A model generated the notes under the pieces. It searched no databases, had not been told where the DNA came from, and saw only the letters and a list, made by a program, of their open reading frames with translations. Below are positions 1 through 64,000 of a stretch of DNA of 64,000 nt, piece after piece. Every line of letters starts with the position of its first letter. The first letter of the stretch is position 1. Both the position numbers and the translations under genes were made by a program. This stretch comes from Styela clava (Eukaryota > Chordata > Ascidiacea > Stolidobranchia > Styelidae), in contig NC_135250.1 of the NCBI RefSeq assembly GCF_964204865.1, positions 24,791,395 to 24,855,394 on the forward strand, read 5' to 3'.

Positions 1-769
1 CGAAAAATCACAGCCAGTTGGAAAACGCACGTGATGTCAGTTGTCTCGTCAGACTGAATCGAAAGGAACTGGCAATTCTCAATTTCCAGAGCCAAATGTT
101 GTAAATAAATTTTATACATTGAGTCGAGCAAATCATTTTGGATAACCTTAGATGTCCCTTTCGAAACAGTTGCGGCATCAAGATGATCTCTCAATACTGT
201 ATCTAGGGATGCGGTGTATTCCACCATATCCAATTAGAAGAGCCAGCCAGTTCATCGTGCCCACGGAGGGACAGCTCGTGACAACCAATGACCTTCAAAA
301 CATCTATCAATCGACCGAGAACATGGCGGTTTTTCTCGACGTTTTGGTTGTGCCGACGAATAGAAACCGCACGTCCTTCATCCAACTGTGCTGCAATATT
401 AACACTTCCGAATGTTCGGTATTTTACTGCATTGTCCAGATGCTCCATAGAAGATTGATGATCCCTGGCACGCTCGAAAAGATGTTTAAGATCTCTAAAA
501 CGAAATTTACACCAACGTGAGTCACGGGCGGTAGCAAAAAGTAGGCAATAAAAACAAAAAAATGCTTTTTTGTCCTCGCTGTAACACAACCATTCGTGTT
601 TTTTATACCAAGTTTCTGCGCAGAATGTACGCCGACGCTTTCCTCCGTCATGGGATTGTTCCAGTGAACAATTTTTTGGTTGATAAGGCCCAAGACGTTG
701 TACCTCTAATTTTTGTTCCAGCGGCAGCTGCGAAAACGGAGTGCGAAGTAGTGCATCAACCTTATTCAT
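1..769 (-). pseudogene. hAT transposase fragment, ZMYM1/TTF-type zinc finger class, frameshifted
   Basis: Read on the minus strand from 769 down, a frame encodes a TTF-type zinc finger segment (KRRRTFCAETWYKKHEW, then FFCFYCLLFA) followed by the start of the DUF4371 region (LKVIGCHELSLRGHDE). This order is typical of ZMYM1-like proteins derived from hAT transposases. The frame breaks near 225-245. Homology resumes in another frame down to base 1, including FLSIQSDETTDIT, which holds the first acidic catalytic position of the hAT RNase H-like fold. The rest lies outside the window to the left. The frame break argues for a dead copy, though an intron or a sequencing error at the break cannot be excluded. 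Confidence 0.75.
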
Positions 770-779
770 TATGAGGTCT

Positions 780-1876
780 AAGGCTAGGAAATGCGAAGCC
801 GGAAAGAAGTGAGGAGCTCAAAAGGAATGTGGAAAATTGAAAGCAAATGGACTAAAGGTCTCTAACTGATTCAAATAGCGAAACAAGCGACAAAAACGAA
901 GGCGAGGAAACTATCAACTCTTCAAGCAACCAACGAACGAGAAGGAATGCGTGAATATGTCAACACGTTGTTGTAAGAAACGTCGGCATTGTGTCGTCAT
1001 AATTTCGGGGCTAGCCCCGATGATTTAGTAAAAAAAAACAGAAAACAAACGAGACAAACGCGGCGAGTGGAAGATAAAAGAGAGAATACGATATACAATG
1101 AGCAACCGGGGCAAAATCGGCGTCGCCCCGTCGACGTTCGGCGAAGGCTTTGCGAGCGAAAAATGAACCATGTCGGGAGAATATGGCTAGTGTAGACAGT
1201 CTGTGCAACCGATATTGAGGTATTTTTCGAATAATTTTTATTATACCGAAAAAACATTGGCTCTATTGACGCGCCGCCACTGCTTTAGTCACTAATGAAT
1301 ACTGGAACTTACTTTCAATTTCAGATAACACCGAACGCTAGCTACATTCCTAATATATATTATATTTTATTTGAAGAGCGCCAAATTCTTGAGTGCACAG
1401 GGCTTCTAAAGGCAATGAACAGGCACTGCGCGGAACCCCTGGCCTGCGCTGGCCTCTTGCGAACCTTAGTTGAAAACTACTGTGTTAGTGCATAGTCACA
1501 ATTTTTATTTTATCTTATTCCTGGAAAAGATAGCTCAGTTATATCATCTCATTAATTCATCAGTCCAATGAGAATATAAACAAAGTATCGCACTTATAAT
1601 AGTTACCACTGAATTAAATACCGCGTTTCAATTATTAGTAGTTATTCGCGGCAATCGTATTGCCAAACCTTTGTATTGTGAGCCAACGCATCGAGATTTA
1701 ATTGTGTGCAAAGACTCTAGGCCAGGATAGTGATATATGTTGGTGTTACAATTCTGAATACCCATCCTAGCTTATTCCTAAATCGTTTATTAAGTTCGCA
1801 CACAATCACTATATGGCGGCTATTGCCAATAGTATCATAAATGAATACTAACACAGTCAGGTAATATATATATTTG
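780..1876. other. Intergenic stretch, no gene seen
   Basis: I see no exon with family similarity here. The part next to the transposase fragment (about 780-1280) may be the rest of that element, but no terminal inverted repeat could be placed. A 14 bp perfect palindrome (CGGGGCTAGCCCCG) sits near 1006-1019. Confidence 0.4.
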
Positions 1877-1882
1877 TTTATT
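1877..1882 (-). terminator. Polyadenylation signal AATAAA, stomatin-like gene 1
   Basis: The plus strand reads TTTATT, which is AATAAA on the coding strand, about 36 bases beyond the stop codon of the first stomatin-like gene. Confidence 0.6.
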
Positions 1883-1917
1883 ATAATTGCATTTAGGCCT
1901 AATAGAACAAACTAGCT

Positions 1918-2817
1918 TTATTTCTGCACGAGGGATGAAATGAGATCTATTGGAAGCGGGAACACAATGGTGGAATTCTTTTCCGCGCTAATTGATGACA
2001 AGGTTTGAAGATATCGGAGTTGCATTGCATTTGGAGAATCACTCATAACATCTGCGGCTTCCTTCAGCTTTCTGGAGGCGTTCATTTCTCCCTCAGCTGC
2101 AACCACTTTGGCCCTCGCTTCCCGAGATGCCTCTGCTTCCGCTGCCATTGCTCTCTGAAGTTGAAAAGGTAATCTGACATCTTTGACTTCCACTCTTTCG
2201 ACTTTGATGCCCCATTCGTCTGTCGCAGCGTCAAGAAAGGTAAGCATTCCATTTGCGATTTCTTCTTTGTCAGTTAAAACTTCAGAAAGCAGTTTTGTGC
2301 CTAACATATTACGGAGAGTAGTTTGGGCGAGAAGTCTTGTCGCGCCGTCAGCATTTTCGACTTTTGTTATCTTCAATGTGGCATCTTGTACGCGATAGTA
2401 GACCACGGCATCGACCGCAATGGTGACGCTGTCTTTCGTCAAAATTTCCTGCGGTGGAATGTCAAACGATTTGACTCTTAAATCCACGCATCTGTACTCA
2501 TCAATGCAAGGTATAATGAAGAAGATTCCGGGTCCTTTAGCTCCCCCACTGAGCCTTCCAAGTCGGAAAATAACCGCTCGCTCGTATTCATTAACAACTT
2601 TTAGGCAGACGCACAAAGAGAAAGGGCCAAATGCTATAATTGCCAAAAGGGACAGTACTGTTAGTAGTGCCCCACACACTTGGCCAATGCATTCCTGCTC
2701 ATCTGTGACTTCGGGTTTTCCTCCTCTGTTCTGCATGCTTGCTGGTGTTACTTTATTCATGTGGCTATTACACCTACTTCCCCTTAAGCATCCGTTTACC
2801 GGCGAAAAGTATAGCAT
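1918..2817 (-). CDS. Stomatin-family membrane protein (copy 1), intronless
   Basis: Up to 299 residues with no intron. Stomatins are monotopic proteins of the inner plasma membrane leaflet that oligomerise and modulate ion channels. Seen here: a hydrophobic hairpin at about residues 47-70 with its proline (FGPFSLCVCLKVV), then the SPFH/band 7 start NEYERAVIFRLGRL, the SFDIPPQEILTKDSV block, and the oligomerisation region LQRAMAAEAEASREARAKV. The C-terminus NSTIVFPLPIDL closely follows vertebrate stomatin. The first Met has a poor start context. Met20 (ATG 2758-2760) and Met28 (2734-2736, A at -3) are alternatives, and Met28 gives a length nearer the family norm. It is the most downstream of three tandem paralogues on this strand. 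The exact orthologue is not assigned. Confidence 0.9.
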   Translation of the reverse strand: MLYFSPVNGCLRGSRCNSHMNKVTPASMQNRGGKPEVTDEQECIGQVCGALLTVLSLLAIIAFGPFSLCVCLKVVNEYERAVIFRLGRLSGGAKGPGIFFIIPCIDEYRCVDLRVKSFDIPPQEILTKDSVTIAVDAVVYYRVQDATLKITKVENADGATRLLAQTTLRNMLGTKLLSEVLTDKEEIANGMLTFLDAATDEWGIKVERVEVKDVRLPFQLQRAMAAEAEASREARAKVVAAEGEMNASRKLKEAADVMSDSPNAMQLRYLQTLSSISAEKNSTIVFPLPIDLISSLVQK

Positions 2818-3625
2818 AAAGCGAAATGTAAATAAATTTTATTTCTTTTTGGTTTATGTCGTCATAATCGCAATTTTATTTGGTAACCAGACTACTAAAA
2901 TAGTGCGTATACTCAAGATGACGCCCTTTGGGTGGATTGGATATTACGTAGTTTTAGCTCATACTTGGCAGTCGGTTATTTCAAAGTTGGCGTTGTACTG
3001 TACATTTTGCACATTGTGGGAACTTGGGTGATGATGAGACATGGTTTGGACTTTTTCGAAGAAATCTTGAATATTTTTCCGATAACTTATGCCCCGAACA
3101 TTACCTGCCCCCGGTTGCCCTAATCCCGCTGTTTTCTTGTCAGGTGGACATGATTTGTTTATAATCTCGTCCTCGAAAGTGTCTGCGCAGTAAAGATAAA
3201 ATTATATATCACTGTTAGTGTGGACTGCCCCATCTCTACTCTGTGTGTGTACCAATACGGAGGTAACTAATTTTTTTCGCCTACTTTACTTCGAGTTGTG
3301 TGAAGGGACTGAAACCTATGGGCAGCGGGTATGTTGACTTGGCTAACACAGACAGACCTTGAACTCGTAATACAACTAAACTACGGGAAATTGCCAAATT
3401 GGAATAAAATTATGGCCTGACCCTAACCTGGTACATACACTACGGGGGTAACCGTGATTGTGTGAAAAATTTAATTAGAATTTGAAATAACGGCCAAACA
3501 CTCATCGGCATATTTTACAAACCTTTCAAAACCCCAATTTATTTAATTTGTCCAATTCTCTGGAAGTCTAGAATTAAACATTTTGAAGTCGATTCCTCTA
3601 CCACTCATCACTTCACAAAACATAT
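2818..3625. other. Spacer between stomatin-like genes 1 and 2
   Basis: About 800 bases with no recognisable exon or RNA gene. A plus-strand frame that runs out of gene 1 into this region is an antisense shadow. It presumably holds the promoter of gene 1 and the end of the gene 2 transcript; no TATA box could be assigned. Confidence 0.4.
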
Positions 3626-3631
3626 TTTATT
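3626..3631 (-). terminator. Polyadenylation signal AATAAA, stomatin-like gene 2
   Basis: TTTATT on the plus strand about 39 bases past the stop of the second stomatin-like gene. Confidence 0.6.
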
Positions 3632-3669
3632 GAACGCGAATGAGTGAATTGTACAAATTAAACGTTAAG

Positions 3670-4569
3670 TTATAGTTTAGATGTTAGACTGCCTGCCCTG
3701 CCCTTGAACGCCGGCTTGTCGCGACGATCTTTTTTCTTGCGAATAAGTGCAGCGATGACATTTGATGGAATGGGGATGATTATAGTCTTGTTGTTTTTGT
3801 CGCTTATCCCGGTTAAAGTCTGCAAATAACGAAGTTGTATCGCATTTGGGGAATCGTTCATTATATCCGCGGCTTCTTTTAGTTTCTTAGACGCCATCAT
3901 TTCGCCATTTGCAGACACTACCTTTGCTTTGGCTTCGCGTGATGCCTCAGCTTCGGCCGCCATAGCTCTTTGTAACTCTGGTGGCAACTTGATGTCAGTT
4001 ATTTCCACGTCGTTTATTTTTATTCCCCATTGATCGGTGGCAGCATCCAAAGCTTGTCGCATTGAGGATGCAATTTCGTTCTTATCGGCTAAGACTTCAG
4101 CAAGAGTTTTAGTCCCGAGTATACTTCTTAGTGTGGACTGTGCCAGCATTTTAGTATTGTCTTCCGGATTTTGCACACGAGCAACTTTCAAAGTCGGGTC
4201 AAAAACACGCCAGAAAACAACCGCGTCAACACAAAGTGAAACGCTGTCTCTTGTCAAAATTAATTGCGGCGGGACGTCTAACGTTTTCACGCGAAGGTCC
4301 ACGATTCTATACTCTTCCATACAAGGTATCATGAAGTATAATCCCGGAGCTTTTGGTCGATAGCTCTTAATTCGGCCAAGGCGAAAAACAACGGCTCTTT
4401 CATACTCTTTCACAATTATAATGCAAGACGAGATGGTCAGAGGAAACGTCGCAAGAATCAGAAGAAAAAAGATAAAACTCACAATTGCTTCTATTACATC
4501 TGCAACGGGGTTAGATTCTATTTCTAAAGGCTGATTCTGCTGAACTTGCACGACCGTCTGCTGCTTCAT
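3670..4569 (-). CDS. Stomatin-family membrane protein (copy 2), intronless, basic C-terminal tail
   Basis: 299 residues, one exon, start codon in a good context (A at -3). It has the stomatin layout: hydrophobic hairpin at about residues 28-52 containing LATFPLTISSC with the conserved proline, then VKEYERAVVFRLGR, TLDVPPQLILTRDSV, and LQRAMAAEAEASREAKAKV. It differs from its neighbours by a basic extension after the usual end (IRKKKDRRDKPAFKGRAG), about 20 residues longer than copy 3. The expected role is a scaffold in the plasma membrane or vesicle membranes that modulates channels. Same strand as copies 1 and 3, with separate spacers and its own AATAAA, so probably separate transcripts. Confidence 0.9.
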   Translation of the reverse strand: MKQQTVVQVQQNQPLEIESNPVADVIEAIVSFIFFLLILATFPLTISSCIIIVKEYERAVVFRLGRIKSYRPKAPGLYFMIPCMEEYRIVDLRVKTLDVPPQLILTRDSVSLCVDAVVFWRVFDPTLKVARVQNPEDNTKMLAQSTLRSILGTKTLAEVLADKNEIASSMRQALDAATDQWGIKINDVEITDIKLPPELQRAMAAEAEASREAKAKVVSANGEMMASKKLKEAADIMNDSPNAIQLRYLQTLTGISDKNNKTIIIPIPSNVIAALIRKKKDRRDKPAFKGRAGSLTSKL

Positions 4570-6292
4570 TTCTAATGAAAACTATTTTTTATATGCTCAT
4601 TTTTGTTACTACTATACAGTCTTAAATTTGAATAAACTTTGAAAGTTAGTTGTACACATAAACTGTAACATGAATTATGACGTCACATTGAACGCTTCCC
4701 AACAAAGTTTGAATGATATGATTTTGGGGGAAATTGTAGGTAAAATATTTCGTTTTGCTTTTCGTGTCCATATATTCGAGCCTCGCTTTCTTGTTTGTTA
4801 TCAACGATTAAATTTAACCAGCTGCTCATTTTACTCGGACAGATTTTCAAGCGTATTATAAACATTAATTAGAGCATTTTCTAAATATTATTTCTCTTTT
4901 TCAGTTGTGTTTTCAAAATTCAGGTATAAATCAATGGCCCCGCGTCATTTTGTTTTCGGATGAGTTTTGATTTAGGTGCTATGATAATACCGCCTAGAAG
5001 AACTGCATCTAAAATTGACTGTCGTAATACAGTATTGAAGAAACTGCAAATTGCCTATTCGTTGAAATGAAATGTAAATTAATCTTCACCTGAAACGAAT
5101 TTCTTAATTTTTTTAAAATGATATATTTGCAATTTATTGAAAAAAGATGCTTTCCCTCTCATTTCTTTTAATTACAACCGTATTTCTTCTCTGTCCCATC
5201 ATGAGCGCAAACATTCGTTCAAAAATTAATACATTCTTGCAATGTCTGACTCTGATGTAGGCTACAGAAAAAGTAAGCTTCCCCTTGATCAAAAATTTGG
5301 CGACGACAACAAACATGGAGGGTTGATTTATTTGTTGAACAGTCGTATATTATTTTAAAAAATATATATATAATAAAATATTTACATTTCAAGAAATATA
5401 CTCCCGAATGCATCGATATCTGCCCCGAAAAAGGACAAAATTTACACGCTAATACAATTTAATTTACAGTTTCTCTTCAAAAATTGAGAAGTAATAGAGT
5501 GAACATAAAATATATATTTTAACATTGAATCGGGTAGTTGTTCTATTTTGTTCTAGTAAGATTGAACGAGATCTAGAAAACAGATTTTAAAACTCCAAAG
5601 AATAGATGTAGAGAATTAAGATAAACTGGGACTCTAGTACGTTTATAACTAAACTTGCTATTCTCGGGATTGTATCTGGACAGCAGTAAAGATAGCTATT
5701 TTGTATCATATTCTTGCGAAAATTCTCTAAGTGTTCAAAATAATGAATCAAATTGTTTTGGTCACCCTTCATTGCTGAAGCAAATCACGTATTCGTGTGT
5801 GGAATATACTCAAAAGCTTCGTATTAAAATATCGAAAATTTATGTATAATTTTGCGAACTGTTTAAAAAATGGGACAGAAGCGATATATTAGGATTGAAA
5901 AGTAAAGTAGAACAACCTAAAATCAATAATAACAACTCGCGAAGATTATAAATTGAGGTACATTCCAATAGTATATTATTTGAAGAATTTATCAAACCCA
6001 AGTTTGTTAGAATTGACATCGATCTTGGAATTTGTATTTCAATAACATCATGATTTTTTAGTTTTTAATAAAATATTTTACGAACATTTGAAAACTATTG
6101 TAAAATATTTTCAATACCAATGTAGTCTCGTCGTAAAACGAAATACACTTAGTAATTTTGTATCATTGATGTACAATTATTGTTGCCAAGTTTCAACAGA
6201 CATAATACTATATTTATGCATTTAAATAATCAGCTTTATATATAACATACAAGTGGACTGACAATGGAATACAGTGCCAAATGGTATACTAC
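4570..6292. other. Spacer between stomatin-like genes 2 and 3
   Basis: About 1.7 kb of very AT-rich DNA. No exon, RNA gene or transposon end recognised. Short open frames here show no family similarity. Confidence 0.4.
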
Positions 6293-6298
6293 TTTATT
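6293..6298 (-). terminator. Polyadenylation signal AATAAA, stomatin-like gene 3
   Basis: TTTATT on the plus strand about 44 bases past the stop of the third stomatin-like gene. Confidence 0.6.
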
Positions 6299-6341
6299 GT
6301 ATAAAAAGCTGCAGTTAAAGTCAATTCAAAGATGAACCGTT

Positions 6342-7166
6342 TTAAGCAAAAAATTTCTGAAGAAGCGCACGTACGACTTCTTCTTGAAAAGGTACAATCA
6401 CAGTCTCGTTACGATCAGCACTGATGGAATTCAGAGTTTGTAGGTACCTTAGTTTAATCGCGTCGGGGGAATCACTCATAATATTAGCTGCTTCTTTTAA
6501 TAGCCTTGAGGCCTTTGTTTCTCCTTCAGCAGAAATGACTTTTGCTTTAGCTTCTCGTCCTGCTTCAGCTTCGGAAGCCATAGCTCTTTGGAGTTGTACT
6601 GGTAGCCGGACGTCCTTGAGTTCTACCTTTTGTACTTTAATTCCCCATTCGTCTGTAGCGGTGTCAATTAATTCTTGCATTTCGTGAGCTATTTGGTCTT
6701 TCTCAGAAAGAATTTCAGACATTGTCTTAGTGCCCAAGATGTTTCTGAGGGTTGTTTGGCCGGACAGCATGGTTGCTGCATCTGCATCATCAACTTTTGT
6801 GATTTGCCATGTCGCGTTGAATACTTTATAGAAAACCACTGCGTCGACCGATACAGTAACCCCATCCCTTGTTAAAATTTCTTGCGGTGGTACATCGAAC
6901 GACTTTACTCTCATGTCTACAATTTTAACCTCGTCAACGCAAGGTAAAAGAAACATCACCCCAGGCCCTTTTGCAGGACCTCGTACAAGCCGCCCAAGTC
7001 GAAACGCTACTGCTCTTTCATATTCGTTGACGATTTTAATTACACCCCATATCGTTAGGGGGAAAGTTAGAATTATGAATAGAACGCAGAATACGTTAAG
7101 ACATATCTGCGTAACAGCACTTTCCTCTTCATAGTCCTCTTCAACTTCAATCTGACGCTGAGACAT
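6342..7166 (-). CDS. Stomatin-family membrane protein (copy 3), intronless
   Basis: 274 residues in one exon. The start codon has AAA just before it, a good context. An acidic N-terminus (VEEDYEEESA) precedes the hydrophobic hairpin at about residues 24-47 (FIILTFPLTIWGVIKIV), whose proline matches the position that sets hairpin topology in stomatin. Then follow NEYERAVAFRLGRL, SFDVPPQEILTRDGV, a DEWGIKVQKVELKDV segment and LQRAMASEAEAGREAKAKV. Length is close to vertebrate stomatin (about 288). It is the most upstream member of the tandem trio. Lack of introns in all three suggests an intronless ancestor, possibly a retrocopy, followed by tandem duplication (inference). Confidence 0.9.
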   Translation of the reverse strand: MSQRQIEVEEDYEEESAVTQICLNVFCVLFIILTFPLTIWGVIKIVNEYERAVAFRLGRLVRGPAKGPGVMFLLPCVDEVKIVDMRVKSFDVPPQEILTRDGVTVSVDAVVFYKVFNATWQITKVDDADAATMLSGQTTLRNILGTKTMSEILSEKDQIAHEMQELIDTATDEWGIKVQKVELKDVRLPVQLQRAMASEAEAGREAKAKVISAEGETKASRLLKEAANIMSDSPDAIKLRYLQTLNSISADRNETVIVPFQEEVVRALLQKFFA

Positions 7167-7510
7167 TTTGTAAATATATAAAACTACTTAATAAGCTAAC
7201 AGCTGCGCTTTCAGGCCTAAGCCTCGAGAGACGACTTCCGATTTGACAGAATATTAGTAGAGCGAGCCAACACACCTATCTCACAAAGCGAGTAGTTATC
7301 GATGCGGAACAGACTGGTATTACGTTACTCTGCGCATAAAAGATATTTTATTTGCCTTGTTAAAGTTGCTTAGATACCCTCACATGATGTTTGCCCTACA
7401 TTGGGACGTACGTATGCGTACCAAGTATGGTGAGGGCATGGCCGTTCATATAAACCCTTGTCGAGTTTGTATGCCTTTTAGCAACGTTTTTGGTACTCCC
7501 GAAGTATGTG

Positions 7511-7679
7511 AACCAAGATGGCGGACACTGGAACGTATACTACGTATAGGTTAGCGTTAGGTCATAATTTTATTCAAATTTTTCTTATTTTAGTTCTATT
7601 ACGAGCTCGGGGACTAGCCAAGTGACTCCCGCAGTATTTGTACCTGAAATCATGGCCTCCGGTGTCCGCCATCTTGGTT
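7511..7679. repeat. Inverted-repeat unit with 21 bp arms (ACCAAGATGGCGGACAC family)
   Basis: The left arm at 7511-7531 and the right arm at 7659-7679 are reverse complements with one mismatch (AACCAAGATGGCGGACACyGG), separated by 127 bases. The arm motif CCAAGATGGCG recurs in the units at 9872-9981 and 22006-22113, so this is probably a diverged or internally expanded member of the same element family. Confidence 0.6.
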
Positions 7680-8661
7680 TTCTATACAATGTTAGAGTGC
7701 AATCGATGGGTATAATTGGCATGTATGTTAAAATGAAATATTATATGTAATACCGCAAGAGCTATGGCAAAGTTTTCTATTCCTAAATATTTTAATACCA
7801 AAGCTAGGATAAAATATATTTTTTACCTTTCTAGGATCGATAATGCTTGGCCGTATTAATTTTGCATACTTTCGTGCGAATAATTCCTAATAATGCCTTG
7901 CGAATAACGGCCTTTTTTGCTTACATCACCGAGATCCTGACATCACTTCGACAAATAATCAATTTTTTTGTAATATTAGACGGATAGATATATATGATAT
8001 AATTCTGCATAGTCGATAAGATCAGTAAGAGAAAAAAAGTAATAATAAATAAATAATAAATCCTAGTTTAACACACAAAAATACATACTATTTGATAGTT
8101 TTCATACACACATATCTGGAAAAGTGGTTTCCAACCGGGATTTCGCCAGTACAGTCTAGAAGTTGGAATCCATTGGAATCCGAGATATATAATAATATAA
8201 GTATATTGTTTAATTAAATATAATCAAATGCCTATAAGTTTTTCTATTATTATTAGTCTTGCTACAATTTGAAGATCATTTTGTTTTATCAGTGTTAGGT
8301 TTTCATATATATTTATAGTTAATACAATTCACACAATGAAAGACAATCGAACTATTGCACATGGGGTTCCTCGGCCTCGGGCTTCTGAAATGTTGCATTT
8401 AAGTTCACCAAAAAGATTGAAAAGGAATGAAAGAGATAGATCTATGTTTTGATGAATCATGGCAAATTGGTCTATTGCGACTTCCCTGTCATTGTTGCTT
8501 TGAGCATATAAATATAGATAAAACGGTCTGTTTTTTTGCTCCTGTTTATCTAAGGTTACGATAGGTTATTGTTCTACCGCCTTACTTGGTTTTACGTAAG
8601 ATAAACAGATGATAATATTAATGGGGGGGTAATAACACGATAGTAACAAAAAATTAAGGCC

Positions 8662-8859
8662 AGGGTGTCCATAAAGTCCTTTTACAATTTCAATTTTTCT
8701 ATGAAGTCAGTTCTCAATATATCATAACCAGGTTTGTTGTTTTTTATTCAGTAATTGATTAAGTATTTTTTACTTCATTTAATACATCTCTGACGGCCAA
8801 AATAATATATGATATCGATAAATTCCCTTTGAAATTTTTTAAGACTTTATGGACACCCT
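8662..8859. mobile_element. Short terminal-inverted-repeat element (Tc1/mariner-like MITE)
   Basis: AGGGTGTCCATAAAGTC at 8662-8678 is matched by its exact reverse complement at 8843-8859, giving a 198 bp unit with 17 bp perfect ends and no coding capacity. Ends of this type occur on Tc1/mariner-type elements. The right flank is TA, but the left flank is not clearly TA, so the superfamily is tentative. Confidence 0.65.
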
Positions 8860-9871
8860 ATATAAATTGTAGTAAAGGAATTACAGCTAATTTGTCATCT
8901 TTTTATGAAAACATTAAAATAATACGGAATTTAATGGGGCATAATATTATGGAAAAAGTGGAAGTATCCAGTTATGGTCCCACCATTGAATTTCCGATCT
9001 GTTTTCTTAGCTCCCATTTATATTTGTTAACGTTAGAACAACTGAATTAAGGCAGGATATAATCTTCGAGCTTATCCTAATATTATATAACATATCAGGA
9101 AATTAGTGCTGGGGAATTGCAAGATGGAAACTGAAATTAAAGTTATAATCGTGATATACATTACAGGAAGAGATTGAAAAATTACAGCAAATAATACAAA
9201 AAAAAATTGATTCTATCCAAATATTGCTTCACCACTAATTTTCTGATTTATCGTCTTAGATTCTATTTATCGTCAGTAACGTAACGATAAGTTCGGTTAG
9301 GTTATATTCTTACGTCAAAAACTTAAGCAGGATAGTAACCGAAATTGAAGTTATAAAACGTTATCATCGTGATATACTTTACAGAAAAAGATTGAAAAAT
9401 GACAGAAAAACATTCAAATACAGAAAAATTGTTAATGTTATATTATTACCCTACTACTATTTTTTTGTGTGTATTTTATTTTTTTGATCTTATGTTAAGT
9501 TAGTCGGGGATGGGCAAATTACGGTTTTTATGAATATAAATTTTCGTTGAAAATATTGATGAAAATAACGTCATAGCGACCCCGATTGTTACATTGTGCT
9601 TTTTATTATTATATAAAGGTTAGCCTAGTTGTTGTTAATAAACTGTTTTTTGATTCATAGTTTTTTATATTACGTTTTGAGACTCCGGTCCAGTAACCAA
9701 ATTCATATTCTGTAACTAGCCAACTCAGTGAGGTAATTGCCCACCACTGAGCTAGGTTATTATTACCCAGCGTTCCTAACCTTACATGAGATAAACAGAA
9801 TTAGAGAAAACCGGTAGAAACTGAGTGTTGTGGAAATAGCAAAATAATACAAGAATTTAAATGGATTGAAC

Positions 9872-9981
9872 GGTACTGCTGAAGTATGCGCAGCAAGACG
9901 TCACATAACCTGAACCCTAACCTGGTACACAACCTGAGTTCAGGTTGTGCGCCATCTTGGTGCGCATACTTCAGGAGGTCC
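9872..9981. mobile_element. Palindromic MITE, about 110 bp
   Basis: Nearly the whole unit is an imperfect palindrome: arms 9881-9914 and 9939-9972 pair (GAAGTATGCGCACCAAGATGG type). It is flanked by GATTGAAC (9864-9871) and GATTAAAC (9982-9989), an 8 bp target duplication with one mismatch. Same family as 22006-22113. Confidence 0.65.
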
Positions 9982-10697
9982 GATTAAACTTTATTGGTCA
10001 CGATACACATGCAAAATTGACACTCACAACTGTTTTTTAAAGTCTAATTTACAATTCAGGAATTCTCTGGGGTTAGCTATATGGATCAGAGCAGTGAGAA
10101 GTAATAACTGTTAAATTAAATTTTTACAGTAAAATAAAATTCTCCATACAACAAATATTGACTGAAACAGGAAAATATATATGGTATAATAATAGTATAG
10201 TTCGTAACAATTTTCAAGAAGTGAATGGATGATATAGAATAATATTTTTTAAAATACATAATACCACTTTAAACTAGAACTTCTCAACTTGTAATGATAT
10301 AATGAATAAATGTAATTAATATACTGCGAAGATATTTCCCCAAATTACCATCTAAAAACATGGTTACATGCGGTCTCGAGGATTTTCCAGCTTAAAATGA
10401 TATAATAAATAACAAACATAGTTATAAGCGTCCTCTAGGAGGCTCTCGCGGACATGATAATGAAAGCCAGAACGCACGCTTGATATTTTAGTTGTATTTT
10501 TTGAATGCCGTAATGTAAAATAACACAAACATTGAGTCGTCATCTTTGTCAGTGCGCCTGTTCTACAGTATTGATGATTGGGAATAAAGTTTTGATTAAA
10601 GTGTATGTTTTCAGGCTGGAAGCAGGACCGCAAAGCTCGGACCGCAAGCAGTGGTGGGGGGATTCAGGGCGTTCGCGTAAATTTTGAATGTCGGGAT

Positions 10698-12441
10698 TAG
10701 GCTTGCACGTAATTTACAGATTTACGGAATTACGGAATTATTTCGAGTTACGGAAGGGAAGTTACGAATTACGTAAAGTCGTAATTATTGGTCGAGCGCT
10801 TTCGCGATTGAAACGAGCTCTCTTCAAAGCAGTCAATTCCGTCGATTGTAAAAAGTGAAAGTTTAAAAAGAAGTTAAAGCTTCGGTATTTGCAGCCGTTT
10901 TTCTCACTTTTCTCTCTCTTGCCAATACGTCACCGTGATAATTAATGTCGCGCTTATCAAACAGCAATATGACGACGGAAGAGAAATTGCGTAATGAACC
11001 AACGCAACTTCGTCTTTTCGGCATCGGTAAAGCGATTGAGACGGCAGAGAAACAACAATATGACGGGATTTCCCGCGATCCGGTAAAAATCCTTTGCGGA
11101 CCGTTGACGGTCCGCGGACCAGCGGTTGGGAAGCACCGTTTTAGAATACTTAAATCAAATCCAGAATCCTATTCTATTTTTATAGTTACCGTATTTAAAT
11201 AGTGGGATTTCTCCACCACAATGATTGAAATTGAAAAAAAAAGCTAAATTGTAGCCTAAATGTTTAATGTATAACTATCTTTATGTAGTATTTAATTGAA
11301 AATGTCCTGATCATTGGATTATATTTAACCAAGGCAACGAGATTTAAGAATTTCGACGATCGTTTTTTTTTGTTTTTAACAGTTCAATATTCTCAATTTA
11401 ACTACTATCAAATATCAAGTATGAGCCAGTGTGTTTATTCTGTGCGAGAACCATTTTCAATTACAAAACCTTGATGTTCTGTTACCGGTTTTATCGTTTT
11501 ATATCAGTCCGGACTTGTCATTGCTCAATATATTTTCCACAATGCCTCGCAATATTTCGGCCAAATATGATTAATTGTCTTTACCAAATGCGGCAACTTA
11601 TTTTGATTCTTGAAAACCACCGACACTCGACCAAATTTGTGTCAATCTTGGCCGATAGGATCGTCGACTTGAGTTAGAAAAATAAGTTAATTTTTTCGTG
11701 CGTGCAAAATAAATGTCACAATATGCATTTTTTTGCGATATAACTTTGTATTTTCGGAAAAGCCATATCATATAAGTACGGTATTTAAATTATGCGCAAA
11801 TAATTAATATTTGATCTAAATTTGTTGCAAATAATGTTACAACATTTAGGCCGCGACAGGATTTAATGTAAAATGAAGCATGGTAATCGGAATAACGTCA
11901 ATAAGTCGGCATCAATACTTATTATAAAATGCTGACTAGGTAGTAAAGTCGAATAATGTTAAAAATAGTGCAATAACAAGTCTTCGTCGCGAGGCAAGAG
12001 CAAGTATAATCAAACGAGAGAATACGCTCGTCATGGCATTGATAAATTGGAAACCCGACATTTTTTTGAATACGATTTTAAAAAAGTCAACTATCGTTTC
12101 ATAAATATCCGTATACCAGTGTCGGTAATGATAAAATTGATCGCATAAAATTGGGACGGTTAATTTGCGAAGGTGATAAAGGAAATCAAAGCTAGCACAA
12201 AAGATAACAATCAGAATAAAATTAATTTGAATTCACTCTTGTCTTAACATCTGTCACCGGCGTGTAGTACTGCCAGGAATATGAAAACCCAAACTCGATG
12301 TCCCAATCGAAAATGAAGTGGATTCAATTCGCTGTTATGATAGGTTTAAATGTGTGAAAAAATATCGCAATTACGGGGTCATTACGTAATCGATTTGGCC
12401 GTAATTACGAAATTGATTTTAGTCAATTACGTGCAGGCCTA
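10698..12441. mobile_element. Non-autonomous hAT element, TAGGCTTGCACGTAATT ends (copy 1)
   Basis: A 1744 bp unit begins TAGGCTTGCACGTAATT and ends AATTACGTGCAGGCCTA. It is flanked by a perfect 8 bp direct repeat GTCGGGAT (10690-10697 and 12442-12449), the hAT signature. Subterminal DNA is rich in TTACG/CGTAA motifs. Around 11070-11150 it contains a GGTCCGCGGACC block next to AGCGGTTGGGAAG, which resembles the terminus of another hAT family, so it is probably a composite. No transposase reading frame survives. A second copy lies inverted at 53743-55960, and a diverged fragment at about 36022-36290. Confidence 0.85.
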
Positions 12442-12699
12442 GTCGGGATAATCAGCAACCCCGATCTTGTGTTTTTGTTTTGACGTTGTACAACCGCAAC
12501 AAATAAGTTACGTGCACCTCAGCTGACATCTGATATATATATATTCGACTTCTAAAAAATTAGGTATTAGATTTACATAAAGCATATAATCACGGAGTGG
12601 CATACATATGTTTCGGAATGAGGAAACCTGCTGTTAGGGAGTTCTATACAAAAGGGGAACCCGTTCCTAAAAACCACCACTGCTGCGATTAAAATCGTT

Positions 12700-12705
12700 T
12701 TTATT
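12700..12705 (-). terminator. Polyadenylation signal AATAAA, receptor phosphatase gene
   Basis: TTTATT on the plus strand, about 58 bases beyond the TAA stop of the receptor phosphatase gene. Confidence 0.55.
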
Positions 12706-12762
12706 TTTTGTGGATTGATAATAAGTTGATATTAAGTTCAGACTAATTGCAATACTACAAGT

Positions 12763-15700
12763 TTAAAAGTTGGAATACAAATCAAATGATCTCAGATACT
12801 CGACGATTGCTTGATAGCAGAACTTGTATTGATCCTGAAATATAAATACCATTCTAATAATTGGAATATAAAAAAATCTGATAATATCCAGGGTTCGGAC
12901 TAGCAAACAGACCAATGTGGATGTTGAATTTATTGATTTCGAATACATACAAAATACTTGAATAGGAAAAAACGTAACATACGTATGACGTATGCAAGCA
13001 CGTGGTATTCATTATCACGAATTGAAATTTCGTCTTCCAGTACGAATATTATCGAGATCGGCTCAGTATAGTGCCATTAATTATTCTTCATATATATGTA
13101 AAGCTTGATTCAGATATACCAGTTGCAGGTCTTATGATCAGAGCATTCCGATTCGAGAAATATGTTGGCAACTCCACAATTAACGTGTATATAACAAAAG
13201 TGAAATAGCTGCGTATTTGTTATAAATTAGTTTCACAATATGTATTCTCATTCTTACTAAATTTTCCACCATATTTGGTCTTCCATCTCTGAGATCTTTC
13301 ACAGTTCTGAAAACATCAACTCGATTCTCACATTTCAATCGATCTATCAGATTCACCGTTGCACAGAATACACCAGTCCTGCCGATCCCGTCACTGAAAC
13401 ACATAAAATAACTTGTTAAATTTTTGGTTAGAGAATTTAATAACTTATTCTTAAATAGACTTTATTTATGTAAAGGCAATTTTTAACTTTGACTCAGAAA
13501 GCGGTTTTAGATGACCCAGTTGAAATACTGGATTTCATATGCCTTCTCACGAAAGTATTGCACTGTTTCCAAGGTCGGGGTCCACGGACCTCCAAAGGAG
13601 CCTATGAGCATGCTTAAGATGAAAACGAAATAAGCCAAGTGCTATTGTGGTCAAAAAATTTATCAATTTCATCAAAAATCAAAACGAAATACTATAAAAT
13701 AAATTTGGTTTGTTAGCTAAAATGTCGCTGTTTATGACGAACAACTGTCATTATATTTGCCTCTGTTTCTTTGTTTTCAGCGTTTATTTTCAAATGTTTT
13801 TAAAAGTGTTCCTATTGCATTTTGTATGCTTTTAGACTTAAAGTTTGTCGATTCACCTTTTTTACGCCTCGACCCGGAATGAGCAGCCGCTGATACACAA
13901 GGAGCTGCTATTTTTGCAGACCAGAATCTTTCCGCTTCGGCCATACATACCCAATTCATTACATCTTGGATGAGAGATGGGCACCGGGAGATATATAAGC
14001 TACTGCGCCAGGAATTCCACGACTTTCGATTCATGTATAAAACTAGATAGCGATCGGAGACCGCCGACTTATTGATCTGCGGTTTCGATTCCTCTGATCA
14101 AGACTCAATAGCGACACCGCGTGTCCCATCACTAATTAATCAATAACTCGCTTCCAAAATCAATAGGCTTCTGGTCCAAGATATGATGAATGTACATCAA
14201 AATGAAAATGCATCAAATGCAAAATTTGGAACAGATTCAACTTCGCTTTCGTGAGATATCGCGTAACATACGAAAGTGTCTAACAGACAAACAAACAAAC
14301 AGACAAATACCTATCAACATATTTAACCGAGCGAGACCGATAAGTAATGAGGTTTATGCCAATAGAAGGTTGGGAACCATTATATATTAGTGCAAATGCC
14401 GACATATTTTGATTGTCGATACTAACTTGTTTAGGGATGACAAAGCTGTTGCAGAACTACCATTCCGGTAAAATGAAGTGCGAATATTTTTAACAAATGG
14501 CCTCACACCTGCAATGAACGAGAGTAACTCCATTCCCAGCTGATCGAATGTTTTTCTGCATCTTATTAACAAGATCAATTATTTCTCTTCCATCTTCAGG
14601 GCAACTTGTTGATTTCCATACCGTGTAATGAAACTGAGTCACAGTTTTCTAAAAAATGACAATATTTCTCGAAGTTGTTAGAATTTCTTAATCTAATTGC
14701 AGTATTCGATTTAATACCTCACGAAATGATGTAGCGAGCGAAATGATGTAGTGAGAATAGTGATGTAGATAGACTGACGTCATCATCTGCTAGTTTTCAC
14801 AACTTCGCCTCAAACGAGCCTATATACAAGCGAGCAGGGGATATGCGAGGGGATGTAGTTTTATATTTAAGAAACTCCAGAGTTTTCCGTTTCGGGATTT
14901 CGTAACCAGTTTATTGCACCCTGAGGCATGGTGGTTGAAACCTTACAACCTGCTGACCTGCGATCAGCGGGGATAAAAATTTCATGATGAAATTCCAGTG
15001 TGTTTGTGTGTTAACTTCTAGAGGGAAATAGCGTAAACTATTAGCGATAATCATTGCGACCCCGCTGTCGTCCCTGTATCATTTGTCAATAAATTCAAAG
15101 TAGAGTCATACCAATGACTCACCGATTGAGGTCCCCTGTCCACCCGGAGTTTTCTTTCTGTTATGAAACCGTCTGCCTGGTCACCAACTCTAGTTACAGA
15201 TAAGTCCTCCCATTTCATAACCTCGCCAACATTTGCAGGCCAATACTGAGCACATTGTTCCTGGAATTATATCAGAAATTAGCTCATACAGATTATTCAT
15301 ATGAACGTCAGTCAAAAAGAAAAAATTAATAAGTAAAGTTGAGTTTAAATTTAGCATTCAAGCAAAGATATTTAGATTTATTGTCGCTCCGATGCGCTAT
15401 GCACAGCCAGTAGCTGTATACTAGTATAAAATTATAGTATTATTAGTTCGCTTATTATTAAATTCAGGGCTGTTTTATTATTGATTTGATCACGAAATTC
15501 TTTGTATGTTTTTTGCTTTAATTCGTGAATTTGCGAGTCACCGAAAAAACATGGTGGATCACTTTGTGACCCGACTCGCGGGTCAGTGGTCCACCATCCC
15601 TGTTGTGTATAGACGATTGTTCTAAGTTCAAAGGACGTGGTGAAAACACAGTATATACTATGTAGCAAATGGCTTATATATTGCTAGTCCTTTGCCAAGA

Positions 15701-16609
15701 CAAAATTAAAAACGAACTTCTTTTCCTTCTTTGAGTTTTGTCAACATAACGATTGTATTAACGTTGTTATCTAGAACCGATCTCCAGAATAAATCAATGT
15801 TTGACGAAGTTGGACCTTGAGATGCGATCATTGGACTTGACTCGTCATAACTCTGCAAAAAAGTTATGCAATTAGATAACACAAAATACTGTATATATAC
15901 ATTATATATTTTTCATTCAAGTAGTTTTCGTTTGAAACCAAATAAGACTTCGTGCAATAAAGTGAATTTCAATAAGTTTGGATTCCTATAGAATTTTATT
16001 TACTATGAGACAACAGAAGTAAAGAAAAATAGTAGCAACAGAAGCACCCCAAAAACTTCGTTTCGGTTAAGTATAAATTTCAATTTTCTTTTGTGAAATG
16101 ACAAGATTAAAACTTGTTTGTGGATGAACTGACTGCTCAGTGTCAAAATATCATGTTTCGCAATATTGTCCAATTTTACAAGTTAAGCTTTGTATCATAC
16201 CGCTACCCATGAAGCATTCATATAAGGATTCTCATCTTCATCTTGTTGCATAAATATGCTTACCAGTGTGTAATCATCTAAAGACAATTAGGGGTTAAAA
16301 AAAGTGTTATTATTCTTGTACCTTGCTATTATTTTTAATTAAATAGGATTAAAATAGATGTGTCGAATGAATGTTTTGGTGTGGATATTTGTATAATTAT
16401 GGCAGTCGAATGGTCGATAATAAATTGACTTTTTCATTTTTTAAACAGAGTATCTTCTACGTTCACGCAACCTACATGGAACAGACTTCTTTGATCTGTT
16501 CATCTTCTTATTTTTTCCATCGAGCCCGCGTAATTTTGAGTCTTTCATTGGTCCAATTCGGTTTAAATCTTCGAATTCTTTCTTCAATGAAGCTTCGCCA
16601 TCAGGGGTC
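12763..16609 (-). CDS. Receptor phosphatase, second phosphatase domain (D2) exons
   Basis: Seven exons: 16609-16476, 16277-16207, 15852-15718, 15260-15123, 14648-14509, 13393-13258, 12834-12763. Visible D2 landmarks are [24 protein letters not shown], the CAQYWP block, VTQFHYTVW, the phosphate-binding loop [10 protein letters not shown] (split by the 14509/13393 junction) and a DQY-type segment in the last exon. The loop cysteine and arginine are present. However, where an active phosphatase has WPD the sequence reads WKSTSC, so the general-acid aspartate is missing. Many receptor phosphatases carry a weak or inactive regulatory D2; this one is expected to be catalytically dead or nearly so. 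The donor after exon 16609-16476 is CAT|GTAGGT; only this choice keeps the frame open into the next exon. Confidence 0.9.
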
Positions 16610-19600
16610 CTGAAAGAGAAATTTATTTGACACTCGATATTGTGATAACTAGAGCATGTTCTTTTTGGATTTAGATGAGAATGTTCTTTTTGGATTTAGA
16701 TGAGAAGGGACAAAAAATACAGTGATCTGTGCTACTGGGAGTCTCGTGATTCCAGTGGTCGTGGCGTAACAATTTTTGCACATGTCTTCCGGCACTCCCA
16801 CTTGACTACGTCATCCAAAAATTACGTTATTTCAACCTGGTCATGTACAGTTTGGCTGGGCATTTAAAAAACAACAACGAAACTGAAGCATGCCCCATCA
16901 ATACGTATGTACGTGCAAACATGTGTAGGCAAACCGTAAAGCCTTAGTGGAGAGTCATTTACCAAGACCGATTATATGAAAAAGGATTAATTTTTCATAC
17001 TTTAGCTTTTCTAATTTAGCCTTTGCTTCATCAGAAGATAAATCTCTGTCTTCAAACAAGATGGCTTCCAGAACGAGCTTGTGAACGAGAACGTATTGAT
17101 CCTAAATAAATAATAATATTATTGAACACGAAACGGACCTATGGATCGTTTAGTAATTGTGCTGTTATTGTGAAAAATCGCTTTTTTCTTCAACTACTAG
17201 ACCAATTCCTTTTAGTAATTCAAGATTGTTGCAGGAACGTTATTAGTTTTATTTATTTATTTCGAAAAAAATCTTGGATCAGTTTTTCCTTTCTACGTTT
17301 TGTGTGATGACGTCATCAAAATTGAAAAATGCGCAACGTGCCATGGTTCCGTGATCACATCCCAGTGACCTGCGGTGGTCAGAATACCAGTACTGTAAAA
17401 GACTCGATACTACTTCGTTTTGACTTCCGTGTCCATATATTTTAGCATTGCTCTCTTGTTGAACATCTGATTTATTTCAGGGTGCAGTTGTTGAATAATA
17501 AATATCAAGCTAATAAATAGATCTGTTGGACATATATATAAATAAAGATATAGCTCACAGAATTTTGCACCATTTCCACTCTTTGTTTTCTCATGTTGAG
17601 AACGCAAGCAAAGGCATCAACGGATCTTGTAGACCTGCTTTCATCAAGCAGAATATCAAAACCAATTAATGTCCCTGTTCGTCCTGCACCGGCGCTAGAG
17701 AGAAAAGAAAACGGGAGTAATAAAACATTTTGCGATGATTTTTTTGTCGTACATCGTACGTTTTCGATAGATCCTATCTATATCTAACTACATATCAATC
17801 CGTATGCCAAAGTAGGAATTTAAGGACCTGATATTTATGTAACTCCCGGGTACTTACCCACGGAAGATTTAATAGAACAATGTGGAACAGAAAGAGTCGA
17901 TATATTGAGGGATTATATTGGTGTTATTTGCGGGAAGCACATTTTGGGGACCATCTGCCTTTACTCTATCAATACTAACGCAGACGGAGCACACCACCAA
18001 ATCTTATTTATCTTCATGTAAGTTACACAAATCGATGACCCTAACCCTACATAAAAGCGATACTAATGTCTGACTCTAACATGATCCTAGGAAGTCCGAC
18101 AGAGTTATTTCAGAGGCATTTCAGTGTAAATGTGGTTTGTGCATATTTTTAAAAACTGATAAAAATTATGAACCAAATGATTTTGATGAACCAAAGAATG
18201 TGTGTTGCAATACCTGCAATGCACTACAATTGGAGAACCTTTTCCGATTTCTTCATAACTTTTCATCACAGCTCGATGCATTCGTAATAAATCTGAAGTG
18301 GTTGCCGGTGCACCATGGTCAGGCCATTTCAGGAATTGATACTGGTGTACATTGAACGTGACATCATGACCCTGAAATAAAGCATTTGATAATGAATGTA
18401 TAGATAAGCGACCTATGTATAATTTCTTTGAAGTCGTGGCCATACGCCAACGCTGGACGGGTCATGCTCCAGTCAAATTACGGTTAAGATAATAATTCTA
18501 CTTCCGTCATGTGAGTCATATCAATGCTCAGAGGACAGTACATTGTGCGATAAAAATAATTTTAACCTTAAAAAGCAGCAGGTTAATCTCATGTGCAAAA
18601 AATAAAAATTGAAGAAAGGTGTCGCTGTTTGAAGACCTCATCAGGTCCCTCGCGATTCCTGTCACACAAATAGCTATAATAATATATTAATTTTTGTATC
18701 GACTTTAGTACACATGCTTTTGTGATACCAAATACGCGATTGACTGGCTGACTGGCGCGCATTTTTCTTACCTCATTACGAGACTTCACAGTAAAACTTC
18801 GTTTTATAAACGAGCCGTAGTTGACTTCATGTACATTTTCCACTAGCACGGAACCAAACTTTTGGTTTTTGTTCTCATCAGGCCAATATTTTTCACACTT
18901 TTTCTACAAATAGAATTTAATTGTGTTCAACATACTTTTCTTGCGTCAACAAGTCTTTTTTGTATTGCACATCGTATCCATATATTGTATTGCATAATTC
19001 TATGAATAATTGAGCTGTTATTGGATATTCGAGGTTCATTTTGCGCAATTTTTAGCACTGAATACCATACTGGTGAACATTTTGGGATTTACATATTGCC
19101 CATTACCCACCTCGGCATAGAATCTTTTGTCATAGAATCTTGACATAGACGTCTCTTGTCAGAATTTTAGTTCAGAAATACAGTTGAAGTCAAATTACCT
19201 TCCCAGCCTCTCTTTCCTTTGTCAACATCACGATCAAATAGCATTTATGTTCGATTATCATCTGCCAAAAATCATCGACAGTCGTTGCAAGAGGTCCCTG
19301 AGTTGCAATGTATTTACGTCGCTTGGTGTGACCCTTTAGAATGAAATTGAACATCCAATTAAAAGGTCAGATTCAAATATTTTTGCGATGAGAATTTTCT
19401 TCCATTTTCAGTAACGATTAATAACTGATTTCACGTCTTGTAGAATAAGAAATGATACGAAACGACGCAAAAGTCGACAATATAATTTCCGAGATATAAC
19501 CTAATGTCAGTATGATTTATTTGATAAATAATTTAATTTGACGTGTTTCAAGTCATATATATTAGTTTAACAAGTATAGTTTTACTATATTTTTAGTTGT

Positions 19601-22600
19601 TCCATCATACATTAACATCTGGCATATCCATTTTCCCCTTAGCAGTGATACATTTTTTTTGAAAGTATATTGAAGGCTTATACCGCGTACGTAAGCTAAT
19701 AAATCATAGCTATTTGTTTTATACTTACATCAATATAACAGGCATTTATATATCCCGAACTTTCTGGTGATATTTTCACTCGAGTTTCATCAACTGAAAA
19801 AAGGGAAGTTCACAACTGAGTCATTGAAAATCATCACAATCATTGAAATCTCGTTAAGATGTCAAAAATATGATGCTGAGCTTTTTTATTCTTTAACCCC
19901 GACCACTCAAAATTTCTTATTGTAGTTTTACTTCAATATACTTTATTACTGAATGAGAAGCATACATGCCGGAGGTCCGATTGAATTTTAATGAACTTTT
20001 GTATTCCAATTGTGTTATTTTTGAAGTCGGGTCGAAGTCTTCTAGGTTTGACTTATAAAATCGTTATTACAAGGCGTGAAGGTTATTGAAATTTCAACGA
20101 TATGGTCAAATTGCACACAGAATCACTCTCACTAATACCACGCATGAGTTTGCCGAGTAAAATATGTCGGGTGTCTATATTCACACTGGACATTCTGGCT
20201 TATAAGTTTTCTAATTGAACACCGAGATTACTAGCGTTACTGTACAATGTATCTTAATCAGTTAAAGCATATGGATACTAAACATTAATTTCATATTATG
20301 TGATGTATCTTTTTTTTCGATCTGAAATAATGTGTACTATGAACAACGCTCAAAGACTATTGTTTTAACCCTTCTGCCCTACACAACACACCACATTAAG
20401 TAATAATTACATAGTATCGGTATCGGAATATCGGCCTTGTTGTAGTATCGGCGTATCGGTATCGGCGTTTTTAGCTGGTATCGGATCGGTATCGGTATCG
20501 GCGAAAAAAGTGGTATCGGTACATCTCTAATAACAACAAGAAGAACGAGAATATCGGTTGAAAACCGAAGACTTATCGATCGATAGTTAGGGGATCCCCC
20601 AAAACAGAAACTGCAGTTTTGATTCATCCGCTCTTGTAACTTGCGCACTGCGCATCGCACACACACACTCGGCGGGTCTCAAAATTCTCTCGCTTTACAA
20701 AAATCTAGATCACTATATCAATAATTGATTGATAACTCGCTAATTATACGACATAATTCGCCCAAAATCAATAGGATTCTGGTCCGAGATAAGATGAATG
20801 CACATGCAAAATCTGGAGCAGATTCAATCTTGCTTTCGTGAGATATCGCGTGCATCTAACAGACAAACATACAGACATACAAATACCTATCAACATACTT
20901 ACCGATTAAAATCGATAAGTAATAACAACAACAACTACATGATAATAAAAACGAGGTTCATTTCGTGTTGAATAACGTTGGCATGTTGAATAACGTTGGC
21001 CGCATAGGGCCCCTGGGAAGGATTCGTGCCGCCCACTTAAAGTTTTTATATATATAAATACGGACGTATAAAAATATTTAACATTAAAATTGCCTGGTAT
21101 GATATCAAATCTTACTAGATTTGAGGCTTCAATTTCACGCGGCTCCTCCATAAGAAAAGCACTGTAACGCCCCAAGATATGATTTTGCGGAGGGCCACTC
21201 AAGCATACAACATATGGGGCGTACAATGAGTTTTTTACCCACTGTGAAATTAATTACAGACTGTTATGATGATATACAGGCATTTATCCCCAAGTGCGAA
21301 CTGTATGAAACTCAATTTGAATTGAAGAACGCAGTTCATTTTCCCTTACTAAATAGCTTCGAGAGCAACAATATGGATTTTTATAAATATTTGGGACGAA
21401 GTCGCAAAGTTGTTGAATGCATTTGAAGAGAGATTCGCTTAATTGCAAAATTTGACAGTCTTTTAAAAATTTTGTACGCGTTCCGTTAACATTCGGGTAG
21501 AAGAGGCCCCAGAATATACGCAACTTGGATTGATGTCCAGTCACCTACGGAATTGAAACAGTAGTTTCAAGGAGATAGAAAACTTCTACAGTGAGTATAT
21601 CGATGAAGATAAGGTTTCATCCTGAGACAAATGGCAATGCGTATTGCGGAGGCAATAGGCACAACGTATATTTGCAGATCTTTCTTTTCAAAATTGAAAA
21701 TTATGAAATCGAAGCATAGGAGTAAGCTGTGGAACGGCAGTTTGACAAACCAGTTAGTTACGTCGTGAGGTATCAAAGCTAGCCGTTAATATTAAACAGT
21801 TAATTTTTCCGCCGATTTTTTATGCCGATGTACATTGCTTGAGGGTAGTGCATTTTGCGTAGAAGTTGAATTTGGTGTTATTTGTGTGCATGTTGTGTTC
21901 AGAAATCCGCAAAGGGTTGTGCAATCCAGGCGTTTGATTTAGCGACGCTCAAATTCTAAAGTAAATCGGCACCGGGCTGGTATTCAAGTTGGGTAAAAAC
22001 GTTTGTGCTCTCGAAGTATCCGTACCAAGATGGCGCACAACCGAAACATATTATGTGTACCAGATTATAGTCCAGGTTGTGCGTCATCTTGGTACAAATA
22101 CTTCCGGAGCGCCAAAACGTTTGCGTCCGCAATGAATTTCCTCATGTGAAAGTGGCCCGCGGCACTAAAAAGGTTGGACATGCCTGGTCTAAATTATACC
22201 GCTATATTGAATGCATTATGTGAGTTCGTAGAATGAGTTTCCACGAGAACCACATACCGGTAGCGTTACTAATTTGCAAACATAAACCGTGCCGTAATTT
22301 CCGGTATTTACCCTGGTATAGCGGACTGTTTTTATGATATTCCGCTTATTGAATCGTACCTGAGTATATAGAATTGTTTAGGTAGGTTAAAGTGAGCGTT
22401 TAACAAGGCCTAAGCCATAGCATCATAGAGACATAGACTATCAGTTAGCTATCCAAATAGCCCATTATTACATTTATTTCGCATTGTTACGTCATACGCG
22501 GATTTATTCGGAGTTAATGCTCGCTACATGGACTTTTTACCGGTATTGTGGATCTGTTACCGCTTACCGGTTTCGTGATACTTGTTCGGTTCAGAGGTTA

Positions 22601-25600
22601 CTTGTTACCTCGTGATACTTTATTGATTATTAAATTTTTAATCACAGCAGTGCTGTCGACGGGCTTCGTTGATATAAGGATATGAAGTAACTTGTGATAT
22701 ATAGGATGTTGGAGTAGACTACCATGACTGGATATCAAAACGCGGGGAAAATTATTACCTGAAATTGATCGAAAAACTGTGAGTTTTCTTTTTTTCTCAT
22801 TGAATTGTAAACTTCTTCCAAATCAGAAGTACTAATAGAGGTGTCAGAGGATTTTGATGGTTGAACTTTTGCCGATACATTGGCGTAGGGACCTGAATCT
22901 GTAAATAATTGTTGAATCGTGATTACAATTATTTTCATTTATGTGATCTATGCCGAGTTATATGGGTCAGCCACGTATTAGTGATGTTGAATTCAAATCA
23001 GGGTTCATATTTTTTAGGCTTGGGAATTTGTGTAGAATGTAGAGTACGATGATTCTATATATATAATATATATTTACTGTATTCTGGTAGTTTGAGATAT
23101 TAGTAATTGTGAACCCACCTCCCTCTACATTTACTTGCGTCTTTTGTTCGCTCGGCGTGCTCGCTCTGGTTTGTATTTTTGAACTCGATTTTCTGTAAAA
23201 TGACAAATACATAAATACAGAAACTCAAATATTCAAGTTACACTTTTCTAAAATTTATTTACGCATTACGCATGAAATCTTTGATGAAAATTGCAAAATA
23301 ACTTTGTTATCAAGATCACCAATTGATGGAGGTCACAACTGTGTCTGCAAGTATTTAATACCTCGTTGCAACCCATGAGAGTTTTCCTCTGCGGAATTTC
23401 ATACAAAAAGCTAGTCAAAGATTATGCATATCAGGATTGTGTATGAAATGTCCGGTTGATACCAGGTCATGGCAGTTGCAGCATTTATACTTGACAAAAA
23501 CACCCAAATTATACACATTTGACTGACTGGGTCAAAATATGAAATCATATTATTGTGGTATTGCCCACTCCTGTCACTTCGCTCGAGTGGCTAGAATGGT
23601 AAAAATCTGAGCAAAACTTACGGGATGGATGAGTCATTTTTTTCTGTCCCAGCGAAAGCCATTTTAGTATAACCATCAGTTGATTCTTCTTTATGTTGAA
23701 ATTTCCTGTCGCAAAATAAAATACGCGTGACTTCCAGACCGTTTATAATTAAGTCGTCCGGAGCAAAAGAATCAATAGAAGGCCAATTGACGGACATCGC
23801 TAAAAACTTTAAAAAGAAACGGGCGAAAGTGGTAGAAAAGTGAAAGTTGCCCTGTTCCCAAAAAATTAAAATTTGAAAACATTTGAAATTGCTTTTGCAG
23901 GGAGGCGGGGTGGTTAAAGTCAGCGAGCGGCTGAACCTTAAAAAACAAATTAAATTTCATTTGTAGGGATGTAGGGTGGTTGAAGTTGCTAGAAATCTAA
24001 AATGAATATGGGAAAAATTCTCTCTAGCGTGAGATGGGTGGTTGGAATCACCAAAGGCTGAACCCTAAAATAAAGAAGTTAATGACATTTTTCTGTAGAT
24101 AAGTGGGGTAGTTAAGGTTGCTAAATGGTTGAGCCCTAAGGGGAAGCAGTGGATGGAGTTTATAAACTTCAGCCTTCTAATGTTGTGCGTTATTATTTTG
24201 CCAAACTTTGTTGCCTTTGTAAAATCAAAACAAATCCTTACGAGGTTGATGGAGTATTTTCATGTGTTGCAGTAAACCCCACTTCAGCATAATCACCAGT
24301 CGTTGCTTCTTCATTTTGAAACTTCCTACAGCAAAATAATATATGTATATTAGCTGATTCATGTACCATTATTAGGTAATATCTTCTTTCGTTTTCAGCA
24401 TCGAAATTGGCAATAAAATGATTGTGCATAATAAGAGAGCGATGCTCAAATATATTAACACGAAGGCGAAAACAAAGAAGCTTACCGTACCTATCGCGCG
24501 TTACTGATATCAAATGAACTCCGACTTTCGCGTAGCACGTGTTCGCAAAATTAAAACGGGAGACAGCCGTCACGCTTAGCGGATTTAAAATCATGTTCCC
24601 ATGAATAAAAAATAATACAACGAAATTTTGGATGAAAATCAAATCCCATATAGGGTATATCGAAGATTTAGGAATAAATGAAAGTTGTAGCCTTCTAGAG
24701 ACAACAACAATTTTCGATAATAGAAAATTTCGAAGCATTTGGTCTAGTAGCGAAAAGCGTTTTTTCCTAACAAGAAGAAGAGGAACATTATAATAATAAC
24801 AATTCGATACATAGGTCCAGTTCGTATCCAATAAATAATCAGCAACATGAGAAGCTTTACAATACTCACGAAGCTGAGTCCACGTTATCCGGTCTTGTTG
24901 GGATAACGTCGCCCACCGAATCGATTTCGCTTGTCCCACTTTTCGCTTTGCTAAAATAACAGTATTCAATTGATATTATAAATATATTTAAAGTCAACTA
25001 ACGAAGTTTTTCACCTTTCAAATTACCTTTGAATGCGCAAATATGCGAATAATTATCGTTTATGCTCTGGAGTTACAGACTATTTTTCTAACAATATTTT
25101 GAAACACTTTCATACAAGCATTTTTATCTCCTACTGAATACCTTTTAGTAAGTCCATATATATTGTGACCAAGAACTCACCGTCGTTTTATTACTACAAC
25201 CATAATCAGCACAGCAACAAATAAGCAAGCTCCAGCTACTATTACTGCAATTATCCAAGATTGAAAACCATTTGTTTTGGCTAGAGAACAAAGAACACGT
25301 GTTAGATTTTTAAGCACGACTCTTATAAGCGTATTTGTTTAATATTTTGCGAAACTTTACTCGTTAGCAAAGTGTCGCAACGCGTTTCATCTTGTTATTT
25401 CAATGAATGGACTAGAGAAGATAGCTAAAATGTGTTTATTTGATTAGAAATTTGTTGAATTAATTTTTAATGAAAATTAATTTGGCTGTCTCACTCGAAT
25501 TTTCTAACATTTGGTATGGTTGATGTTCATGTACTAATTCGCAACTTTCAACCAGTTTACCGTAACTGAGATAAATTTGTAGATAAAATTAGGTTACCAT

Positions 25601-28600
25601 ATGCCGAATAAAAAACAACTCACTTAATTGTGTTGGTGGACTCATTTTCATGCAAATTTCTATTCCACAAGGGGTTGTTGAAACGACGAACACACTATAG
25701 AAAAAAAAGTAAATGTTATGTGAAAAGCATTAAAAACTATCCTGAATATGTACAATGTACATCCTGTACTTTGGGTGGTCAATACTTCATTATCAAACAT
25801 TCTTCGAGTAAAATTGATATTTCCGGAGTCTTGTGTTATTTAATAAAAAATTATCATACCTGTAAGATTTTTCTTTGTCAAGTTTCCGATTTTGTCCTAC
25901 AAATATTTCATTCTCTGCGATATTTCTCCGTCGCCTTCTTCTCTTGGACACAGCATCGATTATTTGAGTGACGTTACAAGAAGATTTCGAATCATCGCCA
26001 AGCTTGATAACTTGTTTATCGTCAGTGAAACTGCGATGCGGGTAAATATTGGATGGGGAATGAAAATAACTGATGTGGAAGCAGTTTCATTTTAATAAAA
26101 GTAAAAATCGACTATGAGTGAGAGTAGTTCAAGAATGGAAGAGTATAAATAGTTTCAAATATATCTCATAGGTCTAAATATTTCATAATATATTTTTTAT
26201 AAATGCTCCAATTTGTAAACCATAACGAAATTTCAATCAAAACTCACTGCCCATGGTTAGGCTAGAACATTTATGCAGGCAACTTCCGTTATATATATTT
26301 TTTTTATGAGGTACTGTAGTTGCCTGAAATTATAATATTTTTACGGCGTACTTGTAAACTGGAAGCGCTACTGCGATGTATTCGGTGGTTGAGCTCTGCG
26401 CCATGTTCAGATTCTCCATGCTGAAATTAATATTCCGTTCCGATGATTCATCTTTTACGATGATGAATAAACAGCTGAATGTAATGAAAATATTTACAAA
26501 ATAACCAAGGAAGCAATGCAATAATATACTGACACAAAGGTTAATATACTGACACGAAGATCAAGTAGTTAATATTATCACTGTACTGCAAGCAAAATTC
26601 TAGCCAAATGTTAAAATATTTAACTGCGTGCAATTCAAGTTGACAAAAAAAAAACATTAAAATTTGGGGTGAACTATGCGTAACCAATATTATATTTGTA
26701 ATTGCTTGGTCCATTAGTTGTGGCAAAAACCGCCTTCGTGTGCTATAATAATTTGATGCTACTAAATTTAAATATACAGGAAATGCGCAAGATTTGTTAG
26801 TTTTAACAGCGTCGTTTAAAGTGCCATGAATAGAGTGTCGGAATGAATTACAGCTATATTTATTTGTAGTAATTTCTTTGTATAGTGTCATGTAGTAGTT
26901 GTATTCTCAGAATACAAACCTCAGTAAACCATTGCTTTCATCAGGTTTAGTCACGGTTATTTTGCGAATCCCGTTACTGTCGGTGGCGTCATCAGTAATC
27001 ATTGGCTTCGCAAGTTCATTCGGAGCTGTTGAGGAAAGGAATCGAAAATTTTTCACAAAATTAGTTTAAATATATGTTCGGTTCAAATAGTATTAACAAA
27101 TATAAATACATCAAAATATAAAAAAGGGGATCAAAAGGTATGTTGTATAATACAATAATAGACACGATATTGGCAGATCTACACAAAATGGTACAACGAA
27201 CATATACTTTCATTTCAACGGGTATTTTGATTCGTTTGTAAAGATATGGCCAGTGGTGACGTTTACGCATGTCAACTTTGGCGTTTCAATGCCAGATTTG
27301 TATATCTTTTTCTAATGATAATAAATAATGATTCAATAGTCATACGCAAAACCTGGTATTATCATGACCATGTTTCTGAATGTTTCCTTTGTGAAAAAAA
27401 AAATATATATCTGAATGGGAGTTATCCCACGGTGGTTTGTAAAAATGTTATCGGAACCTTTGAACTGACAATAAACTCCGGCGTAATAACGTTGATTTTT
27501 TTCATTGAAATAATAAAAATCGAGAGTCGCGTAAAATTACCATCATTAAATCAAACAGTACTTAATAGCTTGAGCACATATTGAATTAGGCGCAAAACTT
27601 TTATAATTTGAATATTTCACTCCCCTTTCGATCGTTAAGTGGACTTCAAGAGATAGGTCAATTTTCATGGATATTTGGCATTGAATTTATTCCATTACAC
27701 AGGTAATATGAAGTTGTATATATTCCAGCTCATAGTTAGCTTGTGGCATAAACAGAAGTAAACAAAAAGACAAGTACTGCAGTTCCACCATCTCTTGCCA
27801 CCCAGAATGAAGGGTCAAAAGACCATCAGTAGAATAGTACCTTTATTGATATAAATGAATAACGAACGAAATTTCTATGAGAACGCAAATTGAGCTACCG
27901 TGGTATAAATTGATGCCACTGATTCTATTTCCTATATTTGTTTATGATTCGATTACTAGTAACTGCATTAATACGTAAGTATAATTCCCGAATGAGTTAC
28001 TCCTATTTGTTACTGAAATATTGGGCACGATTGATAAGTTATACAAAACCTGCTGGTTTCCCAACACAATATCCGACTGCATTCACTGCCTCGCTCAGTC
28101 CTGCACATCCGATAACTTGTATTGATACTGTGCAGTTTTCGTTTGGGGGTGCACTAATAGTGTGCGGAATCGATATGTTGAATGCGTCTATATGGGAAGA
28201 CTCTACGTTCGATCTTGTAGCAATTGTTATGCAATATCTCGTGACCTGAAAATAGAAGAATATTTGAAATACATATTCCAGGGAACAGTACCAAGTAAAC
28301 TTCATTGGTTAAGTATATATAGTTGTAGCCGAAGTGTGAGTATGAAACCGTTGTGTGTTTGTGGATTATTCGTGGCGCTAAACCAAATGCAAATATGACA
28401 CATTTTTTAGATGAGGCATCTGTGGCAAACTTGAGTTTTGACGGACGGAAGGTTTAAAACATTTTTTATGTTCTCCAATATCTACTTTAATATGATTTAA
28501 CGTCATCCCAACTCTAAAATTGGAGAGTCATGAAAAAATCATTGTCAAACCTATAGCATTTTTTTTAATTATTGCGAATTTGGCATATATGTGGATGGAT

Positions 28601-31600
28601 TTCGCAAGCATTCAAAACTGCTTTAATTAAATAATTCCTTAACTTTAGCTTGAAAGGAAATTCGACGATCCTGCCTGAGTAATCCTTCCCGTATTCCTCT
28701 ATTTATTACATACGTTACTCACTTTCAAACCTGTTACTGTTTCTGGTTTTTCATTATTCTTCCAAACCCATTGTATGGAACAGTTGGACGATAGAGATGA
28801 AGATATCACAGGTGCGGTTTTTCCATTTGTATTTGCAGTTTTGTTGTCTGAGTATTCATAATCACACATGCTTTCGGACACACAAGCCTCGACCTAATAC
28901 ACATAAACATATTGTTTTTTATGTATTTTGCTCGAGAAACTTTTCTCATAAAAACGTATTCACTATTAAACTATAAACGGTTGGTTTTTGTAGAATGTTG
29001 GTCTAAGTAAAGTTCTGAACTGTCTTATCAACCTAGTTGATCAGCTTGCGACTCTCCCACGCGATAGATTCAAAAAATCAAAACACCAACATACCGTTAC
29101 AAAATATTCTGTTGAGGCCTTCAATCCAAAAAGTTCTGTATGTTGAGGCGTGATTGATGTAGGAACCGATGAATTCCAAGAAACCTCTTTTTTGGTAGTC
29201 AAATTCCGTGCTAATATTCTAAAATAAATTAAAATAGATTATCACTGGATATAAATTTCTAGTAAATGGACAGATATTGTAGCGTTTGTAGGATATCTAA
29301 AATTAAATATTTTTATGTCAACCAAAAGTATATTCATACATTTATTATCTCAGTCATATCGGCAAAATTGCACCGTAGCTTCAGAACTCAGCCATCTACG
29401 TAAATATATCAACGTGTATCTATATCTTCTTCATTGGTATATGTTTAACGAGTAAATGATGCAGTTTTTTGTACCTGTGAATAAATCCGATAGCATTTTT
29501 GTTGGGTATCCATGTCACGATCAAACTTTGATTGCATGACGAATTGGTGACCGACGTGATTGATGGATTTCCTTCCACTAAAATATCGAAATGAATTTCA
29601 GTAATACGGATTGTGCACTTTACGAATGCAATAATATTTGATCCGAAAATAAAAGGAGCGCACGGTAATGAGACTGATAGTATCGCGTTATGGGGTCATG
29701 CAGGAACGTCCACATGATGTCCGAATTGAGAAGTAACATGGAGAAAGAACCTACATTTCAATCCACAATATTCTAGCAACAATTTTATCGCTAAAATAAT
29801 ATTATGCTAATATTGCACTCTATGGGTTATTGAGGGCATATAATTATTTTTGGTGATTTTGAGCCCAAACCGCTAATTTAGAAGCCTGTACGAAAAATAC
29901 GATCCATTTCTTTTAATGCCGTCATTTACGTGTGGTCGTCTGTTTGTTCATTATAGCAGATATCAGTTTAGTAGTTCGACGCCGTTATATTTCAATCGGA
30001 CTATTACGAATGTCCATTGTTCTGAGGAATAAATGCAAATGAAAGACCCATTGAGGAAATTTGCAACAAAATATATGATTTTCTCCCTTTTATCGTAAAA
30101 GAAGTTTACCTTTAAAATTATACTCAATACCGCTACTGTCCGTGGTCCGACAGATATATGTAGCAGAATCAGAGATTATTGCATTCTTTATATGTAATAT
30201 TGAATTATTTCCATTGATTTCTTGATAAATTCCATATTGTTGGGACGTATTCGTAACCAGCTTGAAATTTCTGTACCATTGTACCTCCATACCCGTACAG
30301 GAATCTTTTGGTGTGCAGAATATTTTTCCATTATTTAACCTAGCATTGATAGAAATGGCATCTGTGACAAACAAATAAGTAATATAATTAATACGCAATA
30401 GTAATTGGGCTGCAACCTATATTTTATCAAAAAAACTCGGAGTTTGAGATCCTATATTTCACCCAGAATTTGCTGTTTTATTTGAAATTCATTCAATTTA
30501 TTCCGCCCATCGTTCGGTTCAGTGAATGCAGTGCTTGACTTTACCGCTCACAGATACCAATGTGCATGCGACAAGTCATGTCCGTAATCCTAATTTTTCA
30601 AAGTTTATAGAATCCAAGCAGCCCACTGCAATAAAATGCATACTGGGAAACATGGAAATAGCAACGAAAAAATAGAGTTAGGTGATCAATTTCGTTTCCT
30701 ATTCCGATGCTTCTTATTTCCTAACCTCGGATGGGAAACTCAAGTCGGTATTTCTCCACTAAAATACGGAATATTTCAATTTTTATGTGAATCACAAAAA
30801 ACTATAATATCTAATACATGTTTCAATGAGTAAATTTGAGGACACACAAACGAGAGAAATATTTCACTGCAGAACTGTACATTTCTAATATTCCAAGTTT
30901 ATTCAGATATTTATGATAGGATGACAAAAGTACGAAGTACGGCATGTATAACGAGGCGCCTGGGAGACCGAGTTTTTAATAAATGCAATTTCATACTGAC
31001 TACGGCTATCGACGTAGTAATTTGTCCCTCGCGTCGACTTGTTTGAGCATTGCTTTCTTGTAGTTTTAAGCAGCGCCAACTCAGTAAATATTTAGTTGGA
31101 TGAGTTTAAATATCAATAGAAGAAGTATGCAATAAGAATGTACTTCCGTGGTATAGAAAAAAGTATTAATATATACTACAATATTTTATGATTCGGAGAA
31201 TTCGAGAATAATATTATCTAACTATGATGTCCCACTTTTTGATTAATTTACTTCCTGAATCAATGTATTGAGTCTTTATAAGAAACATAGTAGATTAATA
31301 TTATCTAACTATGATCTCTAACCTTTTGATTAATTTACTTCCTGAATCAATGTATTGAGTCTTTATAAGAAACATAGTAGATTAATATCATCTAACTATG
31401 ATCTCCAACCTTTTGATTAATTTACTTCCTGAATCAATGTATTGAGTCTTTATAAGAAACATAGTAGATTAATATCATCTAACTATGATCTCCAACCTTT
31501 TGATTAATTTACTTCCTGAATCAATGTATTGAGTCTTTATAAGAAACATAGTAGATTAATATTATCTAACTATGATCTCCAACCTTTTGATTAATTTACT

Positions 31601-34331
31601 TCCTGAATCAATGTATTGAGTCTTTATAAGAAACATAGTAGATTAATATTATCTAACTATGATCTCTAACCTTTTGATTAATTTACTTCCTGAATCAATG
31701 TATTGAGTCTTTATAAGAAACATAGTAGATTAATATCATCTAACTATGATCTCCAACCTTTTGATTAATTTACTTCCTGAATCAATGTATTGAGTCTTTA
31801 TAAGAAACATAGTAGATTAATATTATCTAACTATGATCTCCAACCTTTTGATTAATTTACTTCCTGAATCAATGTATTGAGTCTTTATAAGAAACATAGT
31901 AGATTAATATTATCTAACTATGATCTCCAACCTTTTGATTAATTTACTTCCTGAATCAATGTATTGAGTCTTTATAAGAAACATAGTAGATTAATATTAT
32001 CTAACTATGATCTCTAACCTTTTGATTAATTTACTTCCTGAATCAATGTATTGAGTCTTTATAAGAAACATAGTAGATTAATATTATCTAACTATGATCT
32101 CCAACCTTTTGATTAATTTACTTCCTGAATCAATGTATTGAGTCTTTATAAGAAACATAGTAGATTAATATCATCTAACTATGATCTCCAACCTTTTGAT
32201 TAATTTACTTCCTGAATCAATGTATTGAGTCTTTATAAGAAACGTAGTAGATTAATATCATCTAACTATGATCTCCAACCTTTTGATTAATTTACTTCCT
32301 GAATCAATGTATTGAGTCTTTATAAGAAACGTAGTAGATTAATATTATCTAACTATGATCTCCAACCTTTCGATTAATTTACTTCCTGAATCAATGTATT
32401 GAGTCTTTATAAGAAACGTAGTAGATTAATATCATCTAACTATGATCTCCAACCTTTTGATTAATTTACTTCCTGAATCAATGTATTGAGTCTTTATAAG
32501 AAACGTAGTAGATTAATATCATCTAACTATGATCTCCAACCTTTTGATTAATTTACTTCCTGAATCAATGTATTGAGTCTTTATAAGAAACGTAGTAGAT
32601 TAATATTATCTAACTATGATCTCCAACCTTTCGATTAATTTACTTCCTGAATCAATGTATTGAGTTTTTATAAGAAACGTAGTAGATTAATATTATCTAA
32701 CTATGATCTCCAACCTTTTGATTAATTTACTTCCTGAATCAATGTATTGAGTCTTTATAAGAAACATAGTAATGCAACAAACCGGTTTGACAAATATAGT
32801 TCAGAGATTCGGTACAACTACTGTCAATCCATTCATAATCTTGTCTCCCTACCAGCATACAATCTTCATTACCAGCGTTGTTCGGCTGATTATGTTTCCT
32901 TAAAAATGTACAAAAGACTATCGATATATAATATGTATAATGATGCTCTCCACACTTGTGTAATATGACATGAACGTGTTTCAATGGTGAGCAAACCAAA
33001 GTCTAGAATCATTCCTATTTACGAAAAGGAATTCTGATTCTTACCAGTTTTGATATCCTATTTCTCCTCTCATGGTCACATTAGTACCATCCTGCCATTT
33101 CCAATCTCCTTCCTTAGCTATGTCGTTTCCTCCAATGAAGAAAGGGTTGTCGTAATTGATGCTTTAAAAAAATAAATAACCGAAAAGGGATCAACAATAT
33201 TTGTTGAAAAACGTCCACATGTTCACACTATATCTTGAAGAAAATGACGGGCGTAGGTTCGACTCGAATCAACACATTTTTAGAACTCGGAATCAAGAGG
33301 ACCTTCGTCGTTTTTACCCAGTCAATTCTAATCAATTCTAGTTTTACTAGTGCACATCGTTATTGACATGGCTTTCATGCCGTCCCCACCTTTAAGATTT
33401 ATCGTTATTTTTAGGACTAGCGCTACAGGAAATTAATTTCTCTTTGTTTTTTAAATTTATACTTATTTTATTTAACAGTTTGAGTTTTATCCTTCTGGGT
33501 ATAAATTCCGCATTACGGAAGTTCATAGAAAAGTTTCATTCAACAAGTAGGTAAGATTAGAAATTCTGAACATTGATTACATGTAGCTTGAGTTAGTTTA
33601 CTCACGTGATAGTAGCATTGATGACGTTTGTTATTCTCTGGTTGTCGACTTTTGCCAGATAACCTCCTTGTGGTTCACAAATAGCTTTTGCTTGGTTATA
33701 ATTTTTTTGGGGGTGTTTGAAAAACTTGAGTTCATACTGATCCACGCATCTTATTTGCCACGGATCTGTATTGGAATAATTTGTTTGACTACTATTATTA
33801 TTATCATCTATTCATTGAAAAAATTTGATCAGTAAATGAATGTTGATATGAAAACAATTCATAAGGGTGTATATTTTGTCAAAAAAATAGTTCGACATCA
33901 TGTAAAGTGTAAACAATCAAAACACCTCCAATTTGATGTTACATATTTTTAATTTTATTGTGGTACAATATCAACAAGGCATGTCTTCAATACCAATCAC
34001 GTTTTCTGTACAAGCATCACGATTCCATCAAGTCAGATAGGTTGTCAATCATTGGGATTTTGTTTTATTTTTATTAGGTCTGCTCTAAGGGAAATTTAAC
34101 TTTATCATAGGATAGTTTGTACTTGTATATTGTTATTAATTCAAGGCGAAGGCTTATTTTTACCAGAAGAACACGAAAAATAAGTATTCGAGTAGATGGA
34201 AAATGTGAGAAAGCTGCGAGGGAAAAAACAAGACTGTAAGAAATGAAGTTGATCTTACCTTGTGCGTTAGATGTTTCAATCATCGTTGAAATGAAGAGAC
34301 AAGTTAATATCCCGAACACGATCATTTTCAA
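12763..34331 (-). CDS. Receptor-type protein tyrosine phosphatase with C-type lectin, Ig and FN3 ectodomain (spliced gene, whole span)
   Basis: I resolve 32 coding exons with GT-AG borders and continuous phase, except for one missing exon between 22758 and 19794. Order: 34331-34259, 33807-33606, 33161-33045, 32898-32783, 30361-30110, 29577-29475, 29218-29095, 28893-28723, 28245-28050, 27025-26920, 26474-26352, 26030-25860, 25694-25624, 25280-25181, 24950-24870, 24325-24242, 23705-23622, 23192-23119, 22898-22759, [gap], 19793-19729, 19333-19199, 18903-18772, 18371-18214, 17694-17559, 17101-17001, 16609-16476, 16277-16207, 15852-15718, 15260-15123, 14648-14509, 13393-13258, 12834-12763. About 1,310 residues are seen. 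The protein is a type I membrane receptor that would remove phosphate from tyrosine inside the cell in response to an extracellular ligand. Domain groups are described separately. The start codon has A at -3 and opens a signal peptide. Confidence 0.9.
14130..14348. repeat. Dispersed repeat, SINE- or LINE-tail-like (copy 1)
   Basis: Shares a long collinear stretch with 20722-20921: AATCAATAGG(C/A)TTCTGGTCC, GAACAGATTCAA/GAGCAGATTCAA, CTTTCGTGAGATATCGCGT, TCTAACAGACAAAC and TACCTATCAACATA. It lies in an intron of the receptor phosphatase gene. No inverted termini are seen, so it may be a retroposon tail; class not established. Confidence 0.6.
16656..16705. repeat. 25 bp tandem duplication
   Basis: Two perfect head-to-tail copies of a 25 base unit (ATGTTCTTTTTGGATTTAGA...) at 16656-16680 and 16681-16705, within an intron of the receptor phosphatase gene. 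Probably a recent replication slip. Confidence 0.85.
17001..19793 (-). CDS. Receptor phosphatase, first (catalytic) phosphatase domain D1 exons
   Basis: Six exons: 19793-19729, 19333-19199, 18903-18772, 18371-18214, 17694-17559, 17101-17001. Landmarks in order: [45 protein letters not shown], the WPDHG loop carrying the general-acid Asp, the P-loop [10 protein letters not shown] with the nucleophilic cysteine and arginine (split by the 18214/17694 junction), and [15 protein letters not shown] for the Q-loop side. All visible catalytic residues are intact, so D1 should be active. The exon that normally encodes the N-terminal KNRY (phosphotyrosine recognition) segment should lie between 22758 and 19794 with a length of 1 mod 3. 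I could not place it; that intron is full of transposon remains. Confidence 0.9.
20395..20531 (-). mobile_element. hAT terminus with TATCGG subterminal repeats
   Basis: The plus strand has many TATCGG motifs ending in GGTATCGGTACATCTCTAA, i.e. TTAGAGATGTACCGATACC on the minus strand. A TAGAGATG(T/C)ACCGATA start with repeated CCGATA is characteristic of one group of hAT elements. Only this end could be placed. Confidence 0.5.
20722..20921. repeat. Dispersed repeat, SINE- or LINE-tail-like (copy 2)
   Basis: Collinear with 14130-14348 (see that entry for shared blocks) and in the same orientation. Lies in the large intron between the juxtamembrane and D1 exons of the receptor phosphatase gene. 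Confidence 0.6.
21214..21790 (+). pseudogene. hAT transposase relic (ZBED5/GTF2IRD2 class), C-terminal part
   Basis: In the plus direction broken frames match the C-terminal half of hAT transposases of the ZBED5/FAM200/GTF2IRD2 type. A spacer region ([20 protein letters not shown], then [10 protein letters not shown]) is followed after stops and frameshifts by the dimerisation block ([20 protein letters not shown], then TNQLVTS). In the family this block ends the protein. It is antisense to the receptor phosphatase gene that contains it. Several stops make it non-functional. Its 3' terminus is probably at 22140-22186. Confidence 0.7.
22006..22113. mobile_element. Palindromic MITE with 10 bp target duplication
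   Basis: A 108 bp unit with arms 22011-22042 and about 22075-22108 (GAAGTATCCGTACCAAGATGG against CCATCTTGGTACAAATACTTC-like). It is flanked by a perfect 10 bp direct repeat AAAACGTTTG (21996-22005 and 22114-22123). Duplications of 9-10 bp fit Mutator-like elements. It is nested in the 3' part of the hAT relic at 21214-22186. Confidence 0.75.
22140..22186 (+). mobile_element. 3' terminus of a hAT element
   Basis: Ends GGCCCGCGGCACTAAAAAGG then TTGGACATGCCTG. A CAGGCATGTCCAACC start with a GCGGGCC block just inside is a familiar hAT end. It lies downstream of the transposase relic at 21214-21790 and is probably the same element; the opposite end was not found. Confidence 0.5.
22759..24950 (-). 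CDS. Receptor phosphatase, cytoplasmic juxtamembrane exons
   Basis: Five exons between the transmembrane helix and phosphatase domain 1: 24950-24870, 24325-24242, 23705-23622, 23192-23119, 22898-22759. The second and third are both 84 nt, both enter and leave in the same phase, and encode related peptides ([17 protein letters not shown] and [17 protein letters not shown]), so one arose by exon duplication. Each holds one tyrosine in an acidic setting, a possible phosphorylation site. The last exon ([28 protein letters not shown]) leads into the start of domain 1. Exons 84 nt long can be skipped without breaking the frame. Confidence 0.85.
23904..24160. repeat. Degenerate tandem repeat, about four units of 60-70 bp
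   Basis: Four diverged units share GGGTGGTT(A/G)AAGT-GCTAAA and GGCTGAACCCTAAAA motifs at roughly 60-70 base spacing. It lies in the intron between the two duplicated 84 nt juxtamembrane exons. Confidence 0.5.
25181..25280 (-). CDS. Receptor phosphatase, transmembrane exon
   Basis: One 100 nt exon entering in phase 1. It encodes a hydrophobic run ([20 protein letters not shown], then VV) followed by the stop-transfer residues IKRR. This places the lectin, Ig and FN3 exons outside the cell and the phosphatase exons inside. The phase-1 intron before it corresponds exactly to the phase-1 intron before the unrelated transmembrane exon of the second receptor gene at 59101, so the two genes diverge at this junction. 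Confidence 0.9.
25624..29577 (-). CDS. Receptor phosphatase, FN3 and membrane-proximal ectodomain exons with furin-like site
   Basis: Eight exons: 29577-29475, 29218-29095, 28893-28723, 28245-28050, 27025-26920, 26474-26352, 26030-25860, 25694-25624. Two FN3-like modules show the W and Y core patterns ([18 protein letters not shown] with [31 protein letters not shown] with [11 protein letters not shown]). The membrane-proximal module resembles those of other receptor phosphatases ([11 protein letters not shown], then [13 protein letters not shown], then YRVFVVSTT). Between these lies SKRRRRRN, a multibasic site of the kind cut by furin-like proteases in receptor phosphatases. Several N-x-S/T sites are visible. 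The last six exons have exact length matches in the second receptor gene. Confidence 0.88.
30110..30361 (-). CDS. Receptor phosphatase, immunoglobulin-like domain exon
   Basis: A single 252 nt phase 1-1 exon encoding one Ig-like domain, the classical arrangement for a shuffled Ig module. The first cysteine is in KIFCTPKDS, the core tryptophan in VQWYRNFKL, and the second cysteine in the [11 protein letters not shown] motif. Ends CAAATTTTAAAG|GTAAAC-like on the coding strand. It follows the lectin exons and precedes the first FN3 exon. Confidence 0.9.
31207..32771. repeat. Minisatellite, 87 bp unit, 18 copies
   Basis: Eighteen head-to-tail copies of an 87 base unit. The first (31207-31293) is diverged; the rest start at 31294 and repeat every 87 bases, differing at only a few positions (for example TATTA/TATCA, CTCTAAC/CTCCAAC, ACATAG/ACGTAG). 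The array ends about 11 bases from the 5' splice site of the last lectin exon (32783), inside the intron between lectin and Ig exons. Variant positions form higher-order groupings: ACGTAG versions cluster in the right third. Confidence 0.97.
32783..34331 (-). CDS. Receptor phosphatase, signal peptide and C-type lectin domain exons
   Basis: Four exons: 34331-34259, 33807-33606, 33161-33045, 32898-32783. The first encodes a signal peptide ([20 protein letters not shown], then SNAQ). The next three encode a C-type lectin fold: [20 protein letters not shown] and [10 protein letters not shown], then [20 protein letters not shown], then [20 protein letters not shown] and [12 protein letters not shown]. 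The core cysteines and the W.W.DG pattern are present. At the position of the calcium/sugar EPN or QPD motif it has QPN, and WID in place of WND, so calcium-dependent sugar binding is uncertain. The donor of the last exon (G|GTTTGT) is weak and lies next to the minisatellite. Confidence 0.9.
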
Positions 34332-37002
34332 TACACTATACCAAGCCTATTTCTGATCAGACTGTCCAAAAAAGACATTAACACGGATACGCACCGTTAT
34401 CTTTTTTAAGGTTCAAATTTGAAGTAATTGAGTTGAAATTGAATATGTAATATTGTTTATGAGAAGGGACTACTAATATTACGAAATTAAAAAATATCTT
34501 GTTCACCCTTTCAACAAATAGTACACGTCAAAACATTTGCGGAATCTAAGTATTAAATTATTTTTTTTTGTTCATTCAAATCTAAAGACACTCAACAGCT
34601 GTTAATTGTGACACGACGACTAGATTCAACACAATCTGCAAAACAGTTTGATATGAACCACTGACTGAGACATAGAGAAAGTCTGATGTTGTCTAGAATC
34701 TAGATAGTACAGGCGATGCTGAAGGATGGAGATACGGACCTTTGTGTCGTAAAAGTAAATATAAACTAACAGCATTGTATCCTATTTCAGGTTTAGAGGC
34801 CTTCCGTAAAATACATTAACATGATTAATCTATGAATTTGTGTTTCGACTTACAAATTTTGATTTTTTTTCTTTCGAATTCACACGCATAAATTGTAATC
34901 GCCAACACAATTGCCATAACAGATATATCGTCTAAAATGCTATGATATACCAGTACCATGAATCAACAACGAATTACGCGACCCGGATTTGAACTTTTCC
35001 TCTCTCTACTATTAGATGACAAGCGCCTGCCAAGACGTCAACGTAACACCAAATGCATGACATCAAATTATTGGTGCTAGCATACGTTGCTATTCGCTAT
35101 AAAAGACAATTACGTGTTTCCTCTAGCCCGGTCGACACTCTAGAACAGGGGTCACCAACCCGTTGCCCGCGGGCACCAAGTCGACCGCGTAGACCACATG
35201 AGTCTCCCGCAGGTCTGTTCCGAAATATGCTTAATAACGGCGCTTATTAGTAAGCTACATCAATTAATTTCTGTCCTGCTATTCTTGTATAAATCACACT
35301 TATATGGAAACTGGGAATGGCATTATATTTATTATTGTAACAATCAACCTGATTTGACCTCAGTAACGTAACGGGGCCTTTAATAGTCTTCCAATTATGA
35401 CATCACACAGATATCACCTTCCACGAACCCGCGTTTTTTCAAGTGCAGTTTTAAGTATTCTGCGGCGTCTAAAGATCAAAAAGATGCCGCAAAACCATGG
35501 TGGTATCCTATGCCAAGCCAAGCCCACGGCAACTGACTTTTTAGCTGCCACATACCAATGGAGAGCTGCCGTTACAGCGGCAGCAAATTGAAAACCAATG
35601 GCAGGTAAAAATTTTGCGGTGGTAACCACGGCATGTCGGCCGTAAAGACAGGGCTGCCCCTGACGATGACAAATATTGGTTTAGTTGGAACATTTTTCTT
35701 ATGAATACAGTTATGATGGATTTGGGGGTGGTGACAAATTCGAGAAGTCGTATTTGGGTATTGTTTCAATTCTAAGTTTTGCATGAAGCGCACCAACACC
35801 GTTTCGTAAAATTAAAAATTTCAAACAAGGTAACAAATTATTGTGCGAAATTGTTCCCAAATTTTACCAAGGAATTATTATTTGACTAGGAGAATTGCCA
35901 TCATTGCCGAATTATTGAATCATTATTTAAACTCAAAATAACATTCAGGATTCACGCAATGACTTTGCCGGGTTTTCATTCACTATTTTATACGAAAATA
36001 AATCAGGCACAATAGGAAAGTAAAGTTATAAGAAGGTCAACTATCGTCTCATAGATATTCACGTTCCGGCGTCAGAAATGGTAATATTGTTAGCTTAAAA
36101 TTGGGACAGGTAATTAATTTACAAACGGTGGGGAGGGAGATCAAGCCGGCGCAAAATATAAAAATCGGAGTAAAATCCCGAATTCAATCCTTATTAGCTA
36201 TCTTCAACATATGTCGCCGATATAAACGCATATTTTTTCCAGCAATATAAAGCCAAACTTCGACGTTGGCCGCTGTGTAATATTTGGTCCTTGTAAAAAA
36301 AAGAGGACGGGCGGAAATAGCTCGCCAACATTAGAATGTCTAGGGTTCTGGATGCCTGTATACACTAAAAATACCCGATATTCAACAATTCGATAAAAAT
36401 ATTCGAATTATTCGATTTGATAAAAATATTCTATTTTTCCCTCCCTTGCAATCTGTAATCACGCCAGTAATCTGGCGAAACGCGTGGCAGTCCAAACACT
36501 GGTACAATGAAACTTAATGAAACCTTCGTTAAATTTAGTGAATTGCACTACCTCACGCATGCGTGGTAGAATTGACGATTATTTCATATCTCGAACACAA
36601 AGACGGTTACCTTTTTCGAATAGTATCTGCGGCCTGAAAAGTCGAACACCCGATTCGACATAGTAAATTTTAACAACTTTAAACCTATTCAGTGATTTTA
36701 TCGATAATAATTAATCGTTGTAATGAAATACAGTTTGTTTGCATTTTCCATTTCTCTCGCAAGTTCCGATAACAACACTATTGAATGATTTTAACGATGG
36801 GAAGAAACATATCAAGTTGTAACAAAAAAGAATTAGGTTGTGCAAAAGTAAGAATACCTATTCTATGATAATAGGCGGTGCGCTTGGACGGAGGTGCGTT
36901 TGAATTCCTCGTATTACTCGTGCGGCCCCGCATCTCTTACAATAATGTGGGAGTGATCTGAATGCGCTCTCGTGTACATTATTGTAAGAAAACAGTTATA
37001 AT
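34332..37002. other. Upstream region of the receptor phosphatase gene, with hAT remnants
   Basis: No exon recognised. It should hold the promoter of the phosphatase gene just above 34331, but no TATA box is convincing. At about 35148 a hAT-type terminus starts (CAGGGGTCACCAACCCG, then GCCCGCGGGC). At about 36022-36290 a diverged piece matches part of the TAGGCTTGCACG hAT family (compare 12086-12310). Confidence 0.5.
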
Positions 37003-37284
37003 CAGGGTTGCCATCGACCTAGAGCGCTTCGAACAAGGTTGCATGCAGCCTCGAAATAACAGCCACACGCAGCCTCTAAAATGTTAGAAGCTACAGAAAG
37101 GTAGGTAAACACAATAAACATCTAGCATTCGACATCTTGCACAGGGAACAAGAACCCAAAGGGCGTCTGCGCATATTCAATGAGATCTAACCCAAAATGT
37201 GGGTAAAAAATTAATTATTAAATAACCTAAACACATAATTTTAAATGTTAACTTTATTGAGCTTAAACACAGACACAGGTCAAA

Positions 37285-39156
37285 TCATTTATATTTATCG
37301 CCACCAAAAATTTGCTTCAGCCGTCTCTGGTCACTGGAAATTAGGTTGTGCATTTCAGGGCAACTGAAGTCTTCTAAATTTACCCTAATTTGTATCAGGG
37401 CTCTGACAGCTTTTTCGCGTAGACAGTTTCTTTCATTGGTCCATTGCGCTGATACAAGAGAAAATACCCGCTCCACGAAGGCATTTCTAACAGGGATAGA
37501 AAATACGATGCTGACTAGCTTGTATATCAGCGGTAGATAATCGGTTTCAGATAAAAGCCCATACACTTCTTCTCTGGGTCATCCTTGTTGTACGCATCAT
37601 CAGGAATATTTTCCAGTAGGACGTTGAGAGCTGATACCTCGTCAAACAACTCATCTGCCATCGCTATATGGGAATCAATTTGTTTCGCCATTTCTAATAC
37701 TTCTTCGTATTTCACTTTCCGATTTCTCAGCAATGTCCAGTCTAAGTTACCTGGATGCTCTTCTGGTCAATACCACTTGTTAATGTAATCCATAGTGATT
37801 GTTTAAAACTCTTGAAACCTTGATTTAAGCATCTCAGCATGGTCCTTCTTAACCCCTTTTAACAATTCAGCTGTTGTTGCTCCATAGAACTTAGAACTTC
37901 GACGCTGTAAAATTGCGTCTTTAAACGAATCGATTATATTAGCCAATTGCGGAAATAATGCAGTTGTAATTTGTAATAGTAAGGGTGGCTTCTTGAAAAC
38001 TAGCAGAACGCTGTGAAGAAAGGTTATAATAATCAGCGATTGTTCTGATTTAAAAAATTCTTCAAGAATTCGCGGCGGACATTTCAATGACAAAAAATGA
38101 TGTTTGAGTGGTTCCCGAATATCTATGATCTTTTCCACCACATTGTCCAATGTAGTCCACCGCGTTGGCGTGTGAGTAGGTAGAGCTGTGTACTGGGCTT
38201 CAAGTTGAGAGCAGAATTGCTTGAGACTTTCCGCTCTGCTGGTTTGGCTTTTGAAGTGACTACATATTTTAAGTACAATTGTTTCAATGTCGACTGGGAG
38301 CCTTTCGGCAGCCTTTTCGGCCGCATTGTGCAAAATATGTGCTGGACAGCCAATTGGGATCAGACGTGCAGAAGTTCGTTCTTTTAGGCGATTGAAAACG
38401 TTGTTTTTTCCCTTTTTTGCAACCCCCAAAGTTTACTGCTGCATTGTCAGCACAGAAGGATGTCACATTTCCCAACCCAAGGCCATTTTCCTCAAGAGAA
38501 GAAACAATAAAGTTCATTATCTGTTCAGAGGACTCACAGGGCATCAATTGCAGGTCGAGAATACGCACCCTAACTCTAACTCTAGAGCTGAAAATCAGAT
38601 AACCAAAGGAAAAAGTTTCACTTCGTTGTGGTTGGAGGCATCAACGGATATTGAAAAGGGCTGATCTCCGAGTTCTGACAGCATTTTTTTTATGAGCATA
38701 TGGAGCAAGAACTCCTGTGACAATGGCTGTAGACTTTGTTCTAGCACTTGAGAATTTCTTAACAATCTTAGAATCAGGAAAAATCGTTTTGATTAGGTGC
38801 GTGGTGCAATCGGTGGAAAGAAATGATTGCTGGTGTTTTGCAGTATGGAATGCCCAAGCACTCTCAGAAGCCGCCACCTCGTAGTCTATTTTTGTCGGTA
38901 AAGTTTTGCTTGCAAAAAAGGTTTTCATACTTTGATTTCCTGCAATCCTTCTTGCAAAATTCTTGTGTTTTGTTGTAGTATTGTGGGCACTAATTGCTGT
39001 TTTTCCCATGGCCTCTAGGTTGATATCGGTGTCGCAATAGCAGCAGTAAGTATAGCTCTTACCCTTTCGGCTTTGTTTCACATTAGCAAATTCCTTCTCA
39101 TATTCGTAACGGAACCCATGTTTACGCTTGCTCATTGTCTTTATTATGGTAAGCAA
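37285..39156 (-). pseudogene. hAT transposase, frameshifted, of the 15.9 kb element
   Basis: Read on the minus strand. The N-terminal part (39156-38641) has a BED-like finger (YCCYCDTDINLEAMGKTA, HNTTTKHKNFARR). A segment after a frame change carries FSISVDASNHNEVKLFPLV, the first catalytic Asp block. The next has VTSFCADNAAVNFGG with the second Asp, then CPAHILHNAAEKAAERLP and PTRWTTLDN. The C-terminal dimerisation block SIPVRNAFVERVFSLVSAQW ends near 37285. Four or more frame changes and a stop interrupt it, at about 38640, 38570, 38430, 37800 and 37560. It is therefore not functional as it stands. Confidence 0.85.
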
Positions 39157-39797
39157 GGCCTATGGACCTTTCCTCGAAATCAGAACATCCGTATTTTCAA
39201 CCAATCACAAGCGAGCAGATGTAAACAAACATTCTCAGCTGAAAAGTCGCTCAGACAACTTTGGACGCGTTCCGCACGTGTTTCTGACGGTTTAGGCAGA
39301 TCTTTGTCCTTTTTTTCGCTTTTTGTTTTCTTCACAGGGCTGCGAGAATTAGAAAGCGGTAATACTGTATGTTACCTATTTGTTGCAAATCACGTTCACG
39401 AAATCTATATATCTGTACTAAAAGGCTGTGCCCGTTGCAGGCACCTTACACTGCTTACAGGTACGGTACGTCGGTACCCTGCAGGTCAACCAACTGCTAT
39501 TTCGAACCAAAAAATAGTAGACAGTTATGCTGATGCAATCAAGGGTACCGGTAGCCTACCGTATGTCCATACGAAAGAATTCACCTTCGATACGATGTTG
39601 CATTTTTATTAAACAGAATCTACTAGTGAATTATTTTGGTAGACTAACTATGCGCATATGGTATATGCCAGTCTGACAACCTGTACCGGTACGGTACCCC
39701 TGCCGTTCAAATGGAGTAAGATTCGTGCTATTTCCGAAGCTAAAAGCAATGAGGTGGATGAGAGAATGCAACAGGCCTCACAGTCAATTCAATCTAG

Positions 39798-40533
39798 TGA
39801 GACGACCACGTCTATAACTCTGTTCGCCCATATTTATTCTTACCACTTGAGTCGTTAGTGAGCAGCTGTGTAACTTTCTCTTTCTGCTGGTCTGTCAGAC
39901 TGCCGGTAGTGTAGATATTTCCTCTGTATATTGGGTTATTATTATAGTGTTTTCGTGCCGTTAATCTGTGTAATTCTTGTTGTGAAATGATATTAGTAGT
40001 ACAGGTTTACTATTTCTCCAGTTTGGCATAGCTCTGTTCACTAGTTAGCTTGTATTTAACACTTCCGTAACTAGTCTATTTTCGCAGTTTATTTCCTGTG
40101 TGATTTCCATATTTCTATGCGTATTTCCATGTATATTACGTGTTTGTCGATAAGATAGGATTTGTGTTGTATCTTTAGTGTCATACTAGTTATTCTTATG
40201 TATATCTAGGTATGTTTTACCCGGTTTTTAGTATCCCATTATAAGTAAATAGTTCATGACTGTGACGTCATAGACCAATTCCGTATCTTGTGTTACGTAT
40301 GTATCCTACGGTATTTGTACTGTGTTTTTATTTGTTTATTGTATTTCTTATTGGAGTATTTGGTTGTATTAAGTTCTCACAGGTGTATAATTAATCTAGT
40401 TAGTTAACTTAGTTACTCTGCTGTATTTGGAACCGCAAGAAGATTACTTTGTGATCGACATCTATAGCAATTACAACGTCCAAGAAGCTGGTAGAAAGAA
40501 CCTGAGTGGTGATATCAATTTTGGTACGCCACA
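39798..40533 (+). repeat. 5' LTR of the Ty3/gypsy element
   Basis: 736 bases, TGAGACGACCACG...GGTACGCCACA, with TG/CA ends. Contains the palindrome TGACGTCA (40263-40270) followed by CCAAT, a CREB/ATF-type site with a CCAAT box, probably part of the element's promoter (inference). Confidence 0.95.
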
Positions 40534-40545
40534 TATACGAATTTT

Positions 40546-40563
40546 TGGCGAGCACACGCCAGG
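40546..40563 (+). promoter_or_regulatory. Candidate tRNA primer binding site
   Basis: TGGCGAGCACACGCCAGG begins with TGG, as a primer site complementary to a tRNA CCA end must. It lies 12 bases past the LTR end, a little far from the usual 0-10. The tRNA was not identified. Confidence 0.35.
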
Positions 40564-40701
40564 ATATATTATTCGAAACAGGGACTATTAAGACTAAGCC
40601 GATTAGGTAGGCTAGTCTGTGACGGATAATATTTGGATAATAGTGGACAGATTATTGCCGATATTTTTTTTACTACTGCGTTTGCCTGATATTTTGGAAA
40701 A

Positions 40702-42246
40702 ATGGTTAAGAGAAGAAAGATTGTACCGACATCAAAGGAAGCAAAGGAGAATGAACTTTTGCATCTGCAAATACAGGTATTGAAAGCGAAACTTAAAGAT
40801 TCAGAGGAAATGCAAGAGGATATGGACAGCCGTTTGCAGCTGATGGACAGTCGTATAGAACAGATTGGAACTCAGTTGGAATCGGTTGAACTCCAGAATT
40901 CAAAAATGGGCTCGCAAATTTTCAGCATGCTGCAAGATATTTCTGGCAAGATAGAAACAGGAAAGGTTGCTGATCCCGAGAAAACCCAGCCCATGTCACA
41001 TGAACCAGATGTCAGTCTGATGACTTCAACACCAGCAGCGGTTGTTCCTAAATTACTACCTATTCTCAAGGATGATGAAATTTCGGATTTTGGATCTGAA
41101 GATGGACAGCCAGAAGGAAAACGGAACGCATTCTCACAGACAATGGAAGTAAAATTTTCGGAGGAAGCTCACGTGAGTAATTTTGTACCTGTGGTCCCTT
41201 TTCTGAGTACTAATGGTAAAGAGGGCTCTAATACTGTCAAAAAACAACCCAGGGCTAATCCGAAAATGGTTTCAGTGGCTACACAATCAGCTCCTCCAGT
41301 GAGTTCTAGCAGTGTCGCAAATGCCAACGTTAGCAATAGTGTTCTCAATAACACAGCCAATGCTACGATGATGGTGAGAAATGCCAAAAGGCCTATGTAT
41401 TTCGATGGGTCAACTGTCATGGCGTGGCCTAGTTATTTATGTCATTTTCAATTGGTTTCTAGTTATAATCAGTGGAATGATGACACTGCAGGGTTAGAAT
41501 TGGCTACTTGCATCACAGGGCAGGCTCTTAATGTGTTGAAAGATTTACCCGAAATGAAACGTACTAGCTATCGTGATATTGTGACTCATTTTAATCATTT
41601 CTTTAAACCTGCTGGAAATGAGAGTTCATACCGTACTACATTTCACTGTCGTAGGATTAAGCCAAATGAAGCGCCACGGGATTATGGTAACAAGTTGAAA
41701 GAGCTTGTTATTCTGGCTTACCCAAATCTTGATATTGCTGGTCAGGATGATCTTTTGAAATCGCAGTTTCTCGCCGGTTTAACCGATGAAAGCATGATCA
41801 AACATGTTACCATGCAACAGCCTGATAATTTTGAAAGTGCTTTGTCTCTTGCAACACTGTATTACTCTGTGGATACTAACCGCTCTGACGTTTCCAAACC
41901 GCGTATTGCGGCAGTGAAACAGAGTAATCCTGGTAATGCAGCTAACCAGCAAAACGACGTATCTTTCGAAGGCAGTATTGGCGAGCGCATTTTAGCAAAA
42001 CTGGACGAGATACTAGGACATGTGGCGCCACGCTCTAACAACAATCGCAACTTTGCTGGTACACCACGCAACCCGTGTCCTCGATGTGGTAAACATGGTC
42101 ATTGGGGTAGAGATTGCAAGGCATGTTTTAATTGCAAGCAGACTGGTCATCTTAAACGGGATTGTCCACATCTCCAGAATCCTGTTGATCCTGCAACATC
42201 TGCTTCTTCTTCGACTGCAAATTTAAACGACACTCAGCGGACTTGA
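40702..42246 (+). CDS. gag: Gag polyprotein of the Ty3/gypsy element
   Basis: 514 residues. The start codon at 40702 has A at -3. Residues 1-90 form a charged coiled coil (KENELLHLQIQVLKAKL, then SRIEQIGTQLESVELQN). A Ser/Thr/Asn-rich linker follows, then a retrotransposon gag capsid-like region at about 230-390 (PMYFDGSTVMAWPSYLCHFQ, then APRDYGNKLKELVILAYPN). Near the C-terminus are two CCHC zinc knuckles (CPRCGKHGHWGRDC and CFNCKQTGHLKRDC) at about residues 459-489, which bind element RNA. The TGA stop lies just past a frameshift signal that joins gag to pol. The frame is intact. Confidence 0.93.
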   Translation: MVKRRKIVPTSKEAKENELLHLQIQVLKAKLKDSEEMQEDMDSRLQLMDSRIEQIGTQLESVELQNSKMGSQIFSMLQDISGKIETGKVADPEKTQPMSHEPDVSLMTSTPAAVVPKLLPILKDDEISDFGSEDGQPEGKRNAFSQTMEVKFSEEAHVSNFVPVVPFLSTNGKEGSNTVKKQPRANPKMVSVATQSAPPVSSSSVANANVSNSVLNNTANATMMVRNAKRPMYFDGSTVMAWPSYLCHFQLVSSYNQWNDDTAGLELATCITGQALNVLKDLPEMKRTSYRDIVTHFNHFFKPAGNESSYRTTFHCRRIKPNEAPRDYGNKLKELVILAYPNLDIAGQDDLLKSQFLAGLTDESMIKHVTMQQPDNFESALSLATLYYSVDTNRSDVSKPRIAAVKQSNPGNAANQQNDVSFEGSIGERILAKLDEILGHVAPRSNNNRNFAGTPRNPCPRCGKHGHWGRDCKACFNCKQTGHLKRDCPHLQNPVDPATSASSSTANLNDTQRT

Positions 42247-42265
42247 GGTCTTCAGTGTCCGCTGA
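42222..42265 (+). promoter_or_regulatory. Programmed -1 ribosomal frameshift signal (gag-pol)
   Basis: The heptamer TTTAAAC (42222-42228) sits in gag phase as T TTA AAC, the canonical X XXY YYZ layout. Five bases later a 9 bp perfect stem forms: TCAGCGGAC (42234-42242) pairs with GTCCGCTGA (42257-42265) around a 14 base loop that contains the gag stop. Slipping back one base leads into the pol frame, which is open across this point. Confidence 0.85.
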
Positions 42266-45200
42266 ATTATTACTTGATGACGGACCAACAAACCAGAATA
42301 TAGACCTGAATATTTGTTCCTTACAATATGACAATAGTTGGCATGCGAAGGTACTTGTAAACAATCAACCGTTTAATTTTCTTGTAGATAGTGGTGCTAT
42401 GACTACTCTGATCGACATTTCCATCTTTGAGGCTATAGGTGGGAAAGAAGCACAATTGGCACCGCTCGAAGAATCTCTTGTTGCAGTGGGAGGGCATGAT
42501 TTATCACCACTGGGTACATTGGAGGTTGATTTATCGATTGATTCGTTTGTATCACGACGCACTGTGATTGTTGCCAACTTAGGCATGACTAATGGTATTT
42601 TAGGCATGGATTATCTCCGAGAACATGACTGTGTTCTTTACTTATCATCGGGACACATGATGATAGGGGGTCATGAAATCAAACTGTTTACTGAAAAGTC
42701 TGTACCATGTTGTCGTGTAACCGTTCGGGAAGATGTTACGATACCGCCATATTCTAAGGTTGTTATCCCTGCACAACTTAGTCTCCCATGGCCGAAAAAC
42801 ATCTCGTCAGACGTTGCTGCTCTTGTTGAACCGCTGAATTCTTCTTTCCTCGCTGATGGCGTTCAGCTGATCTCTTCTGTGGTGGACCCAGGAAAGTCCA
42901 TTGTTCCGGTACTAGCAGTGAACCAAAAAGGCAGACAACTTAAGATCGGGGCTGGATCTTTGATTGGTATTGCACACCCTCAACTAGTAGCACAGATTCA
43001 AGTTGACGAATCCGATATTCGGGTTATAGCTTCTGAATTACCAGAACATCTACATGACATGGTCAATTCCTCTGAGGATCTAACCCCGAAGCAACGTGAA
43101 CAGTTGGTCAACTTGATTTCCGAATTCCATGATGTATTTGTAGGGCTAAATGGTGAACTTGGCCGTACTTCAGCAGCAAAGCATAGGATCATCACAACCA
43201 CACCACAGCCGATTCGGCAGGCTCCTCGTCAAATGGGGTGGGCGCGTAGGAAGATAGCCGAAGAAGCTGTCGATAATATGCTGGCTCAGGGTGTCATAGA
43301 ACCCAGCGATTCCCCATATTCTTCTCCCATTGTCCTAGTTCCCAAAAAGGATGGTTCTACCAGATTTTGCGTGGATTTTAGATTGCTTAATGACGTCACA
43401 TACAAGGACGCATATCCCTTGCCGCGTATTGAGGATATCATTGAGTCCTTAAACGGAGCCCAGTGGTTCTCAACTCTTGATCTCGCAAGCGGATATTGGC
43501 AAGTGGAGGTTGATCCTGCAGACCGCGAAATGCTCGCGAATGCTCCCGCAACATTCGAACGGATGATGGACAATATCCTTGGTGATCTCCTGTGGAACGG
43601 GTGTTTTAATTTTCTTGATGATGTTTTGGCTCATGGTAGTGATTTCTCAATGGCACTCTCAAATCTTCGGGAAGTTTTTATAAGACTTCGCCGTGCCGGT
43701 TTACGATTGAAGCCCTCGAAATGTAAACTTTTCCGTCGAAGCACCTCTTATCTTGGTTATCTTATTTCATCTGAAGGTGTCTGTTGCGACCCTGGAAATG
43801 TTGCGGCTATCAAAGAATGGAAAACTCCCAACACTGTTAGTGATATTCGTAGTTTTCTTGGTACAGCGAACTACTACCGGAAGTTTGTTCAAGATTATTC
43901 AACAATTGCTGGACCTCTTATTCGATTGACCAGGAAGAATATTCCATTTGTATGGAGTAATGAATGTCAAAAGGCTTTTGAGACGTTGAAACATTGTCTG
44001 ACATCAGCTCCAATTCTTAGCTTTCCTAGAACAGTCGGCGAGTTTGTATTGGATACTGATGCCAGTGGTTTTGGGATTGGTGCAGTGTTATCTCAAGTAC
44101 AGGACGAGCATGAACGTGTACTTTCTTATGCCAGTAAGACTATGTCCAAGTCTCAACGTAGATACTGTGCTACACACCGGGAACTATTAGCTGTGGTGTG
44201 GGCTGTTCGTCACTTCAGTCATTTTCTTCTCGGGAGACCGTTCAGAATTCGCACAGATCATGCTGCTCTGAAATGGTTGATCAATTTTCGTGAACCTCAA
44301 GGAATGTTAGCAAGATGGATATTAACACTTGGCGCTTATGACTTTAAGATTGAACACAGACCTGGCGTGAAACATGGCAATGCTGATGGATTGTCACGCC
44401 AAGTTCGCAAATGCAAACGAGAAGATTGTTCTGATTGTGGTACCAATGGTGATGTGGCTGTGAGCAATGTTATTGTAAGTGCAATATCAAAACAGCCCGG
44501 TCAATCATCGTCAGACGGTTCCGATTGTAATTGGCTAGATACCTACACGGATGAGCAAATTAAATCTTGGCAAAGTGAAGATCCAGATATTTCTGCTGTT
44601 TTGAAATGGAAACAACTTACTGCTCAGAAATCTGACATTCAAGAATACATGCCTGAATCAACAGTGACCAAACGTTTAATGTCACAATGGGATTTGATTT
44701 TTGTAGATAATGGACTTCTCAATCGTCGTTGGATTCCTGATTGTAAATCGGAGGAATCGCATATCCAATTGATTGTTCCATCAAATTTGAGGCAGGATTT
44801 GTTCCATAAGCTCCATTCTTTGCGCACTGCAGGTCATCTTGGTGCCAATCGAACTTTCAAGAGTATAAGGCGCAGATTTTATTGGCCTGGTTTCAAAAGG
44901 GACATTCTTAAATGGTGCAAATTTTGCAAATCTTGTGCTTCAACAAAGATGCTTTACGGAAGAAGACAGGGAGATCTCAAACAACTTATATCTGGAGCTC
45001 CTATGGAAAGGATTGCTATTGATTTTCTTGGACCATTGCCAGTGACTGAAAATGGAAATGAACACATTTTGGTTTTGTCGGACTATTTCTCTAAATGGGT
45101 GGAATGTTTTGCTTTACCAAATCAGCGAGCTGACACCACTGCTGATGCATTGGTTACTCAATTCTTTTCGAGATTTGGGGTACCAAGAATTCTCCACTCA

Positions 45201-46052
45201 GATCAAGGAAGAGACTTTGAATCAAAGTTATTTTCAGAAATGTGTCAATTGTACGGGATTCAAAAGACTCGAACAACTCCATATCATCCTCGTTCAGATG
45301 GACAAGTTGAACGTTTCAACAGAACCATACAGCAGATGTTGAAAGCTTTTGTAAACGAGAATCGAAATGATTGGGACGATCATCTCCCATACCTTTGCAT
45401 GGCATATCGCTCCACTGTACATGATAGTACAGGATATTCACCGAACAAGTTAATGCTTGGACGAGAAATCGAGATGCCTGTTGATGTTATGTTTGGCAAA
45501 CCAGAGTCATCAACTCATCCTTGTTACACTGAGTTTGTCGAATGGTTTTCCTGTGCAACTGAAAAAGCTTTTCTTCATGCTAGGCAACATCTAAATGCTG
45601 CTGCAACCAGACAAAAGCGAAATTTTGATCTGGGTGTTAAACCACTTACTTTCCAGAGAGATGAATTGGTGTGGTATTATTATCCACCTAAGCATCGCAA
45701 GCTGAGTATTCCTTGGATTGGACCTTATCGAATTGTGGACTGTTTACCTAATCACTTGTATAGGATTCAGAAGAATTCGGGAACACGTTCTCGAATTGTA
45801 CACGTTGACAAGTTAAGACCTTACCTACATGAAGATGAAGAAGACAATGATATTAATTTAACTGGATTTGATATTTTACCTGATGTGGAACCTATTATGG
45901 AAAATGATGAGCAGATTGCTCATGATATTTTCGATGTATTACCTTTCTCTTCAAGGCCAGACACTGTACCAGAAGAAGTTACAGTTGATGCGAACTCTGA
46001 TAATGGCCAACGTACTAGGCGTAGGCCTAGATATTTGGATGATTACATTTAA
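42243..46052 (+). CDS. pol: Pol polyprotein (protease, RT, RNase H, integrase), RT core deleted
   Basis: In the -1 frame relative to gag; no ATG at its head, so it should be made as a gag-pol fusion by frameshifting. Domains in order: aspartic protease (LVDSGA near 42387), reverse transcriptase (FCVDFRLLND, FSTLDLASGYWQVEV, FLDD), RNase H (DTDASGFGIGAV, RTDHAALKW, NADGLSR), integrase zinc region (TAGHLGANRTF, CKFCKSC), and integrase core IAIDFLGP, HSDQGRDF, DGQVERFNRT with the D-35-E spacing. A GPY-type C-terminus follows (WIGPYRIVD, VHVDKLRPY). At about 43529-43533 the RT passes from DRE straight to LANAPATF. The stretch of roughly 18-20 residues that normally contains the MPFG motif is missing, in frame, so RT activity is probably lost. 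Confidence 0.93.
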   Translation: MRSSVSAELLLDDGPTNQNIDLNICSLQYDNSWHAKVLVNNQPFNFLVDSGAMTTLIDISIFEAIGGKEAQLAPLEESLVAVGGHDLSPLGTLEVDLSIDSFVSRRTVIVANLGMTNGILGMDYLREHDCVLYLSSGHMMIGGHEIKLFTEKSVPCCRVTVREDVTIPPYSKVVIPAQLSLPWPKNISSDVAALVEPLNSSFLADGVQLISSVVDPGKSIVPVLAVNQKGRQLKIGAGSLIGIAHPQLVAQIQVDESDIRVIASELPEHLHDMVNSSEDLTPKQREQLVNLISEFHDVFVGLNGELGRTSAAKHRIITTTPQPIRQAPRQMGWARRKIAEEAVDNMLAQGVIEPSDSPYSSPIVLVPKKDGSTRFCVDFRLLNDVTYKDAYPLPRIEDIIESLNGAQWFSTLDLASGYWQVEVDPADREMLANAPATFERMMDNILGDLLWNGCFNFLDDVLAHGSDFSMALSNLREVFIRLRRAGLRLKPSKCKLFRRSTSYLGYLISSEGVCCDPGNVAAIKEWKTPNTVSDIRSFLGTANYYRKFVQDYSTIAGPLIRLTRKNIPFVWSNECQKAFETLKHCLTSAPILSFPRTVGEFVLDTDASGFGIGAVLSQVQDEHERVLSYASKTMSKSQRRYCATHRELLAVVWAVRHFSHFLLGRPFRIRTDHAALKWLINFREPQGMLARWILTLGAYDFKIEHRPGVKHGNADGLSRQVRKCKREDCSDCGTNGDVAVSNVIVSAISKQPGQSSSDGSDCNWLDTYTDEQIKSWQSEDPDISAVLKWKQLTAQKSDIQEYMPESTVTKRLMSQWDLIFVDNGLLNRRWIPDCKSEESHIQLIVPSNLRQDLFHKLHSLRTAGHLGANRTFKSIRRRFYWPGFKRDILKWCKFCKSCASTKMLYGRRQGDLKQLISGAPMERIAIDFLGPLPVTENGNEHILVLSDYFSKWVECFALPNQRADTTADALVTQFFSRFGVPRILHSDQGRDFESKLFSEMCQLYGIQKTRTTPYHPRSDGQVERFNRTIQQMLKAFVNENRNDWDDHLPYLCMAYRSTVHDSTGYSPNKLMLGREIEMPVDVMFGKPESSTHPCYTEFVEWFSCATEKAFLHARQHLNAAATRQKRNFDLGVKPLTFQRDELVWYYYPPKHRKLSIPWIGPYRIVDCLPNHLYRIQKNSGTRSRIVHVDKLRPYLHEDEEDNDINLTGFDILPDVEPIMENDEQIAHDIFDVLPFSSRPDTVPEEVTVDANSDNGQRTRRRPRYLDDYI

Positions 46053-46207
46053 TTTGACTGTGATAGTGCTTTTATCATGTTTTTAACAATTCATTGTTTT
46101 GATTTTAGATAGACATTTCATTTGAGTGTATAGTTCTTTACAATTTCTTCACATTTTTATGGATTTTTAATTTTGAAGATGGAAAATTTCTTTGTAATTT
46201 CCCATCT

Positions 46208-46220
46208 GAAAAAGGGGGGA
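46208..46220 (+). promoter_or_regulatory. Polypurine tract of the Ty3/gypsy element
   Basis: GAAAAAGGGGGGA, 13 purines ending 4 bases before the 3' LTR. This is the expected primer for plus-strand DNA synthesis. Confidence 0.85.
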
Positions 46221-46224
46221 GTAA

Positions 46225-46960
46225 TGAGACGACCACGTCTATAACTCTGTTCGCCCATATTTATTCTTACCACTTGAGTCGTTAGTGAGCAGCTGTGTAA
46301 CTTTCTCTTTCTGCTGGTCTGTCAGACTGCCGGTAGTGTAGATATTTCCTCTGTATATTGGGTTATTATTATAGTGTTTTCGTGCCGTTAATCTGTGTAA
46401 TTCTTGTTGTGAAATGATATTAGTAGTACAGGTTTACTATTTCTCCAGTTTGGCATAGCTCTGTTCACTAGTTAGCTTGTATTTAACACTTCCGTAACTA
46501 GTCTATTTTCGCAGTTTATTTCCTGTGTGATTTCCATATTTCTATGCGTATTTCCATGTATATTACGTGTTTGTCGATAAGATAGGATTTGTGTTGTATC
46601 TTTAGTGTCATACTAGTTATTCTTATGTATATCTAGGTATGTTTTACCCGGTTTTTAGTATCCCATTATAAGTAAATAGTTCATGACTGTGACGTCATAG
46701 ACCAATTCCGTATCTTGTGTTACGTATGTATCCTACGGTATTTGTACTGTGTTTTTATTTGTTTATTGTATTTCTTATTGGAGTATTTGGTTGTATTAAG
46801 TTCTCACAGGTGTATAATTAATCTAGTTAGTTAACTTAGTTACTCTGCTGTATTTGGAACCGCAAGAAGATTACTTTGTGATCGACATCTATAGCAATTA
46901 CAACGTCCAAGAAGCTGGTAGAAAGAACCTGAGTGGTGATATCAATTTTGGTACGCCACA
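46225..46960 (+). repeat. 3' LTR of the Ty3/gypsy element
   Basis: 736 bases, the same length as the 5' LTR, with no difference found by eye. Ends GTACGCCACA followed by the target duplication CTAG. The TGACGTCA site recurs at 46690-46697. Confidence 0.95.
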
Positions 46961-47167
46961 CTAGGAAAAATCACCAGAAATACATACGTGTGTAGCCTAC
47001 CAAGGTACGGTAGGCCAACATGTTGTTTTCGATACCTATGATATATTCAATATGTTAATTCTTATATGAAATAAATTTTCATACAAGCACTGCGTTCCAT
47101 CATGCATTTTCATGGAGGCGATGGACCAACTGATGAATACCCTGACCCTATATCAGATTCTTATTGC

Positions 47168-48996
47168 CAGGGCTGGGGAGCCGGAGCTGTAATCGGAGCC
47201 TGGAGCCAAGGAGCTGTTACATTTTGATGGAGCTGGAGTCGGAGTTGGAGCGAAGCTTTTCATAACAGATGGAGCTGGAGCCGGGGCTGGAGCTACAAAT
47301 AATTTAGTGGCTCCAGGCTCCAGCTCCTAAATATCTCATTTTTCAAATTTATAATTTTTTTTCTGATAGCGTTACAAATGATAAAATCTTTTCTTTTCGG
47401 CTTATAATTCATTTTAAAAATTTTAGTTCCTAATATTATTTAAAAAGTTTCCAGTTATTCTGTATGTTTAAAAGTTTGTATCAAAATTTGAAGCGGTTCG
47501 CTTTTATCAAAATTTTGATTCTTATTTCCCCTAAGCTGCCATTTTTCATGATTGCGGTCAAGCTCAAAAACCCTAATGGCCAGGGATTTTCAAAGAAGTG
47601 ATTTTGGAATTTCCATGTAACATATTATGATTTTTTCGTGGCGTTGAATATCCAATCCATTTCAAATGTCTTCAATTCTGTTCAACGTATCTCGAGATTG
47701 AGTCGTTTTACGACAAAAGAAAGGTTTAACTACTCCAAAATGCACCGCAGCAGTAACCTGGCATAAAAATGTATGGCAAAGAGCCCCATTATATCTTGTT
47801 TTGATCCATAACATAGCATGTTCTGGAGAAAAGTCTCATCAATTTCCGTTGTTATTTTTTGAATATATAAAAAGTATAGCGCGAGCAAGATTGATTGCGT
47901 TTAGATTTATTTTAGTGACTGTGTAATTTTCAAAGTCAACCGGTAAATAATATGTCGTAGGCAAAAAAAATAATGAGATTAACAAAGCATTTTTTTCAGC
48001 TGTTGGGAGTCTCCTAGAACAAAGTTTATAGTGTTTTCCGTTTCATTTAAGTATCCTATAATAACTCCCCAATGTGTAAATTCGGCTTGCGAATCGACTC
48101 CTTTATTTATCTTTAACATCTCATCGCTGATAATTATGAATACGCCTCGATTCTAGAACCAACTTTTGGCCTGATTTGGAAGAGGGGGACGGCGTCTAAT
48201 TGGGTGACGATGGTAATTTTCATTATTTTGGGTCTGCTTATTCAATTTCAGGCCAGTTTAAATTATCATGAGTAGAAGGGCTATTGTCGTTACTATCACA
48301 TGTGCGTCGCATTTCGTGAAAAGCGTCAATTGTTTTCGTCGCCATAAAGATTAGGCTATAACATCTTCTATTTCAGTGTTTATTTTTCCCTTAATCACAA
48401 TTTCTCAAGACATATGTTTTGTGTCGCGCAACATATTTGTGAGAAAACGAGTTGTCACATAATGATCGGTCATGAAATTCTAAGATAAATAAAGAAGTCA
48501 ATACGCAAACCAAATTTTCTTGATTAAAAAGCGAGATTATAAAATACTAAAAATAAAACAGTAAACACCAATGGTTTTGACTTAAAATGGCCCATTCGAA
48601 TGCGACCATTCCAGAAGCCGATTTTCCTTCCCGTCCTATTGTGGGGTGGGTTATATGTAAAACCCTTATATGCTGGGTAGACCGATTTTCCCGGAAATAC
48701 AGCATATAATAACTCTCAGTGAATTCACTCAGTGAAGTTACATGCAGGAACAAAAAGGAATTATCATGACACCGACTTGAAGGGTGTTTACAGCCTCAAT
48801 AACATGCCACACTTAGAAAACAATTAGCAAAATGCGTTATTGGGCTGCACTACTGATAATGGCTATGGAGCCGGAGCTAGAGCCAGCTCAGGCATAAAAA
48901 AATGAAGCGCCGGAGTTGGAGCCAAAGATTGAATACACTGCGACTCCCGAGCAGGAGCCGGAGCCATCATGATTTCGAACCAGCTCCCCAGCCCTG
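47168..48996. mobile_element. Non-autonomous hAT element with GGAGCC-rich ends
   Basis: 1829 bp with perfect 14 bp ends (CAGGGCTGGGGAGC and GCTCCCCAGCCCTG) and an 8 bp target duplication CTTATTGC (47160-47167 and 48997-49004). Both subterminal regions are packed with GGAGC(C/T)GGAGC motifs, likely transposase binding sites. The middle shows no transposase. It is nested in the 15.9 kb hAT element. Confidence 0.9.
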
Positions 48997-49004
48997 CTTA
49001 TTGC

Positions 49005-51433
49005 CCAACAAAAAGGCACCATCAAATTGTGAGGTAAGGATTACTTATACCATAATTTAACTTTGGATCATAATTTAACAGGATCTGTCACCAGATACTT
49101 CATTTGATACAGAGACGTGCAAATCTGACGAAAGTGAGAAAGGATTGTCAGGGATCCAACCAGATCTGCCCCCAGACTCTTCAGTTAAAACTACCTCAAG
49201 TGCCACTGAAGAAAATGACAGCGCTTTGTCAGACAGCAGAAAATTGTAAGCAAGCATCATCATCATTTTATTTTGGTTCTCTGGCATAAAACTACACAAA
49301 AAGTCAACATGCAAACAAAATGCAGAGGAAACTGGAAGTCGAGCATAACTTAAAATAGATTTCAAAAAGTACGCAGCTACCTACCAGAAAAAGAAATAAT
49401 AATAATAAAAGGGCACGGAAGAATTAACAAGATTCAGAATCGGGCAACACTTTTAACATAATTCAAAATGAGAAAACACATACTTCTTCCAGCATTGGTG
49501 ACATATTTGCTAACTGTAAAAATGATGAATAAAGAAGGAAAATTAATATTGAAGACTTGTGACTTCATGCAGAATCTTTTACAATCCATTAGTAATAAAA
49601 TAATGTTACTTTATGGAGGATGCCTCGCATGCATGCCATGTCCGGTGTGACCCTGGTGATTGCAATATAATTATTTGTGCGTACTCCAGAGTCACAACAA
49701 GCTGCTCCTGATACCAGAAGTTGGCCTTGCACTTGGTAGTAACCGTGGTGTGAGATAAATATCATTATTTTGTTAGGTTGTTTTGCATTCATCACTTGCA
49801 TATAAATTACAACTTGTTCATAATCACCTGATAACTTTAGAACCGAACCAAGTGGTGGGTATTTGCCCATCTGTCTATATAACAATGAGGTAGTGCTCAG
49901 TGAGCGCAATTCTTCCATATTATCAGGAGATGAAACCAGGCAGCTCAATAAAAGACCTCAGAAGTAAAATCATTGTGATACATTATGTCAGTGAATGGAA
50001 TTGTGAAATGAATTTAATTCTAATATTTTGACGTTCCATTGCTTTCATGTTTTTTGTTTGTTGTGCCTAAAATCATATATCTGGTGTGTATTTTTATCCT
50101 ATACAACACAATATCTGGAAAACTGTATAATTTGTAGTAATTTTCTTGGATTTACTTGCTTGTTCCTTCATCATATATTTTTTATAATCTGTTATATTCT
50201 ATTTCTACACTGAATGAATAAACTATATTGTAGAACCTATCAGATACCAGACTGTTTTTGGTTGAACCTGTATGATTAGAACTCTGGCTCGATCTAACTT
50301 TGTGGGCTTAGCACCAACTACAGACGACAAAACTGTTGGATCTATTTTGTTCCCTCCATAAAAATTGTTACCAATGCTGGGGAAGGCCTGTACACGCTTG
50401 GCTCAGCAGAAAATCTTTTATTCCCATCAATTTCATCTGTTGGATAGTCTTGGTTAGTCCAACGATATGACAACAAGCACCAGTAGTTCTGATGAATATG
50501 TAAATTTTTTTTATTTTTAAACCATGTTTATCACTATAACATTATTGGTCCTGTAATTTTATGTGGTATGTAATCAATTATAATACCTCAATAAACTTGT
50601 TGAATCTAATCTTTCAATAGTATATTTGCACCCATCTTACTGAGCTAATAAATCTGTGCTTCTATGATACGACATAAATTTAAGTGCCTAGCATGTACAA
50701 ATTGCATCAGAGACTTGGTGACTATCCAGCAACACCAATATTTGAAGATGATGTGGTGGCAGAGACTCCTGAACTTATCTACATTTGACTTTGAAATCTA
50801 GCGTTGAAGCAAGATTGACGACTGAACCATCATGAATGTATCTGAAAAAAATATTCATCTGTTCTTCATTACAGATTGCTGTAGTTTGTGCAATGTTTCC
50901 AAGAATATATTTAAAAGACTTTTTAAACTGCCCCTGCATTTCACTTGTTTCTATACTAAACCCACCAATCCAGTCCTAACTTGGACGGTACCTGTACCAA
51001 TTAGTCTATGAACCATGGGATGCGGTACCTGTAGTCACGCAGGTCTCCCAGTCTTTTGACATTCTTTAACCATATAAGTTTAAATATCACCTTTCAATGA
51101 AGAGTTTTGTATCCCTCTCAAGCTGGGGCAAAGAAAAGGAGAACCAAGTCATAGAAAAGCCATAACGGCAATGTGAAGGCGGAATAACGTTAATAATAGA
51201 TCACTTGACATTATTTTATAACTTTAGAAGCACGAAAATACCGCCATCACCAGTGAAATGCTATTCGAAGGCCTTTGAAACGAGCAACGCACCACCCTAT
51301 CGCCCTACACAAGCCTGAATATTTGCAATGTTTGTCTGAGCGACCAAAATCAAAACAATAAAGATCAAAGGTCCATTGTAACTTTGTTACAGTTCGTCTG
51401 GATATACCACAAACCCTACCATTCACAGAACCA
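49005..51433. other. Interior of the composite hAT element, no confirmed gene
   Basis: About 2.4 kb belonging to the 15.9 kb hAT unit. One exon-like stretch (49082-49245) is listed separately. A 31-codon open frame at 50693-50788 (RLGDYPATPIFEDDVV) has protein-like composition but no recognised family. The rest is AT-rich with no structure seen. Confidence 0.4.
49082..49245 (+). other. Candidate exon, acidic serine/threonine-rich, inside the composite hAT
   Basis: AATTTAACAG precedes 49082 and GTAAGC follows 49245, plausible splice sites. The frame from 49082 reads DLSPDTSFDTETCKSDESEK and on to DSALSDSRK with no stop until just past the donor. An upstream GAG|GTAAGG donor lies at about 49034. 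Direction is opposite to the transposase. It could be a captured host exon or a second element gene; no family recognised. Confidence 0.35.
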
Positions 51434-51441
51434 GTTCCCAC

Positions 51442-52618
51442 TAGGGTTAGTTCGGATACCAATAATTTATACTATCCGGATAACGGATATATCCGGGTAT
51501 TTCGTATTTTAACTATCCGGTTAACCGGATAGTTGCTGCTAATTTCAGAGAACCGATCTCACAAGATTTTTTGCGGCGAATTGACTAAAAACCACCACAC
51601 AGTTCTATTGTAAATACGTACATATGCATTATTTAGCTCGAATAAAAATGATTTTGCATTTTGATGTTGCATGTGTCAATAAATAAAAATTTAAGCTCTG
51701 TAATCGTACAGAAGTACAGCTGAATAATATAATGACATTTTTTTTAAGTACTGTGTCCCAATTGTCTTTCCCTGGACTGCTAAGTTATTTTCTCATATTC
51801 AAATCCTATGTAAAGATTTATATTATTTCTACTTTATTGTTAAATTTTTTCAAAAGTTTCTTTTTGTGTCTAGAGCATATTTTCTTTAAATTTTGACTCG
51901 TACTAAATTTTGGTGTCTCAGACTCACGATGACCATTTCTTTAAGCTTTTAAGTTCAATTAGTTTAGAATAGATTTATTTCGGCTGGTATATCTATTGAT
52001 TCGATTGATACATGGAAATTTGAAAAAACATATATACCAAAGTTAAAAGCAAGCACATAACTTTGGGTCGTGTACTCAAAATTTTGAAATGCTACACAGA
52101 TTACATGGAATCGGAAGTGTTGTGAAATGAGTCCTCAAAATTCAAACTGGTTTACATCATGATGAAATGCGTTCCTTCAATACACGCCAACAACTAAAAG
52201 CCACACCCGACGAAAAAGCAACAAACTCACACCCACCCAACCAATGCTTTTCAACTGAATTCGTTTAAGTTAGTCTTGCTTAAACTTTCCCTCCAGTTCG
52301 AATCTAACTTTATAAAGCAAATGAGCTCTTTTAATAAGCGCAATATTCACATTTGTTCTGCGTGTTTCGTGATGTAATAGTGAAGTTCACTCCAGCATTC
52401 TACGGATGGCTAAAATATAGGCAGATTAGAGTGGGGAAAGTTGTTATTATATGCTCTGGGAGATGTCAGTCGCCACTCAACAAAAAATATAAAAATCGCT
52501 AATGCGCATATGCATTATTTATACTGCTCCATTATCCGGTTAACCGTCACAATAATATCAGATAACAAAAATAACTCTTGGTTAACCGGTTAACCGCTAT
52601 CCGGATAATCCAACCCTA
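51442..52618. mobile_element. Non-autonomous hAT element with ATCCGGATA/GGTTAACC subterminal motifs
   Basis: 1177 bp from TAGGGTTAG to CCAACCCTA, flanked by a perfect 8 bp duplication GTTCCCAC (51434-51441 and 52619-52626). Both ends carry palindromic ATCCGGATA and GGTTAACCGG motifs just inside the termini. No coding capacity seen. It is nested in the 15.9 kb hAT element. Confidence 0.85.
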
Positions 52619-52786
52619 GTTCCCACTGAGTGAGCGAGACGTGAAGTGGAACGTAGGTAATTATTACGTCACAATAATAACGTAGCGAAGCGTGAGAACG
52701 CGTTGCGTATAATAAAAATACATCGTCCCTCGTTTCTATGGAAGTTTTGTAAGCAAAACATGAACGAATCCATGTTTCTAAGACAA

Positions 52787-52890
52787 AATAAGCACGTTAC
52801 TCAAAAATAAGCACTTTTCTTAGAAATAAGCACATCGTTACTTTATAAGACACGCGCTAGAAAATAAGCACAAATCTTAGAAATAAGCAC
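52787..52890 (+). repeat. Five AATAAGCAC subterminal repeats of the composite hAT
   Basis: AATAAGCAC occurs at 52787, 52806, 52825, 52863 and 52882, all in the same direction, directly inside the right terminal repeat. The spacing (19, 19, 38, 19) is regular: multiples of 19 bases. This suggests transposase binding sites on one helix face pattern (inference). Confidence 0.8.
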
Positions 52891-52913
52891 GGTATGGCAA
52901 CCCTGGTTATAAT

Positions 52914-53734
52914 ATATGTAAATGATAACCGTTTGTTCGCACTTCTCAGAAATGATAATTTTTTAAAGCGGAATCAACATGTGTTGAAATATAGACGGAA
53001 TTTATGGGGGGAGTTAGGAGTTTGTGTCTCCCTCACATTTGTCCACAAATTGCAACAGTAGTAAAGAAGAACCAGGCACAACAGCCCCACTGACTTTCAC
53101 CATTATTATTCTATACCTGTTTTTTAAATACAGGGTATGTTGTATTTACATGAATAAAATTCCCTTTCACTGATCTTCTTTGTTTATTATTATTTTATAG
53201 AAAAATATATTTATAAGTAGAAATTGTTCATGTTTTGTGATAGGTATGGCACAAAATTTAAAGTGCTCAATAGTGTGCCGCAATATAAAAAGGTTGGGAA
53301 CCACTGAGTAGAAGGTTACTACTTTTTTCTGATTGCTACGAGATCCGATACTTTAATCAAACAACTTATTGTTGTTCCATTATTATTCATGTTAACACCT
53401 TTTTGACCTCCATGCATATTTATTTTAACTTTGCTCTGGTATTACTAAAATCATGATCTGATTTAAATAAAGATATATATGCCAACAACTTTGCACAAAT
53501 GATCCTGATATAATGTATTAATAAAAGTTATGCCGAACGGCTTTCGCTTTTGATAGAGGAAATATGGGAAATAATTGAAATATAAGATTGGCAATAACCT
53601 ATCATGGTGGTAAATTAATGCGTTGAGGTATGCGTTGTAGCAAGAAAAGTATCATCATTGGCCAGTGCCATAACACTTTCATAAAATATCTCTCACTAGC
53701 TGCAATCAATCAGAATCGTTATTGAAGATGGGAC
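52914..53734. other. Spacer with one hAT terminus
   Basis: No gene seen. At about 53240-53308 the plus strand ends GCAATATAAAAAGGTTGGGA then ACCACTGAG, the reverse complement of a CAGTGGTTCCCAACC hAT terminus. The matching end was not found. Confidence 0.5.
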
Positions 53735-53742
53735 TATATAGT

Positions 53743-55960
53743 TAGGCTTGCACGTAATTGACAAAAATCAATTCCGTGATTACGGCCAAATCGATTATGT
53801 AATGACCCCGTAATTGCGATATTTTTTCACACATTTAAACCTATCATAACAACTAATTGAATCCACTTCTTTTCCGAATGGGACATCGAAGTTTGGTTTT
53901 CATATTCCTGGCAATACTATACGCCGGCGACAGATGTTAAAGACAAATATCAAGGAGTGAATTCAAATTAATTTTATTCTGATTTTTATCTTTTGTGTTA
54001 GTTTTGATTTTCCTTTATCACCTTCGCCAGTGTAGCAAGACTCTCGTGGGCCCCCCCGCAAAAATATTTTGTGGAAATGACCCTAAAAACTCTCGGACAT
54101 AAGCTAAAACAACGCTTTTTTTTTATTTCGTCAAAAAGCATAACATGTCTCTATAAAAAGGCAATGGTAACCTAAAATTTCCGCTTATCTTGGTTACTTT
54201 AATTTTTTTCATACGTGCTTCCTCTTCTGCCCTTTTTCTGCGTTTCTGTGCGCCACTGAGAGGTTTTGCTTTCGACATCATTCTGACAACCTTCGTAATT
54301 TTGCCGTGCGATCAAACTACAAGACGCTGAAAATCGACGACTCCCTGGCATTGTTACGTAACAAACCGATTTAAGCAGAACTAATATCAACGTTATAAGA
54401 TGTGCATTACTGGTTTTGCAATGCAGCTTTTGGTTTTGCGGCTTAAATTTCTAAATTCTAACCGTTTGGGCCCCTTTGCGCTGTGGGCCCTCCCGCGACC
54501 GCGGGGGTTGCGGGGGCGGATGCTACGCCACTGACCTTCGCAAATTAACCGTCCCAATTTCACGCGATCGATTTTTATCAATATTGACTCTGATATTCGG
54601 ATATTTATGAAACGATAGTTGACTTTTTGAAAATCGACTTTCGTATTAAATAAAAATTTCGGTTTTCTAATCTATTAATCAACTACGAGCGTATTCTCAT
54701 GTTTGATTATACTTGCACTTGCCTCGCGACGAAGACTTGTTATTGCACCGTTTTCGACTTTACTACCTAGTTAGTTACCTTTTTAGAATAATTATTGATG
54801 CCGACTTATTTACGATATTCCGATTACCATGCTTCATTTTAAATTAAATCATTTTGCGGTCTAAATGTTATACCATTATTTGCGATAAATTTAGATCAAA
54901 TATATATTAATTATTTGCGCATAATTTAAATACCGTACTCATATGACATGCCTTCCCCGAAAATACAAAGTTATATCGCAAAACAATGCATTTTGTGACA
55001 TTTATTTGGCACTCACGGAAAAATTAACTTATTTTTCCAACTCAAGTCGACGATCCAAGACAAGAAGATTGACACAAGTTTGTTTGGTCGAGTGCCGGTG
55101 GTATTCGAGTCAATGGTAAAATCAAAATAAGTTGCCGCATTTGGTAAAGTTAATCATATTTGGCCGAATTATTGCGAGGCATTGTGGAAAACATATTGAG
55201 CAAGGCCAAGTCCGGATAGATATATAACGATGAAACCGGTAACAGAACATCAAGATTTTGTAATAGAAAATGGATCTCGCACAGAATAAACACATTGGCT
55301 CATACTTGATTATATTTGATAGTAGTTAATTTTAAGACAAAAAGATGATCGTCAAAATTTATAAATCTCGTTGGATTGGTTAAATATATTACAATGATCA
55401 GGACATTTCTAATTAAATACTGTGCAAGGATAGTTATACATTTAGGCTACAATTTAGCTTTTTTCGAATTTTAATCATTCATTGTGGTGGGGAATTCCCA
55501 CTATTTAAATACGGGTAACTATAATAATAGAATAGGATTCTGGATTCGATTCAAGTATTCTAGAACAGCGGTTCCCACCCGCCGGTCCGCGGACCGGCAC
55601 CAGTCTGCGAAGGATTTTTACCGGTCCGCGGGAAATCCCGTCGTTTTGTTGTTTCTCTGCTGTCTCAATCGCTTTACCGATGTCGAAGTTGCGATGGTTT
55701 ATTACGCAACTTCTCTTCAGTCGTCATATTGCTGTTTGATAAGCGCGACATTAATTATCACGGCGACGTATTGGCAAGAAGAAAGACTCCAACTTCTTTT
55801 ATACTCATTAAACCTCATTTTTTTTACAATAGACTGCTTTGAAGAGAGCTCGTTTCAATCGCGAAAACGCTCGACCAATAATTACGACTTTACGTAATTC
55901 GTAACTTCCCTTCCGTAACTCGAAATAATTCCGTAAATCCGTAAATTACGTGCAAGCCTA
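53743..55960. mobile_element. Non-autonomous hAT element, TAGGCTTGCACGTAATT ends (copy 2, inverted)
   Basis: Begins TAGGCTTGCACGTAATTGAC and ends GTAAATTACGTGCAAGCCTA. The flanks share ATATAGT (53736-53742 and 55961-55967), a 7-8 bp duplication. Its sequence is the reverse complement of 10698-12441 along most of its length, including a GGTCCGCGGACCGG block near 55590. It is longer because a 506 bp hAT MITE inserted at 54028-54533. Confidence 0.85.
54028..54533. mobile_element. hAT MITE nested in copy 2
   Basis: 506 bp from CAGTGTAGC to GCTACGCCACTG, with the perfect 8 bp duplication ACCTTCGC at 54020-54027 and 54534-54541. Copy 1 at 10698-12441 has the uninterrupted site with a single ACCTTCGC-equivalent, which proves the insertion. 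G/C-rich GGGCCC motifs lie near both ends. Confidence 0.92.
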
Positions 55961-55967
55961 ATATAGT

Positions 55968-57983
55968 ACATGAAGGAAATACAGTATAGTAAATGATTTC
56001 TTTTGTAGTTCAACAGATCGTTTTTAATTTTTGTCATAATCGTATTCGAAAGTTAGATTTATACGTGTGACATAATTTTATGCTCGCGCATCTACATAAC
56101 ATCTTCTACGCATCAGCTGCTGAATCTTACCAAATTCGGAAAAAACTGTTACCTGTGTTTTAACTGCAAAACAGAAGTCTTTTTAGATTCAGTAGTAGTG
56201 TCGATCTTCGATATCTACGTTACGATTGGTGTTTCTCGTTTGAAGTATAACATGAAAAAGGTTATTATTGCGTAGAATAATTATGTAACCAATATCTTTC
56301 TAAGCCTCAACCAAAATAATTCTATTGCCTAGTTTTCCTTCCTTATATCGATTTCTTCAAAAATTTGAGTCTTTCAGTTAATAATTGATTAACTTATTTC
56401 CATACTTGTCGCCCTTGCCTATAACGTGACGTTTGTGAAGCTTTTAGACCAAGATCGATCACGCCGAACTCTTACACCAGTTATGTCTTCAGTGCTATGT
56501 AAGATATCTTATTCGTGAATATCTCTTTAAATAATTTGAATTAATTTGAACAACAACGGAAACTTAGTTAGCCCTTAATTAATTATTAATTGCTGTTACC
56601 ATTTCCTCCACATCAAGTGGACTCGATATTTCACCCCTAATCTTTCCATTTACGCGTAGACTATATCGCACCGTCAATCAATCTATAGTCCGCCGTTTTC
56701 TCGGAAACCCTTACTGATACTGAAGTGAATTAAATGGTAAATGTATCTGATCTGGCTGATTTAATATCTGTCATTATTTATTCGTATCTTTGCATTGTAT
56801 ACTTATTCACTTATAACATCACCCAAATTACCTGGAAAATAAATAAAATTTGGGCTTCATGCTACTAAATTGAAATATTTATTTGGATAAACCAAAACTA
56901 TCATTTTCATAAATCCAATTTGACAATGGATATAAATTTGGCAAAAAAATGAATTGCTGCAGTGATGGGGCTTGCATTTGAATAATCGTATTAAAGATTT
57001 CCCTGTCTGTCGCATATGCTTCAGCTAGTTTTTTGACATTCGTGTCCATATGTTTGATCACTGCTCGTTTTTGGAAGGTTGTTTTAAATTATTGGACTCG
57101 AAATGGACTTATGGGTTAGGGATGACATATGCATAAATTGTATCGCCACACCCACAAGAAGTATCTGCGGTACTGTACTACACTAGATCCAGTTACCGGT
57201 AGCTGTTAATAGTTCCAGCTTCGTTCGGGATATGGCTTTGAGGGAATTGCGGGTAGAATGTTCTGTTTTGGCTTTCGCGCTCGTATATCTGAGCATTGCT
57301 CTCTTCGGCATGAAGTTTTGGCATCGTCTACATATGACATCATCAACACGCATATAATTTGTAAACTATACGATGTCAGTACCATCACAAACCGCACCAT
57401 TACAACACGGCATGCGTTTTTTTGTGCTTTTATTACAATCATCTTATGAATAGAATATGCATAAAACAGTTATTTACTTAAACAATATTATAATAATTCA
57501 AACACGAAAGAAATCATAATAGAACGATTAATATAATATTAACGATTTTAACACTCATAGTTAACTATTTCACGTTCAAAATCTTATCATAATCTTACCA
57601 TAAAATAACCAGAAGCTAGAATTAATTTTTCGAAAAATTAATTGTTAATAATAGAGCATTTGTTATAGTTTTTACCTCAAATATATTACCAAGATTTGTA
57701 AAGAAAGAATTGCTTCGTCACGGAGTCCACAATACTTGTAAATTGTGAATCCGAAAACAAAAATTAAAAGAAGAAGCAAAACGATCAAGTGAAGTAAACG
57801 ATAGAACTGGACCAACGCGATGTCTTTTCAAAAGCTCATTTACACGATCTAGTGGTTTGAGCTTCTCTAGTGTCATCTATTGACGGTTTGTGAAATTATG
57901 ACAGACCCATCACCGCCAGGAAGAAACGCAGTGCTGATTATATTCACAGTCCTTATGTAGTTAACTTTTGAGAATCTTTTCTC
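55968..57983. other. Intergenic region below the second receptor gene
   Basis: About 2 kb with no recognised exon. In particular no phosphatase-domain exon is seen on the minus strand, which supports the second receptor gene ending at 58368. Confidence 0.5.
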
Positions 57984-57989
57984 TTTATT
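57984..57989 (-). terminator. Candidate polyadenylation signal, second receptor gene
   Basis: TTTATT on the plus strand (AATAAA on the coding strand) about 380 bases beyond the stop; the first clear match downstream. Confidence 0.35.
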
Positions 57990-58367
57990 AGACACGAGAA
58001 CACAATAAAACACAAATTAGTTGTTGGGGTGGAAGTAACAACGATCAATAGAAAATTGGTAAACTTTTCAAGTACCGCTTTTTGATTTTCATTATTGTAA
58101 TATAATGGAAAGCGCCGAATTAACAGAACTAGTTTATAAACAGAAGTCGTTTATAAGAATGCATGACAATACATGTCTACGGCATAGCACAAGGAGCTCA
58201 ATACACTCTCAGTCAGCAAGTGAATAGAGACAAATAATGTCCTGGTCCGGCTGTAACATAGAAATGTCGATCGATACCAAACACGACTGTTAACAGTGTT
58301 TGATAAAATTCAACATGCTTTCTTCCATTTTGAGATGTTCGAGTAGATACTGTGTAGCTGAAGTTCA

Positions 58368-59101
58368 TTAGGCGTTGTAAGTTTCGTACGCTGATTCTTC
58401 TTGTGTTTGCTTAGTTGTCACAGGAAAAGCTTGTTCGTAACCGGCAGTTTCTTGTAGCACGTTTGAAAATGATGGTTGATAAACTGGGTCGTTGGAGAAA
58501 GTTGCTGATTAATTGAAAAAAAAAATATTTGAACAACTATAGCAGAAATATAAATTAAATTTAAAATATTGACGAACAGATAGCTCAAAGTGAGACACCT
58601 ATTCGAATAATTTCCTTTTATCACTTAGGAGCAAATGAAATAATAATGCGAAATATAACGTTTGTATGACTTAACGATACAAAAAATATTAGACACATCT
58701 TTGTCATATTTTAGTAGTCTGGGATAGGAATGACTCCTGAGAAGGAATTTTCTCGGGTTCTTCCAAATTTACTTAATTTTTCATGTTCAAATATTTTTCC
58801 ATTGATGATGAAAGGAAAGCTGGTGAATGTCATATGTACTTTTTAAATGTTTAGAATATTCTATATGTTGACAAGAAATAATATTTTGAGCGTGAAAGGG
58901 CGATTTTCGGAACTAATAAATTTTCACAACCTTTTTCTTGTATAGTTTCGTAATTATGTTCTTTCGCTTCGGCAATTTTCTTCAACTTTTTTATCTTCTT
59001 CATCAGTTTGTATATGATTAAGGCAAAGACTACGTAGAAAATCAAAGGAATAAGAAAACCGATCACAAAACTGACGATGTTGAACTCGAACGATTTCTTT
59101 T
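58368..59101 (-). CDS. Second receptor, transmembrane and tyrosine-rich tail exons
   Basis: Exon 59101-58931 enters in phase 1 and encodes a helix (FNIVSFVIGFLIPLIFYVVF, then ALIIY) followed by a lysine-rich stop-transfer stretch (KLMKKIKKLKK) and HNYETIQEK. Its donor is AAAAAG|GTTGTG. Exon 58504-58368 joins in phase 1 and supplies NDPVYQPSF, TAGYEQAF and SAYETYNA before TAA. The tail of about 65 residues holds five tyrosines after HN-YETI. YETI fits a YxxI/L motif, but spacing to the next tyrosine (15 residues) does not match a classical ITAM. They are possible SH2-binding sites when phosphorylated (inference). Confidence 0.8.
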
Positions 59102-62100
59102 CTAAAAAATTATATAACCGTAACAAAAACTTAAATATTAAAGATTTTTTTAATATTATTGGAAGATTTATATTTCAGTGAGTGTTTACCAAATTTCCCT
59201 ATGGTTTGAAGGAAATGAACAGTTTAATGCAGAGGCGTGCAACTGTTTTGCGCAATGGGCCACAAACTACAAGTATAGTGATACCGCGGGCCAGACCATC
59301 GAACAACTGAGAACTGTTTGAGCGGATACGAAAAGGGGGCATTGTTACGTCACTTTTTGTATCTTGCTGATTGACCAATGTCACGAAGTGAACGAGGAAG
59401 GGTCCATAGACTTATACTGCAGTCAAAAATGCCAATGACGTCGTTACAATTCAGAATAAGTTTTTAAATTAATAGGCTATGAAGTCTGTAGCGGGCCACC
59501 TAAATAGGTAACGCGGGCCGTGCTGTGGCCCGCGGGCCGTATGTTGCACGCCTCTGGTTTAATGTCTCACGTCAACTGGTTTTTGCTAAAGTTGAAAGTT
59601 ACTGTCATGAACTTTCGATTGGAATATTATATAGTTCTCAGAACATAATCAGTTAGTATTTAAATAATTTTTCTCTTGAATTATTTCCTGAAACTTGAAA
59701 CTGATTTAGGTTTCAGCCGAAATCATACATCAACAAAGTAAACACGGTTCGCTAATATTGGCTCTTTAATAACAAACAAACTTTCAATATGTTCATCCTA
59801 TGCCCTATGGTATTTTCATACTTTTTTACTCTGTAAATACAAGGATTGAAACTTAATTAGCGGGATCTCTACAATTTAATAAGGATAATGCACAAACCAC
59901 TCTCCATGAATTTCATATTAGTGAGTGAATTCTCATGATTACTTCCAATTACGTAAATGCAAATATTCGAACTTATAACAATTGAATTCAATTTATACCA
60001 GTTGGGTTTCCCACACAAAAACCTTTGACAGGCCAAACGCAATTGAATATGTTTATAGATGCCGAATAGTTACGATTTGGTTCTGGTTGAATGAAATACA
60101 CGTATCTACGCTAATTGCTTCCATGATTGCATAATCTGATTTGTTTTGGGTCTCGTGTTTGATGGGGTATTGCCTATTTACGCAAAGCATAAATCTATTT
60201 ATATATATTTTTTTCTTTGTTGCTGCCGTGTCAAGAAATCTATTCTATTTGTACTAATTCTACCTTTAGAAATGGGCTTGTGACCATGTTTTGAAAATAA
60301 AAGAGAAATTTTAAAAGTAACTCACTCAATAGTATTGACGGACTCGTTCGCATGCAAATATCATTTCCACAAGGCGTTGTTGACACGAGGAAGGCACTAC
60401 AGAAAGAAAAGTAACATTATGTGAAATAGTCCTATTAAATACGGTTTGAGTTAGAAATTGTTTTCAGAGCAGCGCGTTCGTTATGCACATCTAATACCAG
60501 ATTATTGTCGATTAAATACTAGCATACCTGTAAGATTTTTTTTCGTTAAGTTTCCGATTCTGTCCTACAAATATTGCGTTCTTTCCGACATCTCTCCGCC
60601 GCCTTCTCTTCTTAGGCAAGGCATCGATTGTTTGAGTGACGTTACAAGATGATTCAGAACCATCGCCAAGTTTGACAACTTGTTCATTGCCAGTAAATCT
60701 GCCATGGTGGTAGAACGGTAGAAAAAAGTTGATAAAAGTTAGAAGTAATCATTTAAGAGAGACGGGGTCTGTTACATGTAAAATTGTGAGATCAAACCAT
60801 ATCCCTGTAAAAGGTATTAATGTTCCATTTTACGAATATTCCAGTCTGTAAGTCATCAGCAAATTTTAATCTGTGAACCTATTGATTACTTTCCATGGCT
60901 ATCATATAATAACAGTCATTTAAAAAATTATCTGTACTAATTTTACAGCGTACCTGTGAACTAGCAACGCTACAGCGATATATTCCGTTGTTGAGCTCTG
61001 AGCATTAATCAAATTCTCCATCCTAAAATTTGTGTTTTCGCCGGACGATCCATCATTTACGATAATAAATAAACAGCTAAATGGAATGAACATATTTTCA
61101 AGAAAGCAATGTAAAAATATTCTGACACAAATGACTAATATAATGGACGTTTCCCTGAGCCTTGACCCTTTAAAAATTCTCCCTATACTTTACCATTGCA
61201 AACAACATGTTGAAAATTACTATTTTTAGCAAAAAAATCATTAAACCAAGTGCCGTAACGAATGTCAATCGTTGCGTTATGGGGCATCATTTGACTCAGA
61301 TGAAATTATAAAAAACTGAAAGTAATAGCCTTAATACTTTCCCCCCCTTTCTCGTGTTTTTACAATTGGAAACAGCAATTTGAATTTAGCAAAGCCACCC
61401 ATAGATTTTATTCTCACAATACATACCTCAGTAAACCGTTGCTTTCATCAGGTTTAGTCACGGTTACTTTGTGAATCCCGTTACTATTGGTGGCCTCATC
61501 AGAAACAATTGGTTTCGCGAGTTCACTCGGAGCTGTTGATAAAAAATTGGAAAACCCAGGCTTAAATATATAAACAGTAAAAACAATTTATTAATTTATG
61601 CGAGCTAGTTTTTCATGAGGTGATACAAAAGATTTTAAACAATTTAATTTTCTCATTCAGTAACATGAAAGTATGTAGACGATATTTTATTTCTTACGAG
61701 TATTTCGATTCTTTTGTAGATTGTAATCAAGATTTGGGTATATCTTCGTAATGACAATAAATAGTCATACACAGAACTTGGTACAATAATGAATAAAATT
61801 ATGTTGGTTTTATTCATTTGAAACAACAGATATGGGTAGGAGTTTTCCTTTTAACCGTGGCTTGCATTAAAGAAAATATTATTATAACTTATAAATTGAC
61901 ATTAAATTGCGGCGTAAAAACATTGATCTGTCGCGTTGAAATATTAGTTATCGAAGTCAAGTAAGTATACTGTTATCATATCTAAACATTGAATGATAGC
62001 ACGAGCAAATATAGTTTCGAATCGGTGCCAAAATTATATGGCTTAAACATATCACCACGCTGTAATGAACAAAATGAATGATTTCTTACACAAGTGCTTA

Positions 62101-63854
62101 TTAAGAAGTTTATTGTGTATATCCTAAGATTTCCTCATCATAGATTCTCTGATCTTTTTTCTTTGATTATGTCTATGTTTGGTTATTGGCCCACATTTCA
62201 CTGTTTATCTTACTAACAGTTGCCTATTATGATAAACAGAGAAAGGTGGGGTAATAGTCAACTTATAGTGTTGCGACAGTAAATTTAGTGATATAAGTTT
62301 GTAAGGACAAATTGCGTGTAAAAAAGGAATCGAGCCACTGTGGCTTCAAGTTTATCTTCTATGTCCCATTGTTTGTTTATGATTTGGATACCTCAATCTG
62401 CATTTATTAGCAAAAATCTCATTTTAAATGAGTTATTGCTATCTATTTTTAGAATCCTGCGTGCAACTGATAAAATATTTAAAACCTGCTGCTTTTCCAA
62501 CACAATATCCGGTTGCATTCACTGCCTCGCCCAATCCCGAACATCGGATAACTTGTATTGATACTGTGCAGTTTCTGTTGGGTACCGGGGTAAAAGTTTG
62601 CGGCATTGATATGTTGAATGAGTCTATATGGAGAGACTGTATGTTCGATCTTGTTGCAATAGTCGTGCAATATTTCGTTACCTGGAAAATAGATGGATAA
62701 TTGAAATATATATATATATTCCGAGGACCTGTAACAAATAAACCTTAATTGAATAAGTATATAGTCGTAGTCGAAGTTTCTAGTAAGTATGAACCCTCTT
62801 GACTCTTGGATTACTCGTGGCGCTAAACCAGTGTGCCAATTACAGATAATGGACTTGGTTTCTGGGCCGCAGGAGATGTAGTGAATATCATTGGAGGATT
62901 AGCAAGTGAATACAAACAGAATAATTGGGTTCACATACTGAAATTGATGTACCGACCACAAGGAAAAAACATATGTTGCAGCATACACGGTCGCACGAAA
63001 AAGTCTTTGAACCCTTTTAAAAAGGTAATTTACAGCCTTAAACGCTAGTTTCGGCGCTAGTCTTGGTAGAAACACTAGAGTTCAGAATTCTGTAAATATT
63101 TCGGATTGATGAGTTTGAGGTATAAGTGGCTCGTTTTGCACATTACATTCAGGTAAGGATATTACGTGGGGGAATTGCGGTATTTATTTTTGCCAACGAT
63201 TCGTTACCTTCGCAGATATTTCCGACGTATATTTATTTATTTTATATCCATAAAAAATAGTCGTAATTTCAACAGGCACTAGTGGGCCGGATGAAACACT
63301 TCGGCGAGCCGTATCCTGCCCGCGGACCGTAATTAGCCCAACCGTGCGGTAAACCAAATGCGAATATGGCTTTAAATTTTATCTGAGGTAATCTATCAAA
63401 CTTCAATTTTAACGGACCGAAAGCATAGAAAGATTGGCTATCTCCACTTTAATACGATTTGATCTCACAACCAAACAGTCATGAAAACCTGCAAAGGCAC
63501 TTCTTTCAAGACCAGTTTACCCCGACCATTCAATGTTTGATTAATGAGAAAGAGTCCAAGCATGTAACCAGAATTTAATACTTCTTCGATGAGAAAAAAT
63601 TCACCCAACATGAACGTAAACTCAACAATATTGTCTCAGACTAAGTGGTCGTTTTTGTATTGCTCACGTTTTGCTCCACTCACTTTCAAATCTGTAACGG
63701 TTTCCGGTGCACTGTTATTCTGCCAAACCCATTGTATAAAACAGTCAGTTGATAATGTAGCAGATGACACGGATTCGGTTTCTCTATTTGTTGTTGCAGT
63801 TTCGTTGTCCGAATATTCGTAAAAACATATGTTTTCTGACACACAAGCTTCCAC
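58368..63854 (-). CDS. Second receptor gene: FN3 ectodomain related to the phosphatase receptor, short tyrosine-rich tail (5' part outside window)
   Basis: Eight exons seen: 63854-63684, 62681-62486, 61532-61427, 61076-60954, 60698-60528, 60396-60326, 59101-58931, 58504-58368. The gene continues past the right edge. The first six have lengths 171, 196, 106, 123, 171 and 71, exactly those of exons 28893-25624 in the phosphatase gene, with the same phases. Introns are also alignable in places (for example around 27250-27370 and 61690-61790), so the duplication is fairly recent. The last two exons encode a different membrane helix and a short cytoplasmic tail. No phosphatase exon follows. The expected product is a type I membrane receptor; whether it has the lectin and Ig domains cannot be seen here. 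Confidence 0.85.
59230..59556. mobile_element. hAT MITE, 327 bp
   Basis: Perfect 14 bp ends (CAGAGGCGTGCAAC and GTTGCACGCCTCTG) and a perfect 8 bp duplication GTTTAATG (59222-59229 and 59557-59564). A GGCCCGCGGGCC palindrome lies near the right end. It is in the intron just upstream of the transmembrane exon of the second receptor gene, and is part of why that intron (1224 bp) is longer than its counterpart in the phosphatase gene (343 bp). Confidence 0.92.
60326..63854 (-). CDS. Second receptor, FN3 and membrane-proximal ectodomain exons with furin-like site
   Basis: Six exons paralogous to those of the phosphatase receptor. Matching peptides include VEACVSENICFYEYSDNETA against [40 protein letters not shown] against [20 protein letters not shown], and [10 protein letters not shown] in both. 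The furin-like site is kept and slightly stronger (KKRRRRRD). Several N-x-S/T sites are present. The frame is open through all six and phases agree, so this is not an obvious pseudogene. The upstream end is cut by the window border. Confidence 0.87.
63270..63345. mobile_element. hAT terminus remnant
   Basis: Contains GCGAGCCGTATCCTGCCCGC then GGACCGTAATTAGCCCAACC, which reversed is a GGTTGGGCTAATTACGGTCC-type hAT end. It lies in an intron of the second receptor gene; the other end was not found. Confidence 0.4.
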
Positions 63855-64000
63855 CTGGTGCACATAAGAATATTGCTCTAGAAAATTTGCTCATAAAAAC
63901 ATATTCGCTAATAAGCTTATTATGATTGATTTGTGTTAAATATCGGACTTAGTAACGTTCTGACCCGTAGTATCAACGTAATTGATCAGTTGCATGATAA

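Follow-up and report, generated by a model that had tools for sequence, protein, structure and literature searches.

A stretch of 64 000 nucleotides of the Styela clava genome (contig NC_135250.1, positions 24 791 395 to 24 855 394; the window, numbered from its first letter and containing no N letters) raises the question of whether neighbouring genes with like ectodomains and unlike signalling ends form a paired-receptor system in a solitary ascidian. A sequence-only reading had described six ectodomain exons of equal length and phase in two genes on one strand, here called A and B, of which one ends in a receptor phosphatase and the other in a short tail with tyrosines. On balance, we lean slightly towards the interpretation that A and B are members of an array of three-module type I receptors functioning as a paired-receptor system.

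Structure of genes A and B

Gene A occupies positions 34325–12763 and gene B positions 69172–58368, in window numbering that for B runs past the window end, both on the minus strand. The predicted ectodomain order in both is signal peptide, C-type lectin domain, Ig domain, FN3-like stalk and transmembrane (TM) helix. In gene A, exon 1 (34259–34325, 67 nt) holds the ATG and signal peptide, and exons 2–4 (33807–33606, 33161–33045 and 32898–32783) encode the lectin domain (Pfam Lectin_C, E=3e-21), which scored 76.6 bits in A and 74.8 bits in B against a cut-off of 22.6 bits. The sugar/calcium motif positions of both lectin domains read QPN and WID, where we take EPN or QPD and WND, respectively, to be usual; these readings are only suggestive with regard to sugar and calcium binding. 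An 87-bp tandem repeat of 18 copies (31205–32771) lies in the gene A intron between the lectin and Ig exons, and one match to its unit was found in a gene B intron. The Ig domain is encoded by exon 5 (30110–30361, 252 nt; Ig_3 and I-set, E=1.6e-4, below the Pfam cut-offs) and the first FN3-like domain by exons 6–7 (29577–29475 and 29218–29095; fn3, E=0.05, below cut-off).

The six exons first noticed, E8–E13, lie at 28893–28723, 28245–28050, 27025–26920, 26474–26352, 26030–25860 and 25694–25624 in gene A and at 63854–63684, 62681–62486, 61532–61427, 61076–60954, 60698–60528 and 60396–60326 in gene B. Their lengths (171, 196, 106, 123, 171 and 71 nt) and phases were confirmed as equal, with AG/GT borders, and a polybasic stretch, KRRRRRR, is present in E12 of gene A. 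The match is not restricted to these six exons, as mapping of gene B exons 1–7 beyond the window (69172–64033) gave equal lengths in 12 of 13 ectodomain exons (67, 202 in A vs 199 in B, 117, 116, 252, 103, 124, and then E8–E13). Protein matches between A and B exons reached E=3e-35, and identity in the head was 88 % for lectin exons 2–3 and 79 % for the region from the Ig domain through the first FN3-like domain (FN1) to E8.

As had been proposed, both genes exit the 71-nt exon in phase 1 and part at this intron, leading into unrelated TM exons. Gene A continues with a phosphatase-class TM helix (exon 14, 25181–25280), juxtamembrane exons at 24950–24870, 24325–24242, 23705–23622, 23192–23119 (end moved 3 nt for donor fit) and 22898–22759, the second and third of which are two like tyrosine exons, and then receptor-phosphatase exons. 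Gene B has a short-class TM helix with a basic juxtamembrane region and a YETI motif (58931–59101), followed by a tail exon (58368–58504) with tyrosines in VYQPS, GYEQ and AYETYNA and a stop codon, giving a short tail with five tyrosines. Reading of the TM helices of A and B revealed no charged residue. The joining of this tail to the stalk was borne out by the public protein models of paralogs P0005 and P0007, which are annotation products and connect the stalk to a B-like TM and tail (equivalent to 59101–58931 plus 58504–58368).

An array of genes with two kinds of tail

The sequence-only reading had described A and B as a tandem pair; they are not a lone pair but two neighbours at one end of a large tandem array. 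In a search for further ectodomain copies with either tail, 324 kb yielded 13 genes that have an ectodomain, all homologous and all on one strand, comprising four phosphatase-tailed and nine short-tailed genes. Like ectodomains on unlike tails are, as that reading had it, a real design, and one that is repeated along the array. Short-class TM matches numbered 49 genome-wide, with 41 within C1:24.85–25.63 Mb (manual row count); 10 of these 41 had a stop inside the aligned stretch, possibly an intron. Protein searches recovered Styela proteins, the Ciona protein P0025 (25 % identity, E=6e-27) and weaker matches, one of the searches covering 7996 scored candidates. Among the literature matches listed, no paper describing this lectin-head receptor family was found.

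An arrangement of one locus with two ends, in which the ectodomain exons of gene B would sometimes splice to the phosphatase exons of gene A approximately 35 kb downstream, is highly improbable. Such a join would be in frame, since E13 of gene B ends and the TM exon of gene A starts in phase 1, and Botryllus FcoR genes swap tail motifs through splicing (PMC12065747). However, gene A owns upstream DNA, a signal peptide and a head, and the short tail follows the stalk in models P0005 and P0007. All 13 mapped genes possess a complete tail of their own, of one type; a second tail turned up in none of them, and the splicing of a single gene into both tails is rejected on this ground. The exon-length test used in this mapping is lenient, because any AG/GT pair near a match that yields the length is accepted.

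All short tails carried YxxI/V motifs (23 of 23), and the tail region was 60–94 % identical to the query in 13 other proteins. ITAM and ITSM were each absent from these tails (0/23), and an ITIM pattern occurred in four of 23, in one of these only beside the TM helix. The labels ITIM and ITAM are therefore ruled out for most short tails, and the opposition of a canonical ITIM to an ITAM or charged TM residue, by which paired receptors may be recognized, was not seen in the short tails and the A and B TM helices.

Heads were swapped between tail classes

Phylogenetic trees of the head region (Ig-FN1-E8, 13 genes) separated two types with support of 100/100, each of which contained both tails. 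Four tail changes were needed on this tree, and a single phosphatase clade was rejected (p-AU 8e-12). Three changes were needed for the lectin tree (12 genes), with a single phosphatase clade again rejected (p 1e-12), while the E9–E12 tree separated the tails in one change (support 97/96). Site patterns among A, B, G7 and G5 were 60 to 1 for A–B from CTL2 to Ig and 0 to 27 in E11–E13 (permutation p<=0.0005, with an equal p in six further quartets), and synonymous distances between G11 and G13 agreed with the site patterns, at 1.24 for the head and 0.125 for the stalk.

Non-coding DNA was compared with exons masked. The 5′ DNA of A and B aligned over 50 % at 79 % identity, whereas that of A aligned with no other gene over more than 2 %, and the 5′ DNA of short-tailed G4 and phosphatase-tailed G7 aligned over 89 % at 94 %. 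Introns from E10 to the TM exon aligned over 45–102 % among short-tailed genes and 6–93 % among phosphatase genes, and over at most 10 % between the classes. The intron similarity reported for A and B is strong upstream and patchy around E8–E10, and the introns between E10 and the TM exon yielded none. Likewise, the special likeness of A and B did not turn out to reside in the six exons, as E11–E13 track tail class in the 13 mapped genes and the head common to A and B consists of upstream DNA, lectin and Ig. In the wider family, an E11–E13 tree of 15 proteins required three tail changes and rejected a single phosphatase clade, and the link between stalk and tail is therefore confined to the 13 mapped genes.

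Recombination or gene conversion has thus carried heads across the boundary between the tail classes. Similar ectodomains are found in at least two genes with unlike signalling ends, and the genes are clustered with ectodomains homogenized across two kinds of tail, as in paired receptors. Both deep ectodomain lineages contain both tails, and the alternative ends have therefore been retained through long divergence.

Positive selection on the ectodomain had been named as something to look for; no sign of it appeared in pairwise dN/dS for 20 pairs and three blocks, with values of 0.11–0.81, all below 1, where defined, and it was rejected as the driver. For G4 and G7, the flanks were 94 % identical and the lectin exons 80 % at the protein level. 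Fast-evolving lectin exons were rejected as the cause because synonymous sites diverge as well (dS 0.39 vs 0.073 in surrounding DNA), a pattern that fits exon-level conversion. These data also bear on a more ordinary account, to which we assign a lower but real likelihood: a single receptor phosphatase expanded in tandem, a number of its copies lost the phosphatase and gained another TM and tail, head likeness reflects duplication and neutral conversion, and functional pairing is lacking. The homology and single orientation of the genes in the 324 kb would be expected from it, recombination between repeats requires no selection, dN/dS shows no diversifying selection and the G4–G7 lectin exons look like plain conversion. 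Against it, the short tail is not debris, given its constant YxxI/V motifs and its conservation in other proteins, and both tails occur in both deep lineages.

We infer from the sequences that the array operates as a paired-receptor system. The head module would comprise the upstream DNA together with the signal peptide, the C-type lectin and Ig domains and the first FN3-like domain. A stalk bearing a polybasic site would follow as the middle module, and the signalling module would be either a short tail whose tyrosines lie in YxxI/V motifs or a receptor tyrosine phosphatase. Like heads would bind like ligands; Src-type kinases would phosphorylate the short tails, recruiting SH2 proteins, while phosphatase-tailed receptors at the same contact would strip phosphate from the short tails or the kinases. 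The response would depend on which heads, and in what proportions, sit on each of the two ends, and head exchange would hold the ligand range matched on both outputs. The unusual point is the phosphatase as one of the two outputs. We tentatively suggest, as something less probable than pairing itself, that in these solitary-chordate paired receptors the counter-signal comes from a receptor that is itself a phosphatase in place of a phosphatase-recruiting inhibitory motif, and that lectin heads with promoter-side DNA are shuffled along a large array, so that, in a repertoire outside the vertebrates, recombination would uncouple ligand range from output. If the array does work as a paired-receptor system, the design of similar heads feeding opposed outputs, with conversion preserving the similarity, would have arisen in a tunicate from quite different parts, and models of kinase/phosphatase balance could be tested directly with a phosphatase that is ligand-addressed instead of recruited. 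Botryllus and Styela belong to the same ascidian family, Styelidae, which makes the array an obvious candidate for recognizing self or microbes in a solitary species and a point of comparison for the fester/FcoR loci.

Siglecs obtain opposite outputs from an ITIM on one side and adaptor coupling on the other. In Siglec-11 and Siglec-16, adjacent genes with opposite outputs, gene conversion preserves the likeness of the upstream DNA and first exons, including the ligand-binding domain, but not of the remainder (PMC5701461), and A and B similarly have upstream DNA and a lectin/Ig head in common and differ further on. The Siglec heads are sialic-acid-binding Ig domains, whereas those of Styela combine C-type lectin and Ig, in a large array with a phosphatase as one output, and the TM helices of A and B read as free of charged residues. 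CEACAM1/CEACAM3-type pairs are also clustered, and ligand-binding exons are swapped by conversion and recombination between members with unlike tyrosine tails, as in the Styela family; however, the CEACAM tails are ITIM/ITSM or ITAM-like (PMC2832619), whereas in the Styela short tails ITAMs are absent and ITIM patterns rare, and an enzyme forms the alternative end. Head exchange in Styela is thus supported as following the mode of evolution documented for the paired receptors of vertebrates (PMC2832619 and PMC5701461). Of the earlier paired-receptor idea, it is this pattern that stands, while simple labels of activating and inhibitory fail on the tail motifs. The Botryllus fester/FcoR genes form large polymorphic arrays with core YxxI/L/V tail motifs and variable signalling ends, and FcoR tails may hold ITIM, hemITAM or SH2; in the part of PMC12065747 that was available, no phosphatase-tailed member is described, and CD45-like phosphatases are expressed in the same tissue. 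FcoR ectodomains are composed of V-Ig, sushi and C2-Ig domains in that source and differ from the C-type lectin, Ig and FN3 order in Styela. This FcoR-type composition was not found in A, B or P0002, in which Lectin_C is present, and no sushi match was obtained in B and P0002 (E 0.001) or in gene A (E 1).

The phosphatase end and the state of gene A

Gene A had been credited with two phosphatase domains, and minus-strand exons of both were found: D1 at 19793–19729, 19333–19199, 18903–18772, 18371–18214 (WPD, HC), 17694–17559 (AGAGRTG) and 17101–17001, and D2 at 16609–16476, 16277–16201, 15852–15718, 15260–15123, 14648–14509, 13393–13258 and 12834–12763 (stop). D1 is nevertheless incomplete. 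WPD and HCX5R are present, but the KNRY (phosphotyrosine-loop) exon of paralog G7 is missing from the corresponding stretch (20189–20923, minus strand), where repeat-like DNA occupies 20719–20904. Permissive tblastn with two paralog versions detected no such exon between 22759 and 19793, and the idea of an overlooked one was rejected. Gene A has no KNRY-exon match; matches lie at eight other places on C1. KNRY is kept in all four other phosphatase genes seen within the 324 kb, and KNRY, WPD and HCX5R were all present in D1 of five of five near-complete models (P0002, P0003, P0004, P0006 and P0022; the truncated P0008 was left out of the scan).

Because its D1 lacks the KNRY exon, gene A is judged from its sequence to be probably catalytically dead, and within the array it is likely to be either a dead phosphatase or a member in decay. 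Its role as the opposing phosphatase is therefore doubtful, A and B are a poor example, and the working phosphatase members of the proposed system would sit further along the array. The chances are even that gene A is a pseudogene, which would make the A/B pair meaningless in itself. In addition to the missing exon, a join of 22898–22759 to 19793–19729 would be out of frame (from phase 0 into phase 1), and the public model P0001 also skips exon 19793–19729, starts within the Ig domain and ends before D2. However, no stop or broken splice site was met in the remaining exons, skipping to 19333–19199 preserves the frame, as in P0001, and a dead phosphatase could retain binding and scaffolding roles. 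The result for the array as a whole does not depend on gene A.

The intact members resemble LAR, PTPRA and PTPRE in having tandem D1–D2 domains with Ig and FN3 outside, and P0002 has complete D1 motifs; LAR was the best match in a PDB sequence search (E 7e-122; PTPRA, E 6e-110). They differ in the N-terminal C-type lectin domain and in sharing their ectodomain with short-tailed paralogs. A role as adhesion or gamete-recognition receptors, not immune receptors, is accordingly conceivable, with perhaps one chance in a few, given the LAR-type combination of Ig, FN3 and tandem phosphatase domains and the top structure matches to PTP-sigma and PTP-delta ectodomains. These Foldseek matches had low TM-scores (0.11–0.26 by query length among the 50 rows listed), and the AlphaFold2 model of P0005 (mean pLDDT 69.6, pTM 0.41), with a poor lectin part and tail, supports no more than a series of beta domains plus a TM helix. 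Against such a role, a large recombining array would be closer to recognition families than to single-copy adhesion receptors. Phosphatase exon arrays were also present on other contigs.

An array of receptor genes with two kinds of tail

Genes A (phosphatase-tailed; window positions 34325 to 12763) and B (short-tailed; 69172, 5 kb beyond the window end, to 58368), both on the minus strand, contain six matching ectodomain exons of 171, 196, 106, 123, 171 and 71 nt (E8–E13) with equal lengths and phase, as the sequence-only reading had claimed, and with AG/GT borders. Once neighbouring DNA was added, 12 of 13 ectodomain exons were equal in length, the exception being 202 versus 199 nt; gene B comprised 15 exons with an open frame of 707 codons. 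Pfam identified a C-type lectin domain in both (76.6 bits in A, 74.8 in B; cut-off 22.6), weak Ig matches below the cut-offs in both and a weak fn3 match in A. Downstream of E13, gene A continued into a transmembrane (TM) helix, followed by juxtamembrane exons that contain tyrosines and by the phosphatase exons. Gene B continued into a different helix and a tail whose five tyrosines lie in NYETI, VYQPS, GYEQ and AYETY. In two public annotation models, P0005 and P0007, the same short TM and tail follow a stalk (the later ectodomain exons) of like type. All 15 proteins returned by a search with gene A were from Styela clava.

Rather than forming the proposed pair, A and B are members of a modular array. 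Thirteen ectodomain-bearing genes, every one on the minus strand, were mapped in the 324 kb at NC_135250.1 (C1):24791395-25115394, of which the window itself is C1:24791395-24855394; four phosphatase-tailed genes (A, G3, G7, G12) were interleaved with nine short-tailed genes (B, G4, G5, G6, G8, G9, G10, G11, G13). Only the phosphatase part of a fourteenth, G14, fell within this region, the remainder lying beyond its end, and no gene mapped there had both tails. By a lenient test, the six exon lengths recurred, in order, in 13, 11, 13, 12, 12 and 13 of the 13 genes; in this exon survey a lectin match was not found in G10, nor FN1b in G4 and G11. A search of the 376.6-Mb genome for the short TM and tail produced 128 matches, corresponding to 49 loci (TM rows counted by hand), with 41 in C1:24.85-25.63 Mb, ten of which had a stop inside the aligned stretch that may be an intron, and eight elsewhere. 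An orphan lectin-Ig exon group was present at C1:25040254-25042633, with no stalk or tail found nearby. Many more phosphatase exon matches were located outside C1 (C2:10.87-11.45 Mb, C3:17.95-18.24 Mb, C10 and C6).

Exchange of heads between tail classes

Heads (upstream DNA, signal peptide, lectin, Ig and first FN3-like domain, FN1) have been exchanged between tail classes. The Ig-FN1-E8 tree of 13 genes showed two types (support 100/100), both tails in each, requiring four tail changes, and a single phosphatase clade was rejected (p-AU 8e-12); lectin exons 2–3 (12 genes) required three (p 1e-12). For E9–E12 (13 genes) one change separated the tails (support 97/96). With exons masked, introns from E10 to the TM aligned over 45–102 % of their length among short-tailed genes, 6–93 % among phosphatase genes and ≤10 % between classes. 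In upstream DNA and lectin introns, masked likewise, A and B aligned over 50 % at 79 % identity, the match spanning ~0.8 kb above the gene A ATG, while A aligned with other genes over ≤2 % and B reached 17 % with G11 and G12; short-tailed G4 and phosphatase-tailed G7 aligned over 89 % at 94 % identity. For the gene quartet of A, B, G7 and G5, CTL2, CTL3 (lectin exons) and Ig supported A-B at 60 informative sites against 1, and E11–E13 supported the tail classes at 27 against 0 (permutation p≤0.0005; the same p in six further quartets). Synonymous distances show the same mosaic as trees, introns and site patterns (G11-G13, 1.24 in Ig-FN1-E8 versus 0.125 in E9–E13; B-G5, 1.01 in lectin versus 0.198 in E9–E13). 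These results indicate that, within the mapped genes, E11–E13 goes with tail class and the special sharing of A and B is the head. The paired-receptor reading was right in direction but misplaced the boundary.

Once public proteins are included, the stalk does not follow the tail: the E11–E13 tree of 15 proteins, in which the truncated P0008 was scored as phosphatase, had three tail changes and rejected one phosphatase clade (p 1e-50). The ectodomain comprised two deep lineages (lectin, 17 proteins; Ig-FN1, 19 proteins; four changes each), although the program issued a long-branch warning for trees with public proteins. As each lineage has both tails, both signalling ends have met both ectodomain lineages, through tail or head exchange.

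For G4 and G7 (C1:24899194-24903292 and 24956705-24961000), a flank K of 0.073 but a lectin-exon dS of 0.39 suggests conversion confined to exons.

Signalling ends and proposed function

The first phosphatase domain (D1) of P0002, P0003, P0004, P0006 and P0022 retained the catalytic motifs KNRY, WPD and HCX5R, and the nearest solved relatives were LAR and PTPRA. The KNRY exon matched at eight places on C1, gene A not among them, and was kept in 4/4 of the remaining phosphatase genes in the 324-kb region. Permissive tblastn found none in gene A; where the exon lies in G7, gene A carries 735 bp of dissimilar sequence that includes a match to a repeat. D1 of gene A is therefore probably inactive, and the phosphatase cast as the opposing partner probably dead. 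Among 23 short tails scanned (14 public and nine genomic, with a minimum of two genes entered twice), all had YxxI/L/V and four the ITIM pattern; ITAM, ITSM and [DE]GYxxΦ occurred in none. Four of seven phosphatase juxtamembrane parts contained [DE]GYxx[LIVM], which resembles the hemITAM motif. The gene A juxtamembrane region has adjacent, similar 84-nt exons (24242-24325 and 23622-23705) with one tyrosine each (GDYAEV, DGYTKM), and similar exons occur in G3, G7 and G12.

By class the array represents paired receptors in a new form, and its organization is consistent with function as such. In the most likely mode of action, similar heads on both ends would meet similar ligands, phosphorylated short tails would collect SH2 proteins, and phosphatase members would oppose short-tail signalling at the same contact. 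Wherever it was defined, dN/dS stayed under 1 for all pairs and blocks, which counts against an arms-race reading. The pattern is like that of Siglec-11/16, for which the account in PMC5701461 describes conversion spanning upstream DNA and binding-domain exons, and like that of the CEACAM pairs as described in PMC2832619. Large arrays of fester and FcoR genes in Botryllus encode tails bearing YxxI/L/V, ITIM and hemITAM motifs, but their ectodomains are built of Ig and sushi domains (PMC12065747).

Other elements of the window

An 87-bp minisatellite (18 copies, 31205-32771) lies in the gene A lectin-Ig intron, and one unit matched in a gene B intron. Between the genes is an LTR-type retroelement (39799-46961); its compared end stretches (46961-46226 and 40534-39799) were 97.6–100 % identical in translated pieces, which suggests recent insertion. 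Three long uninterrupted minus-strand frames (1918-2838, 3670-4581 and 6342-7187) were 57–60 % alike in protein, the last matching Band_7/SPFH (E 3e-36).
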